Assembly: GCF_018882445.1 (NCBI RefSeq)
Contig: NZ_JACVOM010000006.1
Location: 1 to 64,000 of the forward strand
DNA: 64,000 nt
Direction: 5' to 3'
Source: Polynucleobacter sp. 15G-AUS-farblos
GTDB taxonomy: Bacteria; Pseudomonadota; Gammaproteobacteria; Burkholderiales; Burkholderiaceae
Shown: piece after piece, positions 1 through 64,000 of the stretch
Numbering within the stretch: the stretch's first letter is position 1
How the letters are laid out: the number at the start of each line of letters is the position of its first letter
The notes under the pieces: model-generated
Databases searched by the model: none
Told to the model about the DNA's origin: nothing
What the model saw: only the letters and a program-made list of their open reading frames with translations
Translations under genes and position numbers: made by a program

Positions 1-2596
1 ACATCCGACTACCGAGGGCTCCAAAAGGACAAGCAATAAAGCGTTCAGCGCTTAAACCAGGACGTCCTAAGTAACCCCTTGCTAAACCCATCCCCGCAAT
101 ATAAAGCTCACCCACCACGCCAGTAGGCACCGGCTCTAAGTTGGCATCTAGAACATAGAGTTGGGTGTTCCAGATGGGGTAGCCAATGGGGGGTGTACGA
201 TGACCATCGCTTGCTTGACACTGCCAATAGCTGACATCAATCGCTGCTTCAGTGGGGCCGTAAAGATTAAATAACTTAACGGTTGGCAAACGCTCAAAAG
301 TTTGCGCCTGTAGAGTGCCGCTTAAGGCTTCGCCACTCGTTGCAATTTGCTCTAAAGAGGAACATTGCCCTTGGCTAATCTGTTCTAAAAAGACCGATAA
401 CATCGATGGTACAAAATGCAGGGCAGTAACTTCTAGCTTTTCTATAATGGCATGTAAATAAGCAGGATCCTTATGTCCTAGGGCACTACTCACAGCTAAG
501 CGAGCACCAGTCATTAAGGGTAGGAACCATTCCCACACTGCCACATCAAAACCAATCCCGGTTTTTTGTAACAGACAGTCAGAATGATCTAATTTCATCT
601 GATCTTGCATCCACACCAAACGATTGACTACTGCATGATGTGTATTACCAGCCCCCTTAGGCTTACCAGTACTCCCAGAGGTATAGATCAGGTAGGCTAG
701 GTTCAGTGGTAGCAGTGGCGCTACTAACTCACTGTCTTGTATTGGCGCAGCTGAGTAAGTCGCTAGCTCAGCTGCTTGGGCTAAAAGATCAATCACCGCA
801 GGTATCGCTGCTGGGCTTGATGCGAGCTTAGCTAGTTGCAGCTCATCACTAATTAAGGCTAGAGCACCGCTATCGGCTAACATGAACTCTAGGCGCTCAC
901 TTGGATACTCTGGATCTAAAGGCAGGTAAGCTGCTCCGGCTTTTAAGATCCCTAGCATGGCCACAATCATCTGGGGTGAGCGCTCTAACAAAATGGCCAC
1001 AATCTGATCAGGACCAATTTGCCTACTAATGAGATAACGGGCTAACTGATTGGCTTGCTCATCTAACTGAGCATAGGTGAGCTGCTCAATACTGCCACTA
1101 GCACTCTCATAGACTAGCGCAGTAGCACTAGGACTCTTAGCTACTTGGGCAGCAAATAAGCTGGGTAGGTTAAAAAGCGCAGGTGCTTGTAAATCCAGAT
1201 CAACTACTGGACCAGCAGAACTGGCAATGAGCGCAGTACGTTCAGAAAGGGTAGTTAGTGGCAAGCTGTGCACTGGCAACTGGGGGTTAGCCACTAAGTG
1301 CGTCAGTAACTGCGTAAAGCTCTTGACCCAAGCTTGCACACTCGCTGGCGCAAATAAGTCAGCATCATACTCAAAGCTACCAGTCAGGGTGCCTGCAGGG
1401 GTGAGGTTGAGATACAAGGTCACATCAAACTTGGCCGTAGGCAGACCAACTTCTTGAACCTGACAGACCAAATCACCCAAAGCAAAATCTTGTGCACTTT
1501 GTGCCTGAAAGGCAAGCATTGCCTGAAACACCGGTGTATGTAGTAAAGAGCGTGCTACCCCTAACTCTTCTAATAAGCGCTCAAACGGTAGATCTTGATC
1601 GACTAAAGCAGCCTCTACACTTGCTTTTGCTCTACGAATCAGTTCAGTACCAGTGCACTGACCAGCAATCGATAAGGGCAGGGCTAAGGTGTTGAGTAAA
1701 AATCCGACTAGGTGCTGTATGTCAGGATCATCTCGTCCTGCTACTGGCGAGCCAATCACCACTTCTGCTTGATTGGCTAAGCGCGCTAAGCTAGCACCAT
1801 AGCCAGCATAGATAACAGTAAATAAGGTAGTGCGTTCTTGACGAGCCAAGGCTTGTAAGGATTGCGTCAGTTCACTATCTAGTTCAACTGCAACATATCC
1901 AGCCCGATGCGCACGCTCTGCGACTCTAGGGTAATCTAGAGCTAAGGTCAGTAACTCTGGAGCATTGGCTAGGCGTTCTTTAGCCCGTGCGATTTTGGCA
2001 TCTAAATCCTCTTCTAAATTTTCTTTTTGCCAAGCGGCCCAATCACTATATTGAATCGGTAAAGGCTCCCAAGTAGGCTCTTGCTCATGGACGTAAGCGC
2101 TGTAGGCTTCATGTAGCTCTTGGGCCAAAATATTGCGCGAGACGCCATCACCTGCTTGATGATGTAAGGTGAGCACTAAAATAGATTGTTCTTGGCTAAG
2201 AAGAATTAATAGTGCACGCAAAGAATAATCTTGCCCAAGATCAAAAGGAGTGGTTATTTCTTGTGCAACTGTCTGATCAACGAGGGTCTGTGTCGCAGTT
2301 TGATTTTCTTGATATTGCGTAGAGAGATCAATTATTTTCAATACATCTTGAGGGCTTTGACTTGGCAAAAGATAGCCAGCAGGGAGGCCAGTGAGTTCAT
2401 CTGCCCTAACTACAGTTCGTAGAGATTCATGTCGATCGAATAATTTTGCCAATGCCTTCTGGAGCGCATCGATCTTGACAATACCCTTGAGGCGAAGGGC
2501 AGTAGGCATGTGATAAGCGGCTGATGGTCCATCAACTTGATCTAATGTCCAGAGGCGTTGCTGGCCATAAGAAAGAACTACTTTAGTGTCGGTCAT
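1..2596 (-). CDS. Non-ribosomal peptide synthetase, C-A module, probably serine-activating (3' end beyond window)
   Basis: The frame is open from an ATG at 2594-2596 to base 1, giving 865 codons without a stop; the rest lies outside the window. Residues about 1-440 form a condensation domain with the active-site motif HHQAGDG near residue 145. An adenylation domain follows, with [13 protein letters not shown]-like A3, an [12 protein letters not shown]5 region and the A6 block; the window ends just before the TGD motif. Aligning the pocket to GrsA/EntF by eye gives D-V-W-H-A-S-L-I-D, one position from the known serine code DVWHLSLIDK, so L-serine is the predicted substrate. The protein starts with a condensation domain, so it expects an upstream acyl or peptidyl donor. 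It is last of a minus-strand group with the MbtH-like and CmlA-like genes. The NRPS call is near certain; the substrate is inferred. Confidence 0.95.
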
Positions 2597-2761
2597 AAAA
2601 TTTCAATACAGACAGATCATTGATGAGCGTTTTTTAATTGAAACGAACAATAAATCAACTGCTTTTATTGGGTTGCGTTCAGTAATGTTTTCTGAACTCA
2701 ATATAAAAAAATTGCGCTTGCTCAAAGAGCTTTAAGTGTTTGATTGCCATTAAAAATTAGA

Positions 2762-2974
2762 TTAATGGGAGTCAGACATCGCTTTTTGCAAACTTAGAGG
2801 TCTCATGTCGAGCCAATGTTCGTCAACGTAAGTCGTACATTCAGATTTACTGCCGGTAAATTGGGTTTCTTGCCAACCCTCTGGGGCTGTTTTTTTTGCT
2901 GGCCAAAGTGAATATTGACCCTCTGCATTGATCAAAACTTTAAAGCTGTCACCGTCAATTGTTAGTCCGCTCAT
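2762..2974 (-). CDS. MbtH-like protein, NRPS adenylation partner
   Basis: This 70-residue protein carries the MbtH signature: NAEGQYSLWP, then PEGW, a Cys in SECTTYVDEHW, and LDMRPLSL at the end. MbtH-like proteins bind adenylation domains and are needed for folding or activity of many of them. The gene lies 165 bases upstream of the C-A synthetase on the same strand, so that synthetase is the likely client; the second NRPS at 18972 could also use it. It has the normal family length. The gaps on both sides (2597-2761 and 2975-3094) show no gene. Confidence 0.96.
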   Translation of the reverse strand: MSGLTIDGDSFKVLINAEGQYSLWPAKKTAPEGWQETQFTGSKSECTTYVDEHWLDMRPLSLQKAMSDSH

Positions 2975-3094
2975 GATCTTATCTTTATTTATTTCGTTAA
3001 GTGATGACCCCCCTAAAAAACAGGTAAATCAAGGGGATTAAGTTATTTAAGATATTAAGAAAAACACATAGCAAAACCTATTGTTTGCTATTTA

Positions 3095-4693
3095 TCAGTT
3101 TTCGTATAACTCGTATTGACCATAAAGGCGCAAAGCTGGAATACCTTGTTCCTTGAGAGCCTTTACAAAAGCAGTGGAATTAACCATAGGAGGTGTATCT
3201 TCACTTGGATCAATGCTGGTGATGTATTGCATCCACGGTTCCATTCCCATTGCGTATACAAACACTTTTTTACATTGCAGGCTTTCGACAACCTTCATCG
3301 CCCGGGGGAAATCAGAGCCATTTAAACGTCTAGTTTGGTCTTTTTTGCGGTCCAGGCTCATTGGTAAAAGCGGCCCATAAACCCAACTCATTGGGGCACC
3401 CTGGCATTCCATGCCAATAAAGAGAGTATCAATTGAGCCAACAGCGCGATGAATGAAATCATACAATTTCGGGTCTAGATTGTTACTATCTGCCGCAAAT
3501 AACAATTTTTTATCAGCTATTTTGACTAACCAAGCAGCTTTAGACCGGATGTCTAAGTCACCATGTTCACCTAAAAAGGGGATAGCTGTAATTTCTACAT
3601 CTGAGTGGGAAATGGAGTCCATTGGGCCTAACTCCACAATTTGCTTAAATCCAATCGCTTTAAGCATCAGCTTGAGGGAGGGGTCAGCCAGACTGCCTCC
3701 AGAGGTAGGAACAATGATGGTTCCAATCTTCCATCTCAAGGCCAAAAGGGTTTCTAAAGCAACGTGATCTGAGTGATTATGGGTAAGCACCACGTAATCG
3801 ATCTTTTCAGGTAAATCGCGGATGGTATAGCGGGCAATTCCATTGGCGTCATCGTAAGCAACCACAGGATCTATTAATACATTACAGCCGTCTGGTGATT
3901 CAATCAGAACGCAAGCGTGACCAAAATAACGCCAACGAATTCGATCTTTCTCAGGTTTGACTAAGGCATTTTTTGAGCTGGATGCTGGCTCTAAGAAGCT
4001 TAAAAATAATTCTTTATCTGAACCTGAAAATCCTAATTTTTCTATAATAAAATCAAGACCTTGCGGAACACTTCTCAAGCTTGCTAAGAAGTCATAAATA
4101 GGACTCTTAAACGGCAAATTTAAATCAATCGCAGAGGGGTGGCTTAGTCTCGGTGTGCTGAAAACGAAGGGTCGATCATCACCGGCTTGGCGATAAATCA
4201 TGGCGCTTTGATTGTTTGTATCGTACAGGGGGCTCAGATACAGCAAAGATTCGATGATTCTGAGATCGGGATACCCACCTAGAGAATATGAAAGCTCTAC
4301 ATAACCACGAACCGCTTCAGGTAACTGGGCATATAAGGGCTCAAGACTTGAGCCATCACCATGCTTCATTACCTGATTAAAGGCTTCTTTAAGGGCTAAA
4401 CCAAATGAAATGAGATCCTGCTGATTGGTTTTGGTAATCTGGACCAGTTCTTTTACTTGATCTGCCTGATCTACAGGAAGATCAACAAAGGGGCCGCCTC
4501 TAAGACTTGGATTTTTTAAGGCTAATTCATGTAGCGCAGGATCGCTAACGAAAGATTCCATCTGCGCAAGTAGGCGAAACTGTAAATTCAGGGCTGAGGT
4601 AGCAGGGGAAATAAGATGAGACCATGCGTGCCAGCGCGATACGAGAGGTTCAATTACTACATCAGGTTTTAAAATCATTAAATCACTAGACAT
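3095..4693 (-). CDS. CmlA-type di-iron beta-hydroxylase of NRPS-bound amino acids
   Basis: The product has 532 residues: an N-terminal region of about 250 residues with no obvious motif, then a metallo-beta-lactamase fold starting at RYFGHACVLIESP. The HxHxDH motif THNHSDH puts His305, His307, Asp309 and His310 at the residue numbers reported for the CmlA di-iron site. Glu376 (in FLGEHGD) and Asp402 (FAADSN) match CmlA Glu377 and Asp403. CmlA, from chloramphenicol biosynthesis, has the same length and hydroxylates the beta carbon of an aminoacyl group held on an NRPS carrier domain. The neighbouring MbtH and NRPS genes fit that role. One oddity is that I see no His near residue 466, the last iron ligand I recall for CmlA. 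The substrate is unknown. A generic metal-dependent hydrolase is the alternative. Confidence 0.82.
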   Translation of the reverse strand: MSSDLMILKPDVVIEPLVSRWHAWSHLISPATSALNLQFRLLAQMESFVSDPALHELALKNPSLRGGPFVDLPVDQADQVKELVQITKTNQQDLISFGLALKEAFNQVMKHGDGSSLEPLYAQLPEAVRGYVELSYSLGGYPDLRIIESLLYLSPLYDTNNQSAMIYRQAGDDRPFVFSTPRLSHPSAIDLNLPFKSPIYDFLASLRSVPQGLDFIIEKLGFSGSDKELFLSFLEPASSSKNALVKPEKDRIRWRYFGHACVLIESPDGCNVLIDPVVAYDDANGIARYTIRDLPEKIDYVVLTHNHSDHVALETLLALRWKIGTIIVPTSGGSLADPSLKLMLKAIGFKQIVELGPMDSISHSDVEITAIPFLGEHGDLDIRSKAAWLVKIADKKLLFAADSNNLDPKLYDFIHRAVGSIDTLFIGMECQGAPMSWVYGPLLPMSLDRKKDQTRRLNGSDFPRAMKVVESLQCKKVFVYAMGMEPWMQYITSIDPSEDTPPMVNSTAFVKALKEQGIPALRLYGQYELYEN

Positions 4694-4847
4694 CCCCCTA
4701 TACTAAAAATTTCCTTTCATTAAAGCTATTAATTTCTATGATGCCCTCGAATTTAAAGGAGGGTAGGGCGATAGTGTTGAATGAAGCGTGTAAGATGTCT
4801 TATGTTTAGATTCTATAATCAACACTTAAAAATTGCATAACCAGTCT

Positions 4848-5606
4848 ATGAGACTCATTACGATTGCCAATCAAAAAGGTGGCTGTGCCAAGACCACCAC
4901 CGTTGTAAATTTTGCCGCCTGTTTAGCAGAGCTAAATCAGAGGGTCCTGGTAATTGACTTAGATCCGCAATCTAACGCAAGTCAATGGTTGGGTTTTGAG
5001 GAATCAAAAGGTGGTTCTGCTGAAATTTTCAAATCCCAACAAAAAATAGAGGATCTGGTGCAACCTAGTGGAGTGGCAGGTGTTGACTTAATTCCAGCAT
5101 CACAAGAGCTCGCTCAGATTGAAAAACTTCTTGCGGGTGAGTTATCTGTTGAAACAATCCTTAAAAGAAGAATTCAAAAAATGAACTCTGAGAATTACGA
5201 TTTTGTATTGATCGATACGCCGCCGACATTAGGGTTGTTGACTTTAAATGCACTTGCCGCTGCAAAAGAATTATTAATCCCGGTGACTACGCATGTGATG
5301 ACACTTTCCGGGGTTGCACAGCTCATTAATACCGTGAGTAATGTTCGGGAAATTTTGAATCCTGATTTAAGTATTTTAGGATTTATTGCCTCGCGTGTTG
5401 ATATGCGTACGCGTCATTCTCAAGAAGTATTAGAAAGCCTGACTGAACGTTTTGGAGATCAGGTTTTTAAGGCTATTATCCGAGAGAATGTTCGCTTAGC
5501 CGAGGCTCCGTCCTATAGCGAAAGTATCATTGAGTACGACAAAAACTCCATGGCGGCGAACGATTACCGCGCCTTAACTAAAGAAATATTACAACGTGCT
5601 AACTAG
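4848..5606 (+). CDS. ParA/Soj-family ATPase
   Basis: From the ATG at 4848 the product has 252 residues and begins MRLITIANQKGGCAKTT, the deviant Walker A box (KGGxxKT) of ParA/MinD ATPases. Walker A' (VIDLDPQ) and the DTPPTLGLLT segment follow. A TTG at 4833 is in frame but adds residues that are not conserved. No parB gene or parS-like repeat is visible nearby, so chromosome or plasmid partition is not indicated. It is the first gene of a plus-strand run with the ABC exporter (35-base gap) and the SPFH gene. A role in positioning a membrane complex is possible but is inference. A TATAAT hexamer lies at 4814-4819. Confidence 0.9.
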   Translation: MRLITIANQKGGCAKTTTVVNFAACLAELNQRVLVIDLDPQSNASQWLGFEESKGGSAEIFKSQQKIEDLVQPSGVAGVDLIPASQELAQIEKLLAGELSVETILKRRIQKMNSENYDFVLIDTPPTLGLLTLNALAAAKELLIPVTTHVMTLSGVAQLINTVSNVREILNPDLSILGFIASRVDMRTRHSQEVLESLTERFGDQVFKAIIRENVRLAEAPSYSESIIEYDKNSMAANDYRALTKEILQRAN

Positions 5607-5641
5607 CACGTTGCTCATCTATACAAATTTGCTAAATAATT

Positions 5642-7273
5642 ATGATTTTTAATGCTCCTTTATTTCGTTTTATACAACAAGAGGGCACAGTTCAGCTTAA
5701 AAGATTGGTTCTTTTATCAGGTCTTGGGGGCATTTCAAGTACTGGTCTTGTGGCTTTAATTAACCAGTCAGCTAGCATAGAGGCAAAAGGACAATCTGCA
5801 ACATGGCAATTCTTTGCCTTTCTACTTCTTTTATTTTTGTACATGTTAGCCCTGAAACGTTCGAATAAAGAGAACGTAGCTAGCACCCAAAATCTGATGC
5901 ATGCATTTAAATTGCGCGTCATGTCTCAGGTATTGAAATCAGATCTCAAAACAATAGATAGTATTGGTAGGCCCTGGATCTTACAAACATTGGTAAGAGA
6001 TACGCAGACAGTTTCTCAATCAGTTTTAAATTTAGTGCAAATTGCTCAATCTGGGTCAACCATTTTTTTCTTAATGATTTATCTGGCAATAGTTTCATTC
6101 CCTGCTTTTGTAATGATATTTATCGCCTCATGCTTAATGTTTATATTGGTGTCTAAAAGACTATCTGAAACTAACAAAGCTTTCAAAAGTGCATGGCATC
6201 AAGAAGGTGAAAATTTTCAAATCTTTTCTGATTTCATGGATGGCTTTAAAGAAATTAAGATGAACTCCAGAAGGGCTTCTGAAATATCCCATGAGATGGT
6301 TCAGGAGTCCAGAAAAACGAAGTTTATGAAAACTGAGGCCATGTTTGCTATGGTGAACACCTCTACGACACCACAACTATTGTTTTATCTTTTGGTGGCG
6401 GTAGCAGTATTTGTTCTGCCTGTTTTGATTAAAGACTATTCTCAAAGTGTTCAATCAGTCACTACCTCTATTATGTTTTTAGTGGGTGCCTTAGGGGGAG
6501 TCGTTCAAAATATTCCTGCAATTGCTCAAGCAAATGCATCGGCAGAAGAGTTATTTCAGCTTGAAGAAAAATTAAATAAGATCAAAGTAGATAGCAATGA
6601 GAGTGAGGATCAGGATCCTCCAATCATGCAATCGCTTGAATTACGTAATGTGATCTACCATTACGATGAAGCTAAAAACCAGGCAGCATCATTTGTTCTG
6701 GGCCCTATTAGTTACACTTTTGAAGCTGGAAAGATCTATTTTGTTAGGGGAAATAATGGGTCTGGAAAATCTACATTAATTAGAATTTTGATAGGCCTTT
6801 ACGAGCCTAGTGCTGGTGGACTTTATGTCAATGGTGATTTAGTTAAGCAGCCATCCACTCTAGCTTATCGGAATCTATTTTCCGTAGTTTTTAGTGATTT
6901 CTATCTATTCAAAAAATTATATGGAATTTATTTGGCTGATGATGAAGTAGTTGACGCCGCAATCGATTTACTGGAGATGGGCGATAAGATCAAAATAGAA
7001 AATAGAGTGATTTCTGATATCCATCTCTCAACTGGTCAAAAGAAACGCATCGCCTTGATTACTGCAATATTGGAGGATAGGCAAGTGATTGTTCTCGATG
7101 AGTGGGCATCTGATCAAGATCCAGAATTTAGAAAATATTTCTACCAATTTATCTTGCCAGAGTTGCAGAGAAGAGGGAAGACTATTATCGCTATTACCCA
7201 TGATGACCAATACTATCATCTGTCAGATAGTATTTTTGAGATTAGTAAAGGTGTGTTGAAAAACGCGAAATAA
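5642..7273 (+). CDS. Cyclic peptide export ABC transporter (PvdE/SyrD-like), fused permease-ATPase
   Basis: The product has 543 residues. The N-terminal half holds about six hydrophobic segments (two near the start, others around residues 130-185 and 240-300). The C-terminal half is an ABC ATPase with Walker A GNNGSGKST at about residue 370, the signature LSTGQKKR near 461, Walker B VIVLDEWASDQDP near 482 and a switch His in AITHDD. The DEWASDQDPEFR wording is typical of the cyclic-peptide exporter family that includes PvdE and SyrD, which carry siderophore or lipopeptide intermediates across the inner membrane. Its position between the two NRPS arms supports export of their product. The signature's Thr-Gly-Gln wording differs slightly from the standard SGGQ but is usual in this family. 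Confidence 0.92.
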   Translation: MIFNAPLFRFIQQEGTVQLKRLVLLSGLGGISSTGLVALINQSASIEAKGQSATWQFFAFLLLLFLYMLALKRSNKENVASTQNLMHAFKLRVMSQVLKSDLKTIDSIGRPWILQTLVRDTQTVSQSVLNLVQIAQSGSTIFFLMIYLAIVSFPAFVMIFIASCLMFILVSKRLSETNKAFKSAWHQEGENFQIFSDFMDGFKEIKMNSRRASEISHEMVQESRKTKFMKTEAMFAMVNTSTTPQLLFYLLVAVAVFVLPVLIKDYSQSVQSVTTSIMFLVGALGGVVQNIPAIAQANASAEELFQLEEKLNKIKVDSNESEDQDPPIMQSLELRNVIYHYDEAKNQAASFVLGPISYTFEAGKIYFVRGNNGSGKSTLIRILIGLYEPSAGGLYVNGDLVKQPSTLAYRNLFSVVFSDFYLFKKLYGIYLADDEVVDAAIDLLEMGDKIKIENRVISDIHLSTGQKKRIALITAILEDRQVIVLDEWASDQDPEFRKYFYQFILPELQRRGKTIIAITHDDQYYHLSDSIFEISKGVLKNAK

Positions 7274-7278
7274 ATAAA

Positions 7279-8193
7279 ATGACTGATAACCTAACTCAAA
7301 ATGTCCTTGCCGTAAAAACTTGGCTTCGGTCCAATCTTTTAGCAATCGTACTGAGCATATCGATTGCAATGGCTGCAGCGATTGTTCTTTGGCCAGTTGT
7401 CATCCATGTCATTCCTGCAGGTAGTATGGGGGTAATTTATAGACCACTATTTGGTGGTGTGGATATCGAGAATAGTTTGGGTGAGGGCGTTCATATTATT
7501 TGGCCTTGGAATACGCTTACGGAATATTCAATCCGAATTCAGAAGCTACAGATTGAAATTGACATATTAACTGAAGACCAGCTCAAGACTAAGACGACTG
7601 TTGCTTTTCAATATGAACTTGATCCAAAAACTTTAGGCTATTTACATAAATACATTGGCCCTGATTATGAGGAAAAAATCATCATTCCAGAGGTTACGGA
7701 AATAATACGTCAAAATTTAGGGGCGAAATCTGCAAAAGAAGCTTTTACATCAGACCTAGGCGCCATCTCAGCAGCGATCACTACTGAAAGTAATCAAGCT
7801 ATTCTTAAGTCAGTACAGCCAGCAGGTTTGACCCGCTTAAATCTGATGAATATTAATAGCGTACAAATTACAAAGATAAGTTTTCCTAAAGAATATGAAG
7901 ATGCTATTCAACAAAAAGTTACTGAACAACAAAAAGCAGAAGGATTAGTCTTCGTTGTTGAAGGCGCTAAAAGAGAAGCCGAAAGAAAAGTTATTGAGGC
8001 TGGAGGAATTCGAGATTTCCAAGATCTTATTAAAGGTGGTCTAACTGAAAATTATCTTCGTTTTGTGGGAATTCAGGCGTCTTCAGAGTTAGCGAAGTCC
8101 AATAATGCCAAGATAGTAGTTTTTGGATCTGGACCTAGCGGCTTGCCGCTGATTTTTGATGATAATAAAAACGTAGTTCAAAAGGGCAAATAG
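7279..8193 (+). CDS. SPFH/prohibitin-family membrane protein
   Basis: This 304-residue protein has one N-terminal transmembrane segment (about residues 19-43) followed by an SPFH (band 7) domain. The phrase VIPAGSMGVIYRPLFGG and the long KVTEQQKAEGLVFVVEGAKREAERKVIEAGG helix are typical of prohibitin-like members. Such proteins oligomerise at the membrane and organise microdomains or associate with proteases and transporters. The start codon lies 5 bases after the exporter's stop, so the two are almost certainly co-transcribed and the protein may scaffold the exporter. No NfeD partner gene is seen. The family call is good; the link to export is inference. Confidence 0.87.
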   Translation: MTDNLTQNVLAVKTWLRSNLLAIVLSISIAMAAAIVLWPVVIHVIPAGSMGVIYRPLFGGVDIENSLGEGVHIIWPWNTLTEYSIRIQKLQIEIDILTEDQLKTKTTVAFQYELDPKTLGYLHKYIGPDYEEKIIIPEVTEIIRQNLGAKSAKEAFTSDLGAISAAITTESNQAILKSVQPAGLTRLNLMNINSVQITKISFPKEYEDAIQQKVTEQQKAEGLVFVVEGAKREAERKVIEAGGIRDFQDLIKGGLTENYLRFVGIQASSELAKSNNAKIVVFGSGPSGLPLIFDDNKNVVQKGK

Positions 8194-8234
8194 GGATCAA
8201 AGCCTAAAGAAGGAGGTTCAATAATCCTCTGTGA

Positions 8235-9290
8235 TCACCTTCTCTTGCCCAGTTCATTCGCATAATCCAAAGAGTCAGGTAAATTTACTTTGACATAAAA
8301 ATTACCCAAATTATCGAATAATTTTTCAATAACAAATCCATTTTCCGTATTATCGGTAATCCATATCGGCTTTGTTACAGTTACTTTGACAAATTTCCAG
8401 CCTGTAGGAAGCACCAGTAATCTATCCAATACTTCAAGCTTATGCCGAGTTAGGTTAGGAAATAATGCGGCAGAATAATCAGTCATTAAATAAACCCTGC
8501 CATCGTTTGTAACAAGGCAATATGCTGGATCACCTACTGTCCAAAATAAGTTCAGATTCTGTTGGGCTTTTAACGGGTAATAAGTGGCATCGCTAAAAAT
8601 ACTGCCGCCCAAGGCAAACTCAGGGTGCTTAATAATATCGAATAAGCCTAGCTTTACTTTGAATGAAATAGCGAATCGCTGATTTCCGAGATACGTAAAG
8701 GGATAGCTAGAGCCCCCTAGATTTTTAGTTGCAGTACTGCGATAGGGGCCTGCCTTGCCAGCCTGAAATGGGTTCAGTATGGCATTTAGTTGTGCCCTTA
8801 CAGAAGCGGCATTCATATGATTAAAGCTCTCTAGATCACAGCTACTTTCTCGCCGATTTTGAAAGGTGGTAGAGACAATAAAGGGAAACTGAAAACTTAC
8901 TGCATTAATCATGCAAATATTAAATGTATCTGTGCTCTCTAAAGTAGAGTTTGAGCCGTTATCTTCAACTAAACTTCTCAATTTCTCGCCAGTAACATCG
9001 CCATTTTTCGTGGGGTCTTGCTGCTTAGCAGGGGTAGCCTCGCTTACCATTGCAGGAGCATCAGTTTTCTTTAAATCTACTTCCTTGTTTTGTCTTTTCT
9101 CCGCATCAGCAATACTGCTTGTAATAATTTTAGGTCCACTTCGATCTTTACGATGCAGCCTTTCATATATGTTAAAAGCAGGAAGAGTCAAAATCAAGAC
9201 AACTGATACTATCCCAATTGCAATCAGGTACACATTAGATGTATCTTGAGGCTTGTTCATGCGCATACGTTCCAAAAGTTGCATCGACAT
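8235..9290 (-). CDS. Unknown single-pass membrane protein with large periplasmic domain
   Basis: I do not recognise the 351-residue product. A hydrophobic segment at about residues 22-40 (YLIAIGIVSVVLILTLP) follows a short charged N-terminus, so the rest is probably periplasmic. A low-complexity charged linker spans about residues 50-110, then comes a mixed domain with four Cys residues and many aromatics. The start is uncertain: ATG codons at residues 1, 3 and 10 are all possible and none has a clear ribosome site. The gene runs against its neighbours, ending 41 bases from the SPFH gene. Its job in the cluster cannot be read from sequence. Confidence 0.72.
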   Translation of the reverse strand: MSMQLLERMRMNKPQDTSNVYLIAIGIVSVVLILTLPAFNIYERLHRKDRSGPKIITSSIADAEKRQNKEVDLKKTDAPAMVSEATPAKQQDPTKNGDVTGEKLRSLVEDNGSNSTLESTDTFNICMINAVSFQFPFIVSTTFQNRRESSCDLESFNHMNAASVRAQLNAILNPFQAGKAGPYRSTATKNLGGSSYPFTYLGNQRFAISFKVKLGLFDIIKHPEFALGGSIFSDATYYPLKAQQNLNLFWTVGDPAYCLVTNDGRVYLMTDYSAALFPNLTRHKLEVLDRLLVLPTGWKFVKVTVTKPIWITDNTENGFVIEKLFDNLGNFYVKVNLPDSLDYANELGKRR

Positions 9291-9446
9291 AGCAAAAGAA
9301 ATTTGCTATAAATGACGATAATTCATATGAAATCATACACGACTATGAAATGAGGGCATCCTCTGTGGTACACATTAGCAATCATAGGAATTAATAGTAA
9401 GTGTAGAAAGTTTTTTGTAGATTATCAAACATTAAAAAGGTTATTC

Positions 9447-9668
9447 ATGATTTTGCTGTCCTTTACTGCTGCTGCAATTAAATTAACCTTGTTTGCATTG
9501 ATTGCAGGCGCGCTAATTATGTTTTTTTCGTGGCTTCGTGTGAGGAAATCGGGCAAAGAAGGTTTTGCCGCTATTGTTTTGCTTTGGGCCAACTTTTTAG
9601 TTCGGCTTTTAATTGTCCTACTATTTTTTGGTCTAATTATTCTTTTTGTCAGGGTTATTTTCACATGA
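9447..9668 (+). CDS. Small hydrophobic membrane protein, unknown
   Basis: This 73-residue protein is almost entirely hydrophobic, with two predicted membrane helices (about residues 5-28 and 43-70) joined by a short basic loop (RVRKSGKEG). Its stop overlaps the start of the lipoprotein gene as ATGA at 9665-9668, which points to translational coupling and makes it likely to be a real gene. I know of no family for it. A membrane partner or anchor for the downstream lipoprotein is a guess. Confidence 0.6.
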   Translation: MILLSFTAAAIKLTLFALIAGALIMFFSWLRVRKSGKEGFAAIVLLWANFLVRLLIVLLFFGLIILFVRVIFT

Positions 9669-10939
9669 AAACATTTTTATTTCGCCCCATGAAGCGTCCT
9701 TCACTGAAAGCGGTTCTGGCTAGCGCTGGGCTTTGTGCATCACTTGTAGGTTGTTCGGTGCCAAACCCAAAGATGGATGATATGGCTGCTCAATATCAAA
9801 ATACTGTAGAGCAATACAATTTTAATAACATTCTTCTGAACATAGTCAGGGGATCAGATAACTTACCACTGAGTTTTTTGGATATTCCTAGCATCATTGG
9901 TACTGGAAATTTCTCAGCTGGAACTGGTACCTCTAGTTTTACGGCGGGGAATTTATCAGGCTCCATTATTAATGGTTCAACATCCTCTTTCATGTTAAAT
10001 CCAAGCATTTCAGTTGGCACTTCCTTTAACTACACTCAGTCATCACTGGATAATGCGGCTTTTCAAACAGGCTTTAATTCAGTTATTCCACTTACAACTG
10101 TTAATTTTTTCAAAACATCCAATATGCCTCCTGAGCTCATTATGAGCTTAATGATAGGTTCGATAGAGATGGTGAGTGCAGACGGACAAGTTGAAAAGGT
10201 AATGAATACTCCGGGATTGGAATCCTTTCCCCAGTTCCAATCTATCGCTAAATTATTGGTTAAATACAATTTAACGACCCAAATTACAAATACTGAAATT
10301 CCATCTGGTCCGAAGATGACTGAGGCACAAGCAGCAACTGCCATGACTGCATTGGTGACCTCTAAAGATCTTGGAAAAATGCAAATGAAGTATTTCCCTG
10401 CTAAAGGGAAAGAAAAATCTTACTACCAGTTAGTCACAGTTACTCAAATGGCTACTTTGTGTTTGGGTGAAAGCGCCTATAAAAAGGAGATTATTGACAA
10501 ATATGGAGATCAATATTTCTGTGCCAAGCCTGTTGCTACTCCAGACAATCAAAGCAAACATCAAGGTATTTCTGCTACTAATGATCCGCAAAAAGGTAAG
10601 ACTTCAATTGCTATCAATATTCGCTCTAACCGTGATATCTATCAGTATCTTGGGCAAATATTGACGATTCAAGCAGGCAATCCAAATATTCAGGTGGTGG
10701 TTGATCCTAGTTATGTAGTGAAAGGACAGACTGCTAAACCGCAACCCATCATTGTTATCAAGAAGAATGAATCTGTGGCTAATCCATTGGCTCAGATTAC
10801 CTATCGCGGTAATACCTACGCGATTCCATCAAATGACAATGGCTATACACCATTGGTTATTAACATGATGGCGCAATTGCTAAATCTGAATAAAATCAGT
10901 GGATCCATTCCTCCTTCTCCTGCAGTGCTAGTGAAGTAA
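9665..10939 (+). CDS. Lipoprotein of unknown function, Ser/Thr/Gly-rich
   Basis: I start this at ATG 9665, overlapping the upstream stop (ATGA), because it yields a classic lipoprotein signal: basic residues, then a hydrophobic stretch ending LVGC as lipobox (Cys about residue 29). An upstream in-frame ATG at 9530 lies inside the small membrane gene and spoils the signal. The 424-residue product has a conserved-looking NNILLNIVRGSDNLPLSF segment after the Cys, then a Gly/Ser/Thr-rich stretch, and an Ile/Val/Asn-rich C-terminus. I recognise no domain of known function. It is probably anchored in the outer or inner membrane facing the periplasm. Confidence 0.78.
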   Translation: MKTFLFRPMKRPSLKAVLASAGLCASLVGCSVPNPKMDDMAAQYQNTVEQYNFNNILLNIVRGSDNLPLSFLDIPSIIGTGNFSAGTGTSSFTAGNLSGSIINGSTSSFMLNPSISVGTSFNYTQSSLDNAAFQTGFNSVIPLTTVNFFKTSNMPPELIMSLMIGSIEMVSADGQVEKVMNTPGLESFPQFQSIAKLLVKYNLTTQITNTEIPSGPKMTEAQAATAMTALVTSKDLGKMQMKYFPAKGKEKSYYQLVTVTQMATLCLGESAYKKEIIDKYGDQYFCAKPVATPDNQSKHQGISATNDPQKGKTSIAINIRSNRDIYQYLGQILTIQAGNPNIQVVVDPSYVVKGQTAKPQPIIVIKKNESVANPLAQITYRGNTYAIPSNDNGYTPLVINMMAQLLNLNKISGSIPPSPAVLVK

Positions 10940-10986
10940 GTAGGTGGATTGCTTAATAATGCTTCTGTCATAATTTAATGAAGCAT

Positions 10987-11022
10987 AAAAAAAGGGATTT
11001 GTAAAAACAAATCCCTTTTTTG
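10987..11022. terminator. Bidirectional intrinsic terminator
   Basis: An inverted repeat AAGGGATTTGT / ACAAATCCCTT with an AAAA loop is flanked by A-runs and T-runs, so it can end transcription both of the plus-strand lipoprotein gene and of the minus-strand DUF697-like gene that converges on it. A second dyad, GATAAAGCTT / AAGCTTTATC, follows at about 11026-11048. Confidence 0.88.
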
Positions 11023-11064
11023 TTTGATAAAGCTTTGTAAGCTTTATCAATTAGATCTAGAGTA

Positions 11065-11538
11065 TTAGCTCTTTACTTTTGAAGCAAAATCAGCTTTTAA
11101 TTCGCTTGAAACAGCAGCTGGATCAAAGGTTGCAAATGTGCCGCCATTTTCATAATGGTTTACAAAAACTTTACCAATGGCATAAGTTGCTGCAGCACCA
11201 AAGCCGGCCATAGTAGCTGCGCCAACCAAATTGCCAAAAGGAATCCATTTCAACAAGAAAGGAACGGTGAGTTTAGCGCCATATACAGGCAACAAAGTAC
11301 CCAATAATGTAGAGATAACTCCACTCACAGCGTACTTAGGTAACTTCTCACCATAGAGTGAGGAAATGTCAATGATCAAATTAGCTTCAACCGCAGCTAA
11401 TGCAACCATATCAAGGCCGTTTACAGGGATCAAAGTAGAAGCAGCAGCCCAAGTAGAGGCCGAATTGATTAGTTTGTTAGTTACATCTTCTTTTGTTAGA
11501 GCGGTTGATTCACCTACAGTAGCTGTTGCAGTGTTCAT
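11065..11538 (-). CDS. DUF697-like membrane-associated protein
   Basis: The start at 11538 is set by a strong GGAGG five bases upstream; it gives 157 residues, four fewer than the longest frame. The core (WAAASTLIPVNGLDMVALAA, then hydrophobic helices, ending ATYAIGKVFVNHYENGG) matches the pattern of DUF697, a hydrophobic domain often linked to small GTPases and membrane processes. Two or three membrane-seeking helices are likely. It is clearly related to the C-terminal part of the protein at 12424: both have W-A-x-A-A-x-x-I-P-V-x-G-L-D and a Y-A-I-G end. It is transcribed divergently from the response regulator gene. Function is unknown. Confidence 0.78.
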   Translation of the reverse strand: MNTATATVGESTALTKEDVTNKLINSASTWAAASTLIPVNGLDMVALAAVEANLIIDISSLYGEKLPKYAVSGVISTLLGTLLPVYGAKLTVPFLLKWIPFGNLVGAATMAGFGAAATYAIGKVFVNHYENGGTFATFDPAAVSSELKADFASKVKS

Positions 11539-11709
11539 TAAAGCCTCCAAATGGGATTAGGGTGATAAAGCATCTTGAATTTACCATCATTACTGTTACA
11601 TTTCAATGAAGTGAAAAAATAGGATTTCATAGAAAAAGCACCTGATTTGCTTTAAATTTAGACCTGAATAAGAGTTATCTAGACCCTGTAAAGAATAAGC
11701 GAATCACAA

Positions 11710-12396
11710 GTGATAAATATTGCAATTGTAGAAGACCACGAAATACTGCGAGAAGAGTTGGCTAGGAGTCTAACGCAGGCTGGATATCAGGTTTTTTCTG
11801 CCGATTGCGGAGATTCTTTAAATAAAATACTCATCAATTCTAAGATTGATATCCTCATCATTGACCTCAACTTACCTGATGAAGATGGATTTTCCATCAT
11901 TTCTCGAGTTAAAAATGTCTTACCCGGTATCGGAATTATCATACTTTCTGCCCGCATCAGGGGGGTTGATAGAACAGAGGGTTATAAAGTTGGGGCAGAT
12001 ACCTACATTACAAAACCCACCAGGGCTGAAGAGATTATTTTTGCTGTTCAAAATTTAGCTGCAAGATTGCATCAAGATGGTGCAATAAAACAAAACTGGG
12101 TTTTAGATACCAAAAAATTGGTATTAATTTCCCCAGGGAACAATATAATAGATCTGTCTAATTCAGAGTATTTGGCCTTGAGTTTATTGGCACTAAGTAA
12201 CAACGTGAGCTTATATCAATTTCAAGAGGTTTTAAATACTAAATCCAAAGATTTATCGCGTGAGCAGTTGGAAAACTTAATGAGTCGTTTACGAAAAAAA
12301 ATAAGACCTCATGTTGAAGGTGCAAGCGAAATTATTAAAAGTTCTTGGGGCGAGTCTAGTTATAGATTGTGTTTTGATGTTAGCTTAACCAAGTAA
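11710..12396 (+). CDS. Response regulator, OmpR-like, divergent DNA-binding domain
   Basis: A GTG start gives 228 residues. The receiver domain has the acidic pocket (VEDHE), the phospho-acceptor Asp52 in LIIDLNLPDEDG, a conserved Ser in ILSARIRG and Lys in YITKPT. The C-terminal 100 residues look like a winged helix (LSNSEYLALSLLALS, then LENLMSRLRKKI), though they depart from textbook OmpR. The cognate kinase is probably the histidine kinase at 13348, separated by one DUF697-like gene and a terminator. Its targets are unknown; nearby NRPS and exporter genes are the obvious candidates by position only. Confidence 0.9.
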   Translation: MINIAIVEDHEILREELARSLTQAGYQVFSADCGDSLNKILINSKIDILIIDLNLPDEDGFSIISRVKNVLPGIGIIILSARIRGVDRTEGYKVGADTYITKPTRAEEIIFAVQNLAARLHQDGAIKQNWVLDTKKLVLISPGNNIIDLSNSEYLALSLLALSNNVSLYQFQEVLNTKSKDLSREQLENLMSRLRKKIRPHVEGASEIIKSSWGESSYRLCFDVSLTK

Positions 12397-12423
12397 TCAA
12401 TTGCTCATTCATCGGAGATTATT

Positions 12424-13293
12424 GTGCCACCAAAAGCCGCTCGTAAAACAATTAAGTCTAATCCATTGGATAGAATAGTGACCAAAACAAGTGTCAGCAA
12501 ATCCAAGAAGCTTGCTGTAAAAAAGACTCAAGCTCCAAAGAGTGCTAAAGCTATTGCAGTAAAAGCAAGATCAACGCCGCCCAAAACATTAATCACTAAA
12601 GGTAGAAAAAATATGCCAAATCAAGAAAACACTAGTAGCAACGATTTAGATCCGAAAGTTGTATCTGCTGACCAAATTTTGTCTAGTGAAATTGCCAGTT
12701 CCGCAACTACTCCAGGTGCAGAGAATATAGTGGTGGACTATCGTCACCAATTAGCCAAAAACACCATAAGGAATGCATCTCAGTGGGCGACTGCTGCAGG
12801 ATTTATTCCGGTGATTGGTTTGGATACTGTAACTATTTCTGGCGTGCAGTTAAAAATGATTTATGACTTGTGTGAAATATACAAGGTTCCATTTAAGAAG
12901 GAGGCAGTATTAGCCGTCGTTGGAGCCGCGCTTGGTGGTAGCATTACAACTATTGTTGCATCTAAAGTGGCAACCATTGGCGTTAGCAAAATCCCTTACA
13001 TTGGCTCTGTCATATCTTTCTTGAGCCAGCCAGCACTTTCCTTTGCAACCACCTATGCAATTGGTTCATTGTTTATTGAGCATTTTGAAAAAGAAGGTAA
13101 CTTGCTAAACTTTGACTTAGAATCAACAAAGGCTGTTTTTGATGAGCAATTTGAAAAAGCTAAGGTCATATACAACGAACAGTTAAAAAATGCCAAGTCA
13201 ATTTATACAACACAGATTACAAAAGCCAAGAAATTATTTTCGAAGAATATAACTTCTACAGCCGCAGCCCCTGCAGAAACTTCCGTTGCTTAA
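12424..13293 (+). CDS. DUF697-like protein with basic N-terminal tail
   Basis: The GTG start at 12424 has GGAG about seven bases upstream and gives 289 residues. Residues 1-63 are Lys/Ala/Pro-rich and resemble a histone-H1-like tail, which may bind nucleic acid or polyphosphate. Residues about 107-225 are the DUF697-like hydrophobic core (WATAAGFIPVIGLD to TTYAIGSLFIEHFEKEG). The end has repeats of a Phe/Tyr-x-x-Gln-x-x-x-Ala-Lys pattern that suggests an amphipathic helix. An internal ATG at residue 64 would remove the tail and is possible. It lies 27 bases after the response regulator and is followed by a terminator. It is a paralogue of the protein at 11065. Confidence 0.78.
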   Translation: MPPKAARKTIKSNPLDRIVTKTSVSKSKKLAVKKTQAPKSAKAIAVKARSTPPKTLITKGRKNMPNQENTSSNDLDPKVVSADQILSSEIASSATTPGAENIVVDYRHQLAKNTIRNASQWATAAGFIPVIGLDTVTISGVQLKMIYDLCEIYKVPFKKEAVLAVVGAALGGSITTIVASKVATIGVSKIPYIGSVISFLSQPALSFATTYAIGSLFIEHFEKEGNLLNFDLESTKAVFDEQFEKAKVIYNEQLKNAKSIYTTQITKAKKLFSKNITSTAAAPAETSVA

Positions 13294-13315
13294 TTTTCTA
13301 GCTACATCGAGCATT

Positions 13316-13341
13316 AAAAGGGGCTTTAAGCCCCTTTTTTT
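13316..13341 (+). terminator. Intrinsic terminator directly in front of the histidine kinase gene
   Basis: AAAAGGGGC and GCCCCTTTTTTT pair around a TTTAA loop and are followed at once by the T-run. Only six bases (ACGAAC) separate it from the kinase ATG, and no ribosome site fits in that space except the G-run of the stem itself. Confidence 0.85.
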
Positions 13342-13347
13342 ACGAAC

Positions 13348-15276
13348 ATGAAATCAATTTTTTCCAAATGGATTGCTAACACAGGAATTATTTTGATATT
13401 CCTTAGTGTGGCTTTTGTTGCTCAGGGGGCTGAACAATCAAATCATCAGGTAGATCATGTTTCCTCACCCACTTTTTTATTGGCGGTGAATGATGACCCA
13501 AACTTAAGTATTCAAGATATTCGAACATTGAATGATCTCAATTTTAAAACTATCAGCAATAACTTTAGCACGGCACCTTTGAGAGATTCATATCTTCTAA
13601 AAATTACACTCTTAAAGTTTGATAATAAAGAGAAATTTTCGGCAGTAATTCAACCCTCATTTGCCAGCAACACAGTCTTCATTTATTCAAAAGATGTACT
13701 TGCAACAGAAAAAAATGAGAATTTACTTACGGGAATTCATTTTCCTCTAAACGATAATTATTTCGAATTTACTCCAAAAGCCGACGTTAAAAATCCAGTA
13801 ATCTTTTTGCACATCACGCGAAAAATTACACCAATCATGTCAATCAGTGTTTTGAATGGTATTGATAAAAAAAGGGAAATGGCTAATCAAGAGTTTCATG
13901 CTGGCTTTTATATTGGCATGCTTGGACTGCTTTTATTGGTAATATTATTTTTTTACACCCAATATAAAAAATCTTGTTTGATTGCATTATGGGTTGTTAC
14001 CTTTTTTTCATTGCTACATGCAATTTTTAGGAATTTAGAATTAGTAAGCGAGTATTTCCCAGATCTGCCAAGGGAGAGCAGGGAGTATCTATATGTGGTT
14101 CTCATTTATATCATTAGAGCTGCTCTCGGTTTATTTTTATTTAACTTTATTTACGAATTTAGTACTAGTCGCTTACTTAAACTACTCGCTTTTTTTAATT
14201 TCCTTCTTTGCTTTATTGCGCTGTCTCTAGTCAGTTTTAATCATGCATTAAGTTTTCCGCTGTTTTCCTTATTCAATTACTTTAGTAATCTCCTGTTAAT
14301 TATCTGTTGTTTATCAATGGAGTTAACTAGGCTTAGTCGAAATATGTTTAGTATTGGACTGGTATACGCATCATTATTTTTTGGAGCCTTCATTTTTGCC
14401 GTACTCTCCAATATTATTGACGTACCTCAAGATATTCCTTTTTATAAATTTGAATGGTATCGAGTTTTATATACCTTGTCTTTTCTTTATATTCTTTACA
14501 AATTCTATAGTCAGGAAAAGCTTCAAGCTGAAATTGCAGTGAAAGAATCTGAATTAATATACATGGGTAAATTGCATGAAGAAATGAAACTGCGGCAGGA
14601 TCAGGAGGCATTAAATAATGTTGTCTCTCATGAGCTAAAGACCCCTCTCACGGCCATTTATTTTTTAATTGATCGCTTAGAAAGCCTGTTACAAGTAAAG
14701 TCATCAGCTATTGACAGTACTCTATTAAGGCTAAAAACTTTAGTTCAGCAAATCAATTCAGTATCCGATCGTTTTACATGGCTTGCAAAATTTAATTCTG
14801 ATGAGAATTTGAAGATTACTAATAATATTAATCTTCCCGATCTAGTCAGTGGTATTGTAGAAATCTTGCCTGAAAAAATTCAATTCTCTGTTACACATGA
14901 TGATGGAGTATTTGTAAACTCCGACTTATTTTGTCTCACAACAATCTTACAAAATATAATTGATAATTCAGTGAAGTATTGTTCAGAGAAGTCAATAATT
15001 CATATCAATATTTTTGTGCAAGATAAGGATCATGTCCAAATTAATATACGAAACAAAATTTCATCCCACAGCATTGATACCCACAAAATATTCGAAAAAT
15101 ATTATCGTGGCCCAGGATCCGGTGGTAAGGCGGGACTAGGTATTGGCTTATGGTTAGTGAACCAAATGGCTGAGCAGATTGGTGTGCTCGTAACACCATT
15201 TCTGCAAGAAGATGAAATCATTTTTAGTGTGCTGATTCCTGTTGATATATCTGCTAAGTTTGTATCTATCTCTTAA
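13348..15276 (+). CDS. Sensor histidine kinase, 7TM-DISM-like
   Basis: The 642-residue product starts with a signal peptide (hydrophobic residues about 12-27), followed by a periplasmic domain to about residue 180. Seven hydrophobic helices lie between about residues 187 and 390. The kinase core has the phospho-acceptor His428 in VVSHELKTPLTA, the N box IIDNSVKYC, and the G boxes with GKAGLGIGLWLVN. This layout matches the 7TMR-DISM class, which senses small ligands outside the membrane. Its partner is probably the response regulator at 11710. The last 4 bases overlap the end of the convergent thioesterase gene. The ligand is unknown. Confidence 0.92.
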   Translation: MKSIFSKWIANTGIILIFLSVAFVAQGAEQSNHQVDHVSSPTFLLAVNDDPNLSIQDIRTLNDLNFKTISNNFSTAPLRDSYLLKITLLKFDNKEKFSAVIQPSFASNTVFIYSKDVLATEKNENLLTGIHFPLNDNYFEFTPKADVKNPVIFLHITRKITPIMSISVLNGIDKKREMANQEFHAGFYIGMLGLLLLVILFFYTQYKKSCLIALWVVTFFSLLHAIFRNLELVSEYFPDLPRESREYLYVVLIYIIRAALGLFLFNFIYEFSTSRLLKLLAFFNFLLCFIALSLVSFNHALSFPLFSLFNYFSNLLLIICCLSMELTRLSRNMFSIGLVYASLFFGAFIFAVLSNIIDVPQDIPFYKFEWYRVLYTLSFLYILYKFYSQEKLQAEIAVKESELIYMGKLHEEMKLRQDQEALNNVVSHELKTPLTAIYFLIDRLESLLQVKSSAIDSTLLRLKTLVQQINSVSDRFTWLAKFNSDENLKITNNINLPDLVSGIVEILPEKIQFSVTHDDGVFVNSDLFCLTTILQNIIDNSVKYCSEKSIIHINIFVQDKDHVQINIRNKISSHSIDTHKIFEKYYRGPGSGGKAGLGIGLWLVNQMAEQIGVLVTPFLQEDEIIFSVLIPVDISAKFVSIS

Positions 15277-16004
15277 TTTTTTAATTGGTTTAGAAGTTGA
15301 ACGATTTCTTGAAAGTCATTCTTTACATAAAAATGGCCACCCGAGATTATTTTAAGTTGGCATTCTTGTCGAGTAAATTTTTGCCACTGAGATAATTCAT
15401 CCACATTTACCCATGGATCATTGTTCGCACCAATTGCGATAATGGGGCAGTTAATCTGATCCTTGATGGGAAGAAGATATTTTTCCCCAATCTTAAAGTC
15501 TGCACGAATAATTGGCAGAATTATCTCTAGTAATTCTGGATGTTTTACGATCTCACGATCAGTACCCTCTAGATCTAATAGCCCTTTTACTAAATCTTGA
15601 TCACTTAGTTCCGAAATTGGAGGCATCTTCAGGCTCAAGTGAGGAGGTTGACGACCAGAAACTATTAAGCATTTAGGTTCTACGCCTTGCCTCTCTATTA
15701 ACTTAGTAATTTCAAAAGCAATAACTGCTCCCAAACTATGGCCAAACAAAATTGTTGGTTTATCAACCAATTTCAATAATTCTGTACTGCCCTTTTGAAC
15801 TAGTAGTTCCAAATTATCAATTAAATCTTCCCCAATGCGATCCTCTCGACCTGGAGCTTGAAAGGCGTAAATATTGAAGTCAGAGTGAAGAAATTTTTCC
15901 CAGGGAAAAAAAATTGATGCGCCAGAACCTGCAAAAGGGAAGCAGACTAGGTGCACTTTTGCTTGGCTATTTACTCTAATTGGCTTAAACCATTTCTTAT
16001 GCAT
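15273..16004 (-). CDS. Type II thioesterase (NRPS/PKS editing)
   Basis: I take ATG 16004 as start (243 residues), because KWFKPI followed by VHLVCFPFAGSGAS is the usual beginning of type II thioesterases. An ATG at 16049 with GGAG four bases upstream would add 15 residues and overlap the preceding gene. The alpha/beta-hydrolase fold shows the nucleophile motif GHSLG, an Asp in GANNDPWV and the His in GGHFYV. These enzymes free stalled or mis-primed carrier domains by hydrolysis. The stop overlaps the convergent kinase stop, and no terminator separates them. It follows the phosphopantetheinyl transferase by 10 bases, as in many NRPS clusters. Confidence 0.92.
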   Translation of the reverse strand: MHKKWFKPIRVNSQAKVHLVCFPFAGSGASIFFPWEKFLHSDFNIYAFQAPGREDRIGEDLIDNLELLVQKGSTELLKLVDKPTILFGHSLGAVIAFEITKLIERQGVEPKCLIVSGRQPPHLSLKMPPISELSDQDLVKGLLDLEGTDREIVKHPELLEIILPIIRADFKIGEKYLLPIKDQINCPIIAIGANNDPWVNVDELSQWQKFTRQECQLKIISGGHFYVKNDFQEIVQLLNQLKN

Positions 16005-16014
16005 CAATAACTTT

Positions 16015-16773
16015 TTATAAAAACTCGGAGATCTCAAGAGAATAGGCATTGAGCTCCATTCCCATTCTAGGGCTTGCAATTGCAGCAAGGTGATTTTCGC
16101 ATGGCTTCAAATTAAATAAGCTCCATTCTCTAGAAAATTTATCCGGCAGAGTGACTGCGCGATATTTTTCGTCTATTTTGATAGCGCTCATTTCCATTTG
16201 CAGGCCAAGACCTAGGGCTTTCAAAATGGCTTCTTTTTGTACCCAAGTTTGGATGAGTTTTGAACTATTTTTTTCTTGGGCTATAGATTTAAATTGCCTG
16301 GATTCGAGAGGGTGAAAAATCCCTTTAAAGGCTTCGTAATCATCAATCAACTGAATTTTTTCTACATCCACCCCTACAGGGCTATCAGCCGTTTCTGAGA
16401 ATAGAACGATATCTCCGCTATGAGATAGATTAAATTCATGGGAGTTTCCTGGTAAAAAGGGCTTACCGGAGGAGTTGAGCCTCAAATCAATTGGACTGCT
16501 GTCGAATTTCTTTAGCCAAAACTCCAAAAGTAAGCGTGAAACCAAGAATCGATTCTGATCTGAAACCTGCTTAAATTGTGCCACTTTTTGTTGATTAAAA
16601 GGGCTTAATTTTCTAAGATATTGCTTTGATAATGATGTGTTTTCAGCGCTAAAGTGAATCTTGAAGCAATTAATGTGATTGGCTAAAGGAGAAATTTCGC
16701 TTAATTGGGATATGCCCACCTTTAGCCAATGTTCATGGCTTTGATCTTGGTTGTAGGAACTAAGTTGGTGCAT
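16015..16773 (-). CDS. 4'-phosphopantetheinyl transferase, Sfp type
   Basis: The ATG at 16773 gives 252 residues; a TTG at 16818 would add 15 more, and neither has a clear ribosome site. Family motifs are visible: SSGKPFL, EFNLSHSGD, the magnesium-binding GVDVEK and WVQKEAILKALG. Sfp-type enzymes move the phosphopantetheine arm of CoA onto a Ser of carrier domains, here presumably those of the two NRPS proteins (the T domain at 18972 has GGHSL). It sits immediately upstream of the type II thioesterase and is probably co-transcribed with it. It is divergent from phhA, 94 bases away. Confidence 0.93.
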   Translation of the reverse strand: MHQLSSYNQDQSHEHWLKVGISQLSEISPLANHINCFKIHFSAENTSLSKQYLRKLSPFNQQKVAQFKQVSDQNRFLVSRLLLEFWLKKFDSSPIDLRLNSSGKPFLPGNSHEFNLSHSGDIVLFSETADSPVGVDVEKIQLIDDYEAFKGIFHPLESRQFKSIAQEKNSSKLIQTWVQKEAILKALGLGLQMEMSAIKIDEKYRAVTLPDKFSREWSLFNLKPCENHLAAIASPRMGMELNAYSLEISEFL

Positions 16774-16867
16774 GCGATAATATTGTATGGCATCGATGCT
16801 ATTTTGCGCCCAAAGCAAGGTTTAGAAAATCATAGAAAGCTTTGCGGTGCTCATAATAATATAAAGC

Positions 16868-17770
16868 ATGGTCAAAACTTATCTAGCCCCACCTCCTCAT
16901 CCTACCCAGGCGGATGATTATGTTCCTGCCCGTGCTGATTGGTTGATAGATCAAAATTGGAGTGCTTACACCAAGGAGGATCATCATACTTGGTCTATTT
17001 TGTATGATCGGATGACTAAGGTTTTAGACGGCAAATGCAGCAGCCTATTTATGCAAGGCCTTGAACAACTTCAATTTGAGCGCGATCAAATTCCAAACTT
17101 TATTGAATTATCTAATCGCTTAAAGAAGTTCAGTGACTTTGAAGTAGTTGCAGTGCCGGGTTTAATTCCTGACGAAGTTTTCTTTGAGCATTTGGCCAAT
17201 CGCCGCTTTCCTTCCGGTTGCATTATTCGTAAACCAAATGAGTTGGAGTTTCAAGAATACCCTGATGTTTTTCACGATATCTTTGGTCACGTACCGCTTT
17301 TAATGTTCCCTGAAATGGCTGACTTTATGCAGGCATGTGGTAAAGCTGCGGTGGCCGCTAATCAAAAAGGGATGCTTGATTTTATCGCTCGCTTGTATTG
17401 GTATATTGTTGAAGTTGGCTTGGTTCGAGAGAACGGTAAGACCGTTTGCTTGGGCGCAGCAATCAATTCATCTGAGAAAGAAGTTGCTTTTTCACTATAT
17501 GATCAGTCTCCGAACAGAATTCTCTTTGACTTAGAGAGGGTGATGCTTTCTGATTTTTGGATCTACGATTTACAAAATACCTATTTTGTTCTAGATAGTA
17601 TTCTTGATCTTCGGGAGATAGCAAAAATCGACTTTGATTCTCTATTTCCAAAACTACTTGCTCAAGAAAAAATCAAACTAGGGGAAGTTAAGGCGTCTGA
17701 CAAAGTCCTCTCAATTGGGAACGGGTCTTACCATTTAGAATACTTAGACCAAGAAGAATTGGTTAATTAA
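16868..17770 (+). CDS. phhA: Phenylalanine 4-monooxygenase
   Basis: This 300-residue bacterial-length enzyme uses tetrahydropterin and oxygen to turn phenylalanine into tyrosine. The iron triad is visible: His136 and His141 in VFHDIFGHVP and Glu182 in YWYIVEVGLV. The N-terminal region lacks the ACT regulatory domain of animal enzymes, as expected. No pterin carbinolamine dehydratase gene (phhB) is next to it. It stands between NRPS tailoring genes, so it might feed tyrosine to the peptide pathway, but it is also a normal chromosomal gene in this bacterial group. A terminator follows at 17799. Confidence 0.96.
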   Translation: MVKTYLAPPPHPTQADDYVPARADWLIDQNWSAYTKEDHHTWSILYDRMTKVLDGKCSSLFMQGLEQLQFERDQIPNFIELSNRLKKFSDFEVVAVPGLIPDEVFFEHLANRRFPSGCIIRKPNELEFQEYPDVFHDIFGHVPLLMFPEMADFMQACGKAAVAANQKGMLDFIARLYWYIVEVGLVRENGKTVCLGAAINSSEKEVAFSLYDQSPNRILFDLERVMLSDFWIYDLQNTYFVLDSILDLREIAKIDFDSLFPKLLAQEKIKLGEVKASDKVLSIGNGSYHLEYLDQEELVN

Positions 17771-17798
17771 TCTTAGTTAAAATCCAGTCACCGCTTTC

Positions 17799-17834
17799 AA
17801 ATATAGCGTCCTCTGGGGACGCTATATTTTTTTT
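17799..17834. terminator. Bidirectional terminator between phhA and the dioxygenase gene
   Basis: AAATATAGCGTCC (17799-17811) pairs with GGACGCTATATTT (17817-17829) around a five-base loop and is followed by a T-run. The A-run on the other side is short, so termination of phhA is the better supported direction. Confidence 0.88.
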
Positions 17835-17842
17835 AAGCCCGA

Positions 17843-18664
17843 TTAAACCAGGGGAAAGGGTTTTCCTTGAAAAGGCTCTCCTGGTTTAATGCTAATTTGG
17901 GCATCGAATGCCTTTTCTTCTCCAGCGCTATTTGGGCGAGGAGAAAATATGGCCTCATCAACAATAAATCTGACGGATAAGCCTCTACGTTGACGATCCT
18001 TTGTGACATTTGGGCCTGAATAATGCCATACATATCCATCATGCAAGATCATGTCTTTTTGATCCATCTCCATGCAGACTAATTCATAGCCATGTTCAGC
18101 AGGATCTACTGGAATGAGCTCCCTTGTTTCATTTTCAAAGGGTGTATTTTTATAAAGGTCTACTGTTGCACGAAGCTCGCCTTTATGAGTTTTTAATGCA
18201 TATACCAGCGCACCAGAATCTTTAATTACCGGTTCGAATGGAATCCAAGTCGCTATTTGAACATTTGGGGTAATTGGATAATAAGACGCATCTTGATGCC
18301 AAGATAGAAATTTTCCTATTTCAGGCGGCTTATTGAAAACAATGGTTTCTAATAATTGAAGACGTAATTGAGCGCCATCATCGCTTGCAAAATGTTTTCG
18401 AATCACAGGGGCTATATTCTTTTCAATTAACTCCCAGGCTTCCGGATAGTCATCAAAGTCACAAAAACGCTGCTCTTCTCCGCTAACATGCCTCCACAAG
18501 GCAATGCGAGGTTTTTCATTAGGTGAGATGTGGGTGGTAATCCTTAAGTCTAAATCCATCCATTTATCACGAACCTTGTCAATGAGCTTTTCGTCTATGC
18601 AGTCTTTTAGAAGGACTACGCCATTTTCTTGATATTCTTTACCTAGCTCTGATGTTGCTTGCAT
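17843..18664 (-). CDS. Phytanoyl-CoA dioxygenase (PhyH)-family Fe(II)/2-oxoglutarate oxygenase
   Basis: The product has 273 residues. The iron-binding HxD lies at His123 and Asp125 (SWHQDASYYP) and the distal His at 214 in VWHYSGPN; an Arg-rich RQRRGLSVRF stretch supplies the 2-oxoglutarate-binding Arg. Because the acidic ligand is present, it should be a hydroxylase and not an SyrB2-type halogenase, which has Ala or Gly there. PhyH-family enzymes often hydroxylate NRPS-bound or free amino acids and lipids. The gene is divergent from the NRPS at 18972 with a 307-base gap, so it could be a tailoring enzyme. The substrate is unknown. Confidence 0.88.
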   Translation of the reverse strand: MQATSELGKEYQENGVVLLKDCIDEKLIDKVRDKWMDLDLRITTHISPNEKPRIALWRHVSGEEQRFCDFDDYPEAWELIEKNIAPVIRKHFASDDGAQLRLQLLETIVFNKPPEIGKFLSWHQDASYYPITPNVQIATWIPFEPVIKDSGALVYALKTHKGELRATVDLYKNTPFENETRELIPVDPAEHGYELVCMEMDQKDMILHDGYVWHYSGPNVTKDRQRRGLSVRFIVDEAIFSPRPNSAGEEKAFDAQISIKPGEPFQGKPFPLV

Positions 18665-18971
18665 TTATCTCTCTCAAAAACTGTAAAATTAAAAAATTAC
18701 CTCAATAAAACTGGTTATAAACATTATTGGACAGTAGCATATTTCATTCTCTAATTCTGTGATTTGTTATCCGTTTTTTAAGGTGGCAGTTCTCTTAGGA
18801 AATCATAGGAAATTCTAGAACCTGTCGATAAGATTGTTTAAATTCTCGATCACCAACAGGATGGTTGGCTCCAATTCCCCATATCAACATTCTTAAATAG
18901 CTGGTTTCTTTAAATTGTTTAACGGTTAAAGTAAGAAGTTAGCTCAATTGCATTGGAATAGAAAATCACTG
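18665..18971. promoter_or_regulatory. Divergent control region of the PhyH and NRPS genes, with a dyad
   Basis: This 307-base gap holds no gene that I can support. It is AT-rich near both ends. A perfect dyad, TTTAAC-G-GTTAAA, lies at 18918-18930, 42 bases before the NRPS start; a regulator such as the response regulator at 11710 could bind it. I see no convincing sigma-70 promoter, and the NRPS start has no strong ribosome site. Confidence 0.4.
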
Positions 18972-21900
18972 ATGTCAAATACAGTTGAAATAGCAGAAAC
19001 AAGCGGCGAGCCTTCCCTGAAAGTAGTTCTCCCCTTAACGGGCATTCAAACCTTCCTCTGGTTCCATCAGCGTATTGATAGTGCTCAGACGCCCTATAAC
19101 ATCGGCAATTTACTTCATATTCATGGGGAACTAGATATTGATCGGTTTACTCAAGCACACCACCAAATGCTCAAAGAAACGGATTGTTTGCGCATTCGTT
19201 TCTCAGAGCTTGATAATCTTCCGTATCAATCGATTGCGCCCTATGAAGAAATGCCTTTAAAGGTTTGGGACTTTAGTGATTCATCTGATCCGCAAGCTGC
19301 GGCACAGGAGTTATTAAAGGATATTGAATTACGACCATTTAATTTACTCCAAGATTCTCTGTACAGATTTGGCTTAGTAAAACTTGGAAAAGATCGAGCG
19401 ATCTTTTTTACCTTTTTTCATCATTTAATTATTGATGCAGTGGGTGGCTCAAAGATTTTCAATCTTTTAGAAAATTTATTTGAGAACATTCCCACACAAC
19501 TGCCTGAAAGATCCGAAAATGCGCCGCTTCTTTCATGGATGTATGCTGCCGAGGACTTCCAACGCTATAAGAATAGTGAGCAATGGAATGTAGATGAAGA
19601 ATATTGGAAAGAAGCCTTAAAGGGGCTCGGAAAATCAGTGTCATTATCTGATCAACCTCTAAAGCGGACGGATCTCTCCTCTCCGGGTTCTCTCCATTAT
19701 GGTTTAGATCGGAAAGAATATGAGCGAATTTGTCAGTGGGGTCTCAGTGAAGGGCGAAGTGCTTATATTGCTTTTGCTACCGCAGGGATTGTTTATTTAT
19801 CGAGAGCTACTCATTCGCATGATATTTGCATAGGGACCCCTAATTCGGGTCGCAATAAGCTTACTCGCAACTTAATCGGGATGTTGGCTAACGCTACACC
19901 TTTACGCGTTCAAATCGCAGATGAAGATCGGGTTGAAGATGTATTAAAAAAAGCGTCACGTGAATTGCGCTCTGGATTACGTCACACCCAATATCCGTAC
20001 GGCGAAATTACTCTCAATCGTCGTAAAGAGAATTTAGAATCACCTTTTTCTTTAATCATAAATTATTTGCCACTTGAACAAGTGGTTCAATTTGGGGCTG
20101 CAAGAGGCATTGTAGAGACGCTAGGAGCAGGGCCTGTAGCAGACATGGAAATCCATATATTTGATCGTATGGATCAGGGGCCGATTGATGTACGCATGGA
20201 TTTTAATTTATCCCGCTATAGTCGCGTTCAGGCCGAAGAGCATCTCGAGAGATATATCCAGCTACTTAAAAAATTACCTGATCTTGCAAAATCCCCTGTT
20301 GCCATGGTCACGACTCTTTTAGATCAAGAAAAAAAAGATTTATTCGACGTGGCCACTGGCCCTGATTTGCATTACGAAACTATCGATCTAACGATTCCAG
20401 CATTATTTGCCAAATCCGTTCGCCTGTATCCAGACAATCCTGCTATTTTGTATGAAGCAGACGGAGAGCTGCAGTCCATAACTTATGCTGAGCTGGATCA
20501 ACGCTCCAATCGTATGGCACGTTTTATGATCTCTCAAAAAATTGGCCCAGAGTGTATTGTAGGTATTCTCTTAACCCGCTCTCCAGATTTATTAGTTTGC
20601 ATATTGGCTACCCTCAAGGCGGGGGCAGCGTACTTACCCATCGATCCTGATTACCCCGCTGATCGGATTGAGTATATGTTGAGAGATAGTCAAGCCCAAT
20701 ATGTGATTAGTACTTCATCAATATATCAAGCGCTTTCACGCGAATTAGATCTAACGCTTCCTAATCTCATTGCAATAGACGACGCCACATTTCAATCAAC
20801 ATTGTTGAGTGATTTTTCTGAGATCGGCATTAGTGATAGTGAGCGTATGAGCCCCTTGCTACCCAAAAATCTTGCTTATGTTATTTATACCTCAGGATCA
20901 ACAGGAAAACCTAAAGGTGTGAGTGTTCCTCATGCAGGAGTGATTAACACTGCGAGGGCTAAGGTAGATGCTTTGAAGATTCTTGCCCATTCTCGAGTAA
21001 TGCAATTTGCCTCCCATGCTTTCGATGGAAGCGTACAAGAAATTTTCTCTACTTTGTCTACCGGAGCAACCCTGGTTCTCTCAGCGGGCAATATGAAAAT
21101 GAATACGATAGCCAATCTTGAAGAATTTTTGCATAAATTTTCTGTTACGCATGTTACTCTTCCGCCGGCCTTAGTTAAGATATTGCCTGATAAGGCATTA
21201 GAACAATTAGATACTTTATTGCTTGCAGGTGAGGAGTGTACGCCTGATTTGGTGAGGCGTTTAGCAGGCCAAGTAAGGCTGCTGAATGCGTACGGACCTA
21301 CAGAAGTGACAGTCAATGCAACGATGAGCCAAGCGCTTGATCCCAGCATAGATGGTTGCGAAGAACTTGGGACAGTATCTATTGGTAAGCCCATTGCTAA
21401 TGTTTCAAGTTATGTTCTAGATCAATATTTAGAATTAACTCCTAACGGCAAAGTTGGAGAACTTTATATTACGGGTATAGGGGTAACGAGAGGTTATCTT
21501 AATAAGCCAGGACTTACTGCAGAACGATTTCTCGCCTGTCCATTTGGAGAGTTTGGAGAAAGAATGTATCGGACTGGAGACTTAGTAAGGCGCCGTACCA
21601 ATGGAGACTTAGAATATGTTGGACGGGTAGATCATCAAGTAAAAGTTAGAGGTTTTAGGATTGAGCTCGGTGAAATTGAAGCACAAATCTTAAAAAATTA
21701 TCCTCAAATTGCCCAAGCGATAGTAATGCTTTATAAAGAAAATGATGAAGCTTTCTTAGTTGCTTATTTGGTTTCTGATGCTGCTGAAGTTCCAGCACTG
21801 CCACTTCCCAATTCTGAGCAATTACGTGAAACCTTAGCCCATTTTCTGCCTGATTATATGATCCCGTCACATTTTCAATATTTAGACGCAATGCCTTTGA

Positions 21901-22250
21901 CGGTTCATGGAAAAGTTGATAGAAAGGCTCTTCCTGCGCCTCAATTGGGAGAGATCAAAAATGACTTTGAAGCACCCATCAATGAAACTGAAAAGATTTT
22001 ATGTAGATTATTTGGAGAACTGGTTGGAATTGATAATGTTGGAGTAAATGATGATTTTTTCCACATAGGAGGGCACTCCTTATTGGCGATTAAATTAATT
22101 GCACGCTTTAAGGATGAGACAGGAGCAAGTATTCCAATGGATCAATTGTTTGAGCATGCAACCCCAAAAATCTTAGCATCGTTAATTGAGTCAAGCACCA
22201 TGAAATTGCTAGAGCCAGCCTTGATAAAAGGCATGGGTCGAGTGCAGTAA
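18972..22250 (+). CDS. Non-ribosomal peptide synthetase, single C-A-T module
   Basis: From ATG 18972 the product has 1092 residues (a TTG at 18948 is also in frame). The condensation domain (about 20-440) has HHLIIDAVGG, where the usual Gly after Asp is Ala. The adenylation domain (about 470-990) has [48 protein letters not shown] and NGK-type HGKVDRKALP. The carrier domain has FFHIGGHSLLAIK with the Ser to be modified. Hand alignment of the pocket to GrsA gives D-G-Q-T-L-A-A-V-N-K, which I cannot match to a known amino acid. There is no thioesterase or reductase domain, so release must happen elsewhere or through the type II thioesterase. A leading C domain implies an acyl or peptidyl donor. 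Confidence 0.96.
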   Translation: MSNTVEIAETSGEPSLKVVLPLTGIQTFLWFHQRIDSAQTPYNIGNLLHIHGELDIDRFTQAHHQMLKETDCLRIRFSELDNLPYQSIAPYEEMPLKVWDFSDSSDPQAAAQELLKDIELRPFNLLQDSLYRFGLVKLGKDRAIFFTFFHHLIIDAVGGSKIFNLLENLFENIPTQLPERSENAPLLSWMYAAEDFQRYKNSEQWNVDEEYWKEALKGLGKSVSLSDQPLKRTDLSSPGSLHYGLDRKEYERICQWGLSEGRSAYIAFATAGIVYLSRATHSHDICIGTPNSGRNKLTRNLIGMLANATPLRVQIADEDRVEDVLKKASRELRSGLRHTQYPYGEITLNRRKENLESPFSLIINYLPLEQVVQFGAARGIVETLGAGPVADMEIHIFDRMDQGPIDVRMDFNLSRYSRVQAEEHLERYIQLLKKLPDLAKSPVAMVTTLLDQEKKDLFDVATGPDLHYETIDLTIPALFAKSVRLYPDNPAILYEADGELQSITYAELDQRSNRMARFMISQKIGPECIVGILLTRSPDLLVCILATLKAGAAYLPIDPDYPADRIEYMLRDSQAQYVISTSSIYQALSRELDLTLPNLIAIDDATFQSTLLSDFSEIGISDSERMSPLLPKNLAYVIYTSGSTGKPKGVSVPHAGVINTARAKVDALKILAHSRVMQFASHAFDGSVQEIFSTLSTGATLVLSAGNMKMNTIANLEEFLHKFSVTHVTLPPALVKILPDKALEQLDTLLLAGEECTPDLVRRLAGQVRLLNAYGPTEVTVNATMSQALDPSIDGCEELGTVSIGKPIANVSSYVLDQYLELTPNGKVGELYITGIGVTRGYLNKPGLTAERFLACPFGEFGERMYRTGDLVRRRTNGDLEYVGRVDHQVKVRGFRIELGEIEAQILKNYPQIAQAIVMLYKENDEAFLVAYLVSDAAEVPALPLPNSEQLRETLAHFLPDYMIPSHFQYLDAMPLTVHGKVDRKALPAPQLGEIKNDFEAPINETEKILCRLFGELVGIDNVGVNDDFFHIGGHSLLAIKLIARFKDETGASIPMDQLFEHATPKILASLIESSTMKLLEPALIKGMGRVQ

Positions 22251-22267
22251 ATGATCAGGGTACGAGT

Positions 22268-22540
22268 TTAGGGTAGTGCTTGAAAATGCGGATGTAAGTC
22301 ATTTGCATGTTGAACTAAATTTTCAAGATCTTTCTGTGAGACCTTATTGGGCTTGGCAGGGATCACTAAGGTGAAATGAGTCTCAGTATTTTGTATGACT
22401 GCAACTGAAATATTGCCAGCAATCTCAATACCTTCTTGCCTAAGTATTTCTTTAGGGTTATTCATTAAATGATCGGCAAATTCAGGATCTGCCCAACATT
22501 TATGGACAAGTTCTTTATATTTAACGCTTGTTTCGTTCAT
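22268..22540 (-). CDS. NHLP (nitrile hydratase-like leader) family small protein
   Basis: The ATG at 22540 gives 90 residues; longer frames add an unlikely hydrophobic leader. The sequence follows the NHLP/nitrile hydratase alpha-like leader pattern: KCWADPEFADHLMNNPKEIL, then GIEI and a beta-rich segment VAVIQNTETHFTLVIPAKP, ending with an Asp-Leu-Glu-Asn-Leu helix. Family members usually act as leader regions of ribosomally made modified peptides and end in a Gly-Gly cleavage site before a core. Here there is no Gly-Gly and only about 15 residues follow, with no Cys. No LanM, YcaO or radical SAM gene is in the window. It lies tail to tail with the NRPS, 17 bases apart. Confidence 0.7.
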   Translation of the reverse strand: MNETSVKYKELVHKCWADPEFADHLMNNPKEILRQEGIEIAGNISVAVIQNTETHFTLVIPAKPNKVSQKDLENLVQHANDLHPHFQALP

Positions 22541-22643
22541 AATGGAGTAGCCTTTTATAGATTTGATGTATAGAGCTATTAAAGTGATTGGTAAACGTAA
22601 AATTATCACTGGGCAGGTTAACTTATATTAAATCATTTTGATC

Positions 22644-23228
22644 ATGAATAATTCAAATTCTCAACAGCAAGTCCTGTATCCAGTTTCATTCGTATCTTAT
22701 ATTGCTATAGAGGCACTCTTCCTCGCTGTTTTAGGAATTCTTTGTTTTTATGTTGATCAACAAAAAGATTATAGAAACGATTATGGCATCTTGAGTGCAA
22801 TTATTTTCGCTGGCTTTTTTTGCCGTGGGATAACAATATATCTGCTTACAACTATAGTTTCAAAAAATCTTGCCCTCTCCTTACTTACTCCATTAGTGGA
22901 GTTAATATTCGTAATTTTTCTATTTACACATCCCGTAGAAGTCTTTAAACATTTGCAAACTTTTGCCGGTTACTTTTTAATCTTAACCGGAGTTCTTCGG
23001 CTCTATGATGCCTATTGGATGAAGATTCAGGGAGTTATATCATTTTGTTGCGCTACAGGATTATTGCTCATAGCAAATGGTATTTTGATCCTGCTGGACT
23101 GGCCATCGGCTGGTCTCTGGAGTCCTTGGATTGTCATTGGTGTAGAGCTTATTACACTTTCTGCCTTACATTTTTGGTTTGTTTTTTTTGTTCGATCTAA
23201 TATTGACTTAGGAACTAGTAAAGCATAG
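22644..23228 (+). CDS. Six-helix membrane protein, possibly HdeD/DUF308-like
   Basis: The ATG at 22644 gives 194 residues (a TTG two codons earlier is also open). About six hydrophobic helices are spaced along the whole length, with Gly and Pro at their ends (for example LILTGVLRLYDAYW and LLLIANGILILLDWPSAG). The rhythm of paired helices with a GIL-x-x-x-P pattern resembles HdeD/DUF308 proteins, linked to acid resistance, but the match is by eye and weak. It is divergent from the NHLP-like gene with about a 100-base gap and 32 bases upstream of tatD. Confidence 0.62.
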   Translation: MNNSNSQQQVLYPVSFVSYIAIEALFLAVLGILCFYVDQQKDYRNDYGILSAIIFAGFFCRGITIYLLTTIVSKNLALSLLTPLVELIFVIFLFTHPVEVFKHLQTFAGYFLILTGVLRLYDAYWMKIQGVISFCCATGLLLIANGILILLDWPSAGLWSPWIVIGVELITLSALHFWFVFFVRSNIDLGTSKA

Positions 23229-23260
23229 CTTTATAAAAATTGGGTTTTTAGAATACAGGC

Positions 23261-24073
23261 ATGTTTATAGATTCTCATTGCCACCTTAATTACCCTGAAT
23301 TCAGTGAGCGTATGCCCGCGGTACTGGAGAGTATGGCTCAAGCTAAAGTTACCCATGCACTTTGTATTGGTGTTGACATCCCTAACTTTTATCAAATAAA
23401 AAACCTGATTAATACATATGATCACCTTTATGGTTCTGTAGGTGTTCATCCTGATTTTGAAAATACACCAGAGCCAACTGAGGAATACTTAATTGAAGAA
23501 GCAAAGCACCCTAAGATTATTGCCATTGGTGAAACTGGGTTAGATTACTTTCAAATTGAAAAAAAGATATCTAGTAACCTTGAGTGGCAAAGAGAGCGTT
23601 TTAGGATACATATTCGATCTGCTATTGCTACCGGCAAACCCTTAATTATTCATGTACGAGAAGCAGCTGACGATACGCTCAGAATATTACAAGAAGAGGG
23701 CGCAGAAAAAGCTGGTGGAGTTATCCATTGTTTTACAGAAAGCTTTGATTTTGCAAAGCAGGCCATGGACTTGGGATTTTATATTTCTTTTTCAGGTATT
23801 GTGACATTCAAAAATGCTAAGGCATTACAAGAAACCTGTCGTCAGCTTCCGCTGGATCGGATATTAATCGAAACTGACTCTCCTTTTTTGGCCCCGAATC
23901 CCTATAGAGGCAAAGTGAATGAGCCGGCTTGGGTGGCTCATGTAGGTGCTTTTGTTGCGGATTTAAGAAATATTTCTGTTGAGGCCTTAGGAGAGGCTAC
24001 CAGCAATAATTTCTATCGCTGCTTTAATTTAACGAAAAATCAATCTTCACTAGCAACTCCAATGATGGTTTAA
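23261..24073 (+). CDS. TatD-family metal-dependent deoxyribonuclease
   Basis: The 270-residue product opens with the metal-binding MFIDSHCHLNYPEF, followed by SVGVHPDFE, AIGETGLDYF, LIIHVREA, GVIHCFTES and ETDSPFLAPNPYRG, which together define the TatD/YcfH family of TIM-barrel 3'-5' nucleases acting in DNA repair or quality control. Length and motifs are normal. It probably marks the return from the accessory region to the core chromosome. Which of several TatD paralogues it is cannot be told. Confidence 0.94.
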   Translation: MFIDSHCHLNYPEFSERMPAVLESMAQAKVTHALCIGVDIPNFYQIKNLINTYDHLYGSVGVHPDFENTPEPTEEYLIEEAKHPKIIAIGETGLDYFQIEKKISSNLEWQRERFRIHIRSAIATGKPLIIHVREAADDTLRILQEEGAEKAGGVIHCFTESFDFAKQAMDLGFYISFSGIVTFKNAKALQETCRQLPLDRILIETDSPFLAPNPYRGKVNEPAWVAHVGAFVADLRNISVEALGEATSNNFYRCFNLTKNQSSLATPMMV

Positions 24074-24121
24074 TATAAACATCAGAAAAGCCTTATTAAT
24101 GGGGACGTAAGTATTAGCATC

Positions 24122-24535
24122 ATGGTGGAAGATAAAAAACATATTCCCGAAATTTTAGTGGGTATCCTATTGTTGACTGAATTTATAAACTGGATCAGTT
24201 TCATACCTCCAGATGATTATTCATTTCACATGCCGCCGCTGGATTTTTTTCAACCGATTATTGTTTTCTTAACGTCTGCTCTTGCAGCTTTCTTGCTATT
24301 TCAAAATCCCAGCTTAGCAAGGAAAAGACTTTTTATCGTCATACAGTCAGCGGTGATTGCTCTTGATATTTTTCTTGTGACTGTAGTTTCTTTAAATTGG
24401 CGTTTAAATTTTGCTGGAATGCTTGACCAAATTGCAATTTCCCTCTTAATTGTAATTATCTTTTCAAGATTCATCCTTATTTACCGCGCCATTAAAATCC
24501 CCAGTGATTTGGCTGACGAGTCTTTGGCACCCTAA
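24122..24535 (+). CDS. Small integral membrane protein, unknown
   Basis: The 137-residue product has four likely membrane helices (around residues 12-25, 43-60, 72-92 and 100-120). The region between helices one and two is rich in Pro and Asp (FIPPDDYSFHMPPLDFF). I recognise no family. It is 48 bases after tatD on the same strand and ends shortly before the tRNA-Val promoter. Amino-acid composition and frame look like a real membrane protein. Confidence 0.6.
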   Translation: MVEDKKHIPEILVGILLLTEFINWISFIPPDDYSFHMPPLDFFQPIIVFLTSALAAFLLFQNPSLARKRLFIVIQSAVIALDIFLVTVVSLNWRLNFAGMLDQIAISLLIVIIFSRFILIYRAIKIPSDLADESLAP

Positions 24536-24558
24536 ATCCCCATATCTTATGTAAGCAT

Positions 24559-24587
24559 CTGACTCTATCGATAAGATAAGGTAAAAT
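24559..24587 (+). promoter_or_regulatory. Likely sigma-70 promoter of tRNA-Val
   Basis: CTGACT (24559-24564) and TAAAAT (24582-24587) are 17 bases apart, close to the consensus TTGACA/TATAAT, and transcription would start just before the tRNA at 24597. Confidence 0.5.
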
Positions 24588-24596
24588 GATAACTTT

Positions 24597-24673
24597 AGGC
24601 TCGTAGCTCAGTTGGTTAGAGCACCACCTTGACATGGTGGGGGTCGTTGGTTCGAGTCCAATCGAGCCTACCA
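24597..24673 (+). tRNA. tRNA-Val (GAC)
   Basis: The 77-base gene folds into a cloverleaf: acceptor AGGCTCG pairs with CGAGCCT, the discriminator is A and CCA is encoded. The anticodon stem CCACC/GGTGG encloses TTGACAT, giving anticodon GAC. The T loop GGTTCGAGTCC is standard. Confidence 0.97.
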
Positions 24674-24689
24674 ACGAATAAGACCCAAA

Positions 24690-24731
24690 GAGGCGCGGAT
24701 GCTCAACGGCTGCCGCGCTTTCTTTTTCTTG
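24690..24731 (+). terminator. Terminator after tRNA-Val
   Basis: GCGCGG (24693-24698) pairs with CCGCGC (24713-24718) around a 14-base loop, then comes a T-rich run. It sits between the tRNA and thrS. Confidence 0.6.
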
Positions 24732-24774
24732 AGCGATGTATTAAATGAAGTTCGGTAAATAAGATGGAGTTGTC

Positions 24775-26697
24775 ATGCTTGTAGTTACTCTGCCCGATGG
24801 ATCAAAACGTGAGTTTGAGGCTCCCGTTCGTGTAGCGGATGTTGCTCAAAGTATTGGAAGTGGGCTTGCAAAAGCTGCCTTAGGTGGCATTGTTGACGGC
24901 AAGATGGTGGATACCAGCTTTTTGATCGACAAAGATAGTCAGCTGGCGATCATTACCGATAAGAGTCCTGAGGCTTTAGAAATTGTGCGTCATTCCACGG
25001 CACACTTATTGGCTTACGCTGTGAAAGAGTTATTTCCTGAAGCGCAGGTCACGATTGGTCCAGTTGTAGAGAACGGTTTTTATTACGATTTCTCTTACCA
25101 TCGTCCATTCACACCAGATGACTTAGTTGCGCTTGAAAAGAAAATGACTGAGCTCGCCAAAAAAGATGAGCTAGTAACTCGTAGCGTATTGCCGCGCGAT
25201 GAAGCGATCAAGTTCTTCAAAGATCAGGGCGAAGATTACAAAGCAGAATTAATTGCGAGTATTCCGCAAGGCGAAGATGTATCTCTATATGCAGAAGGCA
25301 AGTTCACCGACTTATGCCGAGGTCCGCACGTACCTTCTACGGGTAAGTTAAAAGTCTTTAAGCTGATGAAGCTTGCTGGTGCTTACTGGCGTGGCGATAG
25401 TAAAAATGAGATGCTGCAGCGAATTTACGGAACTGCATGGTTGCGCAAGGAAGATCAAGATGCGTATTTGCATATGCTTGAAGAGTCTGAGAAGCGAGAT
25501 CATCGTCGCTTAGGAAAGCAACTCGATTTATTTCATTTCCAAGAAGAAGCGCCCGGTTTAATTTTCTGGCATCCAAAAGGCTGGTCAATCTGGCAAGAAG
25601 TTGAGCAGTACATGCGACGCGTGTATCAACAAGAGGGCTATCAAGAAGTCAAGGCGCCCCAGATATTGGATCGCGGTCTTTGGGAAAAGTCTGGTCACTG
25701 GGAAAACTATAAAGAAAATATGTTCACGACGGAGTCGGAGAACCGTGCTTATGCATTAAAGCCGATGAACTGTCCAGGCCATGTACAAATTTATAACTCC
25801 GGTTTGCATAGCTATCGTGAGTTGCCATTACGTTTTGGTGAGTTTGGTCAATGTCATCGCAATGAACCATCGGGTGCTTTGCATGGCTTGATGCGCGTGC
25901 GCGGCTTTACGCAAGATGATGGTCATATTTTTTGTACCGAAGATCAAATTCAGTCAGAAGTTGCCGCCTTTGATAAAGCGGTCCGCGCTGTTTATCAGGA
26001 CTTTGGCTTTACCGAAGTAGCCGTGAAGCTCGCTTTACGCCCTGCAAAACGCGTTGGCGACGATGCCATTTGGGAGAAGGCGGAAGAAGCACTGCGTGGA
26101 GCATTAAAGGCCTCTGGCCAAGAATGGGAAGAGTTGCCAGGAGAGGGTGCTTTTTACGGTCCAAAGATCGAATACCACCTGAAAGACTCAATTGGCCGTA
26201 CTTGGCAGTGCGGCACGATTCAGGTTGATTTCTCAATGCCAGCCCGTTTAGGCGCTGAATATGTAGCTGAAGACAACAGCCGTAAGACCCCAGTGATGCT
26301 CCATAGGGCAATAGTGGGCTCTTTAGAGCGTTTTATTGGCATTTTGATCGAAAACCACGCTGGGAATATGCCCGTTTGGCTTGCTCCTACTCAGGCTGTA
26401 GTCCTAAATATCTCGGGAAATTCTGCTGCATATGCACAACAAGTGCAGCAATTGCTGAAAAAACAAGGGTTTAGAGTCGAATCTGATTTGCGGAACGAGA
26501 AAATTACGTATAAAATACGCGAGCACGCATTACAGAAGATCCCATTTTTGCTAGTTGTAGGTGATAAAGAGTCTGAAAGTAATACGGTAGCCGTTCGTGC
26601 CCGTGGCGGAGTGGATTTAGGTGTAATGCCTCTTGATGCCTTCGTTGCCCGACTCCAGCAGGATATATCCCAAAAAGTCGGACCCGAGCCTAGCTAG
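24775..26697 (+). CDS. thrS: Threonyl-tRNA synthetase
   Basis: The 640-residue enzyme charges tRNA-Thr. It starts with a TGS domain ([18 protein letters not shown]), then the editing domain with [16 protein letters not shown], the class II core with motif 2 ([20 protein letters not shown]) and motif 3 ([17 protein letters not shown]), and a C-terminal anticodon-binding domain ([14 protein letters not shown]). The catalytic zinc ligands (Cys in [12 protein letters not shown] and the later His residues) are present. GGAG lies seven bases before the ATG. It leads the thrS-infC-rpmI-rplT-pheS-pheT-ihfA cluster. Confidence 0.98.
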
Positions 26698-26739
26698 GGT
26701 TAGAACGGTTTTTATTGTTTTTTTAAAGGAATTAAGAAG

Positions 26740-27264
26740 ATCGCTACTGAAAAATTGCAGCGCATTAACCGGGAAATTACTGCTCCTGAAGTGCGTTTGA
26801 TTGGAATTGATGGAGAGCCCATCGGTGTAGTTAAGTTGAGTGAAGCCTTGGCTGCAGCAGAAGAGAAAGAGACCGATCTGGTTGAAATTGCTCCTACCGC
26901 TGTTCCACCTGTAGTCCGGATTATGGACTTTGGCAAATTCAAGTACCAAGAAGCCAAGCGGATGCATGAAGCAAAGCTGAAGCAAAAAGTGATTCAGGTG
27001 AAGGAAGTTAAATTCCGTCCCGGCACTGATGATGGTGACTACGGTGTGAAGCTACGCAATCTAATCCGCTTTTTAGAAGATGGCGATAAGACAAAGATTA
27101 CGTTGCGGTTTCGGGGTCGTGAAATGGCCCACCAAGAAATCGGAGCAAGAATGTTGGAACGTTTGAAGTTGGATTTGCAAGAGCATGGCCAAGTCGAACA
27201 GTTTCCAAAAATGGAAGGCCGCCAGATGGTGATGGTACTAGCCCCCATTCGTAAGGCTAAGTAA
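26740..27264 (+). CDS. infC: Translation initiation factor IF-3, with ATC start codon
   Basis: The conserved N-terminus (I/M)[15 protein letters not shown] can only be reached from an ATC at 26740; the sole standard start nearby, TTG 26755, would cut the first five residues. AAGGA at 26726-26730 is nine bases upstream. The product has 174 residues, the usual IF-3 size, with an N domain, a Lys-rich linker ([21 protein letters not shown]) and a C domain ending APIRKAK. IF-3 keeps 30S subunits apart and rejects non-standard start codons. In E. coli infC begins with ATT so that IF-3 represses itself; the same loop is likely here. Confidence 0.95.
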
Positions 27265-27402
27265 AAAGGCAATTCGCAGGAATTATCTTTTTCTTATGTA
27301 GGGAGGCACTGAAAAGTGCTGGCAGTTAGAAGTGCTTCTGGGTACAGGAAGAGTAACCGTCGGTTACCACCTATGTTGCACAAGTAGAAGAAGGGGTGCT
27401 TT
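27265..27402 (+). promoter_or_regulatory. Structured infC-rpmI spacer, candidate ribosomal protein leader
   Basis: The 138-base gap is long for this operon and holds several local hairpins: GCACT-GAAA-AGTGC (27306-27319, a GNRA tetraloop), AGAAGTGCTTCT (27328-27339) and GTAACCGTCGGTTAC (27353-27367). In other bacteria L20 represses its own operon by binding a leader that mimics its 23S rRNA site. That this one does so is inference. Confidence 0.4.
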
Positions 27403-27600
27403 ATGCCCAAGATGAAGAGCAAGAGTAGCGCTAAAAAGCGCTTCACGGTTCGCGCAGGCGGAACGATTAAACGAGGTCAGGCTTTCAAACGCCACATCCT
27501 CACCAAGAAGACCACAAAGAACAAGCGTCATTTACGTGGTTCCACTGAAGTTGCGAAGGCAGACGTTAAGTCAATTCGCTCCATGCTTCCTTACGCTTAA
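27403..27600 (+). CDS. rpmI: 50S ribosomal protein L35
   Basis: The 65-residue product [20 protein letters not shown], with [23 protein letters not shown], is standard bacterial L35, very basic and of normal length. GGGG about ten bases upstream of the ATG serves as ribosome site. It lies between infC and rplT as in most bacteria and is surely co-transcribed with rplT, 25 bases downstream. Confidence 0.99.
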
Positions 27601-27625
27601 CCTCAGACTAGATTAGGAGAATTAA

Positions 27626-27991
27626 ATGCCAAGAGTCAAACGTGGGGTTACAGCAAGAGCCCGTCATAAAAAAATCACCGATGCCGCAACAGGTTACCGC
27701 GGCCGTCGTAAGAACGTATTCCGTATTGCTAAGCAAGCGGTTATGCGTGCTGGTCAATATGCATATCGTGACCGTCGTAATAAGAAACGTGTATTCCGCG
27801 CTTTGTGGATTGCCCGTATCAATGCGGCAGTTCGTCAACATGACATGACCTATAGCGTATTCATGAATGGTATGAAGAAAGCTGCGATCGAACTCGACCG
27901 CAAAGTGCTTTCTGATATGGCCATTGCTGACAAAGCGGCTTTTGCTGCTTTGGTTACTCGGATCAAATCCGTAGTAAACGCTGCAGCTTAA
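27626..27991 (+). CDS. rplT: 50S ribosomal protein L20
   Basis: The 121-residue product [20 protein letters not shown], with [20 protein letters not shown] and [11 protein letters not shown], is typical L20. It is a primary 23S rRNA-binding protein needed for early 50S assembly, and in several bacteria represses the rpmI-rplT message. AGGAG lies eight bases upstream of the ATG. The C-terminal domain ([20 protein letters not shown]) is complete. Confidence 0.99.
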
Positions 27992-28017
27992 TTCTTAGTT
28001 TTTAAAAACTAAGCTGC
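27983..28017 (+). promoter_or_regulatory. Overlapping inverted repeats between rplT and pheS
   Basis: A perfect 20-base palindrome (27994-28013, CTTAGTTTTT/AAAAACTAAG) lies inside a wider pair, GCAGCTTA (27983-27990) with TAAGCTGC (28010-28017). The two pairings share bases and so exclude each other. The second reaches to within one base of the pheS ATG and may tune rplT-pheS read-through or translation. Confidence 0.5.
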
Positions 28018-28018
28018 A

Positions 28019-29065
28019 ATGGTTTCTCTCGACCAAATTGTCGAGGATGCTAAACGTGATTTCCTCGGAGCTGCCGATGCGGCGGCTCTGGAGGACGCGA
28101 AAGCCAAGTATCTCGGTAAATCAGGTGTTCTCACTGAGCGTTTAAAAGCGCTTGGTGGAATGTCGCCTGAGGAGCGTAAGAGTGCTGGCGCCCAAATTAA
28201 TCAAATCAAGACCCAAGTAGAGGCTGCATTACAAGAGCGTCGCCAAGCTCTGGCTGATGCGGTATTGATGCAGCGTCTTGCAGCTGAGTCTATCGATGTT
28301 TCCATGCCTGGCCGTGGCCAAGCGGTAGGAAGTTTGCATCCTGTGATGCGAACCTGGGAACGTGTTGAGGAGATCTTTCGCTCTATTGGCTTTGATGTTG
28401 CTGATGGGCCTGAGATTGAAACCGATTGGTTTAATTTCACAGCCTTAAATAGTCCAGAAAACCATCCTGCACGATCAATGCAGGACACCTTTTACATTGA
28501 TGGCAAAGATTCGAATGGGAAGCCTTTGTTATTGCGCACCCATACCAGTCCGATTCAGGTTCGTTATGCGAGTGAGCATGTTAAGAAATACGCTAACGCA
28601 GATGTAATGCCCCCAATTAAGGTGATTGCACCAGGCAGAACCTATCGTGTAGATAGCGATGCAACCCATTCACCTATGTTTCATCAGGTAGAGGGTTTAT
28701 GGATTGCAGAGAACGTTTCGTTTGCGGATCTCAAGGGTGTCTATACCGATTTCTTAAGAACCTTCTTTGAAACGAATGAGTTGCAAGTTCGTTTCCGTCC
28801 TTCCTATTTCCCATTCACAGAACCTTCTGCTGAAATTGATATGGCTTTTGCTAGCGGCAAATTGGCTGGTCGTTGGTTAGAAATTTCTGGAGCGGGGCAG
28901 GTTCATCCTCATGTGTTGCGCAATATGGGCATTGATCCAGAGCGCTATATCGGATTTGCATTTGGCTCTGGTTTAGAGCGCTTATCGATGTTGCGTTATG
29001 GCATTGATGACTTGCGTCTCTTTTTTGAAAATGATTTACGTTTCTTAGCGCAGTTCCCTGCATAA
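28019..29065 (+). CDS. pheS: Phenylalanyl-tRNA synthetase alpha subunit
   Basis: The 348-residue subunit begins with the coiled-coil region ([15 protein letters not shown]) and holds the class II core: [45 protein letters not shown] and the [16 protein letters not shown] motif 3. It pairs with pheT as an alpha2-beta2 enzyme that charges tRNA-Phe. The start has no strong ribosome site because it overlaps the palindrome; translation may depend on the ribosomal protein genes upstream. The first two residues of some homologues differ. Confidence 0.98.
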
Positions 29066-29092
29066 CCATATTATTTAATCTTAGATCGCGCT

Positions 29093-31549
29093 ATGCAATT
29101 TTCTGAATCTTGGCTTCGTCAGTATGTAAACCCTTCGCTTGATAGCGATGCATTAGGTCACGCAATGACAATGGCTGGCTTAGAGGTTGAAGAGCAGCAT
29201 TCAGTTGCCCCTGCATTTACCAAGATTGTGGTTGCTCAGATTCTGTCTGCTGAGCAGCATCCGGATGCAGATCGTTTGCGCGTATGTAAGGTAGATGTTG
29301 GTACTGGTCAAGAATTGCAAATTGTTTGTGGTGCACCCAATGCACGTGCTGGCATCAAAATTCCATGCGCTCTGGTAGGTGCAGAGTTGCCTCCAGCGGA
29401 AGCGGGTGGCAAGCCATTTATGATCAAAGTTGGCAAACTCCGTGGCGTAGAAAGCCAAGGTATGTTGTGCTCCGGTCGTGAGCTTGGTCTTGGTGATGAC
29501 CACGAAGGCATTTTGGAGTTGCCTGAAGATGCTCCAGTGGGTCAAGATATTCGTAAATACCTTGATCTAGATGATCAAATATTTGTAGTTAAGCTAACTC
29601 CAAATAAAGCCGATTGCCTCTCTTTAATAGGGCTAGCTAGAGAGGTTTCGGCTATTACTGGTGCGCCGCTTCATTTGCCAAAACCATCCTTGCCTCTTAT
29701 CAGTATTGATGAGAAATACAAGGCGAATATTCTAAGCGATGATCTATGTGGAAGATTCTCGGGTCGCCTTATTCGTGGTGTAAACCCGCAAGCAAAAACG
29801 CCAGATTGGATTGTCCAGCGATTATCTCGTGCAGGGCAGAGAAGTATTTCCGCTTTAGTTGATTTGTCAAACTATGTCATGCTTGAACTTGGGCAGCCAA
29901 GCCACGTTTTTGATATTGATAAATTACAAGGTGATATAGAGGTTCGTTGGGCACGTCCAGGCGAAAGTCTGGAGTTGTTGAACGGACAAGTAGTTCAACC
30001 CGCCGCCCCCAATTTTGCTGGCAATACTCTGAATGTTGCTGTAGTTGCTGATCAATCTGGTCCCGCTGCTTTAGCTGGTGTAATGGGTGGTCGTCATTGC
30101 GCTGTTAGCGACAGCACAACCAATATTTATGTTGAGGCTGCATTCTGGCTCCCCTCAGCCATAAGAGGTAGAGCGCGGCATTTCAATTTCAATAGTGAGG
30201 CGGCACATCGCTTTGAGCGTGGTATTGACCCTCTGGCTACAGTCTCTGCCCTTGATTACATCACTGCCTTGATTCTTGAAGTTTGTGGGGGTCGAGCTGG
30301 TCCTATAGACGACCAAATTTTCAATTTACCTGAATGTAAGCCTGTTTCAATGCGTTTAGCACGAGCAGAAAAAGTCATCGGTATTTCGCTGACTAATGAA
30401 ATAGTTGCGGATGTGTTCAGGCGTCTTGGTTTTGAATTCAAGCAAGAGGGTGATGTATTTATTGTGACGCCCCCAAGCTATCGTTTTGACATTGAAATCG
30501 AAGAAGATTTAATAGAAGAAGTCGCGCGCATGTACGGCTTTGAAAATATTCCAGATACTCCACCAGTAGCTACACTCAAAATGAGTGCCAAGGCTGAAGC
30601 AAAACGGGGTATCCATTTGCTGCGTCAACGTTTAGCCTTGCAGGGCTATCAAGAGGCAGTGAATTTTGGTTTCACTGATCTTGAGAGTGAGCAGCGCTTA
30701 ACTGGTGCCGCTGAAAAAGACATCATTGCCGTCCTTAATCCGATTGCTAGCCAATATGGGGTGATGCGCAGTACCTTATGGGGTGGCTTGTTAGCTAACC
30801 TTAAAGCCAATTTAAATCGCGGTGCAGGTCGTGTGCGCCTGTTTGAGGCTGGACGAGTATTTAAGCGCGATGCTAATGTGCAAGAAGAAGCTGGCAAAGT
30901 GGCTGGCTTTCATCAAGCACAGAAGATTGGTGGATTAGCTTATGGATGTTCAGTCCCTGAGCAATGGGGTAGCGTAACTAAGGCGGTAGATTTCTTTGAC
31001 GTTAAGGGCGACCTAGAGCGAGTCTTGGATCCGCTCTATTTTGTAACTCAAGCCGCACAACATCCAGCGCTGCATCCAGGTCGTAGTGCTCAAGTGCTTT
31101 TGAAATCCCCCACCGGTTTACTTGCGGTAGGCTGGATTGGGGAATTACACCCTGGCTTGCAACAAGCCTATGAGTTGCCACAAGCACCGGTTCTATTTGA
31201 ATTGGACTTAGAGCCCATTCGTGATTTGGGTTTACCCATCCCGCAAGAATTAAGTAAGTTTCCTGCAGTGCAGCGTGATTTAGCTCTCGTTGTAAAACAA
31301 TCCGTTTCTGCGCAATCATTGTTAGATGCCATGATGAGCGCCAAACAAAATTTTGTTCAAACCATTGCGCTCTTTGATGAATTTAAACCAAAGGCTGGTT
31401 CAGGTAGCATGGCAGAAGATGAAAAGAGTTTGGCTTTCCGTATCACCCTGTTAAACCCTAATGAAACATTACAAGATGCCCAAATTGACGCAGTAATGAC
31501 CCTATTATTAGGCGCAGTAGAAAAAAAATGCGCAGCTCGCTTGCGCTAG
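29093..31549 (+). CDS. pheT: Phenylalanyl-tRNA synthetase beta subunit
   Basis: The 818-residue subunit shows the usual domain order: N-terminal EMAP/OB-like tRNA-binding region (VVAQILSAEQHPDADRLRVCKVD), the B3/B4 editing domains, B5 (VSMRLARAEKVIGI), the class-II-like core and the C-terminal anticodon-binding FDX-ACB domain (ELSKFPAVQRDLALVV to FRITLLNPNETLQDAQID). Length is normal. It follows pheS by 27 bases and precedes ihfA, as in nearly all proteobacteria. Confidence 0.98.
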   Translation: MQFSESWLRQYVNPSLDSDALGHAMTMAGLEVEEQHSVAPAFTKIVVAQILSAEQHPDADRLRVCKVDVGTGQELQIVCGAPNARAGIKIPCALVGAELPPAEAGGKPFMIKVGKLRGVESQGMLCSGRELGLGDDHEGILELPEDAPVGQDIRKYLDLDDQIFVVKLTPNKADCLSLIGLAREVSAITGAPLHLPKPSLPLISIDEKYKANILSDDLCGRFSGRLIRGVNPQAKTPDWIVQRLSRAGQRSISALVDLSNYVMLELGQPSHVFDIDKLQGDIEVRWARPGESLELLNGQVVQPAAPNFAGNTLNVAVVADQSGPAALAGVMGGRHCAVSDSTTNIYVEAAFWLPSAIRGRARHFNFNSEAAHRFERGIDPLATVSALDYITALILEVCGGRAGPIDDQIFNLPECKPVSMRLARAEKVIGISLTNEIVADVFRRLGFEFKQEGDVFIVTPPSYRFDIEIEEDLIEEVARMYGFENIPDTPPVATLKMSAKAEAKRGIHLLRQRLALQGYQEAVNFGFTDLESEQRLTGAAEKDIIAVLNPIASQYGVMRSTLWGGLLANLKANLNRGAGRVRLFEAGRVFKRDANVQEEAGKVAGFHQAQKIGGLAYGCSVPEQWGSVTKAVDFFDVKGDLERVLDPLYFVTQAAQHPALHPGRSAQVLLKSPTGLLAVGWIGELHPGLQQAYELPQAPVLFELDLEPIRDLGLPIPQELSKFPAVQRDLALVVKQSVSAQSLLDAMMSAKQNFVQTIALFDEFKPKAGSGSMAEDEKSLAFRITLLNPNETLQDAQIDAVMTLLLGAVEKKCAARLR

Positions 31550-31595
31550 GTTTACTATTACATCAATATTAAAAAAAAGTTAGAAGAGAATCGGC

Positions 31596-31919
31596 ATGAG
31601 CGACTTAAATCTGAACGATACCGTTACCAAGAATGAGCTTTCAGAGGCACTTTTTGATCAGGTTGGGTTAAACAAGCGTGAAGCCAAAGATATGATTGAT
31701 GCATTCTTTGACCGCATCGGCCATTCTCTCGAGGCAGGTGTTGAAGTAAAGATATCTGGTTTTGGTAATTTTCAGCTGCGCAATAAATCGGCTCGCCCTG
31801 GCCGAAATCCTAAAACAGGTCAAATGATTCCGATTGCAGCGAGACGCGTAGTTACCTTTCATGCAAGTCAAAAGCTAAAAGATGTAGTGGAGTCGCATGC
31901 TCGAGAAAACCGAGTTTGA
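31596..31919 (+). CDS. ihfA: Integration host factor alpha subunit
   Basis: The 107-residue product carries the HU/IHF fold, with [36 protein letters not shown] and the Pro of the DNA-bending arm in [17 protein letters not shown] bends DNA at promoters and recombination sites as a heterodimer with IhfB, not in this window. The position after pheT is standard. Its last 23 bases overlap the MerR gene in another frame, so the two are translated from one message. Confidence 0.97.
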
Positions 31920-32247
31920 TGCAAGCTCGGCACTGCTGAGCTCTCAACTCCCTCCTATTCCTGCTAAGCGTTATTTCACCATTGGTGAGGTGGCAGATCT
32001 TTGTGGTGTACGTTCGCATGTGCTGCGCTATTGGGAGCAGGAGTTTTCGCAGCTTAATCCCCAGAAGCGTCGAGGCAATCGTCGCTATTATCAACATCAT
32101 GAAGTGGTCTTGATTCGAAAGATTAGGGCGCTGCTCTATGAAGAAGGCTTCACTATTAGCGGCGCTAGAAATCGTCTCGAAGAAGCTCGCGGCGAGCTCA
32201 AGCTTCGCGATGAATTGCTAGCCGTTCTCAATATTCTCTCTAAGTAG
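31897..32247 (+). CDS. MerR-family transcriptional regulator
   Basis: The 116-residue product has the MerR helix-turn-helix and wing: [25 protein letters not shown], then [18 protein letters not shown] dimerisation helix follows and there is no long effector domain or Cys metal site, so it belongs to the short MerR group found after ihfA in Burkholderiales. The first 23 bases overlap ihfA. The ligand and targets are unknown. tRNA-Pro follows closely. Confidence 0.94.
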
Positions 32248-32270
32248 TACTGATACAATTTTGTCTTCGT

Positions 32271-32348
<78 letters not shown>

Positions 32349-32383
32349 TTCATTTCTTCTGACCTCTTTTAGTTCCTTCTTTT

Positions 32384-32794
32384 ATGACTGCCAAACAAAA
32401 GCCCACCCAATATTTTGGTTTAACAATTCCCTTCTTAGATCATTTGGGAGTTGTGCCTGAATACGCTGAAAACGGTAAGTCGCGCATCACATTAACTATG
32501 CAAGCAGAGCATGAAAATAGCTTTGGTGTCGCTCATGGTGGTGTGATCATGACCTTATTGGATTTTGCTATGGCTGCTGCTGCCCGGAGCAGCATGAATC
32601 ATCCCTTAGGCGCAATCACCATCGACATGACCATTAGCTTTTTGCGTCCCACTGTGGGCCGGATTGCAGTTGAGGGTACGGTCCTCAAATCTGGAAAGTC
32701 TATTAATTATTGCGAAGCAGTTGTATTAAACGAAGCAGGGGAGATTACCGCTAAGTCGAGTGGCACATTTGTCCTAAGAAAGCCGAATGCTTAG
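32384..32794 (+). CDS. PaaI-family acyl-CoA thioesterase
   Basis: The 136-residue hotdog-fold protein shows the PaaI/4HBT signature: SFGVAHGGVIMTLLDFAMAAA, followed by ITIDMTISFLRPT and GEITAKSSGTFVL. Asp in LLDFAMA is the probable catalytic residue. These enzymes hydrolyse acyl-CoA thioesters, often aromatic or short-chain; the physiological substrate here is not readable. It stands alone after tRNA-Pro and before the AT-rich H-NS promoter region. Confidence 0.9.
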   Translation: MTAKQKPTQYFGLTIPFLDHLGVVPEYAENGKSRITLTMQAEHENSFGVAHGGVIMTLLDFAMAAAARSSMNHPLGAITIDMTISFLRPTVGRIAVEGTVLKSGKSINYCEAVVLNEAGEITAKSSGTFVLRKPNA

Positions 32795-32977
32795 TTATTA
32801 AGCATAGAATTTATAATTAATATATTAATAATATTTTAATTACCCTGATTATTTGAGATTTAATATAGGTATATAATTCTTTATATTGCTAAGTTAATTA
32901 ATTTATATATAATTAATTCTTTAAATAGTGTATTTACTGCTATTTGACATAAACTATTATTTGGAGAGTATGAATTT
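32795..32977 (+). promoter_or_regulatory. Very AT-rich control region before the H-NS-like gene
   Basis: These 183 bases are built largely from TTAATTA/TATATAAT runs. Such DNA is the preferred target of H-NS proteins, so self-repression is likely. A TTGACA lies at 32944-32949, and GGAGAG about nine bases before the ATG serves as ribosome site. Confidence 0.55.
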
Positions 32978-33262
32978 ATGGCTTCTTATAAAGAGCTCTT
33001 GGCCCAGCGTGAACAATTAGATAGACAGATCAAAGAGGCTATTGCACACGAGAAGGCAGACGGCATTGCTAAGGCAAAGCTGATTATTGAGCAGTACCAT
33101 TTAACCGCTTCGGACCTATTTAGCCGCAAAACGGGGATTCGGAGCGCGGGTGGCAAGGTGGCTCCTAAGTACCGTAACCCCTCTACAGGTGAAACATGGA
33201 CTGGTCGTGGAAAGGCTCCTAAGTGGATTGAGGGTAGAGATCGTAGTAGCTTTGTTATATAA
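32978..33262 (+). CDS. H-NS histone-like family protein
   Basis: The 94-residue product has an N-terminal coiled-coil (LLAQREQLDRQIKEAIAHEK) for oligomerisation and the C-terminal DNA-binding motif KYRNPSTGETWTGRGKAPKW, of the short H-NS/MvaT-like type common in Burkholderiales. It should bind AT-rich DNA and silence transferred genes. The conserved GRGKxPxW loop is complete. It is preceded by a strongly AT-rich region and followed by a terminator shared with the opposing gene. Confidence 0.95.
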   Translation: MASYKELLAQREQLDRQIKEAIAHEKADGIAKAKLIIEQYHLTASDLFSRKTGIRSAGGKVAPKYRNPSTGETWTGRGKAPKWIEGRDRSSFVI

Positions 33263-33286
33263 GCTATTGATAGTAAAGGATTAATT

Positions 33287-33315
33287 AAAAGGCCGCTGCT
33301 AAAGTGGCCTTTTTT
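33287..33315. terminator. Terminator between convergent H-NS-like and HTH genes
   Basis: AAAAGGCCGCT pairs with AGTGGCCTTTT (one G-T) around a short loop, with A-runs on one side and a T-run on the other. Confidence 0.85.
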
Positions 33316-33316
33316 A

Positions 33317-34015
33317 CTAGAGACACTTCCTAGCAAGAGCCTCAACAAATACCGTTTCTAGTAATTCATGGCGGCTACGATGAGACCATGTTGGATCAAG
33401 TTCCGGATTGGTGGCTGGGTAGGCAACAATGAATGGATTAAGCTCAATTAAGCCCTTTTCAAGCTCTATTTTGATGTTTTCAGATAAGGGTGGCTTAGCA
33501 CCACTATTTTCATCGATAAGGGTAACGATCCCAGGATGGAGTCTGATAAAACCTTCATCTACTAGTATAGGTATACGCTGTGTGTCCTTGTTTTTACTAA
33601 GATAATGGATCAGATGCACCTGTTCAATAGGGGGAATGAGGGCATCTAAGAAGATAAGGTCTGGGGCGATAGATACGGCCTTCATTAGACCCTCAAGACT
33701 ATCAATCGCCACCTCCATTTCCACCTTTAATTGCCATTCTTGAGAGGCTTCCAATAATTCTTCACTATTCTCAGCTCTTCTAAATATGCCTAAGGCAACA
33801 CAATTGAGAGTTGATTTTTGCCTCATTGCCCGTTTTCGACGCTGAAGCTGTTGTTCGAGCGAGCTTGCCAAGATTCTCCTATGGCCCCCACGGGTTTTCC
33901 AGGCGATTAATTCACCTAGTTCCACCATTTTTTGGACAGTGCCTAGAGATACTTGCAGCACCTTAGCGCTCTGCCTGGTACTGAGATATTCCATATCTGG
34001 GGTAATTGTTTTCAT
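33317..34015 (-). CDS. HTH regulator with receiver-like domain
   Basis: The 232-residue product starts with a MerR/excisionase-type helix-turn-helix (YLSTRQSAKVLQVSLGTVQK) and wing (KTRGGHRRIL), then a receiver-like alpha/beta domain of about 120 residues with Asp124 in PDLIFLDALIPP at the phospho-acceptor place. The acidic pair expected near the start of the domain (CVALGIFRRAENSE) is missing, so it may be a pseudo-receiver that is not phosphorylated in the usual way. The extended C-terminus is unknown. It is divergent from the odhA operon, with a 300-base gap, and could regulate it. Confidence 0.82.
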   Translation of the reverse strand: MKTITPDMEYLSTRQSAKVLQVSLGTVQKMVELGELIAWKTRGGHRRILASSLEQQLQRRKRAMRQKSTLNCVALGIFRRAENSEELLEASQEWQLKVEMEVAIDSLEGLMKAVSIAPDLIFLDALIPPIEQVHLIHYLSKNKDTQRIPILVDEGFIRLHPGIVTLIDENSGAKPPLSENIKIELEKGLIELNPFIVAYPATNPELDPTWSHRSRHELLETVFVEALARKCL

Positions 34016-34315
34016 ATTTCCCTTTATTTTTATTAATCTAATTGAAGATTTAGAGAATAAGAATCAAATATGTTTGTATCTGTCGGGCAATATTGAAAGG
34101 GTAGTAGGAAAATTCTTATTAATCCCTTATTTCTAGGGAAATCCCCCAATCTACAGGAAATCAGGGAAAGCCCTTTATAAATCAATGGGTAATCGTGTTA
34201 AATTACGAGGGTAGTAAATGTATTTGCACAGAGCAATTCGTGAAACGGTTTAGCCGCTTAGCGAATGGTTATAACCACAGTTTTTATTCGGGAAACCCGA
34301 TGAAAGGTGAGCATC
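34016..34315. promoter_or_regulatory. Control region of the odhA operon and the divergent HTH gene
   Basis: These 300 bases hold no gene. A small stem-loop TCGGG-AAA-CCCGA (34288-34300) sits three bases before the ribosome site AAAGG of odhA and could affect its translation. Near it ATTCG (34236-34240) and CGAAT (34262-34266) form a weaker outer pairing. Promoter boxes are not clear enough to call. Confidence 0.45.
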
Positions 34316-37171
34316 ATGATGCAGGACCAAAGAGATAACTCCTATCTCTTCGGCGGAAACGCCCCCTATGTAGAAGAGCTCTACGAATCCTACTTGCACG
34401 ATCCGACTTCTGTTGAAGGGCATTGGCGAGACTATTTTGATAACGTGAAACAAGTTCCTGCAGTAGATGGTTCATCTAGAACCGATATTGCACACGGACC
34501 TATTGTTGCTTCATTTGCTGAGCGCGCGATGCAGGGCCCCATCAGAACAATTTCTGATTCGGCCGACTCAGAAATGGGCCGTAAACGCGTTGCTGTTCAG
34601 CAATTACTTGCCGCGTATAGAAACGTCGGTAATCGCTGGGCTGATATTGATCCACTGAAGCGTACGGAGCGCCAGGATATTCCTGAGCTTGATCCTGCTT
34701 TCTATGGCTTTACTGATGGCGATATGGATATCGTCTTCAATACCAGTAATACTTTCTTCGGCAAGTCAGAAATGACTTTGCGCGATTTGCTCCAGGCTTT
34801 ACGTGAAACTTACTGCGGCACGATTGGTGCTGAGTTCATGTTCATTGCGGACCAAAAAATTAAGAAATGGTGGCAAGAGAAGTTAGAGTCCATTCGCTCT
34901 ACGCCCCGTTTTAATGTGGATGAGAAGCGTCAGATTCTGGATCGCGTTACAGCGGCAGAAGGTCTGGAGCGTTATCTTCAGGCAAAGTACGTTGGACAAA
35001 AACGCTTCTCATTAGAGGGCGGTGAAAGCTTTATTGCCTGTATGGATGAGTTGATTCGTGAAGCAGGCTCCAAAGGCGTCCAAGAGATTGTGATCGGTAT
35101 GGCACATCGTGGTCGTCTGAACGTCTTGGTTAATACCTTAGGCAAAATGCCTAAAGATTTGTTTGCCGAGTTTGAGCACAAGGGCCCTGAAACATTGCCA
35201 GCAGGTGACGTTAAATATCACCAAGGCTTCTCCAGTGATATTTCTACACCTGCAGGTCCAGTCCATTTGTCATTGGCATTTAACCCATCCCATTTAGAGA
35301 TTGTCAACCCAGTTGTTGAAGGTTCTGCTCGTGCTCGTATGGAGCGTCGTGGTGATTTATTGGGTGAGCAAGTATTGCCAGTGTTGGTTCATGGTGATGC
35401 AGCTATTGCTGGACAGGGTGTCATGCAAGAAACTTTGGCAATGTCAGAGGTTCGCGGATATTCCACCGGCGGCACTTTCCATATTGTGATTAATAATCAA
35501 ATTGGTTTCACCACATCAGATCCTCGCGATTTACGCTCAAGTTTGTATTGCACCGACATCATGAAAATTGTTGATGCGCCCGTATTGCACGTAAACGGTG
35601 ATGATCCAGAAGCAGTTGTCTTGGCGACCAAGTTGGCTATTGAGTTCCGCACTAAGTTTCATAAAGATGTCGCGGTTGATATTGTTTGTTTCCGTAAGCT
35701 AGGTCATAACGAGCAAGATTCACCTGCGATGACTCAGCCTTTGATGTACAAAATCATTGCAGCACACCCTGGTACACGTAAGGTTTACGCTGATAAATTA
35801 GAAACCCAAGGGGTTCTGCCGGCAGGTACTGGTGACTTGATGGTCAAGGAATACCGTGCCGCCATGGATGAGGGCAAACAAACCTCTGATCCAGTCTTGA
35901 GTAATTTCAAAGGAAAGTTTGCTGTTGATTGGTCGCCATTCCTAAATAAGAAATGGACCGACGAAGCGGATACTGCTATTCCATTAACTGAGTGGAAGCG
36001 TTTGGCAGAGAAGATTTCCACCATTCCAGATAATTTCAAAGCCCACCCATTGGTTGAGAAGGTCTACAAAGACCGTGCTGCCATGGGTCGCGGAGAAGTG
36101 AATATCGACTGGGGTATGGGTGAGCACATGGCTTTCGCTTCTTTGGTGGCCAGTGGCTATCCAGTTCGTTTATCTGGTGAGGATAGCGGGCGAGGAACTT
36201 TTACCCATCGTCACTCTGTATTGCATGATCAAAACCGTGAGAAGTGGGATATTGGTACTTACACTCCGCTTCAGCACGTTACTAAAGATCAAGCCCCGTT
36301 TGTGGTGATTGACTCCATCCTATCTGAGGAAGCGGTTCTCGGTTTTGAGTATGGTTATGCTGCAGCAGAGCCAAACACACTCACGATCTGGGAAGCGCAA
36401 TTTGGCGACTTTGCTAATGGTGCTCAGGTAGTAATTGACCAATTTATCGCTTCTGGTGAAGTGAAGTGGGGTCGTGCAAACGGCTTGGTCATGATGTTGC
36501 CGCACGGCTACGAAGGTCAAGGTCCAGAGCACTCATCTGCGCGTCTTGAGCGTTTTATGCAGTTGTGCGCTGATACCAATATGCAGGTGATTCAGCCTAC
36601 TACTGCTGCACAGATTTTCCATGTCTTGCGTCGTCAGATGATTCGTCAGTTCCGTAAGCCGCTGATCTTGTTTACGCCTAAGTCTTTATTGCGTAACAAA
36701 GAGGCTGCCTCACCTTTATCTGAATTCACTAAAGGTGGATTCCAGACTGTAATAGGTGAGCGAGATGATTCTATTGATGCGAAGAAGGTGACTCGCTTAA
36801 TTATGTGCTCCGGTAAGGTCTATTACGATTTAGTAAAAGCCCGTGCCGACAAGAAGATTGAGGATGCTGCAATTATTCGTTTAGAGCAGTTGTATCCATT
36901 CCCGCATAAAGCGCTTGCTGCTGAGATCAAGAAATATCCAAAATTAGAAGAAATTGTATGGTGCCAGGATGAGCCGCAAAACCAAGGCGCATGGTTCTTC
37001 GTGCAACACAATATTTTGGAAGGCATGTCTGATGGTATGAAGTTGGGTTATGCAGGTCGCCCAGCATCAGCTTCACCAGCATGTGGTTATGCCCATCTCC
37101 ATCAAGAGCAGCAGAAGTCATTGCTCACAGCGGCATTTGCCAAACTTAAAGGTTACGTGATAACGAAATAA
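34316..37171 (+). CDS. sucA: 2-Oxoglutarate dehydrogenase E1 component
   Basis: I start at ATG 34316, eight bases after AAAGG; a GTG at 34307 is within that ribosome site. The 951-residue thiamine-diphosphate enzyme decarboxylates 2-oxoglutarate in the TCA cycle. The N-terminus [19 protein letters not shown] is the E1o E2-binding segment. [17 protein letters not shown], the [14 protein letters not shown] thiamine site and [17 protein letters not shown] follow, with [16 protein letters not shown] and the C-terminal transketolase-like half. Length is typical. It heads the odhA-odhB-lpdA-zapE run. Confidence 0.98.
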
Positions 37172-37211
37172 TCGTTCTCATTACTCTACATACATATCAC
37201 TAGGATTAATC

Positions 37212-38408
37212 ATGGCTATTTTTGAAGTTAAAGTTCCCCAACTCTCTGAATCTGTTGCTGAGGCAACTTTATTGCAATGGAAAAAGAAAGTCGGCGATGC
37301 CGTCGGTCAAGACGAGATCTTGATCGAAATCGAAACAGACAAAGTGGTGCTAGAAGTTCCTGCTCCATCTGCTGGCGTATTGACAGAAATCATCGTCGGT
37401 GACGGCGGCACTGTTGTTGCCGAGCAATTGATCGCCAAGATTGATAGCACTGCTGTTGCCGCTGCTGCTCCTGCGGCTGCCGCACCTGCTGCTGCTTCAG
37501 CACCTGCAAAAGCTGCAGCCCCAGCAAAGACCGCTGGTGCAGCTGCTTCTCCTTCAGCTGCAAAAATCCTTGCTGAGAAAAACGTTGATGCTGGCCAGGT
37601 AGCTGGTTCTGGACGTGATGGTCGTATTACTAAGGGTGATGCATTGAATGCAGGCTCTAGCGTTACTAAGTCTGCCGCATTACCAAGCGCACCAATGCCA
37701 ATGGGTGATCGCCCAGAAGAGCGCGTACCAATGAGCCGTTTACGTGCTCGTATCGCTGAGCGTTTACTTGAGTCACAAGCAAACAATGCCATTTTGACCA
37801 CATTTAATGAAGTCAATATGGGTCCAGTGATTGCATTGCGTAATAAATATAAAGACCAGTTTGAAAAAGTGCACGGTGTGAAGTTAGGCTTTATGTCTTT
37901 CTTTGTAAAAGCAGCTACTCATGCGCTCAAGAAATTCCCATTACTGAATGCTTCTGTAGATGGCAATGACATCGTTTACCACGGTTACTTTGATATCGGT
38001 ATTGCAGTGAGCTCACCACGTGGCCTGGTTGTCCCAATCTTGCGCGATGTTGACCAAATGAACTTGGCTGATATCGAGAAGAAGATTGCTGAGTTTGGCA
38101 CTAAAGCTCGCGAAGGTAAGCTCTCCATTGAGGAGCTCACTGGTGGTACATTCTCCATCTCAAACGGCGGTGTGTTTGGCTCTATGCTCTCCACCCCAAT
38201 CATCAACCCACCGCAATCTGCGATTTTGGGTATCCATGCCACCAAGGATCGCGCTGTAGTTGAGAACGGTCAAGTTGTTGTGCGCCCAATTAATTACCTT
38301 GCTTTGTCATATGATCACCGCATCATTGACGGTCGTGAGGCTGTGCTTGGTTTGGTTGCCATGAAGGATGCTTTGGAAGATCCTTCACGTCTCCTCCTTG
38401 ATTTGTAA
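37212..38408 (+). CDS. odhB: Dihydrolipoyl succinyltransferase (E2 of 2-oxoglutarate dehydrogenase)
   Basis: The 398-residue product has an N-terminal lipoyl domain with the lipoylated Lys in [15 protein letters not shown], an Ala/Pro-rich flexible linker (about residues 75-115), a peripheral subunit-binding domain ([21 protein letters not shown]) and the catalytic domain ending in [15 protein letters not shown] with the active-site His and Asp. It transfers succinyl from lipoate to CoA and forms the complex core. The gap to sucA is 40 bases, and lpdA follows 12 bases later. Confidence 0.98.
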
Positions 38409-38420
38409 GAAGGGAAGATC

Positions 38421-39857
38421 ATGAGCCAAGCTTTTGATGTTCTCGTAATTGGTGGTGGCCCTGGCGGCTACATCGCCGCTATTCGTGCAGCGCAACTCGG
38501 TTTTAAAGTTGCCTGTGCTGAATCGAATGCCTATGATGATCCTAAAGGTGAGCCACGCTTGGGCGGTACTTGCTTAAACGTAGGCTGTATTCCTTCTAAG
38601 GCTTTATTAGCTTCTTCTGAAGAGTTTGAGAAGATTGGCCATCATGCAGCGGACCATGGCATCAAAGTGGGCTCGGTCAGCATTGACTCCAAGAAGATGG
38701 TTGCCCGTAAGGATGACATCGTTACCAAAATGACTGGTGGTATTCAGTATTTATTCCGCAAAAACAAAATTACTTTGTTAAAGGGCCACGCTTCTTTTGA
38801 AGGTAAGGGCGCTGATGGCTATCAAGTCAAGATTGATGGTAAGGATAAAGAAACAGTAACAGCTAAAAACGTCATTATTGCCACTGGTTCTAAAGCACGT
38901 CATTTACCAGGTCTCACAGTCGATAACGTTCTCATTTGCGATAACGAGGGTGCGCTGAAGTTTGATTCAGTGCCTAAAAAACTCGGCGTGATTGGTGCGG
39001 GCGTGATTGGTTTGGAGCTTGGATCTGTATGGCGTCGTCTTGGATCTGAAGTAACAGTACTTGAAGCATTGCCAACATTCTTGGCGGCATGTGATCAAGG
39101 TATTGCTAAAGAGGCGCAAAAGCTTTTCTCCAAACAAGGCTTGAACATCAATATGGGTGTGAAAATCGGTGATGTGAAAGCGGATAAGAAGGGTGTAGTG
39201 GTTAACTACACTGATAGCGCTGGCAAAGCAGTTAAATTGGAATGTGATCGCTTAATTGTTTCAGTTGGTCGTGTTCCCAATACTGATAAGTTGGGCCTAG
39301 ACAAGATTGGCTTAAAAGTAGATGAACGTGGTTTCATTCCAATTGATGACCATACTTGCGCTACTGCTGCGCCTGGCGTTTACGCTGTAGGTGATGTGGT
39401 ACGTGGTCCGATGTTGGCTCATAAGGCTGAAGATGAAGGCGTATTGGTTGCTGAGGTGATTGCAGGTCAAAAGCCCCACATTGATTACAACTGTATTCCT
39501 TGGGTTATCTACACCGATCCTGAAATTGCTTGGGTTGGCAAAACAGAGCAAGCACTTAAAGAAGCTGGCGTTGCTTATAAGGTTGGTCAATTTCCATTCG
39601 CAGCTAATGGTCGCGCACTAGGTATGGGCCGTGCTGATGGTTTTATCAAAATCTTGGCTGATGCCAAAACGGATGAGATTCTTGGCGTTCATATTATTGG
39701 TGCAAATGCTTCAGATTTAATTGCTGAAGCCGCTGTTGCAATGGAATTCAAAGCTGCAGCTGAAGATATTGCACGTATCTGTCATCCGCATCCAAGCTTG
39801 TCAGAAGTGATGCGCGAAGCAGCATTAGCGACGGATCAACGCGCATTAAATATGTAA
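38421..39857 (+). CDS. lpdA: Dihydrolipoamide dehydrogenase (E3)
   Basis: The 478-residue flavoprotein shows the FAD-binding [19 protein letters not shown], the redox disulfide in [19 protein letters not shown]-binding [17 protein letters not shown] contact [20 protein letters not shown] and the catalytic His-Glu in [14 protein letters not shown]. It reoxidises lipoamide for the complex. The AAGGGAAG ribosome site is nine bases before the ATG. Co-transcribed with sucA and odhB. Confidence 0.98.
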
Positions 39858-40961
39858 TTGAAAACCATTGAGTTTTACCATCAAGAGTTAAAGGCGCGCG
39901 GGTATCAAAGTGATCCCGCGCAGCTTCGTGCTGTTGAGCGATTACAGCAGTGCGAGGATGAGTGGATTGCATATAAAGAAATCCGTAGCAATAGCCTAAA
40001 AAAGAAAATCTTCAAGCCTAAGCTACCTCGAGGTTTATATCTTTGGGGTGGGGTAGGTCGCGGCAAATCTTTCTTGATGGATTGTTTTTATGAGGCATCT
40101 CCATTAGAGAAAAAAGTTCGCATTCATTTTCATGAATTTATGCGTGAAGTGCATCGAGAATTGCATGAACTGTCCGGCTTGGCAGATCCATTAGATGAAC
40201 TTTCTAAGCGTATCGCTAGTCGCTATCGTTTAATTTGTTTTGATGAATTTCATATCAATGACATCGCTGATGCGATGATTTTGTATCGCTTGCTCAGTGC
40301 ACTATTTGCTGATCGTGTGCAATTTGTGATGACTTCAAATTACCGTCCCGATCAACTTTATCCGAATGGATTGCATCGAGATCGCCTCTTACCTGCAATC
40401 AAATTACTTGAGGAACAATTGGAGGTACTCAATGTGGATGCTGGGAATGACTATCGCCGTGTGCAGATGGCGCAAGTCGAAGCTTATTTAACCCCCTTGA
40501 ATGAGAAGACAGATCAACGCTTGCTAGATATGTTTCATGGCTTAATTGGCCATCAACCAGAAGTAAGGAAACCGGTACTTAATATTGAATCGAGAGAATT
40601 GCGGCCACTTCATATGGCGGATGGCGTGGTCTGGTTTGACTTTCAAACGCTATGCTGTGGCCCACGCTCTCAAAATGATTATCTGGAAATTGCTAAGCAA
40701 TTCCATACCGTCATTTTGTCGGGAGTGCCCTATATGCCCCCCAGAATGACAAATGAGGCTAGGCGTTTTATTTGGCTGATTGACGTTTTATATGACCATA
40801 AAAATAAGCTGATCCTCTCTGCCGAGGTTCCGGCGCCTGATTTATATACAGAAGGCCAAATTACGAGTGAGTTTTCACGCACCGTATCCCGTTTGATCGA
40901 AATGCAGTCCCGCGACTACCTAGATGCACCCCGTCGTGTAATCGATACCAGCTTGACCTAA
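39858..40961 (+). CDS. zapE: ZapE/AFG1-like cell division ATPase
   Basis: A TTG start directly after the lpdA stop gives 367 residues; the first in-frame ATG would remove part of the domain. The P-loop GGVGRGKSFLMDCF, Walker B LICFDEFHINDIADAM and the arginine-finger region of AFG1-like ATPases are present. In E. coli ZapE binds FtsZ and affects division under low oxygen. The zero-base spacing implies coupling with lpdA, an arrangement common in Burkholderiales. Confidence 0.95.
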   Translation: MKTIEFYHQELKARGYQSDPAQLRAVERLQQCEDEWIAYKEIRSNSLKKKIFKPKLPRGLYLWGGVGRGKSFLMDCFYEASPLEKKVRIHFHEFMREVHRELHELSGLADPLDELSKRIASRYRLICFDEFHINDIADAMILYRLLSALFADRVQFVMTSNYRPDQLYPNGLHRDRLLPAIKLLEEQLEVLNVDAGNDYRRVQMAQVEAYLTPLNEKTDQRLLDMFHGLIGHQPEVRKPVLNIESRELRPLHMADGVVWFDFQTLCCGPRSQNDYLEIAKQFHTVILSGVPYMPPRMTNEARRFIWLIDVLYDHKNKLILSAEVPAPDLYTEGQITSEFSRTVSRLIEMQSRDYLDAPRRVIDTSLT

Positions 40962-40970
40962 AATAGGGTC

Positions 40971-41819
40971 ATGAGTTCATTTTCAGCCATTAATGCCGAT
41001 TTACACTGTCATTCAGTAGTCTCTGATGGCACTTTAACGCCTGAAGAACTTGCGCAGCGCGCTCATGCAAATGGAGTGCAGTTATGGTCCTTAACTGATC
41101 ATGATGAGTTAGGTGGTCAAGAACGTGCGAAAGCCGCAGCTGCTGCATTAAAAATGGATTACTTAGCTGGCGTAGAGATTTCTGTTACCTGGATGGGGCA
41201 AACCATTCATATCGTAGGTCTAGGAATTGACCATCAAGATGCGGGCATCTTGGATGGTCTAAAACGTACGCGCGAAGGTCGCGGTGATCGCGCTAAACAA
41301 ATGGCCGAGCAATTACTTAAGGTTGGTATTCCAGGTGCTTATGAGGGTGCATTGCATTACGCCGGCAATCATGATTTGATTTCTAGAACACACTTTGCGC
41401 GTTTTTTAGTGGAGCAGGGTGTTTGCAAAGATACTGAACAGGTGTTTAAAAACTATTTAGTGGAAGATAAGCCTGGGTTTGTGCCGCACCGTTGGGCTAG
41501 CTTAGATCAGGCTATTCACTGGATTCGGCAAGCCGGGGGCGTTGCAGTCATTGCCCATCCAGGACGTTATAAACTCAATGCCATCCAAAGGGATGAGCTT
41601 TTCAAATTCTTCAAAGACCATGGTGGAGCTGGAATAGAAGTTATTACAGGAAGTCATAGCCCTGATCAGTATCAGGAGTATGGAAAAATTGCTAAGCAGT
41701 ATGGTTTTTTAGCTTCTCGTGGATCAGACTTTCATGACCCCTCTGAAAGCCATATTGATTTAGGAGTTTTACCGCTGCTGCCCGAACACCTTACCCCTGT
41801 TTGGTCTGTGTTTCATTAA
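40971..41819 (+). CDS. PHP-domain phosphoesterase (RNase AM/Rnm-like)
   Basis: The 282-residue product has the PHP metal-binding motifs: DLHCHSVVSDGTLTPEELA, WSLTDHDELGGQ, GVEIS, VIAHPGRYK and the C-terminal GSDFHDPS. Family members of this type (YciV/Rnm) act as 5'-3' exoribonucleases that trim rRNA 5' ends, or hydrolyse 3',5'-bisphosphonucleotides. The dyad TGACC...GGTCA surrounds the start and overlaps the end of zapE. It is in the same run as trpS, 21 bases downstream. Confidence 0.9.
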   Translation: MSSFSAINADLHCHSVVSDGTLTPEELAQRAHANGVQLWSLTDHDELGGQERAKAAAAALKMDYLAGVEISVTWMGQTIHIVGLGIDHQDAGILDGLKRTREGRGDRAKQMAEQLLKVGIPGAYEGALHYAGNHDLISRTHFARFLVEQGVCKDTEQVFKNYLVEDKPGFVPHRWASLDQAIHWIRQAGGVAVIAHPGRYKLNAIQRDELFKFFKDHGGAGIEVITGSHSPDQYQEYGKIAKQYGFLASRGSDFHDPSESHIDLGVLPLLPEHLTPVWSVFH

Positions 41820-41840
41820 TTAATTAAAGATAAAAATAAG

Positions 41841-43043
41841 ATGTTTGCTGAACGCGTTCTCTCTGGCATGCGACCTACTGGTAACTTACACCTAGGACAC
41901 TATCATGGCGTCTTAAAAAACTGGGTGCGCTTGCAGTCAGAATATCCTTGCTTCTTCTTTGTGGCAGATTGGCATGCTCTAACAACTCACTATGAGACTC
42001 CAGATGTCATAGAGCAATCTGTCTGGGATATGGTGATTGATTGGTTAGCTGCTGGCGTGGATCCGAATCAAGCAACCTTATTTATTCAAAGCAAAGTGCC
42101 TGAGCATGCAGAGCTTTTCTTATTGCTCTCCATGGGAACCCCATTGGGATGGCTTGAAAGGGTGCCTACCTATAAAGACCAGATTGAAAAATTAAAAGAA
42201 AAAGATTTGCAAACCTATGGCTTTTTAGGCTATCCCTTATTGCAGTCAGCGGATATTTTGATCTATCGCGCGCAATTTGTACCAGTTGGTGAAGACCAAG
42301 TTCCACACGTTGAGATGACACGTGAAGTAGCGCGGCGCTTTAATTACTTATATGGACGTGAGCCTGGCTTTGAGGAAAAAGCTCTGGAAGCAGTGAAGAA
42401 GCTGGGAAGTAAACGCGCCAAGATGTATGCAGAATTGCGTGTTGCTTTTCAGGAGCGTGGCAATGATGAAGCATTAGAGCAAGCAAAGGCTTTGTTGCAA
42501 GAAGCACAAAGTCTTTCTATGGCCGATCGTGAAAGATTGTTTGGATTCTTGGAGGGTTCGCGTAAGATCATACTTCCAGAACCACAAGCTTTACTAACGG
42601 CTGCTTCTCGGATGCCTGGAATTGACGGTCAGAAAATGTCTAAGTCTTACGGAAATACCATCGGTATCCGTGAGTTGCCAGAGGATGTGATCAAGAAAGT
42701 CAGAACTATGCCAACTGACCCAGCTCGGGTTCGTCGCACTGATCCTGGCGATCCAGCCCGTTGCCCAGTATGGCAGCTACATACGGTCTATTCCAATGAA
42801 GAGACCAAGCAGTGGGTTGACAAGGGCTGTAAGTCTGCTGGTATCGGTTGTCTTGAGTGTAAGCAGCCGGTGATTGATGCCATTCTTGCTGAGCAACAAC
42901 CGATGTTTGAGCGGGCACAAAAGTATCTAGATGATCCTAGCTTATTGCGCTCGATCATTGCGGATGGCGGTGACAAGGCGCGTAAGGTTGCTCAGGAAAC
43001 CATGCGTGAGGTCCGTGAAGCTATGGGTCTTGCATACGATTAA
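41841..43043 (+). CDS. trpS: Tryptophanyl-tRNA synthetase
   Basis: The 400-residue class I enzyme has the HIGH-like motif TGNLHLGHYHG and the KMSKS motif DGQKMSKSYGN. At 400 residues it is longer than the E. coli enzyme (about 334) because of an insertion around residues 180-240 and a C-terminal part with IGCLECKQPV, as in Burkholderiales TrpS. It charges tRNA-Trp. The ribosome site is weak. It lies between the PHP gene and a methyltransferase gene. Confidence 0.97.
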   Translation: MFAERVLSGMRPTGNLHLGHYHGVLKNWVRLQSEYPCFFFVADWHALTTHYETPDVIEQSVWDMVIDWLAAGVDPNQATLFIQSKVPEHAELFLLLSMGTPLGWLERVPTYKDQIEKLKEKDLQTYGFLGYPLLQSADILIYRAQFVPVGEDQVPHVEMTREVARRFNYLYGREPGFEEKALEAVKKLGSKRAKMYAELRVAFQERGNDEALEQAKALLQEAQSLSMADRERLFGFLEGSRKIILPEPQALLTAASRMPGIDGQKMSKSYGNTIGIRELPEDVIKKVRTMPTDPARVRRTDPGDPARCPVWQLHTVYSNEETKQWVDKGCKSAGIGCLECKQPVIDAILAEQQPMFERAQKYLDDPSLLRSIIADGGDKARKVAQETMREVREAMGLAYD

Positions 43044-43054
43044 AGGTAGCGTCC

Positions 43055-43582
43055 TTGCCTAACCATGAAGCAATAGCAGAAGCCTCACCCTGGGTGAAGC
43101 GTTTTGCTACGCTGATTCCACCACAAGGTGCTGTATTAGATCTTGCCTGTGGTTCAGGGCGACATTCTCGCTATTTGGTTAACGCGGGGTTTTCAGTTAC
43201 TGCTGTTGACCGCGATATCACCGTATTAGCATCAGATAACACTCCTCAAATTACGACCCAAGAGCTTGATCTTGAGCTGGATACTTGGCCTTTAAAGGGC
43301 CGAGTATTTGATGGCATTGTGGTGAGCAATTATTTGTATCGCCCCCACTTAGATCAATTGCCCCAGATGCTTGCTGCTGGGGGAGTGCTCATTTATGAAA
43401 CCTTTGCCCAGGGAAATGAGGCTTTTGGCAAACCCTCAAATCCTAATTTCCTCTTAAAAACAGGGGAATTACTTGCTTTAGCCCTAAGATATGGTCTAAA
43501 AGTCGTGGCTTATGAGGATATTTATCAAGATAAGCCCAAGCCAGCTATGATGCAGCGGATCTGTGCCGTAAAAGCGTTCTAA
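43055..43582 (+). CDS. Class I SAM-dependent methyltransferase
   Basis: A TTG start 12 bases after trpS gives 175 residues. The SAM-binding motif [20 protein letters not shown] is clear, followed by VTAVDRD and the post-motif [14 protein letters not shown]. Short length and the absence of further domains suggest a small-molecule or tellurite-resistance-type methyltransferase. The substrate cannot be read. A role in the NRPS pathway is not implied by position. Confidence 0.85.
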
Positions 43583-43640
43583 AAGTACGCATTCCGTTAC
43601 AATTTCAGGGTTAAGACAGCTAAAAATCGGTATACATTCG

Positions 43641-44564
43641 GTGACAAATACAGCGCATTCCGCAAGAAATAAAAAGCCCATCTCTGGCAGCATGCCGGCT
43701 ATTGTTACGCCGATGCTTGAAGACGGTAGCTTGGATTACGCCAGTTTGCGTTCATTGCTCGATTGGCATGTATCCGAAGGAACCGATGGCATTGTGGTTG
43801 TAGGTACTAGCGGAGAGTCTCCAACAGTATCCGTAGAAGAACATTGCGAGTTGATTCGTGCGACTGTTGAGCATATCGCTGGCCGAATTCCGGTGATTGC
43901 GGGAACCGGTGGTAATTCGACATTAGAAGCAATTGAGTTAACTCAATTTGCAAAAAAAGTTGGCGCAGACGCGAGCTTGCAAGTCGTTCCGTACTACAAC
44001 AAGCCAACTCAAGAGGGCATGTATGCCCATTTTAAAAAGATTGCAGAGTCAGTTGATCTGCCAGTGATTTTGTATAACGTACCGGGACGCACGGTGGCTG
44101 ATCTAGCAGGCGACACGGTTGTGCGTTTAGCAGATGTTCCAGGCATTATCGGCATCAAGGATGCGACAGGTAGTCTTGAGCGGGGTACGCTTTTAATCGC
44201 CGATCTCAAGCGGGCGGGTCATGAGGACTTTTCTGTATTTTCTGGCGATGATCTAACAGCTGCCATGCTCATGCTGATGGGTGGTAAAGGTAATATCTCG
44301 GTAACGGCAAATGTGGCTCCACGATTGATGCATGAACTTTGCGTGGCGGCTATGTCAGACGATGTCAAAAAGACTCGTGAGATTCAATACAAATTAATTT
44401 CTGTGCACAAAGCGATGTTCATCGAAGCTAACCCAATTCCCGTGAAATGGGCCTTGCATCAGATGGGCAAAATTACTGCTGGCATCCGCCTGCCATTAAC
44501 ACCTTTAAGTGAGCCTTTGCGCGAGCCCTTAAAGGCAGCATTAAAACAAGCGGGTCTACTATGA
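43641..44564 (+). CDS. dapA: 4-Hydroxy-tetrahydrodipicolinate synthase
   Basis: A GTG start gives 307 residues. The aldolase-family barrel shows [12 protein letters not shown], the catalytic Tyr in [14 protein letters not shown] and the Schiff-base Lys in [13 protein letters not shown]. The enzyme condenses pyruvate with aspartate semialdehyde in lysine and diaminopimelate synthesis. The stop overlaps the bamC start as ATGA, so the two are coupled, the arrangement known from E. coli. Confidence 0.98.
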
Positions 44565-45709
44565 TGAATTTTGCGTATTACTTTCGCCGATATTGTTCGA
44601 TTCTTGCTTTGTTAATGGTGGCGATTGCCAGCTTGACTTCATGCAAATCTGTCACTAGTAATGACACCGTTGATTACAAAGGTAGTGGTGCTATTCGCGG
44701 CCCTAACTTAGCATACCCGCCAGACTTGATTACATCTCAAGCGGATCGTCGTTATATTGTGCAAGACGGTACAGCTACCATGTCTGACTACAATGCAGCA
44801 GTAAAGAAGTCTTCACAATTGAGAACTAATGTCATGACCGGTATTCCGGGCATGCGCATTGCTCGTGATGGTGAGCGTCGCTGGTTGGTAGTGGAGAAGC
44901 CTGCAGTCGAACTCTACCCACAAGTAAAAGATTTCTGGCAGGAAAACGGCTTCTTATTGGTGATTGATTCTCCATCTACCGGAATTATGGAAACCGATTG
45001 GGCTGAGAACCGCGCGAAGATTGCACAAGACTTTATTCGATCCGCTATTGGCGGTGCGCTTGGTTCTATTTTTGATACTGGTGAGCGCGATAAATACAAA
45101 ACACGTTTAGAGCCAACTAAGCCTGGTGAAACCGAGATTTTTATTACTCAACGTGGCGCAGTCGAAGAGTGCGTGCGTGACGTTACGCAGGCCTGCCTTT
45201 CCACTATCTGGACCCCACGACCTAACGATCCAGAGTTAGAGGCAGTCTTCTTAGCGCGACTTATGGAGCGTTTAGGAATGACTCAAGAACAGGCTAAAGC
45301 AATGGTTGCTGCACCTTTGGGTCCAAAAACACCGAAAGCGAAATTTGTTCAAGATGGCGTTAATACAGCCCATATTGAAATGAGTTCAGGGTTTGATCGC
45401 TCTTGGCGTGATGTGGGTTTAGCGCTTGATCGTTCGAACTTCTCCGTTGAAGACCGCAATCGTTCCAGCGGTGTTTATTATGTTCGTTACGTCAATCCAA
45501 AAGATTTAGGCGACACCAAAGGTTTCTTCACTAACTTGTTTAGCAGCAAGGATGACTCCAGTTTAAAGGCTAAGCGATATCAAGTTGTTGTGAAAAGCAC
45601 TGGTGATAATTCTGCAAGTATTTATGTGCAAGATGCTGATGGCAAACCTGAAAATACTCCGGCAGGATTTCAATTGCTGACGATGCTTGCAGATCAATTA
45701 ACGAGATAA
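44561..45709 (+). CDS. bamC: Outer membrane assembly lipoprotein BamC
   Basis: The 382-residue product has a lipoprotein signal with lipobox LTSC (Cys about residue 28), then the BamC/NlpB pattern with [20 protein letters not shown] and a C-terminal helix-grip repeat. BamC is a non-essential part of the BAM complex that inserts beta-barrel proteins. It is translationally coupled to dapA and followed by a strong terminator. Length is close to the E. coli protein (344), slightly longer. Confidence 0.93.
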
Positions 45710-45730
45710 GAACTTTAAAGATGCAAATAA

Positions 45731-45755
45731 AAAAGCCGCTTTTCAGCGGCTTTTT
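45731..45755. terminator. Bidirectional terminator after bamC
   Basis: AAAAGCCGCT pairs with AGCGGCTTTT around TTTC and is followed by further T residues; it serves bamC and the opposing lipoprotein gene. Confidence 0.9.
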
Positions 45756-45771
45756 CTCTTCATGAAGAAGA

Positions 45772-45960
45772 TTACTTCTTAGCGTCAGCAGCTGGAGCAG
45801 CAGCAGGAGCAGCAGGTGCAGCAGGAGCAGCAGCAGGAGCTTCAGCAGCAGGTGCAGCAGGAGCAGCAGCAGGAGCAGCAGCAGGTTTAGCTTCTTCTTT
45901 TTTACCGCAAGCAGCTAAGGCGATTGCTAACATAGCAGCGAGTACGAGTGACTTCTTCAT
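45772..45960 (-). CDS. Small Ala/Pro-rich lipoprotein
   Basis: ATG 45960 has GAGGA about eight bases upstream and gives 62 residues: a signal peptide MKKSLVLAAMLAIALAAC with lipobox LAAC, a charged KKEEAKP stretch, and about 35 residues of Ala/Pro repeats ending DAKK. A longer frame adds 20 unlikely residues. Such proteins are abundant in Burkholderiales and probably act as a tethered, extended coat peptide; the function is unknown. Confidence 0.75.
   Translation of the reverse strand: MKKSLVLAAMLAIALAACGKKEEAKPAAAPAAAPAAPAAEAPAAAPAAPAAPAAAPAADAKK
45782..45893. repeat. Low-complexity GCAGCAGGAGCA tract
   Basis: A degenerate repeat of GCAGCAGGAGCA-type units encodes the Ala/Pro tail of the small lipoprotein. 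It could change length by slippage between strains. Confidence 0.75.
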
Positions 45961-46065
45961 TTGTAGTTTCCTCTTAAAAAAATTACAGCAATTACCGGTA
46001 ATTGTTGTCGGACTATTCAAGGGATTATCCCTAGGTATATTCCAGTATTTATTATATCCATCTAT

Positions 46066-47301
46066 CTATTCGGATCGGAAAACTAACCATCCAGATAAAT
46101 AGGCCTCATAGAGACTTGAGGTTTCAAGGGATCGAAGCCCTTTCTGAGTCAGTGCTTTGTGGGCAGCAAGAGTGCGCCAAGCCCCTTTGATTTGAGTGGT
46201 TTGTCCTTGGGTAACCATCTCTCCATTGCAGTAAATATGAGGACGCAGGCTTAGGATTCGGGTTTGTGGGTGGGGTACTAAGGGTTGGAAGCTTATTTTT
46301 TGAGCAAATTGACTTGGCGATAGAGGGGTGGATGGACCTTTAAAGAAGGCCTCTTGCTTCGGTTCAGTGAGATAAGCTGTGATCCCAGGTAAAAACTGAT
46401 TGATTTGATCGAGCTTTAAACCAGCAAGCTTCTTTTCTAATTGTGTGATCAGTTCCCTTGGCAGTTCTTCTGGGTTAGTGCTTGCCTCTTGTTTAGGGTC
46501 AGCAAATTTTTCTTCTAATTCAGGAATACCCTCTAAGGATTCGGCTAGTCTCCACAAACCCTCTTGAAGTAGCTCTTTAAAACTAGGGGAGCGAAATCCA
46601 ACAGACCAAGTTTGGCAGCCTGCATCGAGAGCAATGCCGTCATGTGCAATATGCGGTGGCAAATACAGCATGTCTCCAGGCTCTAAAACCCATTCTTGCT
46701 CTACCTGAAAGTGCTGCAATATTTTGAGTGGCAGATTTGGATTGAGTCTTAAATCTTTTTGTGCGGAGATGCGCCATTGTCTTCTGCCAGACATCTGAAG
46801 TAAAAACACATCATACGAATCAAAATGAGGCCCAACGCCACCACCAACCCCGGCGATGCTAATCATTAAATCATCTAGACGTGCATCTGGAATAAAGCGA
46901 AACCAGGACAGTACGGTTGCAGCAGCAGGATGGTGCGCCTCCATGCCCTGAAGTAACAAGGTCCAATCCTTTCGATCTATTTTGGGAATGGATGATTTCT
47001 TAAATGGACCCGATTCAAAACTCCAGGGCTTGGACTGAACTAAGCGAGACTCCACCATTTCATCTGTGGCTAACTTAAAGAGCTCGGATTCAGAAATGGG
47101 ACTACTCAATTCTTGTTGATTTTTCTTGGCAAGTGCAAAAGCAGGGATGGCCCCTCTGACCAAAAGTGGCTTTTTATGCCAATACCTTTTCATGAATAGC
47201 TCGGGGCTAATTCCCCCAAATAATGCCCATGGCTGGTTTAAAGGCAGGTTTTTTGGAGCCTCTGGAGGTTGATAGGGCTTGCTCAAGTAAAATAATGACA
47301 T
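46066..47301 (-). CDS. JmjC/cupin ribosomal oxygenase, RoxA (YcfD)-like
   Basis: The 411-residue product carries the Fe(II) HxD pair at His159 and Asp161 in GPHFDSYDVFLLQM and the distal His near 220 in YLPPHIAHDG, the pattern of JmjC-type ribosomal oxygenases. E. coli RoxA/YcfD hydroxylates an Arg of ribosomal protein L16. The N-terminal LFGGISPELFMKRYWHKKPL is the usual opening, and the C-terminal winged-helix-like region is present. It is divergent from the SlyD gene with a 34-base gap. Confidence 0.9.
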   Translation of the reverse strand: MSLFYLSKPYQPPEAPKNLPLNQPWALFGGISPELFMKRYWHKKPLLVRGAIPAFALAKKNQQELSSPISESELFKLATDEMVESRLVQSKPWSFESGPFKKSSIPKIDRKDWTLLLQGMEAHHPAAATVLSWFRFIPDARLDDLMISIAGVGGGVGPHFDSYDVFLLQMSGRRQWRISAQKDLRLNPNLPLKILQHFQVEQEWVLEPGDMLYLPPHIAHDGIALDAGCQTWSVGFRSPSFKELLQEGLWRLAESLEGIPELEEKFADPKQEASTNPEELPRELITQLEKKLAGLKLDQINQFLPGITAYLTEPKQEAFFKGPSTPLSPSQFAQKISFQPLVPHPQTRILSLRPHIYCNGEMVTQGQTTQIKGAWRTLAAHKALTQKGLRSLETSSLYEAYLSGWLVFRSE

Positions 47302-47335
47302 AAGTAAAAGCTTGATAGAAATTGATTAAAAACGT

Positions 47336-47956
47336 ATGTTTGATAAGTTCCGCATGAAGATTGAAAAAAATACCATCGTTTCCCTTCGTTATAAGTTAAC
47401 CGATGCGCAAAATAATGTCATCGAAGAACCCGATTCTCCGATGGTATACCTGCACGGTGGCTACGAGGGCACTTTTCCTAAAATTGAGACTTTGCTTGAT
47501 GGTCAAGACATCGGCTATGAAGCCACCATTCAGTTAGAGCCTAATGAGGCATTTGGGGAATACGATCCGGAATTGCTCAAAATAGAGCCACGCACCCGTT
47601 TTCCTGAGCCTCTAGAAGTCGGCATGCAATTTGAAGGCGTACCCGATGCAGATGAAGAGTCTGCTGAAGCTGGCGATGATGATGCTGATGATGAGCCGTT
47701 AATTTATACCGTGACCGACGTTGCTGATAATCAAGTGGTACTTGATGGTAATCATCCACTAGCAGGAATGGCATTGCGTTTTTGGGTTCAGGTAGAAGAT
47801 GTCCGCGCAGCCACTGAAGATGAGATCGAAAATCGACACCCAGAAGGTGGTGAAAGCTTCTCATTTGGGATGCCAAATGATGATGGCGACGATGAAGAGG
47901 AATTTCCGGGGAGCAATCTCAGTTCAGGGGAAGCTAATCCTCGCACATTGCACTAA
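47336..47956 (+). CDS. slyD: FKBP-type peptidyl-prolyl isomerase, SlyD-like
   Basis: The 206-residue product begins MFDKFRMKIEKNTIVSLRYKL, with a possible internal start at residue 7. The FKBP fold with insert-in-flap (IF) chaperone domain is seen in PMVYLHGGYEGTFPKIE, EATIQLEPNEAFGEYDPEL and VVLDGNHPLAGM. The C-terminal tail is acidic (DDGDDEEEF) and lacks the His/Cys-rich metal tail of E. coli SlyD. It probably assists protein folding in the cytoplasm. Confidence 0.93.
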   Translation: MFDKFRMKIEKNTIVSLRYKLTDAQNNVIEEPDSPMVYLHGGYEGTFPKIETLLDGQDIGYEATIQLEPNEAFGEYDPELLKIEPRTRFPEPLEVGMQFEGVPDADEESAEAGDDDADDEPLIYTVTDVADNQVVLDGNHPLAGMALRFWVQVEDVRAATEDEIENRHPEGGESFSFGMPNDDGDDEEEFPGSNLSSGEANPRTLH

Positions 47957-47979
47957 CAAACAGATTATCAAGCTCAGTA

Positions 47980-48747
47980 TTACTCTTTAAGCCATTCCTT
48001 AATGGCGTCTAGGTCACGCTTGGTGTCACTTGCAGCTGTTGCATCACCTGGCACAGCAGGCGTGTTATTGAGCTTAGCAATCATTTTCTCCAAAGCGGCA
48101 ATTTTCGCTTCTTGTTCAATCGTGGCATCGATCAAACCCTTGAGCGCCATCGAAACGGGATCATCTACATTCGGTGTAACACCATAAGCAGAAAAATATT
48201 CTTTCGTTTTGCTATCTGCGCTTTGTGGCAAATCCGGATGCAAGATCCGCGCCGGAATACCAACGGCAGTAGCGCCTGCTGGAATTTCTTTAAGTGCAAC
48301 AGCATTTGAACCTACGCGAGCGCCATCACCCACAGTGAAGCCACCAAGCACTTTTGCTCCTGCACTTACAACAACGCCTTTACCTAAAGTAGGGTGGCGC
48401 TTAACACCTTTATATAGAGAAGTACCACCCAAGGTGACGCCTTGATAAATGGTGCAGTCATCACCAATTTCAGTAGTCTCGCCGATCACAATCCCAAGGC
48501 CATGATCTAAAAAAACCCGGCGGCCAATCTTGGCGCCCGGATGGATTTCGATGCCGGTTAAGAAACGCGCAAACACAGACAATAGACGCGCGATCAACTT
48601 GAGACCTATGCCCCATAAAAAATGGGAGACACGGTGGAACCAAACAGCATGCAAACCTGGATAGCAAGTAATGACCTCAAGTCGATTTCTAGCAGCGGGA
48701 TCTCGAACAATGATCGAGTCGACGTGGTCAAAAAGGGAATTAAACAT
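47980..48747 (-). CDS. cysE: Serine O-acetyltransferase
   Basis: The 255-residue enzyme has an N-terminal helical region and the left-handed beta-helix hexapeptide repeats (GAKIGRRVFLDHGLGIVIGE, TTEIGDDCTIYQGVTLGG) with the catalytic His in DHGLG. It makes O-acetylserine for cysteine synthesis. The acidic C-terminal extension (SDTKRDLDAIKEWLKE) is longer than in E. coli and fits Burkholderiales. It is downstream of trmJ on the same strand. Confidence 0.96.
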   Translation of the reverse strand: MFNSLFDHVDSIIVRDPAARNRLEVITCYPGLHAVWFHRVSHFLWGIGLKLIARLLSVFARFLTGIEIHPGAKIGRRVFLDHGLGIVIGETTEIGDDCTIYQGVTLGGTSLYKGVKRHPTLGKGVVVSAGAKVLGGFTVGDGARVGSNAVALKEIPAGATAVGIPARILHPDLPQSADSKTKEYFSAYGVTPNVDDPVSMALKGLIDATIEQEAKIAALEKMIAKLNNTPAVPGDATAASDTKRDLDAIKEWLKE

Positions 48748-48770
48748 AACTCGATTTTAACGGGATGTGC

Positions 48771-49514
48771 TTATTTTCTCAGGAGCATCTGCTTTGCAAT
48801 GCCCCGTAAAAGATCAATTTCTTCTTTTTGGAGCCGACTGCGGGCAAATAAGGCCTGTAATCGCGCCATTAATTTCTTGGGATTAGCGGGGTCTAGATAG
48901 CCAATCGCTTCTAAGCCAGAGCGCCAATGCTCAAGCATGGCGGAGATTGCGGCAGGATCCGCATAGTCAATCTGATCTAGGCTTGTTGTAACGCCCACAG
49001 ACTCTATATTTAAGGTCTCTCTAAGGGTGAAAGCGCAAACCATCAGGGCTTGAGCTAGGTTCAGAGAGGGGTATTCTGGGTTGGCATCAAGCCATACGCG
49101 ATGGGTGCATAGGGCAAGGTGCTGGTTATCAAGGCCAGTCCGCTCAGGGCCAAACATCAAAGCCACTCTTTGCCCAGCCTGAACCGTTTGGCTAATGAGG
49201 GTGCGAGCCTCTACCCAATTTAGTGAGGGTGGCCCAAACTCTCGGTCGCGACTGGTTAAGCCAAGCACTAGCGAGCATGTTTCAACTGCTGACTCTAAAG
49301 AGTCGCTTTCTTGGGAGCTCAAGAGCACATCGCCTGCCCCGCTAGCTAAGGCAATTGCTTCAGGTTCTTGGGCAATATTCGGGATACGAGGATGAATGAG
49401 GCGCAGATCATGAAAACCCATGGTTTTTAAAGCCCGGGCAGCTGATCCAACATTCCCAGGATGGCTAGTCTCTACCAGTACCCAGCGAAGGAGTTGAGCT
49501 TGTTTGGAATTCAT
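48771..49514 (-). CDS. trmJ: tRNA Cm32/Um32 methyltransferase
   Basis: The 247-residue SPOUT-class enzyme starts with LLRWVLVETSHPGNVGSAARALKTMG and has the knot motifs ALMFGPERTGL and YPSLNLAQALMVCAF, the SpoU family pattern. TrmJ methylates the 2'-hydroxyl of base 32 in several tRNAs. The C-terminal helical extension (RLQALFARSRLQKEEIDLLRG) is TrmJ-like. It is divergent from suhB, and the 3' end is 23 bases upstream of cysE. Confidence 0.93.
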   Translation of the reverse strand: MNSKQAQLLRWVLVETSHPGNVGSAARALKTMGFHDLRLIHPRIPNIAQEPEAIALASGAGDVLLSSQESDSLESAVETCSLVLGLTSRDREFGPPSLNWVEARTLISQTVQAGQRVALMFGPERTGLDNQHLALCTHRVWLDANPEYPSLNLAQALMVCAFTLRETLNIESVGVTTSLDQIDYADPAAISAMLEHWRSGLEAIGYLDPANPKKLMARLQALFARSRLQKEEIDLLRGIAKQMLLRK

Positions 49515-49657
49515 GGTCGTATTGGGCAGGGATGGCTTTAGGGTAATAAATGCAAATCGTTTAGAATCAGTCTGTTAGCTTCGTATTGTCATGCAGTTTT
49601 GTGCTTTTGCTTGGCAATATTACAGGCTTGTTCTTATTTAATTTGTCCATCAATACT

Positions 49658-50446
49658 ATGCATCCCATGTTAAATGTGGCCGTGAAGGCTGCCCGTCGTG
49701 CTGGAACCGTGATCAATCGCGCTTCATTGAATTTAGAGCGCTTACAGGTTGATCGTAAACAGCATAATGATTTTGTAACCGAGGTGGACAAAGCTGCAGA
49801 AGCAGCCATCATTGAAACACTCAGTGAGGCTTATCCAAGCCATGGATTTTTGGCTGAAGAAACAGGCGAACACAATGTCGATGCTGAGAATGTTTGGATC
49901 ATTGATCCATTAGATGGCACAACCAATTTTATTCACGGATTTCCGCAATACGCAGTATCAATCGCTTTGGCGGTCAACGGTGTTACGCAGCAGGCAGTGG
50001 TTTATGACCCTACTCGCGATGAATTATTCACTGCAACACGTGGAGCAGGTGCGTATTTAGATCGACGTCGTTTACGTGTCGGTAGTCAAGATCGTTTGGC
50101 AAATTCTTTAATCGGTACTGGATTTCCCTATCGTGAAGATCAAGACTTAGAAAAGTATTTGAAAATCTTTGCAGAGATGTCGCGCCAGTGTGCGGGATTG
50201 CGTCGTCCTGGTGCTGCTTCATTGGACTTAGCTTATGTTGCTGCAGGTCGATACGATGGATTTTTTGAGAGCGATCTCAAGCCATGGGATATGGCTGCTG
50301 GTGCATTGCTGATTACTGAAGCAGGTGGGCTAGTTGGTAACTACCGTGGCGAAGAAGGTTTCTTGAAAAGCGGTGAGGTTATGGCAGCGAACCCTCGCAT
50401 TTATGCACAGATGGTGCAATGTCTCTCTAAATATTCAAATTGCTAA
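49658..50446 (+). CDS. suhB: Inositol-1-monophosphatase family, SuhB-like
   Basis: ATG 49658 gives 262 residues starting [16 protein letters not shown], the usual SuhB N-terminus; a longer frame from 49586 adds 24 unlikely residues. Metal-binding motifs [31 protein letters not shown] and [17 protein letters not shown] are present. SuhB also binds RNA polymerase and supports rRNA transcription in E. coli. It is divergent from trmJ and ends at a terminator shared with lpxH. Confidence 0.95.
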
Positions 50447-50453
50447 CAGGCTT

Positions 50454-50483
50454 AAAACAGCCCTAAAGAAGGCTGTTTTCTTG
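50454..50483 (+). terminator. Terminator after suhB, reaching into the lpxH end
   Basis: AAAACAGCC (50454-50462) pairs with GGCTGTTTT (50471-50479) around an eight-base loop, then T-rich sequence. It covers the last codons of the convergent lpxH gene. Confidence 0.8.
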
Positions 50484-51269
50484 TGGCTTGATGAGATCGA
50501 TAAATCGCGGTCCTAGGCTGTCAATATAGAGTGCATTAGCCTTAGGCAATACGCTTTCAGGGTGATCTAGATCCCAATCAGAAAGCACCCAGCGTTGCCA
50601 GGATTGTTCGCCCAATTGTTCGTGGTGATGCGCGGTGAGGTGGGTATGTCCATGAATCAAGCGTGTCTCAGTATGCTCGCGTAAGAGTGCAGCACAGGCT
50701 TCCTGAGTCACATTCATTTTGATGCGATATTCAGGTGATGGCACGCGTGCAGCACTTTCGCTTTGTGTATGACTATTGCTACGCAATTGCTTTGCTATAG
50801 ACAGACGCCAATCCAGCGGTAGACGTAAAAATAGCTTTTGCAACCATGGCTTGCGTACCCATGTTCTAAATACTTGATAGCCCACATCGGCAGTGCAGAG
50901 TGCATCGCCATGACTCAGGATGTATTGGGTGCCAGCAATATCCATTCGTGCAGGATCAGGCAATAAAGTCATGCCTGTCCTTTTTAGAAAATCAGCGCCG
51001 ACTAAAAAGTCTCGATTTCCATGAATATAAAAAGTATCTACCTTAGTTGAGAGGGTGGCTAGTGCACGCCTGACTTCTTGCTGAAAAGGGGATGGGCTTG
51101 CTGCATCATCGCCCACCCAGTATTCAAATAGATCTCCCAAAATAAAAACAGCCTCAACTTTGGGGCCATCTTTTTCGCAGAAATCAAAAAAACGTTGCGC
51201 CGTCAGTGGCATTGACGGCGTGAGATGCAGGTCTGATATGAGCAGGGCGCTCGAGTATTGCGGGATCAT
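50463..51269 (-). CDS. lpxH: UDP-2,3-diacylglucosamine diphosphatase
   Basis: The 268-residue calcineurin-like phosphoesterase shows [51 protein letters not shown] and [10 protein letters not shown], the metal-binding set of LpxH. It hydrolyses UDP-diacylglucosamine to lipid X in lipid A synthesis. Its ATG overlaps the ppiB stop as ATGA, so translation is coupled. Length is a little above E. coli's 240. Confidence 0.95.
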
Positions 51270-51769
51270 TCCTCGAGAACGGTAGCCTTCTCAATGACAA
51301 CATCTTCAGCAGGAACATCTTGATGAAAACCTGAGCTACCAGTTTTCACCTTACGAATTTTGTCAACGACGTCAAGACCATCAGTCACTTTTCCAAAAAC
51401 GGCGTAACCCCAGCCTTGGGCATTTGGTGCAGTGTGGTTTAAGAAGTCATTGTCATTGACGTTGATAAAGAACTGGGCCGTAGCGGAGTGGGGATCGCTA
51501 GTGCGAGCCATAGCAACTGTGCCACGCTCATTTTTCAAACCATTGTTGGCTTCATTTTCAATTTCAGCACCAGTCGGTTTTTGTTTCATTCCAGCAGTCA
51601 TGCCGCCGCCTTGAATCATGAAGTTATCAATGACGCGATGGAAAATAGTGCCATCGTAGTGACCGCTTTTGACATACTGCAAAAAATTAGCAACGCTCTT
51701 AGGCGCCTTAGCAGAATCAAGAGTGAGGGTGATATCACCCTGATTAGTTTTTAACAGTACTTTCGCCAT
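51266..51769 (-). CDS. ppiB: Cyclophilin-type peptidyl-prolyl isomerase
   Basis: ATG 51769 gives 167 residues beginning [18 protein letters not shown], the usual cytoplasmic PpiB N-terminus; a longer frame overlaps the TPR gene further. Cyclophilin motifs are present: [35 protein letters not shown] and [18 protein letters not shown]. No signal peptide is seen, so it is cytoplasmic. It overlaps the TPR lipoprotein gene by 26 bases and lpxH by 4. Confidence 0.97.
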
Positions 51770-52628
51770 TGTTTGGTCTACTTTCTGGAAGGTTAGTTGG
51801 TGAGGTTGTATTACGGTTTGCGTCATTAGTGCTAGCCGGCCTAACTGGAGTATTTCCGGCTGGGCGTCTAGCTGGTGGCTTGAGAACGTCTAACAAGGCC
51901 TTGGCTCGAAGGGTGTACTGACGTTGATTAGTCTGGGCGCCTTTGGCGGCATTCTCGTAGGCCTGAGCGCCAAGACGAATGTAGATCTCACCTAAGTTGG
52001 CTGCAGCAATCGCATAAGTGGGGCGCAGTTTTAAAGCAAGCTCTAAATAGTCTCTTGCCTCAATCCAATTGCCTTGGTTTGCGGCAATGGCTGCCAAATT
52101 GTTGTAAGGCTCAGGTAGTTCTGGAAATTGTTGCGTAATTTCAACTAAGGTTTTCTTGGCATCATCAAACTTACGCATCTCGATTTGGAGCCGCGCTTTC
52201 ACAAATCGAATTTGTACATTTCGTGGATTGGCCTTGAGTTGTTGGTTGATGAGATTGACTGCATCTTGAAATTGCCGTGCCTTGACTAATCTTTCTACAT
52301 CTGGCGGCACTGCATTTTTAGGAATAGGGTCTGGCTCAATAATCAGAAAAGAAAGAAAAGGAATAGCAACAGTTTCTGAGAGCTCTGGGTTTAAGGGGTC
52401 ATATCCCGAATCGGCAGATAGTCTAGGGGGGTCAGAAGGGCTGTAACCTCCCAAATAGGGTTGGGTAGCAGCCAGTGGAGAATTCATCCTTTGTGCATTA
52501 AGGGCGGAAAGCTCTGCTTGAGTGCGCTCTTGGGCGGGGGTAGTACAGCCTCCCAATAAGATGAGCGATAAGCCAGCTATCAGGGCTGTTAATAGGGCTG
52601 GACGCGGTACGGAGACGGTTACAGACAT
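51744..52628 (-). CDS. TPR-repeat lipoprotein
   Basis: The 294-residue product has a lipoprotein signal (LLGGC lipobox at about residue 28), a linker, and about three tetratricopeptide repeats with the AxxNLGxIYIxLG pattern ([20 protein letters not shown]). The C-terminus is Pro/Asn/Thr-rich and disordered. It probably acts as a protein-binding scaffold in the periplasm. It leads a minus-strand operon with ppiB and lpxH. A TATACT hexamer near 52658 is a possible -10. Confidence 0.86.
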
Positions 52629-52714
52629 AAGAGAAGGGTTTAAAACGGGCTCATTCGATATACTCAGCGCTCAGTCTAACAAATTGGCGCTACTTGCCCA
52701 ACCTTTATAGCCCT

Positions 52715-54136
52715 ATGCTGCAAATCTATAACACCCTTAGTCGATCAAAACAGGTCTTTAAGCCCATCGTACCGGGTCAGGTGAAAATGTATGTCTGCGG
52801 CATGACAGTGTATGACTTTTGCCATATTGGGCATGCCAGGGTCATGATTGTGTTTGATATGGTCGTACGCTGGCTACGGGCAAGCGGTTACGAAGTCCTT
52901 TATGTGCGCAATATCACGGATATTGACGACAAGATTATTAATCGGGCCATTGAGAATGGTGAGCCTATTTCAGCCCTGACTCAGCGCTTCATTGATGCTA
53001 TGCATGCCGACTCAGATCAGCTTGGTTTGATGCATCCTGATCTGGAGCCTAGAGCAACCGATTACATTACCCAAATGCAAGGCATGATTGGTAAGCTCAT
53101 CCAAAATGAATTGGCATATCAAGCTGATGATGGGGATGTCAATTTTGCAGTGCGCTTACTTCCTGACTATGGTCGCCTCTCTGGGAAATCATTAGATGAA
53201 CTTAATGCAGGAGAGCGTGTAGCAGTCACAGGCGGTAAACGTGACCCACTGGATTTTGTGTTGTGGAAAAGCGCTAAGCCAGAAGAGCCGGCAGATACGC
53301 GCTGGAAATCGCCTTGGGGTGAAGGGCGACCAGGCTGGCACATTGAATGCTCTGCTATGTCTTGCGATTTACTAGGTGAGCACTTTGATATTCATGGCGG
53401 AGGTGCCGACTTACAGTTTCCTCATCATGAGAACGAGATTGCACAAAGTGAAGGTGCTTTGTATGGCAAAAATCGTACTGCGGATGATGCGCCATTTGTA
53501 AATTATTGGATGCACAACGGCCACATTCGGGTCAATGAAGAGAAGATGTCTAAGTCTCTAGGTAATTTTTTCCTCATTCGAGATGTCCTAAAAAGTTTTG
53601 ATCCAGAAGTGATTCGATTTTTCATGCTCAAAGCACACTATCGCAGTCCAATTAATTACAGTGATGCCCAATTGGAAGAGGCACGCTCAGGACTGGTACG
53701 ACTGTATACCGCGCTAGCCCAAGCCTCAGAGGCAGGTGTTGAAGTATTGGATGCTGAAAACCCATGGGTAAAGCGTTTTACCGCTGCCATGAATGATGAT
53801 TTCAATACACCTGAGGCGATCGCAGTTTTGTTTGACTTGGCGAGTGAAGTTAATCGGGCTCAAGATAATGAAAAGTCTAGACTGGCAAACACTCTCAAAA
53901 GTTTAGGTGCCGCGCTCCATTTCTTGCAACGAGAGCCAACACAATTTTTGCAGTCTGGAACTCAGGCTGAAGATGGTTTGAGTCCAGCTCAAATTGAAGA
54001 ACAAATCACAGCGCGGGTAAGTGCAAAACAAGCAAAAGATTTTGCAAAAGCCGATTTGATTCGCAAGACGCTTTTAGAGCAGGGAATTGTTTTGGAAGAT
54101 AAGCCGGGCGGCATTACAGAATGGCGTAGAGCATAG
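52715..54136 (+). CDS. cysS: Cysteinyl-tRNA synthetase
   Basis: ATG 52715 gives 473 residues beginning [15 protein letters not shown], the standard start; a TTG seven codons earlier is less likely. Motifs are [17 protein letters not shown] (HIGH), [17 protein letters not shown] with zinc ligands, and [11 protein letters not shown] (KMSKS). It charges tRNA-Cys. The stop shares a base with the GTG of the next gene. The region between this gene and the divergent TPR gene is 86 bases. Confidence 0.98.
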
Positions 54137-54792
54137 TGGCCGCTGTTATAGATGAAGTTATTATTGAGAAAGCTGCGCCCGAATATTGGGAGCAAGCATG
54201 TCGTGAGCTCATGAAGCAGGATCGTATTCTCAAAAAACTCATTCCGAAGTTTGGCTCAGTTTTTTTAGTCACCCGTGGTGATGCATTTAATACCCTTGCA
54301 AGATCCATTGTGGGACAGCAAATTTCTGTAGCTGCTGCTCAATCGGTTTGGAATAGAGTTTTGCTTGCCTCCAAAAACAAAGTGAATCCAAAAAATATCT
54401 TGGCTCTGTCTGTGGAAGAGTTGCGTGCCGCTGGATTGTCCGGACGCAAGGTTGAATACATCCGGGATTTAGCCGATCACTTTCATTCAGGTCGTTTGCA
54501 TGCCTCCCAATGGAAGGATATGGAAGATGAAGATGTCATCAAGGAATTGAGTGATATTCGGGGAATTGGGCGTTGGACCGCCGAAATGTTCCTGATTTTT
54601 AACCTAGTACGGCCTAATATCTTGCCTTTAGACGATGTGGGCCTAATTAAGGCCATTTCCCTCAATTACTTCAGCGGAGAGCCTGTCAGCCGGCATGAAG
54701 CCCGTGAGGTAGCGGCAAATTGGGCCCCTTGGCGCACGGTTGCCACCTGGTATATGTGGAGAAGTATCGACCCCATTCCAGTTGAATATTAA
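54136..54792 (+). CDS. DNA-3-methyladenine glycosylase II (AlkA-like)
   Basis: A GTG start overlapping the cysS stop gives 218 residues. The helix-hairpin-helix GPD domain is shown by FNTLARSIVGQQISVAAAQSVW and LSDIRGIGRWTAEMFLIFNL, with the catalytic Asp in PLDDVGL. It excises alkylated bases from DNA. It lacks the N-terminal domain of E. coli AlkA, as is common in betaproteobacteria. It is 10 bases upstream of accA. Confidence 0.93.
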   Translation: MAAVIDEVIIEKAAPEYWEQACRELMKQDRILKKLIPKFGSVFLVTRGDAFNTLARSIVGQQISVAAAQSVWNRVLLASKNKVNPKNILALSVEELRAAGLSGRKVEYIRDLADHFHSGRLHASQWKDMEDEDVIKELSDIRGIGRWTAEMFLIFNLVRPNILPLDDVGLIKAISLNYFSGEPVSRHEAREVAANWAPWRTVATWYMWRSIDPIPVEY

Positions 54793-54801
54793 AATCGACC
54801 T

Positions 54802-55773
54802 ATGAAAACGACTTTCTTAGATTTTGAGCAATCAATCGCCGAACTAGAATCAAAGATTGAAGAGCTGCGTTTTGTTCAGGATGAATCCTCGGTAGATATT
54901 TCTGACGAGATCAAAACCCTGACAGAAAAGAGCATGCAGCTCACCAAGGATGTCTATGCAAACTTGACCCCATGGCAAGTTTCCCAAGTTGCGCGTCATC
55001 CCCAGCGTCCATACACCTTAGATTATGTGAATGCCTTGTTCACTGACTTTCATGAGTTGCATGGCGACCGTACTTTTGCAGATGATCAATCGATTATTGG
55101 CGGCCTAGCGCGTTTTGATGGTCAGCCTTGTATGGTGATTGGTCATCAAAAGGGGCGCGATACAAAAGAGCGCGCTCTCAGAAACTTTGGCATGAGTCGT
55201 CCAGAGGGTTATCGCAAGGCAATGCGCTTGATGCGTCTGGCTGAAAAATTTGGGCTCCCAGTATTTACCTTTGTTGACACCCCTGGGGCATTTCCAGGAA
55301 TTGATGCGGAAGAGCGCAATCAATCTGAAGCGATTGGCCGTAACTTATATGTGCAAGCAGAGTTAACGGTACCCATTATTGCCACCATCATTGGTGAGGG
55401 TGGATCAGGTGGTGCGTTAGCAATCGCTATGGGCGATGTTGTGTTGATGTTGCAGAACTCAACGTACTCCGTGATTTCTCCTGAAGGATGTGCATCGATC
55501 TTGTGGAAAACAGCTGACAAGGCGCCCGAGGCTGCTGAACAGCTGGGCTTAACCGCCCAACGTATCAAGGCGCTGGGTTTGATTGACAAGATCGTAGCTG
55601 AACCTATTGGTGGCGCCCATCGTGATTACGACACGATGATGGTGAATATGCATAAAGCACTTGCCGAGTCATTAAAGACTTTCGATGGCATGAAAGAAGA
55701 TGCGCTACTAGAGCGTCGTCATGAGCGTTTAATGAGTTATGGCAAGTTCAAGGAAATCACAGCCAAGTCCTAA
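54802..55773 (+). CDS. accA: Acetyl-CoA carboxylase carboxyltransferase alpha subunit
   Basis: The 323-residue product has the usual helical N-terminus ([19 protein letters not shown]) and the crotonase-like core with [16 protein letters not shown] and [20 protein letters not shown]. It works with AccD in malonyl-CoA formation for fatty acids. Its last 35 bases overlap tilS. The glycosylase gene upstream has only a 10-base gap. Confidence 0.98.
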
Positions 55774-57055
55774 GCTAGGAAAACGAATTGCGGTTGCCTT
55801 AAGTGGTGGCCTCGATTCGGTAGTGCTTCTCGATACTGTTTGCAAATCAGCATTAGCAAACAAAAATCCTCCAGAAATTTGGGCTTTTCATATTCATCAT
55901 GGTTTGCAAAAGGCGGCTGATGAATGGTTTGTCTTTTGCGAAAAGCTCGCTAAAAAATACCAGATTCAATTTGATTTCAGACTCTTGCATTTGGGTGATG
56001 ATGCCAAACAAGGTAATGTTGAAGCGAGAGCAAGGACTGCACGCTATGAAGCGCTAGCGGAGTTATGTGCTGATCATGGAGTTCAAGATTTACTGTTGGC
56101 ACACCACCAAAATGATCAAGCTGAAACGGTACTCTTACAGCTCTTACGTGGGTCTGGTGTAGCAGGGCTGGCTGGGATGGCTCAGGCTCGCGAGCTCAAG
56201 CATGGGGATATTGCGATCACCTTATGGCGACCGCTGATTGCCCAAAGCAAAGTCGAGCTAGAGGCGTACGCCAAAACCAATAAGCTGAAATGGGTTGAAG
56301 ACCCTAGCAATCAAAATATCCAATATCGTCGCAATGCAATTCGGAAAGACATCATTCCTAGATTAGAAAAAATCCAACCGGATGCCATTGCTAATTTAGC
56401 GCGTAGTGCCAATATCTTAGGACAGTCTCAGGCATTATTGGATCGCTTGGCTAAGCAAGATGGCAAGTTGATCATTGATAAATCAGGTTTAAAAGTGGCA
56501 TTACTCATGACGCTGGCTGAGAACGATTTGCCTGCTGCTAATAATGTAGTGCGCTATTGGCTCAAGACGCATGATCTGGCGATGCCATCGCAAGAGCGTT
56601 TGGCCGCTTGGTGGAAAGATCTTGCCAGCGCCAAAAGGAAAAGGGATGCGCAGCTGGAGTGGTTGCATGATGAGCGCAAGATTCGGCTCTGGCGAGACTT
56701 ATTGCAAGTTGCTGATGAACAAGCTGGTGAATGGGTATTTAAAAAGGTGAATACCAAGAGCAAAGAACCGGGCTTACCTGTGCAATGGGTGGAGGAGGCC
56801 TTGAACAATGGGCTGATTGAGGTGAGATCTAGGGTAGGGGCTGAAAAGATTCAAATTAAGCCTAACAGCCCTCGTAAATCGCTCAAGAATCTGTTTCAAG
56901 AGGGTGACATCCCTCCTTGGCAGCGGCAGGCTCCATTACTCTTTATTAAGCAGGAACTCGTTGCGGTAGCCGGGGTTGGGGTAAGTTATCCCCAATTAGT
57001 TCATTCAGGACCCCGAGTATTACCTGAGTGGCGCCAAGCAGGCTTTGAGGTTTAA
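55739..57055 (+). CDS. tilS: tRNA(Ile)-lysidine synthetase
   Basis: The 438-residue product has the N-type ATP-pyrophosphatase P-loop [58 protein letters not shown] and [18 protein letters not shown], then the C-terminal domain with [18 protein letters not shown]. It converts C34 of tRNA-Ile(CAU) to lysidine. It overlaps accA by 35 bases in another frame, an order typical of Burkholderiales. Confidence 0.97.
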
Positions 57056-57120
57056 AACCCTGTAAAATAGGGCCTTTTTAGACCCTTGGGGAACGCAGTT
57101 CCTCTTTAAAAGACGGTTTT

Positions 57121-58371
57121 ATGGCTCTTATTGTTCATAAGTACGGCGGCACCTCGATGGGCTCAGTAGAGCGCATCGGTAATGTTGCTAAACGCGTAGC
57201 GAAATGGATGCGTGCAGGTCACCAGGTTGTGGTGGTTCCTTCTGCTATGTCTGGAGAAACCAATCGCTTGCTTGGCTTGGCAAAAGAAATTAATCCAGAT
57301 GCACATCCTCGCGAGTTAGATCAAATTGCATCGACAGGCGAACAAGTGAGTTCTGGTCTTTTGGCCTTGGCTTTAATGCGCGAAGGAATCGATGCAGTCA
57401 GCTATGCTGGTTGGCAAGTGACAGTGCATACGGATTCTGCTTTTACTAAAGCACGCATTAAAAGTATTGATGATAAAAAAATCTTAGCTGATCTCAATGC
57501 TGGACGTGCAGTCGTTGTCACTGGATTTCAGGGAGTTGATCCAGAAGGCAATATCACTACCTTAGGTCGTGGTGGTTCAGATACTTCTGCCGTCGCAATG
57601 GCCGCGGCTCTAAAAGCTGATGAGTGCTTAATTTATACCGACGTTGATGGTGTTTACACCACAGACCCACGTGTTTGTGAAGATGCACGTCGTTTAGATA
57701 AGATCACTTTTGAAGAGATGCTGGAGATGGCCAGCTTAGGTTCAAAAGTATTGCAGATTCGTTCTGTAGAGTTTGCAGGTAAGTACAAAGTTAAAACCCG
57801 CGTTCTGTCTTCTTTGACAGATCCCTTGATCCCCCTTGATCAAGAGATGAAGTCGGGCACCTTGATTACATTTGAAGAGGACAGCACTATGGAAGCCGCC
57901 GTTATTTCCGGTATCGCCTTTGCGCGTGATGAAGCAAAGATTACCGTTCTTGGCGTACCTGATCGCCCAGGAATTGCTTATCAAATCCTAGGCCCAATTG
58001 CCGATGCCAATATTGATGTTGACATCATCATCCAGAATCAATCTGTTGATGGTAAGACTGACTTTACTTTTACCGTACCGCGTTCAGACTATCAAAAGGC
58101 CTTGGACTTATTAAAGAACACAGTGCAATCTCAGATAGAAGCCAAAGAAATCTCAGGTGATCCAAAGGTGTCTAAGGTTTCTGTTGTGGGTGTTGGTATG
58201 CGTTCGCACGTTGGTGTTGCCAGCAAAATGTTCCGCACCTTGTCAGAAGAGGGCATCAACATCTTGATGATCTCCACCAGTGAAATCAAGATTTCAGTAG
58301 TGATTGATGAGAAATATATGGAATTAGCAGTACGTGCTTTGCATAAGGCATTTGAGCTGGATCAGAAGTAA
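57121..58371 (+). CDS. lysC: Aspartate kinase
   Basis: The 416-residue product starts MALIVHKYGGTSMGSVERI, with the KYGGTS kinase motif, GRGGSDTSAVAMAAALKAD and two C-terminal ACT domains (KITVLGVPDRPGIAYQIL; VSVVGVGMRSHVGVASKM). Feedback inhibition by lysine plus threonine is usual for this class. Homologues carry an internal start for a beta subunit, but I could not support one here. It is followed by tRNA-Ser. Confidence 0.98.
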   Translation: MALIVHKYGGTSMGSVERIGNVAKRVAKWMRAGHQVVVVPSAMSGETNRLLGLAKEINPDAHPRELDQIASTGEQVSSGLLALALMREGIDAVSYAGWQVTVHTDSAFTKARIKSIDDKKILADLNAGRAVVVTGFQGVDPEGNITTLGRGGSDTSAVAMAAALKADECLIYTDVDGVYTTDPRVCEDARRLDKITFEEMLEMASLGSKVLQIRSVEFAGKYKVKTRVLSSLTDPLIPLDQEMKSGTLITFEEDSTMEAAVISGIAFARDEAKITVLGVPDRPGIAYQILGPIADANIDVDIIIQNQSVDGKTDFTFTVPRSDYQKALDLLKNTVQSQIEAKEISGDPKVSKVSVVGVGMRSHVGVASKMFRTLSEEGINILMISTSEIKISVVIDEKYMELAVRALHKAFELDQK

Positions 58372-58460
58372 TTAGAAGTAAAAAGGCATCAAAAACGCAG
58401 TAAAACCCTCAGCAGACGGTAATCCGTTAAACTGTGGGTCGTTGTAAGAGTAACAAGTAC

Positions 58461-58555
58461 GGAGACGTGGCCGAGCTGGTCGAAGGCACTCCCCTGCTAA
58501 GGGAGCATCGGGGCTAAAACTCTGATCGGAGGTTCGAATCCTCTCGTCTCCGCCA
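58461..58555 (+). tRNA. tRNA-Ser (GCT)
   Basis: A 95-base gene with acceptor GGAGACG/CGTCTCC, discriminator G and encoded CCA. The anticodon stem CTCCC/GGGAG encloses CTGCTAA, giving GCT. The long variable arm (CATCGGGGCTAAAACTCTGAT) is typical of serine tRNAs. Confidence 0.97.
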
Positions 58556-58597
58556 AGTACTTTGGCAACCTACCTGCTTTTTGCTATATACAACAAA

Positions 58598-58628
58598 GAC
58601 TTAGCCCCCTAACCGGGGCTTTTTCTTT
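58598..58628 (+). terminator. Terminator after tRNA-Ser
   Basis: AGCCCC (58603-58608) pairs with GGGGCT (58615-58620) around CTAACC, followed by TTTTCTTT. Confidence 0.8.
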
Positions 58629-58776
58629 AATACTCCCGCTTACCAGTACGCTTACCACTCAAACAATATTTGATTCCAGATATGTGGCTATGCAGTGGGA
58701 GTTATGAATCTCTTATTTCACTAAAAGATCAATAGAGCTTGCTTGCTGCGTAGATAAGCAAAATAGAATTTAAGGC

Positions 58777-58959
58777 TTAATTTTCTAAGTCTTCACTACC
58801 TTCATCAATCTTGTAATTAAGCTCCGGTTTTTTAGTAGCCGCTGCCACCGCTTTTCTTTTATCTACATGCGCTGGATCAGTTAAGTAGCACCACCCGAAA
58901 AATGGGATTGGTTCTAGCGCCGCTTTTTCTCTGTCTTCTGTGGTAAATGTGGTCATCAT
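58777..58959 (-). CDS. Small hypothetical protein
   Basis: The ATG at 58959 (a second ATG follows) gives 60 residues with a conserved-looking FFGWCYLTDPAHVDKRKAV segment and an acidic C-terminus. GGGGG lies close upstream. I recognise no family. A longer frame from a TTG adds three residues. The position between a tRNA terminator and a 298-base non-coding stretch is consistent with a small monocistronic gene, but coding status is only moderately supported. Confidence 0.5.
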   Translation of the reverse strand: MMTTFTTEDREKAALEPIPFFGWCYLTDPAHVDKRKAVAAATKKPELNYKIDEGSEDLEN

Positions 58960-59257
58960 TGCCCCCAAAAATTTAGGAATGGTTACTTACGGGCTGTTAG
59001 AGCAAGCTGAGGAGACCGGAAAGGAGCAGAATTGCTCTTCATCTCCCATAAGTAGGCTTTCAGTTTGACCTGTTTAGTGTGACATTTCTATCTCAGATAG
59101 AAATATTTTTTAATAAATTTTAAGAGGTGAAATTGTCATATTTGGGCTTGATATCAAGACCTCAAATGTGACAATGACATTTAAAAATTCATATAGCTGT
59201 CATATAAAAAGAAGAGGATCACAGTCAAGTTCAATGCCAAATTGAAGGGGGTAGAAA
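58960..59257. promoter_or_regulatory. Non-coding region with nested inverted repeats and TGTCA/TGACA boxes
   Basis: No gene is seen in these 298 bases. ATTTCTATCT/AGATAGAAAT near 59082-59105 forms a hairpin followed by T-rich DNA and could be a terminator. A near-perfect 44-base dyad spans 59132-59175 (ATTGTCATATTTG against CAAATGTGACAAT, one mismatch) and encloses the palindrome CTTGATATCAAG (59147-59158). TGACA/TGTCA words occur several more times. It is probably the control region of the 59258 operon. Confidence 0.55.
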
Positions 59258-59500
59258 TTGCTAGATCAAAATCCTAATGACAAGGTTATTCATTTAAGAA
59301 GAATGGCTGCAGAATATTTTCAAAAAGCAGCATGGAATCAATTATTGGCTTTAGATAATTATCAAAAGAATAATCTCTTAGCTGCTGAACGTTTTGCCCA
59401 ACTCTCTTTTGATGATCAAATGAATGGGGTAGAGTGTGCAGAACTGGCCGATGCTGAGTCACTAGTATTGCTTGATCTCAATATTGAGGGAGAATATTGA
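59258..59500 (+). CDS. Small hypothetical helical protein
   Basis: A TTG start with AAGGGGG seven to eight bases upstream gives 80 residues. The sequence looks like two or three amphipathic helices (KVIHLRRMAAEYFQKAAWNQ and LLAAERFAQLSFDDQMN), as in TPR-like or helical-hairpin proteins. I recognise no family. Its stop overlaps the start of the next gene as TTGA, so the two form a coupled pair. Confidence 0.62.
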   Translation: MLDQNPNDKVIHLRRMAAEYFQKAAWNQLLALDNYQKNNLLAAERFAQLSFDDQMNGVECAELADAESLVLLDLNIEGEY

Positions 59501-60105
59501 ACATTGCCAATTCATTATCCTGGCTCAGCAGTTCTACTGTGAAGAAAATATTTCTTTTATGTTTGCTAATAGGCGGCCAATCTTGTTATGCAGTCACAGA
59601 GCTACCCCCTTATGATTTGCAGGTACTTATAGAAAAAGCGGGAGCAGCTTTTAAGGTACAAGCAAGCTACTTAGCGCCAGTTAGCCAGTGCGAGGCTTAT
59701 ACCTTTTTGACAGATTATGAGGACGTAAAAACGACTCCAGGAATTGTTGAATCTAAGATACGTAGAAGAAATGGCAATAAGGTTACCGTTGAAAGGCTTA
59801 TTGAGGAGCGGGTTTTATTATTCCCTATTCAACTGCGTTATGAAGTGGAGTTTACGGAGCTACCACAGCAGGGTCTGAACTTTAAACAGATTAAAGGCGA
59901 TAACAAAGCCTTTTCTGGTACATGGCGACTGCATACCAATGAGAAGGGTGTGCTGGTACGATATTCCAGCATCATGGAGCCAGATTCTGTCATTCCGAAT
60001 GGGGTAATAGAATATTTCATGAGAAATAATATTCGGAAGGGCTTCGAAATGATGGCTGAGGGGATGGAGCGCAGCCGCGATACTCTGAGTTTGGCCTGTA
60101 AATAG
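59497..60105 (+). CDS. Secreted START/SRPBCC-type (polyketide cyclase-like) protein
   Basis: A TTG start coupled to the preceding stop gives 202 residues. A signal peptide (KIFLLCLLIGGQSCYAV) precedes a START-like helix-grip fold: AFKVQASYLAPVSQCEAYTFLTDYEDV, then alternate strands ending GTWRLHTNEKGVLVRYSS and an amphipathic C-terminal helix (NNIRKGFEMMAEGMERSRD). Such proteins bind lipids or other hydrophobic ligands. An exported form suggests lipid or quinone handling in the periplasm. The ligand is unknown. Confidence 0.8.
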   Translation: MNIANSLSWLSSSTVKKIFLLCLLIGGQSCYAVTELPPYDLQVLIEKAGAAFKVQASYLAPVSQCEAYTFLTDYEDVKTTPGIVESKIRRRNGNKVTVERLIEERVLLFPIQLRYEVEFTELPQQGLNFKQIKGDNKAFSGTWRLHTNEKGVLVRYSSIMEPDSVIPNGVIEYFMRNNIRKGFEMMAEGMERSRDTLSLACK

Positions 60106-60106
60106 C

Positions 60107-60997
60107 CTATCTTTCTAACGAGTATTCAAATAAAGCTTCGCCCATACGAACGTGGTCGCCCAAATTGAAGCTTGGTAGCAGGCGATAATTTTTTGGAGCA
60201 AAAACAATAATAGTTGAGCCATGCTGAAACCAGCCTAATTCTTCTCCGCGAGTGACAGCAACATCACAGTCAATCTCATTGGGGCCTTTGTACTGTAGAT
60301 GGAGGAGGAGATTAATACAGTGCATTCGAATACTCGCAACAAGAATGGCTGCTACAGGCACTAGAGACAGAGTTTTATTTTCAACGCTATTATCTGGATG
60401 GTCTATTTCACATTCAATTACGGCTCTTTCATTCTTGCAAAAGAGTCGTTCAACCCGCTTTAGTGCAATCGGGTTTACATTCCAAGTATCACCAGAGATA
60501 TAAGTGATTTTTCTGATCCGCATTGCCGTTGGAGCATGAAATCGGTGGTACATGCTTGAAGTGAGTCGTAAGGTTACGTATTCACATCCCTCATAACTCT
60601 TGGCTAAGCTCTTGTTGGGAATTAGGTCTTCTATGTCGTAAGGAAAGCCCTTGGCTTGAAAAATTTCTCCATTGCTCACTCTTCCGAATGCTCCAATCAG
60701 TGCATCACACGGGCTCACTAGATTATTCAAGTCTTGATTAATTGGTCTTGCATTGGGCTTAAGTTCACGCGTAAAGCAGGCATGCATACTTTTAAAGTGC
60801 TGACTCTTAGCTTCCGATAAATCAAGTGCAGAAAAGAATTTCCAAACCTGGATAGAGATATAGGCAATCACAGGGTTTTCAATTTGACTAAACCAGCCAA
60901 TAAAACGAGTAAGCGTATTGCGGGGGATGCGATTAGTCAGAAGAAAATTGAGGTCTTCCTGGGACAGAATGCTTTGGATGGTCTTTTTCATTGACAT
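60107..60997 (-). CDS. psd: Phosphatidylserine decarboxylase
   Basis: The ATG at 60997 gives 296 residues; a TTG at 61030 would extend it, and another ATG lies two codons in. PSD features are seen: RYFTREL-like HACFTRELKPNARPI, LVSPCDALIGAFG, YHRFHAPTAMRI and the C-terminal VTRGEELGWFQHGSTIIVF. Self-cleavage before Ser makes the pyruvoyl group; here the motif is HGST in place of the LGST of E. coli. The enzyme makes phosphatidylethanolamine. Its start overlaps a TTGACA/TGTCAA dyad. Many Burkholderiales carry another psd copy elsewhere; here it seems to be an accessory one. Confidence 0.92.
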   Translation of the reverse strand: MSMKKTIQSILSQEDLNFLLTNRIPRNTLTRFIGWFSQIENPVIAYISIQVWKFFSALDLSEAKSQHFKSMHACFTRELKPNARPINQDLNNLVSPCDALIGAFGRVSNGEIFQAKGFPYDIEDLIPNKSLAKSYEGCEYVTLRLTSSMYHRFHAPTAMRIRKITYISGDTWNVNPIALKRVERLFCKNERAVIECEIDHPDNSVENKTLSLVPVAAILVASIRMHCINLLLHLQYKGPNEIDCDVAVTRGEELGWFQHGSTIIVFAPKNYRLLPSFNLGDHVRMGEALFEYSLER

Positions 60998-61010
60998 AAT
61001 TTTGTCAAAC
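60993..61010. promoter_or_regulatory. TTGACA/TGTCAA dyad over the psd start
   Basis: TTGACA and TGTCAA are perfect inverted arms around a six-base spacer TAATTT. The site overlaps the psd start codon and lies 42 bases before the aminotransferase ATG, so a bound protein could control both. Confidence 0.45.
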
Positions 61011-61051
61011 AAATGAAGTAAAAGTGTCAAGAAAGATCAATTGGAGTATTT

Positions 61052-62734
61052 ATGAATAGTTGGATCGCATTAAGTATATTCGGAGCAGGGATTGGAGTGT
61101 GGATTACTCGTAAGGTCTATACAAGATTGCAGCTATCTAAGGCCAAACATCCATCTCTGGCCGGACACTCACGCATGGCAAAGAGGGTAGCCCGTTTAAT
61201 TCCTTTTTACTCCTTTAATCCAGAGGCCTTTTTTAAAGTCGATGGTGCGCCAGAAAATATCGCCTCCCTAAGGGAGGCTGGTTTTATGCGCTTATCGCAT
61301 ATTTATCAAGGCCGTTTTGCAAAATCGGTTGCCTTGACAAATCAGGCTGCTAAAAACATATCAGATCTGCAATTCACAGGCAGGTATCGAGTACCCTTTC
61401 AATTTAGCCCCTTTGTTAGCGAGCATTTGAAATCCGGCAGCTTTATGCAGTCGTCATCTGGGGTTACCTTGACTGATTTAGATGGCAATGTCTTTTATGA
61501 CTTAACTGGGTCATATGGCGTCAATGTACTCGGATATGATTTTTATAAAAAGGCCATTGAAGATGGGGCCAAACGTGTTTCTGAGCTAGGGCCTGTCTTA
61601 GGGTTTTACAACCCCATTGTTGCGGACAACGTAAGGCGTTTGACAGCCATTTCGGGATTAGATGAAATATCCTTTCATATGTCTGGTACAGAGGCCGTAA
61701 TGCAGGCGGTGCGCTTAGCCCGTTACCATACAAAGCGTAGCCATGTGGTGCGGTTTAATGGCGCCTATCACGGTTGGTGGGAAGATGTTCAGCCTGGCAT
61801 AGGTAATCCACTCCCTCCCCGGGAAACCTACACACTAAAGGAGATGGATCAAGATACCTTGCGTGTGCTTCGCAACCGAAAAAATATTGCTTGTGTATTA
61901 GTGAATCCATTGCAGGCTATGCATCCGAATAAAGGAGCGCCCGGTGACTCATCTCTCTTAGACAGCTCGCGTACTGCGCATTATGACCGCGCCGCCTATA
62001 CCAAATGGCTCCAAGAATTAAGAGAAGTGTGTACAAAAAATGGAATTGTTCTCATTTTTGATGAGGTATTCGTAGGATTTCGTTTGGCTCAGGGCGGCGC
62101 GCAAGAATACTTTGGCGTCCGGGCAGATATGGTGACTTACGGTAAAACCTTGGGAGGTGGCTTACCGATTGGGGTGGTGTGTGGGCGTAGTGATCTAATG
62201 AAGCGGTTTAGAGAAGAAAAGCCTGCCGACATCTGTTTTGCAAGGGGGACTTTTAACTCGCACCCCTATGTCATGGGGGCGATGCAAGTATTTTTAGAGC
62301 AACTTGAAACTCCAGCTATCAAAAAAATGTATGAAGATTTAGATGAAGTTTGGAATCGCCGCGCTAATCTCTTTAATGAAAAATTAATTTCATTAGATTT
62401 GCCAGTCAGGGTTGCCAATATGTCTAGTATTTGGACTATCTATTTCACTGAGCCTAGCCGCTATAACTGGATGTTTCAGTACTATTTGAAGGAACAAGGT
62501 CTAGCGCTGAGCTGGATTGGGACGGGAAGATTTATTTTTAGTCTGAACTATAGTGATGCAGACATGCTGGCCGTCCTAGAGCGCTTTATTGCTGCAGCCC
62601 AGTCTATGAAGCAGGATGCTTGGTGGTGGAATGGAAGCGGGCTAAGCAATAAAGCGATTAAACGTCAAATCCTCAAAGAGATGCTATTCGGAAGAAAAGA
62701 CAACCAATATGCACCTGCATTAGGAGTTGATTGA
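61052..62734 (+). CDS. Membrane-anchored class III aminotransferase (glutamate-1-semialdehyde aminotransferase-like)
   Basis: GGAG lies before the ATG; the product has 560 residues. An N-terminal transmembrane segment (IALSIFGAGIGVWI) comes before about 90 residues without match, then the class III PLP fold: GSYGVNVLGYDFY, SFHMSGTEAVMQAVRLAR, FNGAYHGWWEDV, LIFDEVFVGFR and the Schiff-base Lys in YGKTLGGGLPIG. It resembles HemL but is much longer, and the membrane anchor is unusual for the family. Together with psd and a START protein it suggests action on a lipid-linked amino group, which is inference. Confidence 0.88.
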   Translation: MNSWIALSIFGAGIGVWITRKVYTRLQLSKAKHPSLAGHSRMAKRVARLIPFYSFNPEAFFKVDGAPENIASLREAGFMRLSHIYQGRFAKSVALTNQAAKNISDLQFTGRYRVPFQFSPFVSEHLKSGSFMQSSSGVTLTDLDGNVFYDLTGSYGVNVLGYDFYKKAIEDGAKRVSELGPVLGFYNPIVADNVRRLTAISGLDEISFHMSGTEAVMQAVRLARYHTKRSHVVRFNGAYHGWWEDVQPGIGNPLPPRETYTLKEMDQDTLRVLRNRKNIACVLVNPLQAMHPNKGAPGDSSLLDSSRTAHYDRAAYTKWLQELREVCTKNGIVLIFDEVFVGFRLAQGGAQEYFGVRADMVTYGKTLGGGLPIGVVCGRSDLMKRFREEKPADICFARGTFNSHPYVMGAMQVFLEQLETPAIKKMYEDLDEVWNRRANLFNEKLISLDLPVRVANMSSIWTIYFTEPSRYNWMFQYYLKEQGLALSWIGTGRFIFSLNYSDADMLAVLERFIAAAQSMKQDAWWWNGSGLSNKAIKRQILKEMLFGRKDNQYAPALGVD

Positions 62735-63364
62735 ACCTAGGTTTTCTTCGTTGAGCTCAAGGTGGTTCATCGGGTCGATGAGTTGTCCACGTAATAAGTA
62801 CAAGGGCGCAGTTGCATAAATTTTTGCATCATGGAATGGGTCCGTGATAATTTTAGTCATCCATGCCAGGGCAGCTTCAACGTCATGAATGAAAAAGAGA
62901 TGGAAAGTGCGGAAAAGCACGCCACCAACACCAAGCCATAGCCACAGGAGGCCGGTTTGTCGAATAAAGCCTTCTGTATTTGTGAAGGTATTTAAGGCAA
63001 CAAATTTTTGCAAGAATACGGGGTTGAAGTAAACCAATACTGGGATTGCTGCCCAAATGGATAAAAGAACAATTTTTCTATTAAGGTTGTAGCCTACTTT
63101 AATTTCTTCTTTGTACTCATGTGTGGCTTTATTCACTTCGTCATAACCCTTTGGCTCAAAAAAGAAATGACCGCTTTGACGAGTTGTCATGGCAACAAGC
63201 CAAGCAAGCAATGAAGCTGCAATGGGATCTGTAAACAATAAAAAATAGGCAGTTAAGAAACTCAGAGCACTAACAAGGTGTAGTGATTGATTGATGCGGC
63301 TATGGTGATAATAACGATGATCGTCCCAGCGCTGTTTTTTTAGGGTTTCAAAAAATTGAATCAA
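62720..63364 (-). CDS. Mpo1-like (DUF962) integral membrane protein
   Basis: The 214-residue product has four likely membrane helices. The N-terminal half has YYHHSRINQSLHLVSALSF and, after a helix pair, SGHFFFEPKGYDEV. This His-x-x-x-N-x-x-x-H and GHxxxE layout recalls Mpo1-like proteins, which in yeast degrade 2-hydroxy fatty acids. The match is by eye and moderate. It overlaps the end of the aminotransferase gene by 15 bases on the other strand. The C-terminus has a further helical region with DPMNHLELNEENL. Confidence 0.6.
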   Translation of the reverse strand: MIQFFETLKKQRWDDHRYYHHSRINQSLHLVSALSFLTAYFLLFTDPIAASLLAWLVAMTTRQSGHFFFEPKGYDEVNKATHEYKEEIKVGYNLNRKIVLLSIWAAIPVLVYFNPVFLQKFVALNTFTNTEGFIRQTGLLWLWLGVGGVLFRTFHLFFIHDVEAALAWMTKIITDPFHDAKIYATAPLYLLRGQLIDPMNHLELNEENLGSINS

Positions 63365-63510
63365 TTTTGGATCCTCTGAATATTAAAGTGCTTCATTACA
63401 AAAATATTAAACTCACCCATATTTACAATTTATTTGTGACAATTTTAAGACATGTAAATAAATTCACAATGTCATAAAACTGTTATTTTCTTCGAGAATA
63501 CTCGGTAGCA

Positions 63511-64000
63511 ATGACTTCAAATGCCCTGGAAAAAGATAGCAATCTAATGCCGAATGTTTCAGTTAAGGTTGCTATTGTTACGGAAACATATCCTCCAGAG
63601 GTTAATGGGGTAGCAAGCACAATCGCTAGATTCATTAAGGGTTTAGCTGAAATGGGGCATGACATTACACTCATCCGGCCGCGTCAGGGATCAAAAGATA
63701 TACCCAAGTATGAATCTCATTTCAAAGAAATACTGACATTGGGAGTGCCTATACCGGGTTACAGCTCGCTTAGGATGGGGCTTCCTCAAAAAAATATGCT
63801 GTTAAAGCAATGGGCATCTGATAGACCTAATCTTGTCCATATTGTTACCGAAGGTCCTCTCGGCTGGTCAGCGCTGGAGGCGGCTAAAAAATTAAATATT
63901 CCTATTTGTTCAGATTTCCGAACAAATTTCGATGCTTATTCAACCCACTATGGAATGAGCTTCCTAAAAAATCCGATTCAAAGGTATCTTCGATATTTTC
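63511..64000 (+). CDS. GT4-family glycosyltransferase (5' part; continues beyond window)
   Basis: From ATG 63511 the frame stays open to the right edge (163 codons); ATG 63550 is an alternative start. The N-terminal domain reads VAIVTETYPPEVNGVASTIA, then GLAEMGHDITLIRPRQ, HIVTEGPLGWSALEAAKKL and SDFRTNFDAYSTHYG. This is the opening of GT4 enzymes of the MgtA/SqdX/PimB type, which transfer sugars to lipids such as diacylglycerol. The nucleotide-sugar-binding half is outside. The presence next to psd points to glycolipid synthesis, which is inference. Confidence 0.88.
   Translation, partial: MTSNALEKDSNLMPNVSVKVAIVTETYPPEVNGVASTIARFIKGLAEMGHDITLIRPRQGSKDIPKYESHFKEILTLGVPIPGYSSLRMGLPQKNMLLKQWASDRPNLVHIVTEGPLGWSALEAAKKLNIPICSDFRTNFDAYSTHYGMSFLKNPIQRYLRYF

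Follow-up and report, generated by a model that had tools for sequence, protein, structure and literature searches.

A horizontally acquired island bounded by relA and a tRNA-Val gene in Polynucleobacter sp. 15G-AUS-farblos probably encodes an intact, reduced nonribosomal peptide synthetase (NRPS) pathway of a Burkholderiales family. We observed its gene content, the open frames of its sequenced parts, its borders and its kinship with a cluster in Zwartia.

The NRPS genes lie on one island between relA and tRNA-Val

The window, i.e. the whole stretch of 64,000 nucleotides that was analyzed, begins with the first base of its contig (NZ_JACVOM010000006.1, here C26), and the contig end falls inside an NRPS repeat. 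The original prediction of a single, split NRPS cluster in a bacterium with a small genome is supported: a C-A unit (2–2596, –) and a C-A-T unit (18948–22250, +) lie on opposite strands with 16.35 kb between them. The island part of the window holds the following features:

2–2596 (–): 5' part of NRPS-A with a C domain (HHQAGDG) and the A domain A_a (pocket DVWHASLID), cut off by the contig end
2762–2974 (–): MbtH-like protein, 70 aa; 54–70% identical to small ORFs of the closest relatives
3095–4693 (–): CmlA-type diiron beta-hydroxylase; PF18456, 251.9 bits
4833–5606 (+): ParA-family ATPase of the export module; PF13614; 55–61% in seven relatives
5642–7273 (+): cyclic peptide export ABC transporter; TIGR01194; 42–44% in the seven closest relatives
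7279–8193 (+): SPFH/Band 7 membrane protein; PF01145; adjoins the ABC gene in relatives
8235–9290 (–): u8235, N-terminal hydrophobic helix and conserved C-terminal region; no Pfam family
9689–10939 (+): u9530, lipoprotein-like (hydrophobic start followed by Gly-Cys); without Pfam family
11065–11550 (–): DUF697 protein a; PF05128; 44–56% to the four best matches in relatives
11710–12396 (+): response regulator; 36–37% to one beside CmlA in Zwartia
12424–13293 (+): DUF697 protein b; PF05128
13348–15276 (+): sensor histidine kinase; 24% identity to a kinase of the Sheuella locus
15273–16088 (–): type II thioesterase; PF00975, 125.5 bits; overlaps the following ORF, start codon uncertain
16015–16818 (–): Sfp/HetI-type 4'-phosphopantetheinyl transferase; PF01648; NF042922 below its cut-off
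16868–17770 (+): pterin-dependent aromatic amino acid hydroxylase; PF00351
17843–18664 (–): PhyH1, Fe/2-oxoglutarate oxygenase; PF05721; HQD
18948–22250 (+): NRPS-C, organized C-A_d-T and treated as module 1; pocket DGQTLAAVN, C-terminus GMGRVQ
22268–22609 (–): NHLP-leader-like small protein on the island; TIGR03793, 60.9 bits (cut-off 50.9)
22638–24535 (+): island cargo without known pathway link, namely a DUF308-like protein (below cut-off), a TatD-family protein and a small protein without Pfam family
24597–24673 (+): tRNA-Val (gac), right island border

The right end of the unit is the tRNA-Val gene at 24597 and not position 22540, where the prediction had placed it. In 27 of the 29 congener loci examined, relA is directly followed by tRNA-Val and its neighbor, while only the first 43 bases of tRNA-Val follow relA in the remaining two. 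Since relA (on contig C17) and tRNA-Val here flank the cluster, this adjacency argues for one island. The cluster is a single island of about 33 kb of sequence plus a gap, beside one tRNA gene. Its part of the window has a G+C content of 39.4%, compared to 45.4% in the rest of the window; the stretches measured have about 45% G+C, and the listed genomes of the genus are mostly 1.6–2.4 Mb in size, which suits the "Polynucleobacter-like" label of the prediction.

The assembly line is spread over three contigs

In the genome, four A domains of NRPS type are seen along with three C domains. Contig C37 carries a Gly-type A domain (A_b), an NMT and a T domain, a terminal thioesterase (TE, PF00975), the oxygenase genes PhyH2 and Cupin_8 and a further C-A_c unit, and contig C17 carries a T domain and relA, its NRPS piece being assigned to NRPS-B. 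Hence, the claim that no terminal TE is visible holds for the window and fails for the genome, in which a TE follows A-NMT-T on C37; this release domain would belong to NRPS-A if the contigs join as proposed below. The NRPS frames present are open, and C, A and T domains with their catalytic motifs (HHxxxD, GGHS and GMSMGG in the translations) are accompanied by a phosphopantetheinyl transferase. This Sfp-type enzyme (PF01648) and the type II thioesterase (PF00975) are present as claimed. The MbtH claim corresponds to the 70-aa ORF, which is named by similarity only: small ORFs like it adjoin CmlA or NRPS genes in the genomes of relatives.

By the usual reading of A-domain pockets, that of A_a is of the Ser type. 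The four visible modules are predicted from sequence to be hydroxyaromatic-like, Ser-like, Ser and N-methyl-Gly. In the A-domain tree, A_d falls with the A domains of module 1 in four relatives (100/96), and A_b with the Gly-type A domains that end the line in two Zwartia (100/100). The C domain of NRPS-C likewise groups with the module-1 C domains of four relatives (100/100), in a tree that carries long-branch warnings. A_a and A_c are near-copies, and the assignment of the one or the other to Zwartia module 2 or 4 is by pocket residues (last letter H or D). A C-terminal GMGR tail is shared by NRPS-C, the C17 piece of NRPS-B and the first NRPS protein in all four relatives.

The regions flanking the A domains are repeats of 98–100% identity, and these repeats break the contigs; of the downstream flank of A_c, 53 bases precede the contig end. 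Near-identical flanks around a different A core have been described as A-core exchange in PMC8097286, and compared with the cases given there, three A domains of one and the same cluster share such flanks here. Between A_a and A_b, the sequence has a gap (N in contigs C34, C35 and C38), which may conceal additional modules or an E domain.

Three oxygenases in the window include a pterin-dependent aromatic hydroxylase

Two oxygenases had been claimed for the window. The CmlA-type and PhyH enzymes are both there, while the count is wrong, as the pterin-dependent hydroxylase (16868–17770) was overlooked. The CmlA-type protein combines a CmlA_N domain with a metallo-beta-lactamase fold, contains the metal motif THNHSDH in the alignment and matches PDB entries 8a90 (2.1e-126), its nearest solved relative and presumably FrsH, and CmlA 4jo0 (8.5e-117). 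Its predicted action is on a carrier-bound aminoacyl group. By the HxG rule for halogenases, the HQD motif of PhyH1 places it outside that type. The nearest PDB structures to the Cupin_8 enzyme are JMJD5 and FIH.

The pterin-dependent hydroxylase was found as a single copy in the genome and is fused to PhyH2 in one relative. It aligns with solved Phe 4-hydroxylases (best 240.7 bits), including residues H136, H141 and E182, which we take to be the iron ligands. At two positions linked to regiochemistry (para or meta), it carries Val183 and Ala198 instead of the Phe and Gly of Phe 4-hydroxylases or the Cys and Thr of Phe 3-hydroxylase, the enzyme that makes m-tyrosine for uridyl peptides. Its TIGR01267 score of 259.8 bits lies below the Phe 4-hydroxylase cut-off of 264.75. 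The comparison with Phe 3-hydroxylase covers these two positions. The overall closeness to Phe 4-hydroxylases speaks for plain tyrosine as the product.

A conserved set of envelope genes accompanies the exporter

The claimed cyclic-peptide exporter (5642–7273, +) passes TIGR01194 with 325.5 bits over a cut-off of 286.2. We tentatively suggest that, together with ParA, the DUF697 proteins, SPFH, u8235 and u9530, it might form a machine of a kind not yet described, which spans the envelope and both positions and exports nonribosomal peptides. The gene set also exists, in one version, in a congener (G154) in which no NRPS was detected, and hence the machine may serve other cargo. A structure model of u8235 (pLDDT 62, core better) gave none of 325 PDB matches with E ≤ 0.001; that of u9530 (pLDDT 38) was set aside. 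For u9530, whose ORF is listed from 9530, 9689 is a chosen start codon. Among 398 genomes of the family, its profile matches 20, every one from its own genus, and 7 of the 19 stretches examined (17 genomes) have it in one shared chromosomal setting. Its use as a marker of NRPS clusters was weakened by 17 of these 20 genomes lacking a C domain. For the histidine kinase, no match besides that in Sheuella was found among the relatives searched.

The island is a rearranged relative of a Zwartia cluster

The cluster is no isolated oddity: 15 of its gene kinds are contiguous in one cluster of Zwartia panacis (26–70% identity), which, by these shared accessory genes, places the island among clusters of the Zwartia type. 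They are u9530, the type II thioesterase, u8235, Band 7, ABC, both DUF697 proteins, ParA, MbtH, the terminal A (Gly type)-NMT-T-TE, the hydroxylase, PhyH2, Cupin_8, CmlA and the response regulator. The uncharacterized Z. panacis cluster (about 26–69 kb on a contig of 469,093 bases) is uninterrupted and comprises seven A domains on two NRPS proteins and three E-like domains, the latter inferred from partial PF00668 matches. In contrast, the island has four visible A domains on three proteins, is split and rearranged, and has PhyH1, the transferase and the kinase in addition. The transferase and the kinase were not found in the Z. panacis stretch, and PhyH1 and the NHLP-like gene had no match in 24 loci of relatives. 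The Zwartia module with pocket DASKVGEVG, which we take to be Asn-like, has no counterpart seen in the island. There are also incomplete versions in Z. vadi, in a MAG of Sheuella and in further MAGs, and several of the bacteria with related, larger versions come from fresh water. Relatives of CmlA are found in 12 plasmid records, all below 60% identity.

Within the genus, CmlA is present in this genome and absent from the other 185 of 186, and any C domain is present in 8 of 186. The only congener found with much of the gene set is G183, which has a broken one-module relative.

No described product for this cluster family was found in the open-access literature searched, in agreement with the prediction for Polynucleobacter-like bacteria. 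Six NRPS-type words were all absent from PMC10535154 on Zwartia, as were six words from PMC5583390; secondary-metabolite genes are described as not over-represented in PMC3308952. To our knowledge, the FR900359 (frs) pathway of Chromobacterium vaccinii has no pterin hydroxylase, ParA or SPFH genes. As on the island, its genes comprise a C-A-T starter module, which works together with a diiron hydroxylase of the CmlA type and a protein like MbtH (PMC7794379); FrsA has its own TE there, unlike NRPS-C of the island.

Proposed pathway and alternatives

We infer the product, the N-cap and the role of the pathway from these genes. The putative order starts on the minus strand of C26 with CmlA, MbtH and C-A_a and would run via the gap (T-C) to C37 (A_b-NMT-T-TE, PhyH2, Cupin_8, C-A_c) and on to C17 (T, relA), with NRPS-A continuing past the end of C26 to A_b-NMT-T-TE; these joins between C26, C37 and C17 are themselves putative. 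The pterin hydroxylase would make a hydroxyphenylalanine, which NRPS-C would load as module 1, its C domain perhaps N-acylating it, and CmlA would beta-hydroxylate the residue on the carrier. NRPS-B would then add a Ser-like residue and NRPS-A Ser and N-methylglycine, before the TE releases or cyclizes the peptide. The GMGR tail may serve the hand-over between the separate proteins and the Fe/2-oxoglutarate enzymes may hydroxylate residues. The ABC exporter with SPFH, DUF697, ParA, u8235 and u9530 would take the product out under the control of the two-component system.

It is possible, though rather doubtful, that the gap hides further modules and that the peptide exceeds four residues, similar to Zwartia with its seven modules. 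Contig C38 (2955 bases) reads as N, the repeats defeat assembly, and Cupin_8 is kept although the Asn-like Zwartia module is not seen. However, the readable contigs gave only three C domains, and carrier domains only on C37, C26 and C17 besides a small carrier protein on C10, in a genome called 99.98% complete. A siderophore or other metallophore is an unlikely product: several hydroxylases could make ligands and the TIGR01194 family includes pyoverdine-type exporters, but scans of island proteins gave no TonB receptor. Beside the Zwartia cluster, f15–f17 had been considered a FecA-FecR-FecI receptor set, which was wrong, since the 671-aa neighbor f15 is a DctM transporter and not a receptor, f16 is an NMT1-like binding protein and f17 has no Pfam family.

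That the island is a decaying remnant without product appears quite improbable. The presence of only remnants with stops in relatives had been named as evidence against the cluster, and this applies in part, as in G183 the NRPS, ABC, PhyH2, u9530 and transferase genes are split over several frames; CmlA is moreover missing from the rest of the genus and a C domain from 178 of its 186 genomes. Here, however, the sequenced NRPS frames are open and retain the three catalytic motifs. Chance proximity of two unrelated systems is hardly credible: the arms differ in strand, and the 16 kb that separate them contain ParA, SPFH, DUF697 and kinase genes, yet genes of both arms share one Z. panacis cluster and A_d and A_b fall with Zwartia modules 1 and 7. 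Our best reading is hence an NRPS cluster family with larger relatives elsewhere and no described product found, of which the island is a reduced member.

In a genus with small genomes that rarely carries NRPS genes (8 of 186 with a C domain), the island offers a compact test system. The identity of the peptide, whether hydroxylases of the Val/Ala type make meta-tyrosine, tyrosine or another product, and a role of the ParA and SPFH proteins in exporting the peptide are all testable in it. The shared flanks of its three A domains also make it a clear example of A-core exchange in nature.

Gene content and borders of the NRPS island

The window covers bases 1-64000 of contig C26. This contig, which makes up 211,746 bases of a source genome of 2,215,650 bases in 38 contigs, ends at the window's left edge, and the NRPS gene there is truncated for this reason. 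The gene list of the original prediction for the NRPS region is borne out by Pfam and NCBIfam, and is joined by a pterin-dependent hydroxylase that the prediction did not contain:

2-2596, minus strand: C-A of NRPS-A (Pfam/NCBIfam)
2762-2974: MbtH-like ORF, identified from similarity alone
16868-17770: pterin-dependent aromatic amino acid hydroxylase, sole copy found in the genome
18948-22250, plus strand: C-A-T of NRPS-C (Pfam/NCBIfam)

Other island genes of the window (Pfam, NCBIfam) encode a CmlA-type hydroxylase, ParA, a TIGR01194 exporter, an SPFH protein, two DUF697 proteins, a response regulator, a histidine kinase, a type II thioesterase (TE2), an Sfp-type transferase and a PhyH oxygenase. 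An NHLP-leader-like gene (22268-22609), scoring above the TIGR03793 cut-off, adjoins NRPS-C; no NHLP-type peptide-modifying enzyme was present among the island proteins scanned.

A relA search of 41 high-completeness genus genomes including the source genome matched 40, and 30 loci were fetched, one being the genome's own. For 27 of these 29 remaining loci, the sequence directly downstream of relA matches that of the window for more than 1400 bases, starting at base 24594-24596 and comprising tRNA-Val and what comes next; in L216 and L217 the match is limited to 43 bases of the tRNA. In the source genome, relA lies at the left end of contig C17 and tRNA-Val at window position 24597. Since genes adjacent in congeners here lie on C17 and C26, everything between them is an insertion and the cluster joins both contigs. 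G+C content is 39.4% in the island DNA of the window and 45.4% across the rest of the window. The tRNA-Val site may be variable between strains. In L216 and L217, the DNA past the tRNA-Val start is unlike that of the other congeners examined.

Repeats and proposed contig order

The left-edge DNA of C26 matches contig C37 (7795 bases), which carries an A_b-methyltransferase-T-TE segment, PhyH2 (best NCBIfam match ectoine hydroxylase, at a score under the cut-off of that family), a Cupin_8 protein and the first part of a further C-A. At its left end C17 has the last part of an A domain, then a T domain and a stop; relA comes next. Within the searchable part of the genome, three sites have C domains, all of them on C26 or C37; carrier domains lie on C37, C26 and C17, and C10 adds a single small carrier protein. 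Genes on C26 and C37 leave their contig through the repeat, and genes on C37 and C17 enter from it. The simplest order is C26 (minus), gap, C37, C17, because reading through is unidirectional and no contig is left over; tandem copies may nevertheless be present. Contig C38, which reads as N, is a candidate for filling the gap. NRPS-A (A_a) would then continue into the A_b segment, and the C-A of C37 (A_c) with the C17 piece would form NRPS-B.

The contigs break because the A domains share mosaic near-identical repeats. A comparison of NRPS-A with NRPS-B in steps of 100 columns gives 97-100% identity for columns 601-1900, one step at 81% excepted; the values are 46-83% before column 601, 50-74% in the A core (columns 1901-2300) and 80-86% beyond. 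A_b is 98-100% identical to A_a and A_c in its upstream flank and 33-71% in its core, and its downstream flank is 100% identical to A_a and 98% to A_c, the latter over an overlap of only 53 bases. This identity mosaic fits A-core exchange when set beside the pattern described in PMC8097286.

Relatives within and outside the genus

Among the 186 genus genomes searched (those listed mostly 1.6-2.4 Mb, in keeping with Polynucleobacter), eight contain C domains and one, the source genome, contains CmlA. Congener NRPS genes were studied in G196 and G183. The G183 locus (L263, 209-13318) is a broken one-module relative of the island cluster, comprising Band 7, ABC, DUF697, ParA, MbtH, one C-A-T-TE, PhyH2, the transferase and u9530 and u8235, two proteins without Pfam family. 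NRPS, ABC, PhyH2, u9530 and transferase are frame-split; ParA and DUF697 look whole. Sequencing error is a less likely cause of these splits, since unbroken ORFs of 276-388 aa adjoin the split genes. G154 (L249, 3179-10716) carries ParA, DUF697b, ABC, Band 7, u8235 and u9530, and the C-domain search of the 186 genomes found none in it; an integrase-core gene lies near this export module, at 11834. Seven congeners (L252-L255, L257, L260, L266), in which no C domain was detected, also have a u9530-like gene, located in the same conserved chromosomal setting in each.

A CmlA scan of named genomes gave 79 loci, and gene content was tabulated for 55 of them (L071-L125). The closest (54-61%) are mostly labeled betaproteobacterial (Zwartia, Sheuella, Alcaligenaceae, 'beta proteobacterium'), the exceptions being L076 (gammaproteobacterial) and L082 (Methylocystaceae). 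Zwartia panacis carries in one stretch u9530, TE2, u8235, Band 7, ABC, DUF697b, ParA, DUF697a, MbtH, NRPS genes whose frames span 3272 and 6499 aa, hydroxylase, PhyH2, Cupin_8, CmlA and a response regulator. Export-module genes lie near CmlA, MbtH or NRPS in nine of 13 genomes (L071-L081, L084, L089), namely L071, L074, L075, L077, L078, L079, L080, L084 and L089, on a second contig in L071 and L089; none were found there in L072, L073 (both short contigs), L076 and L081. In four of the 13 (L071, L074, L084, L089), CmlA has the hydroxylase and PhyH2 next to it. In L071 (12522-14270), a pterin hydroxylase and a PhyH2 oxygenase form a natural fusion in a single reading frame.

Module correspondence

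Several forks of the C- and A-domain trees were open and only starred groups were used; the C tree contained a single very long branch and drew long-branch warnings. C_d and A_d of NRPS-C each group with their module-1 counterparts from four relatives, A_b falls with the terminal A domains from two Zwartia, and A_a and A_c are sisters within a Ser-like group. The aligned pocket letters are DGQTLAAVN (A_d) versus DGQTCAAVC in Zwartia module 1, DVFHISLIH (A_c) versus DVWHVSLIH in module 2, DVWHASLID (A_a) versus DVWHVSLID in module 4 and DILQLGLIW (A_b) versus DILQLGMVW in module 7; Ser-type and Gly-type letters we take to denote those amino acids. No counterparts of Zwartia modules 3, 5 and 6 were seen in the source genome. 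The last residues are GMGRVQ in NRPS-C and GMGRI in the C17 piece, and in all four relatives the first NRPS protein closes with GMGR(I/V) and a few more residues; this tail presumably acts as a docking element. The start of NRPS-A, and less closely that of NRPS-B, resembles the start of the relatives' second NRPS protein.

The pterin-dependent hydroxylase

According to PMC7027792, Cys187 and Thr202 of Phe3H occupy the positions of Phe and Gly in Phe 4-hydroxylases, and changing Thr202 to Ala yields 67% meta and 33% para product. The island hydroxylase, with positions located through the same spacing, has Val183 and Ala198 there. The comparison took in L267-L270, L272 and L273, while L271 escaped the residue pattern; the Val/Ala pair recurs in the four cluster hydroxylases (L267-L270) and L272, and the Delftia enzyme (L273) has Phe and Gly. 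On this argument the island enzyme could be meta-hydroxylating; overall, however, it closely resembles Phe 4-hydroxylases of solved structure (240.7 bits), in a comparison that contained no Phe3H sequence. All five genomes seen with a DGQT-type first module also carry this hydroxylase, and any pterin hydroxylase of this kind occurs in seven of the 16 CmlA-bearing genomes searched. More distant pterin hydroxylases (39-41%) lie beside NRPS-type sequence in L271 (Zwartia hollandica) and beside an MbtH-like stretch in L272.

Overall reading

We conclude that the island is an intact, acquired and reduced NRPS member of this cluster family, for which no described product was found in the literature searched. 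The minimal reading is four modules and a tetrapeptide product, which, as a guess, might be an exported bioactive or surface-active peptide.
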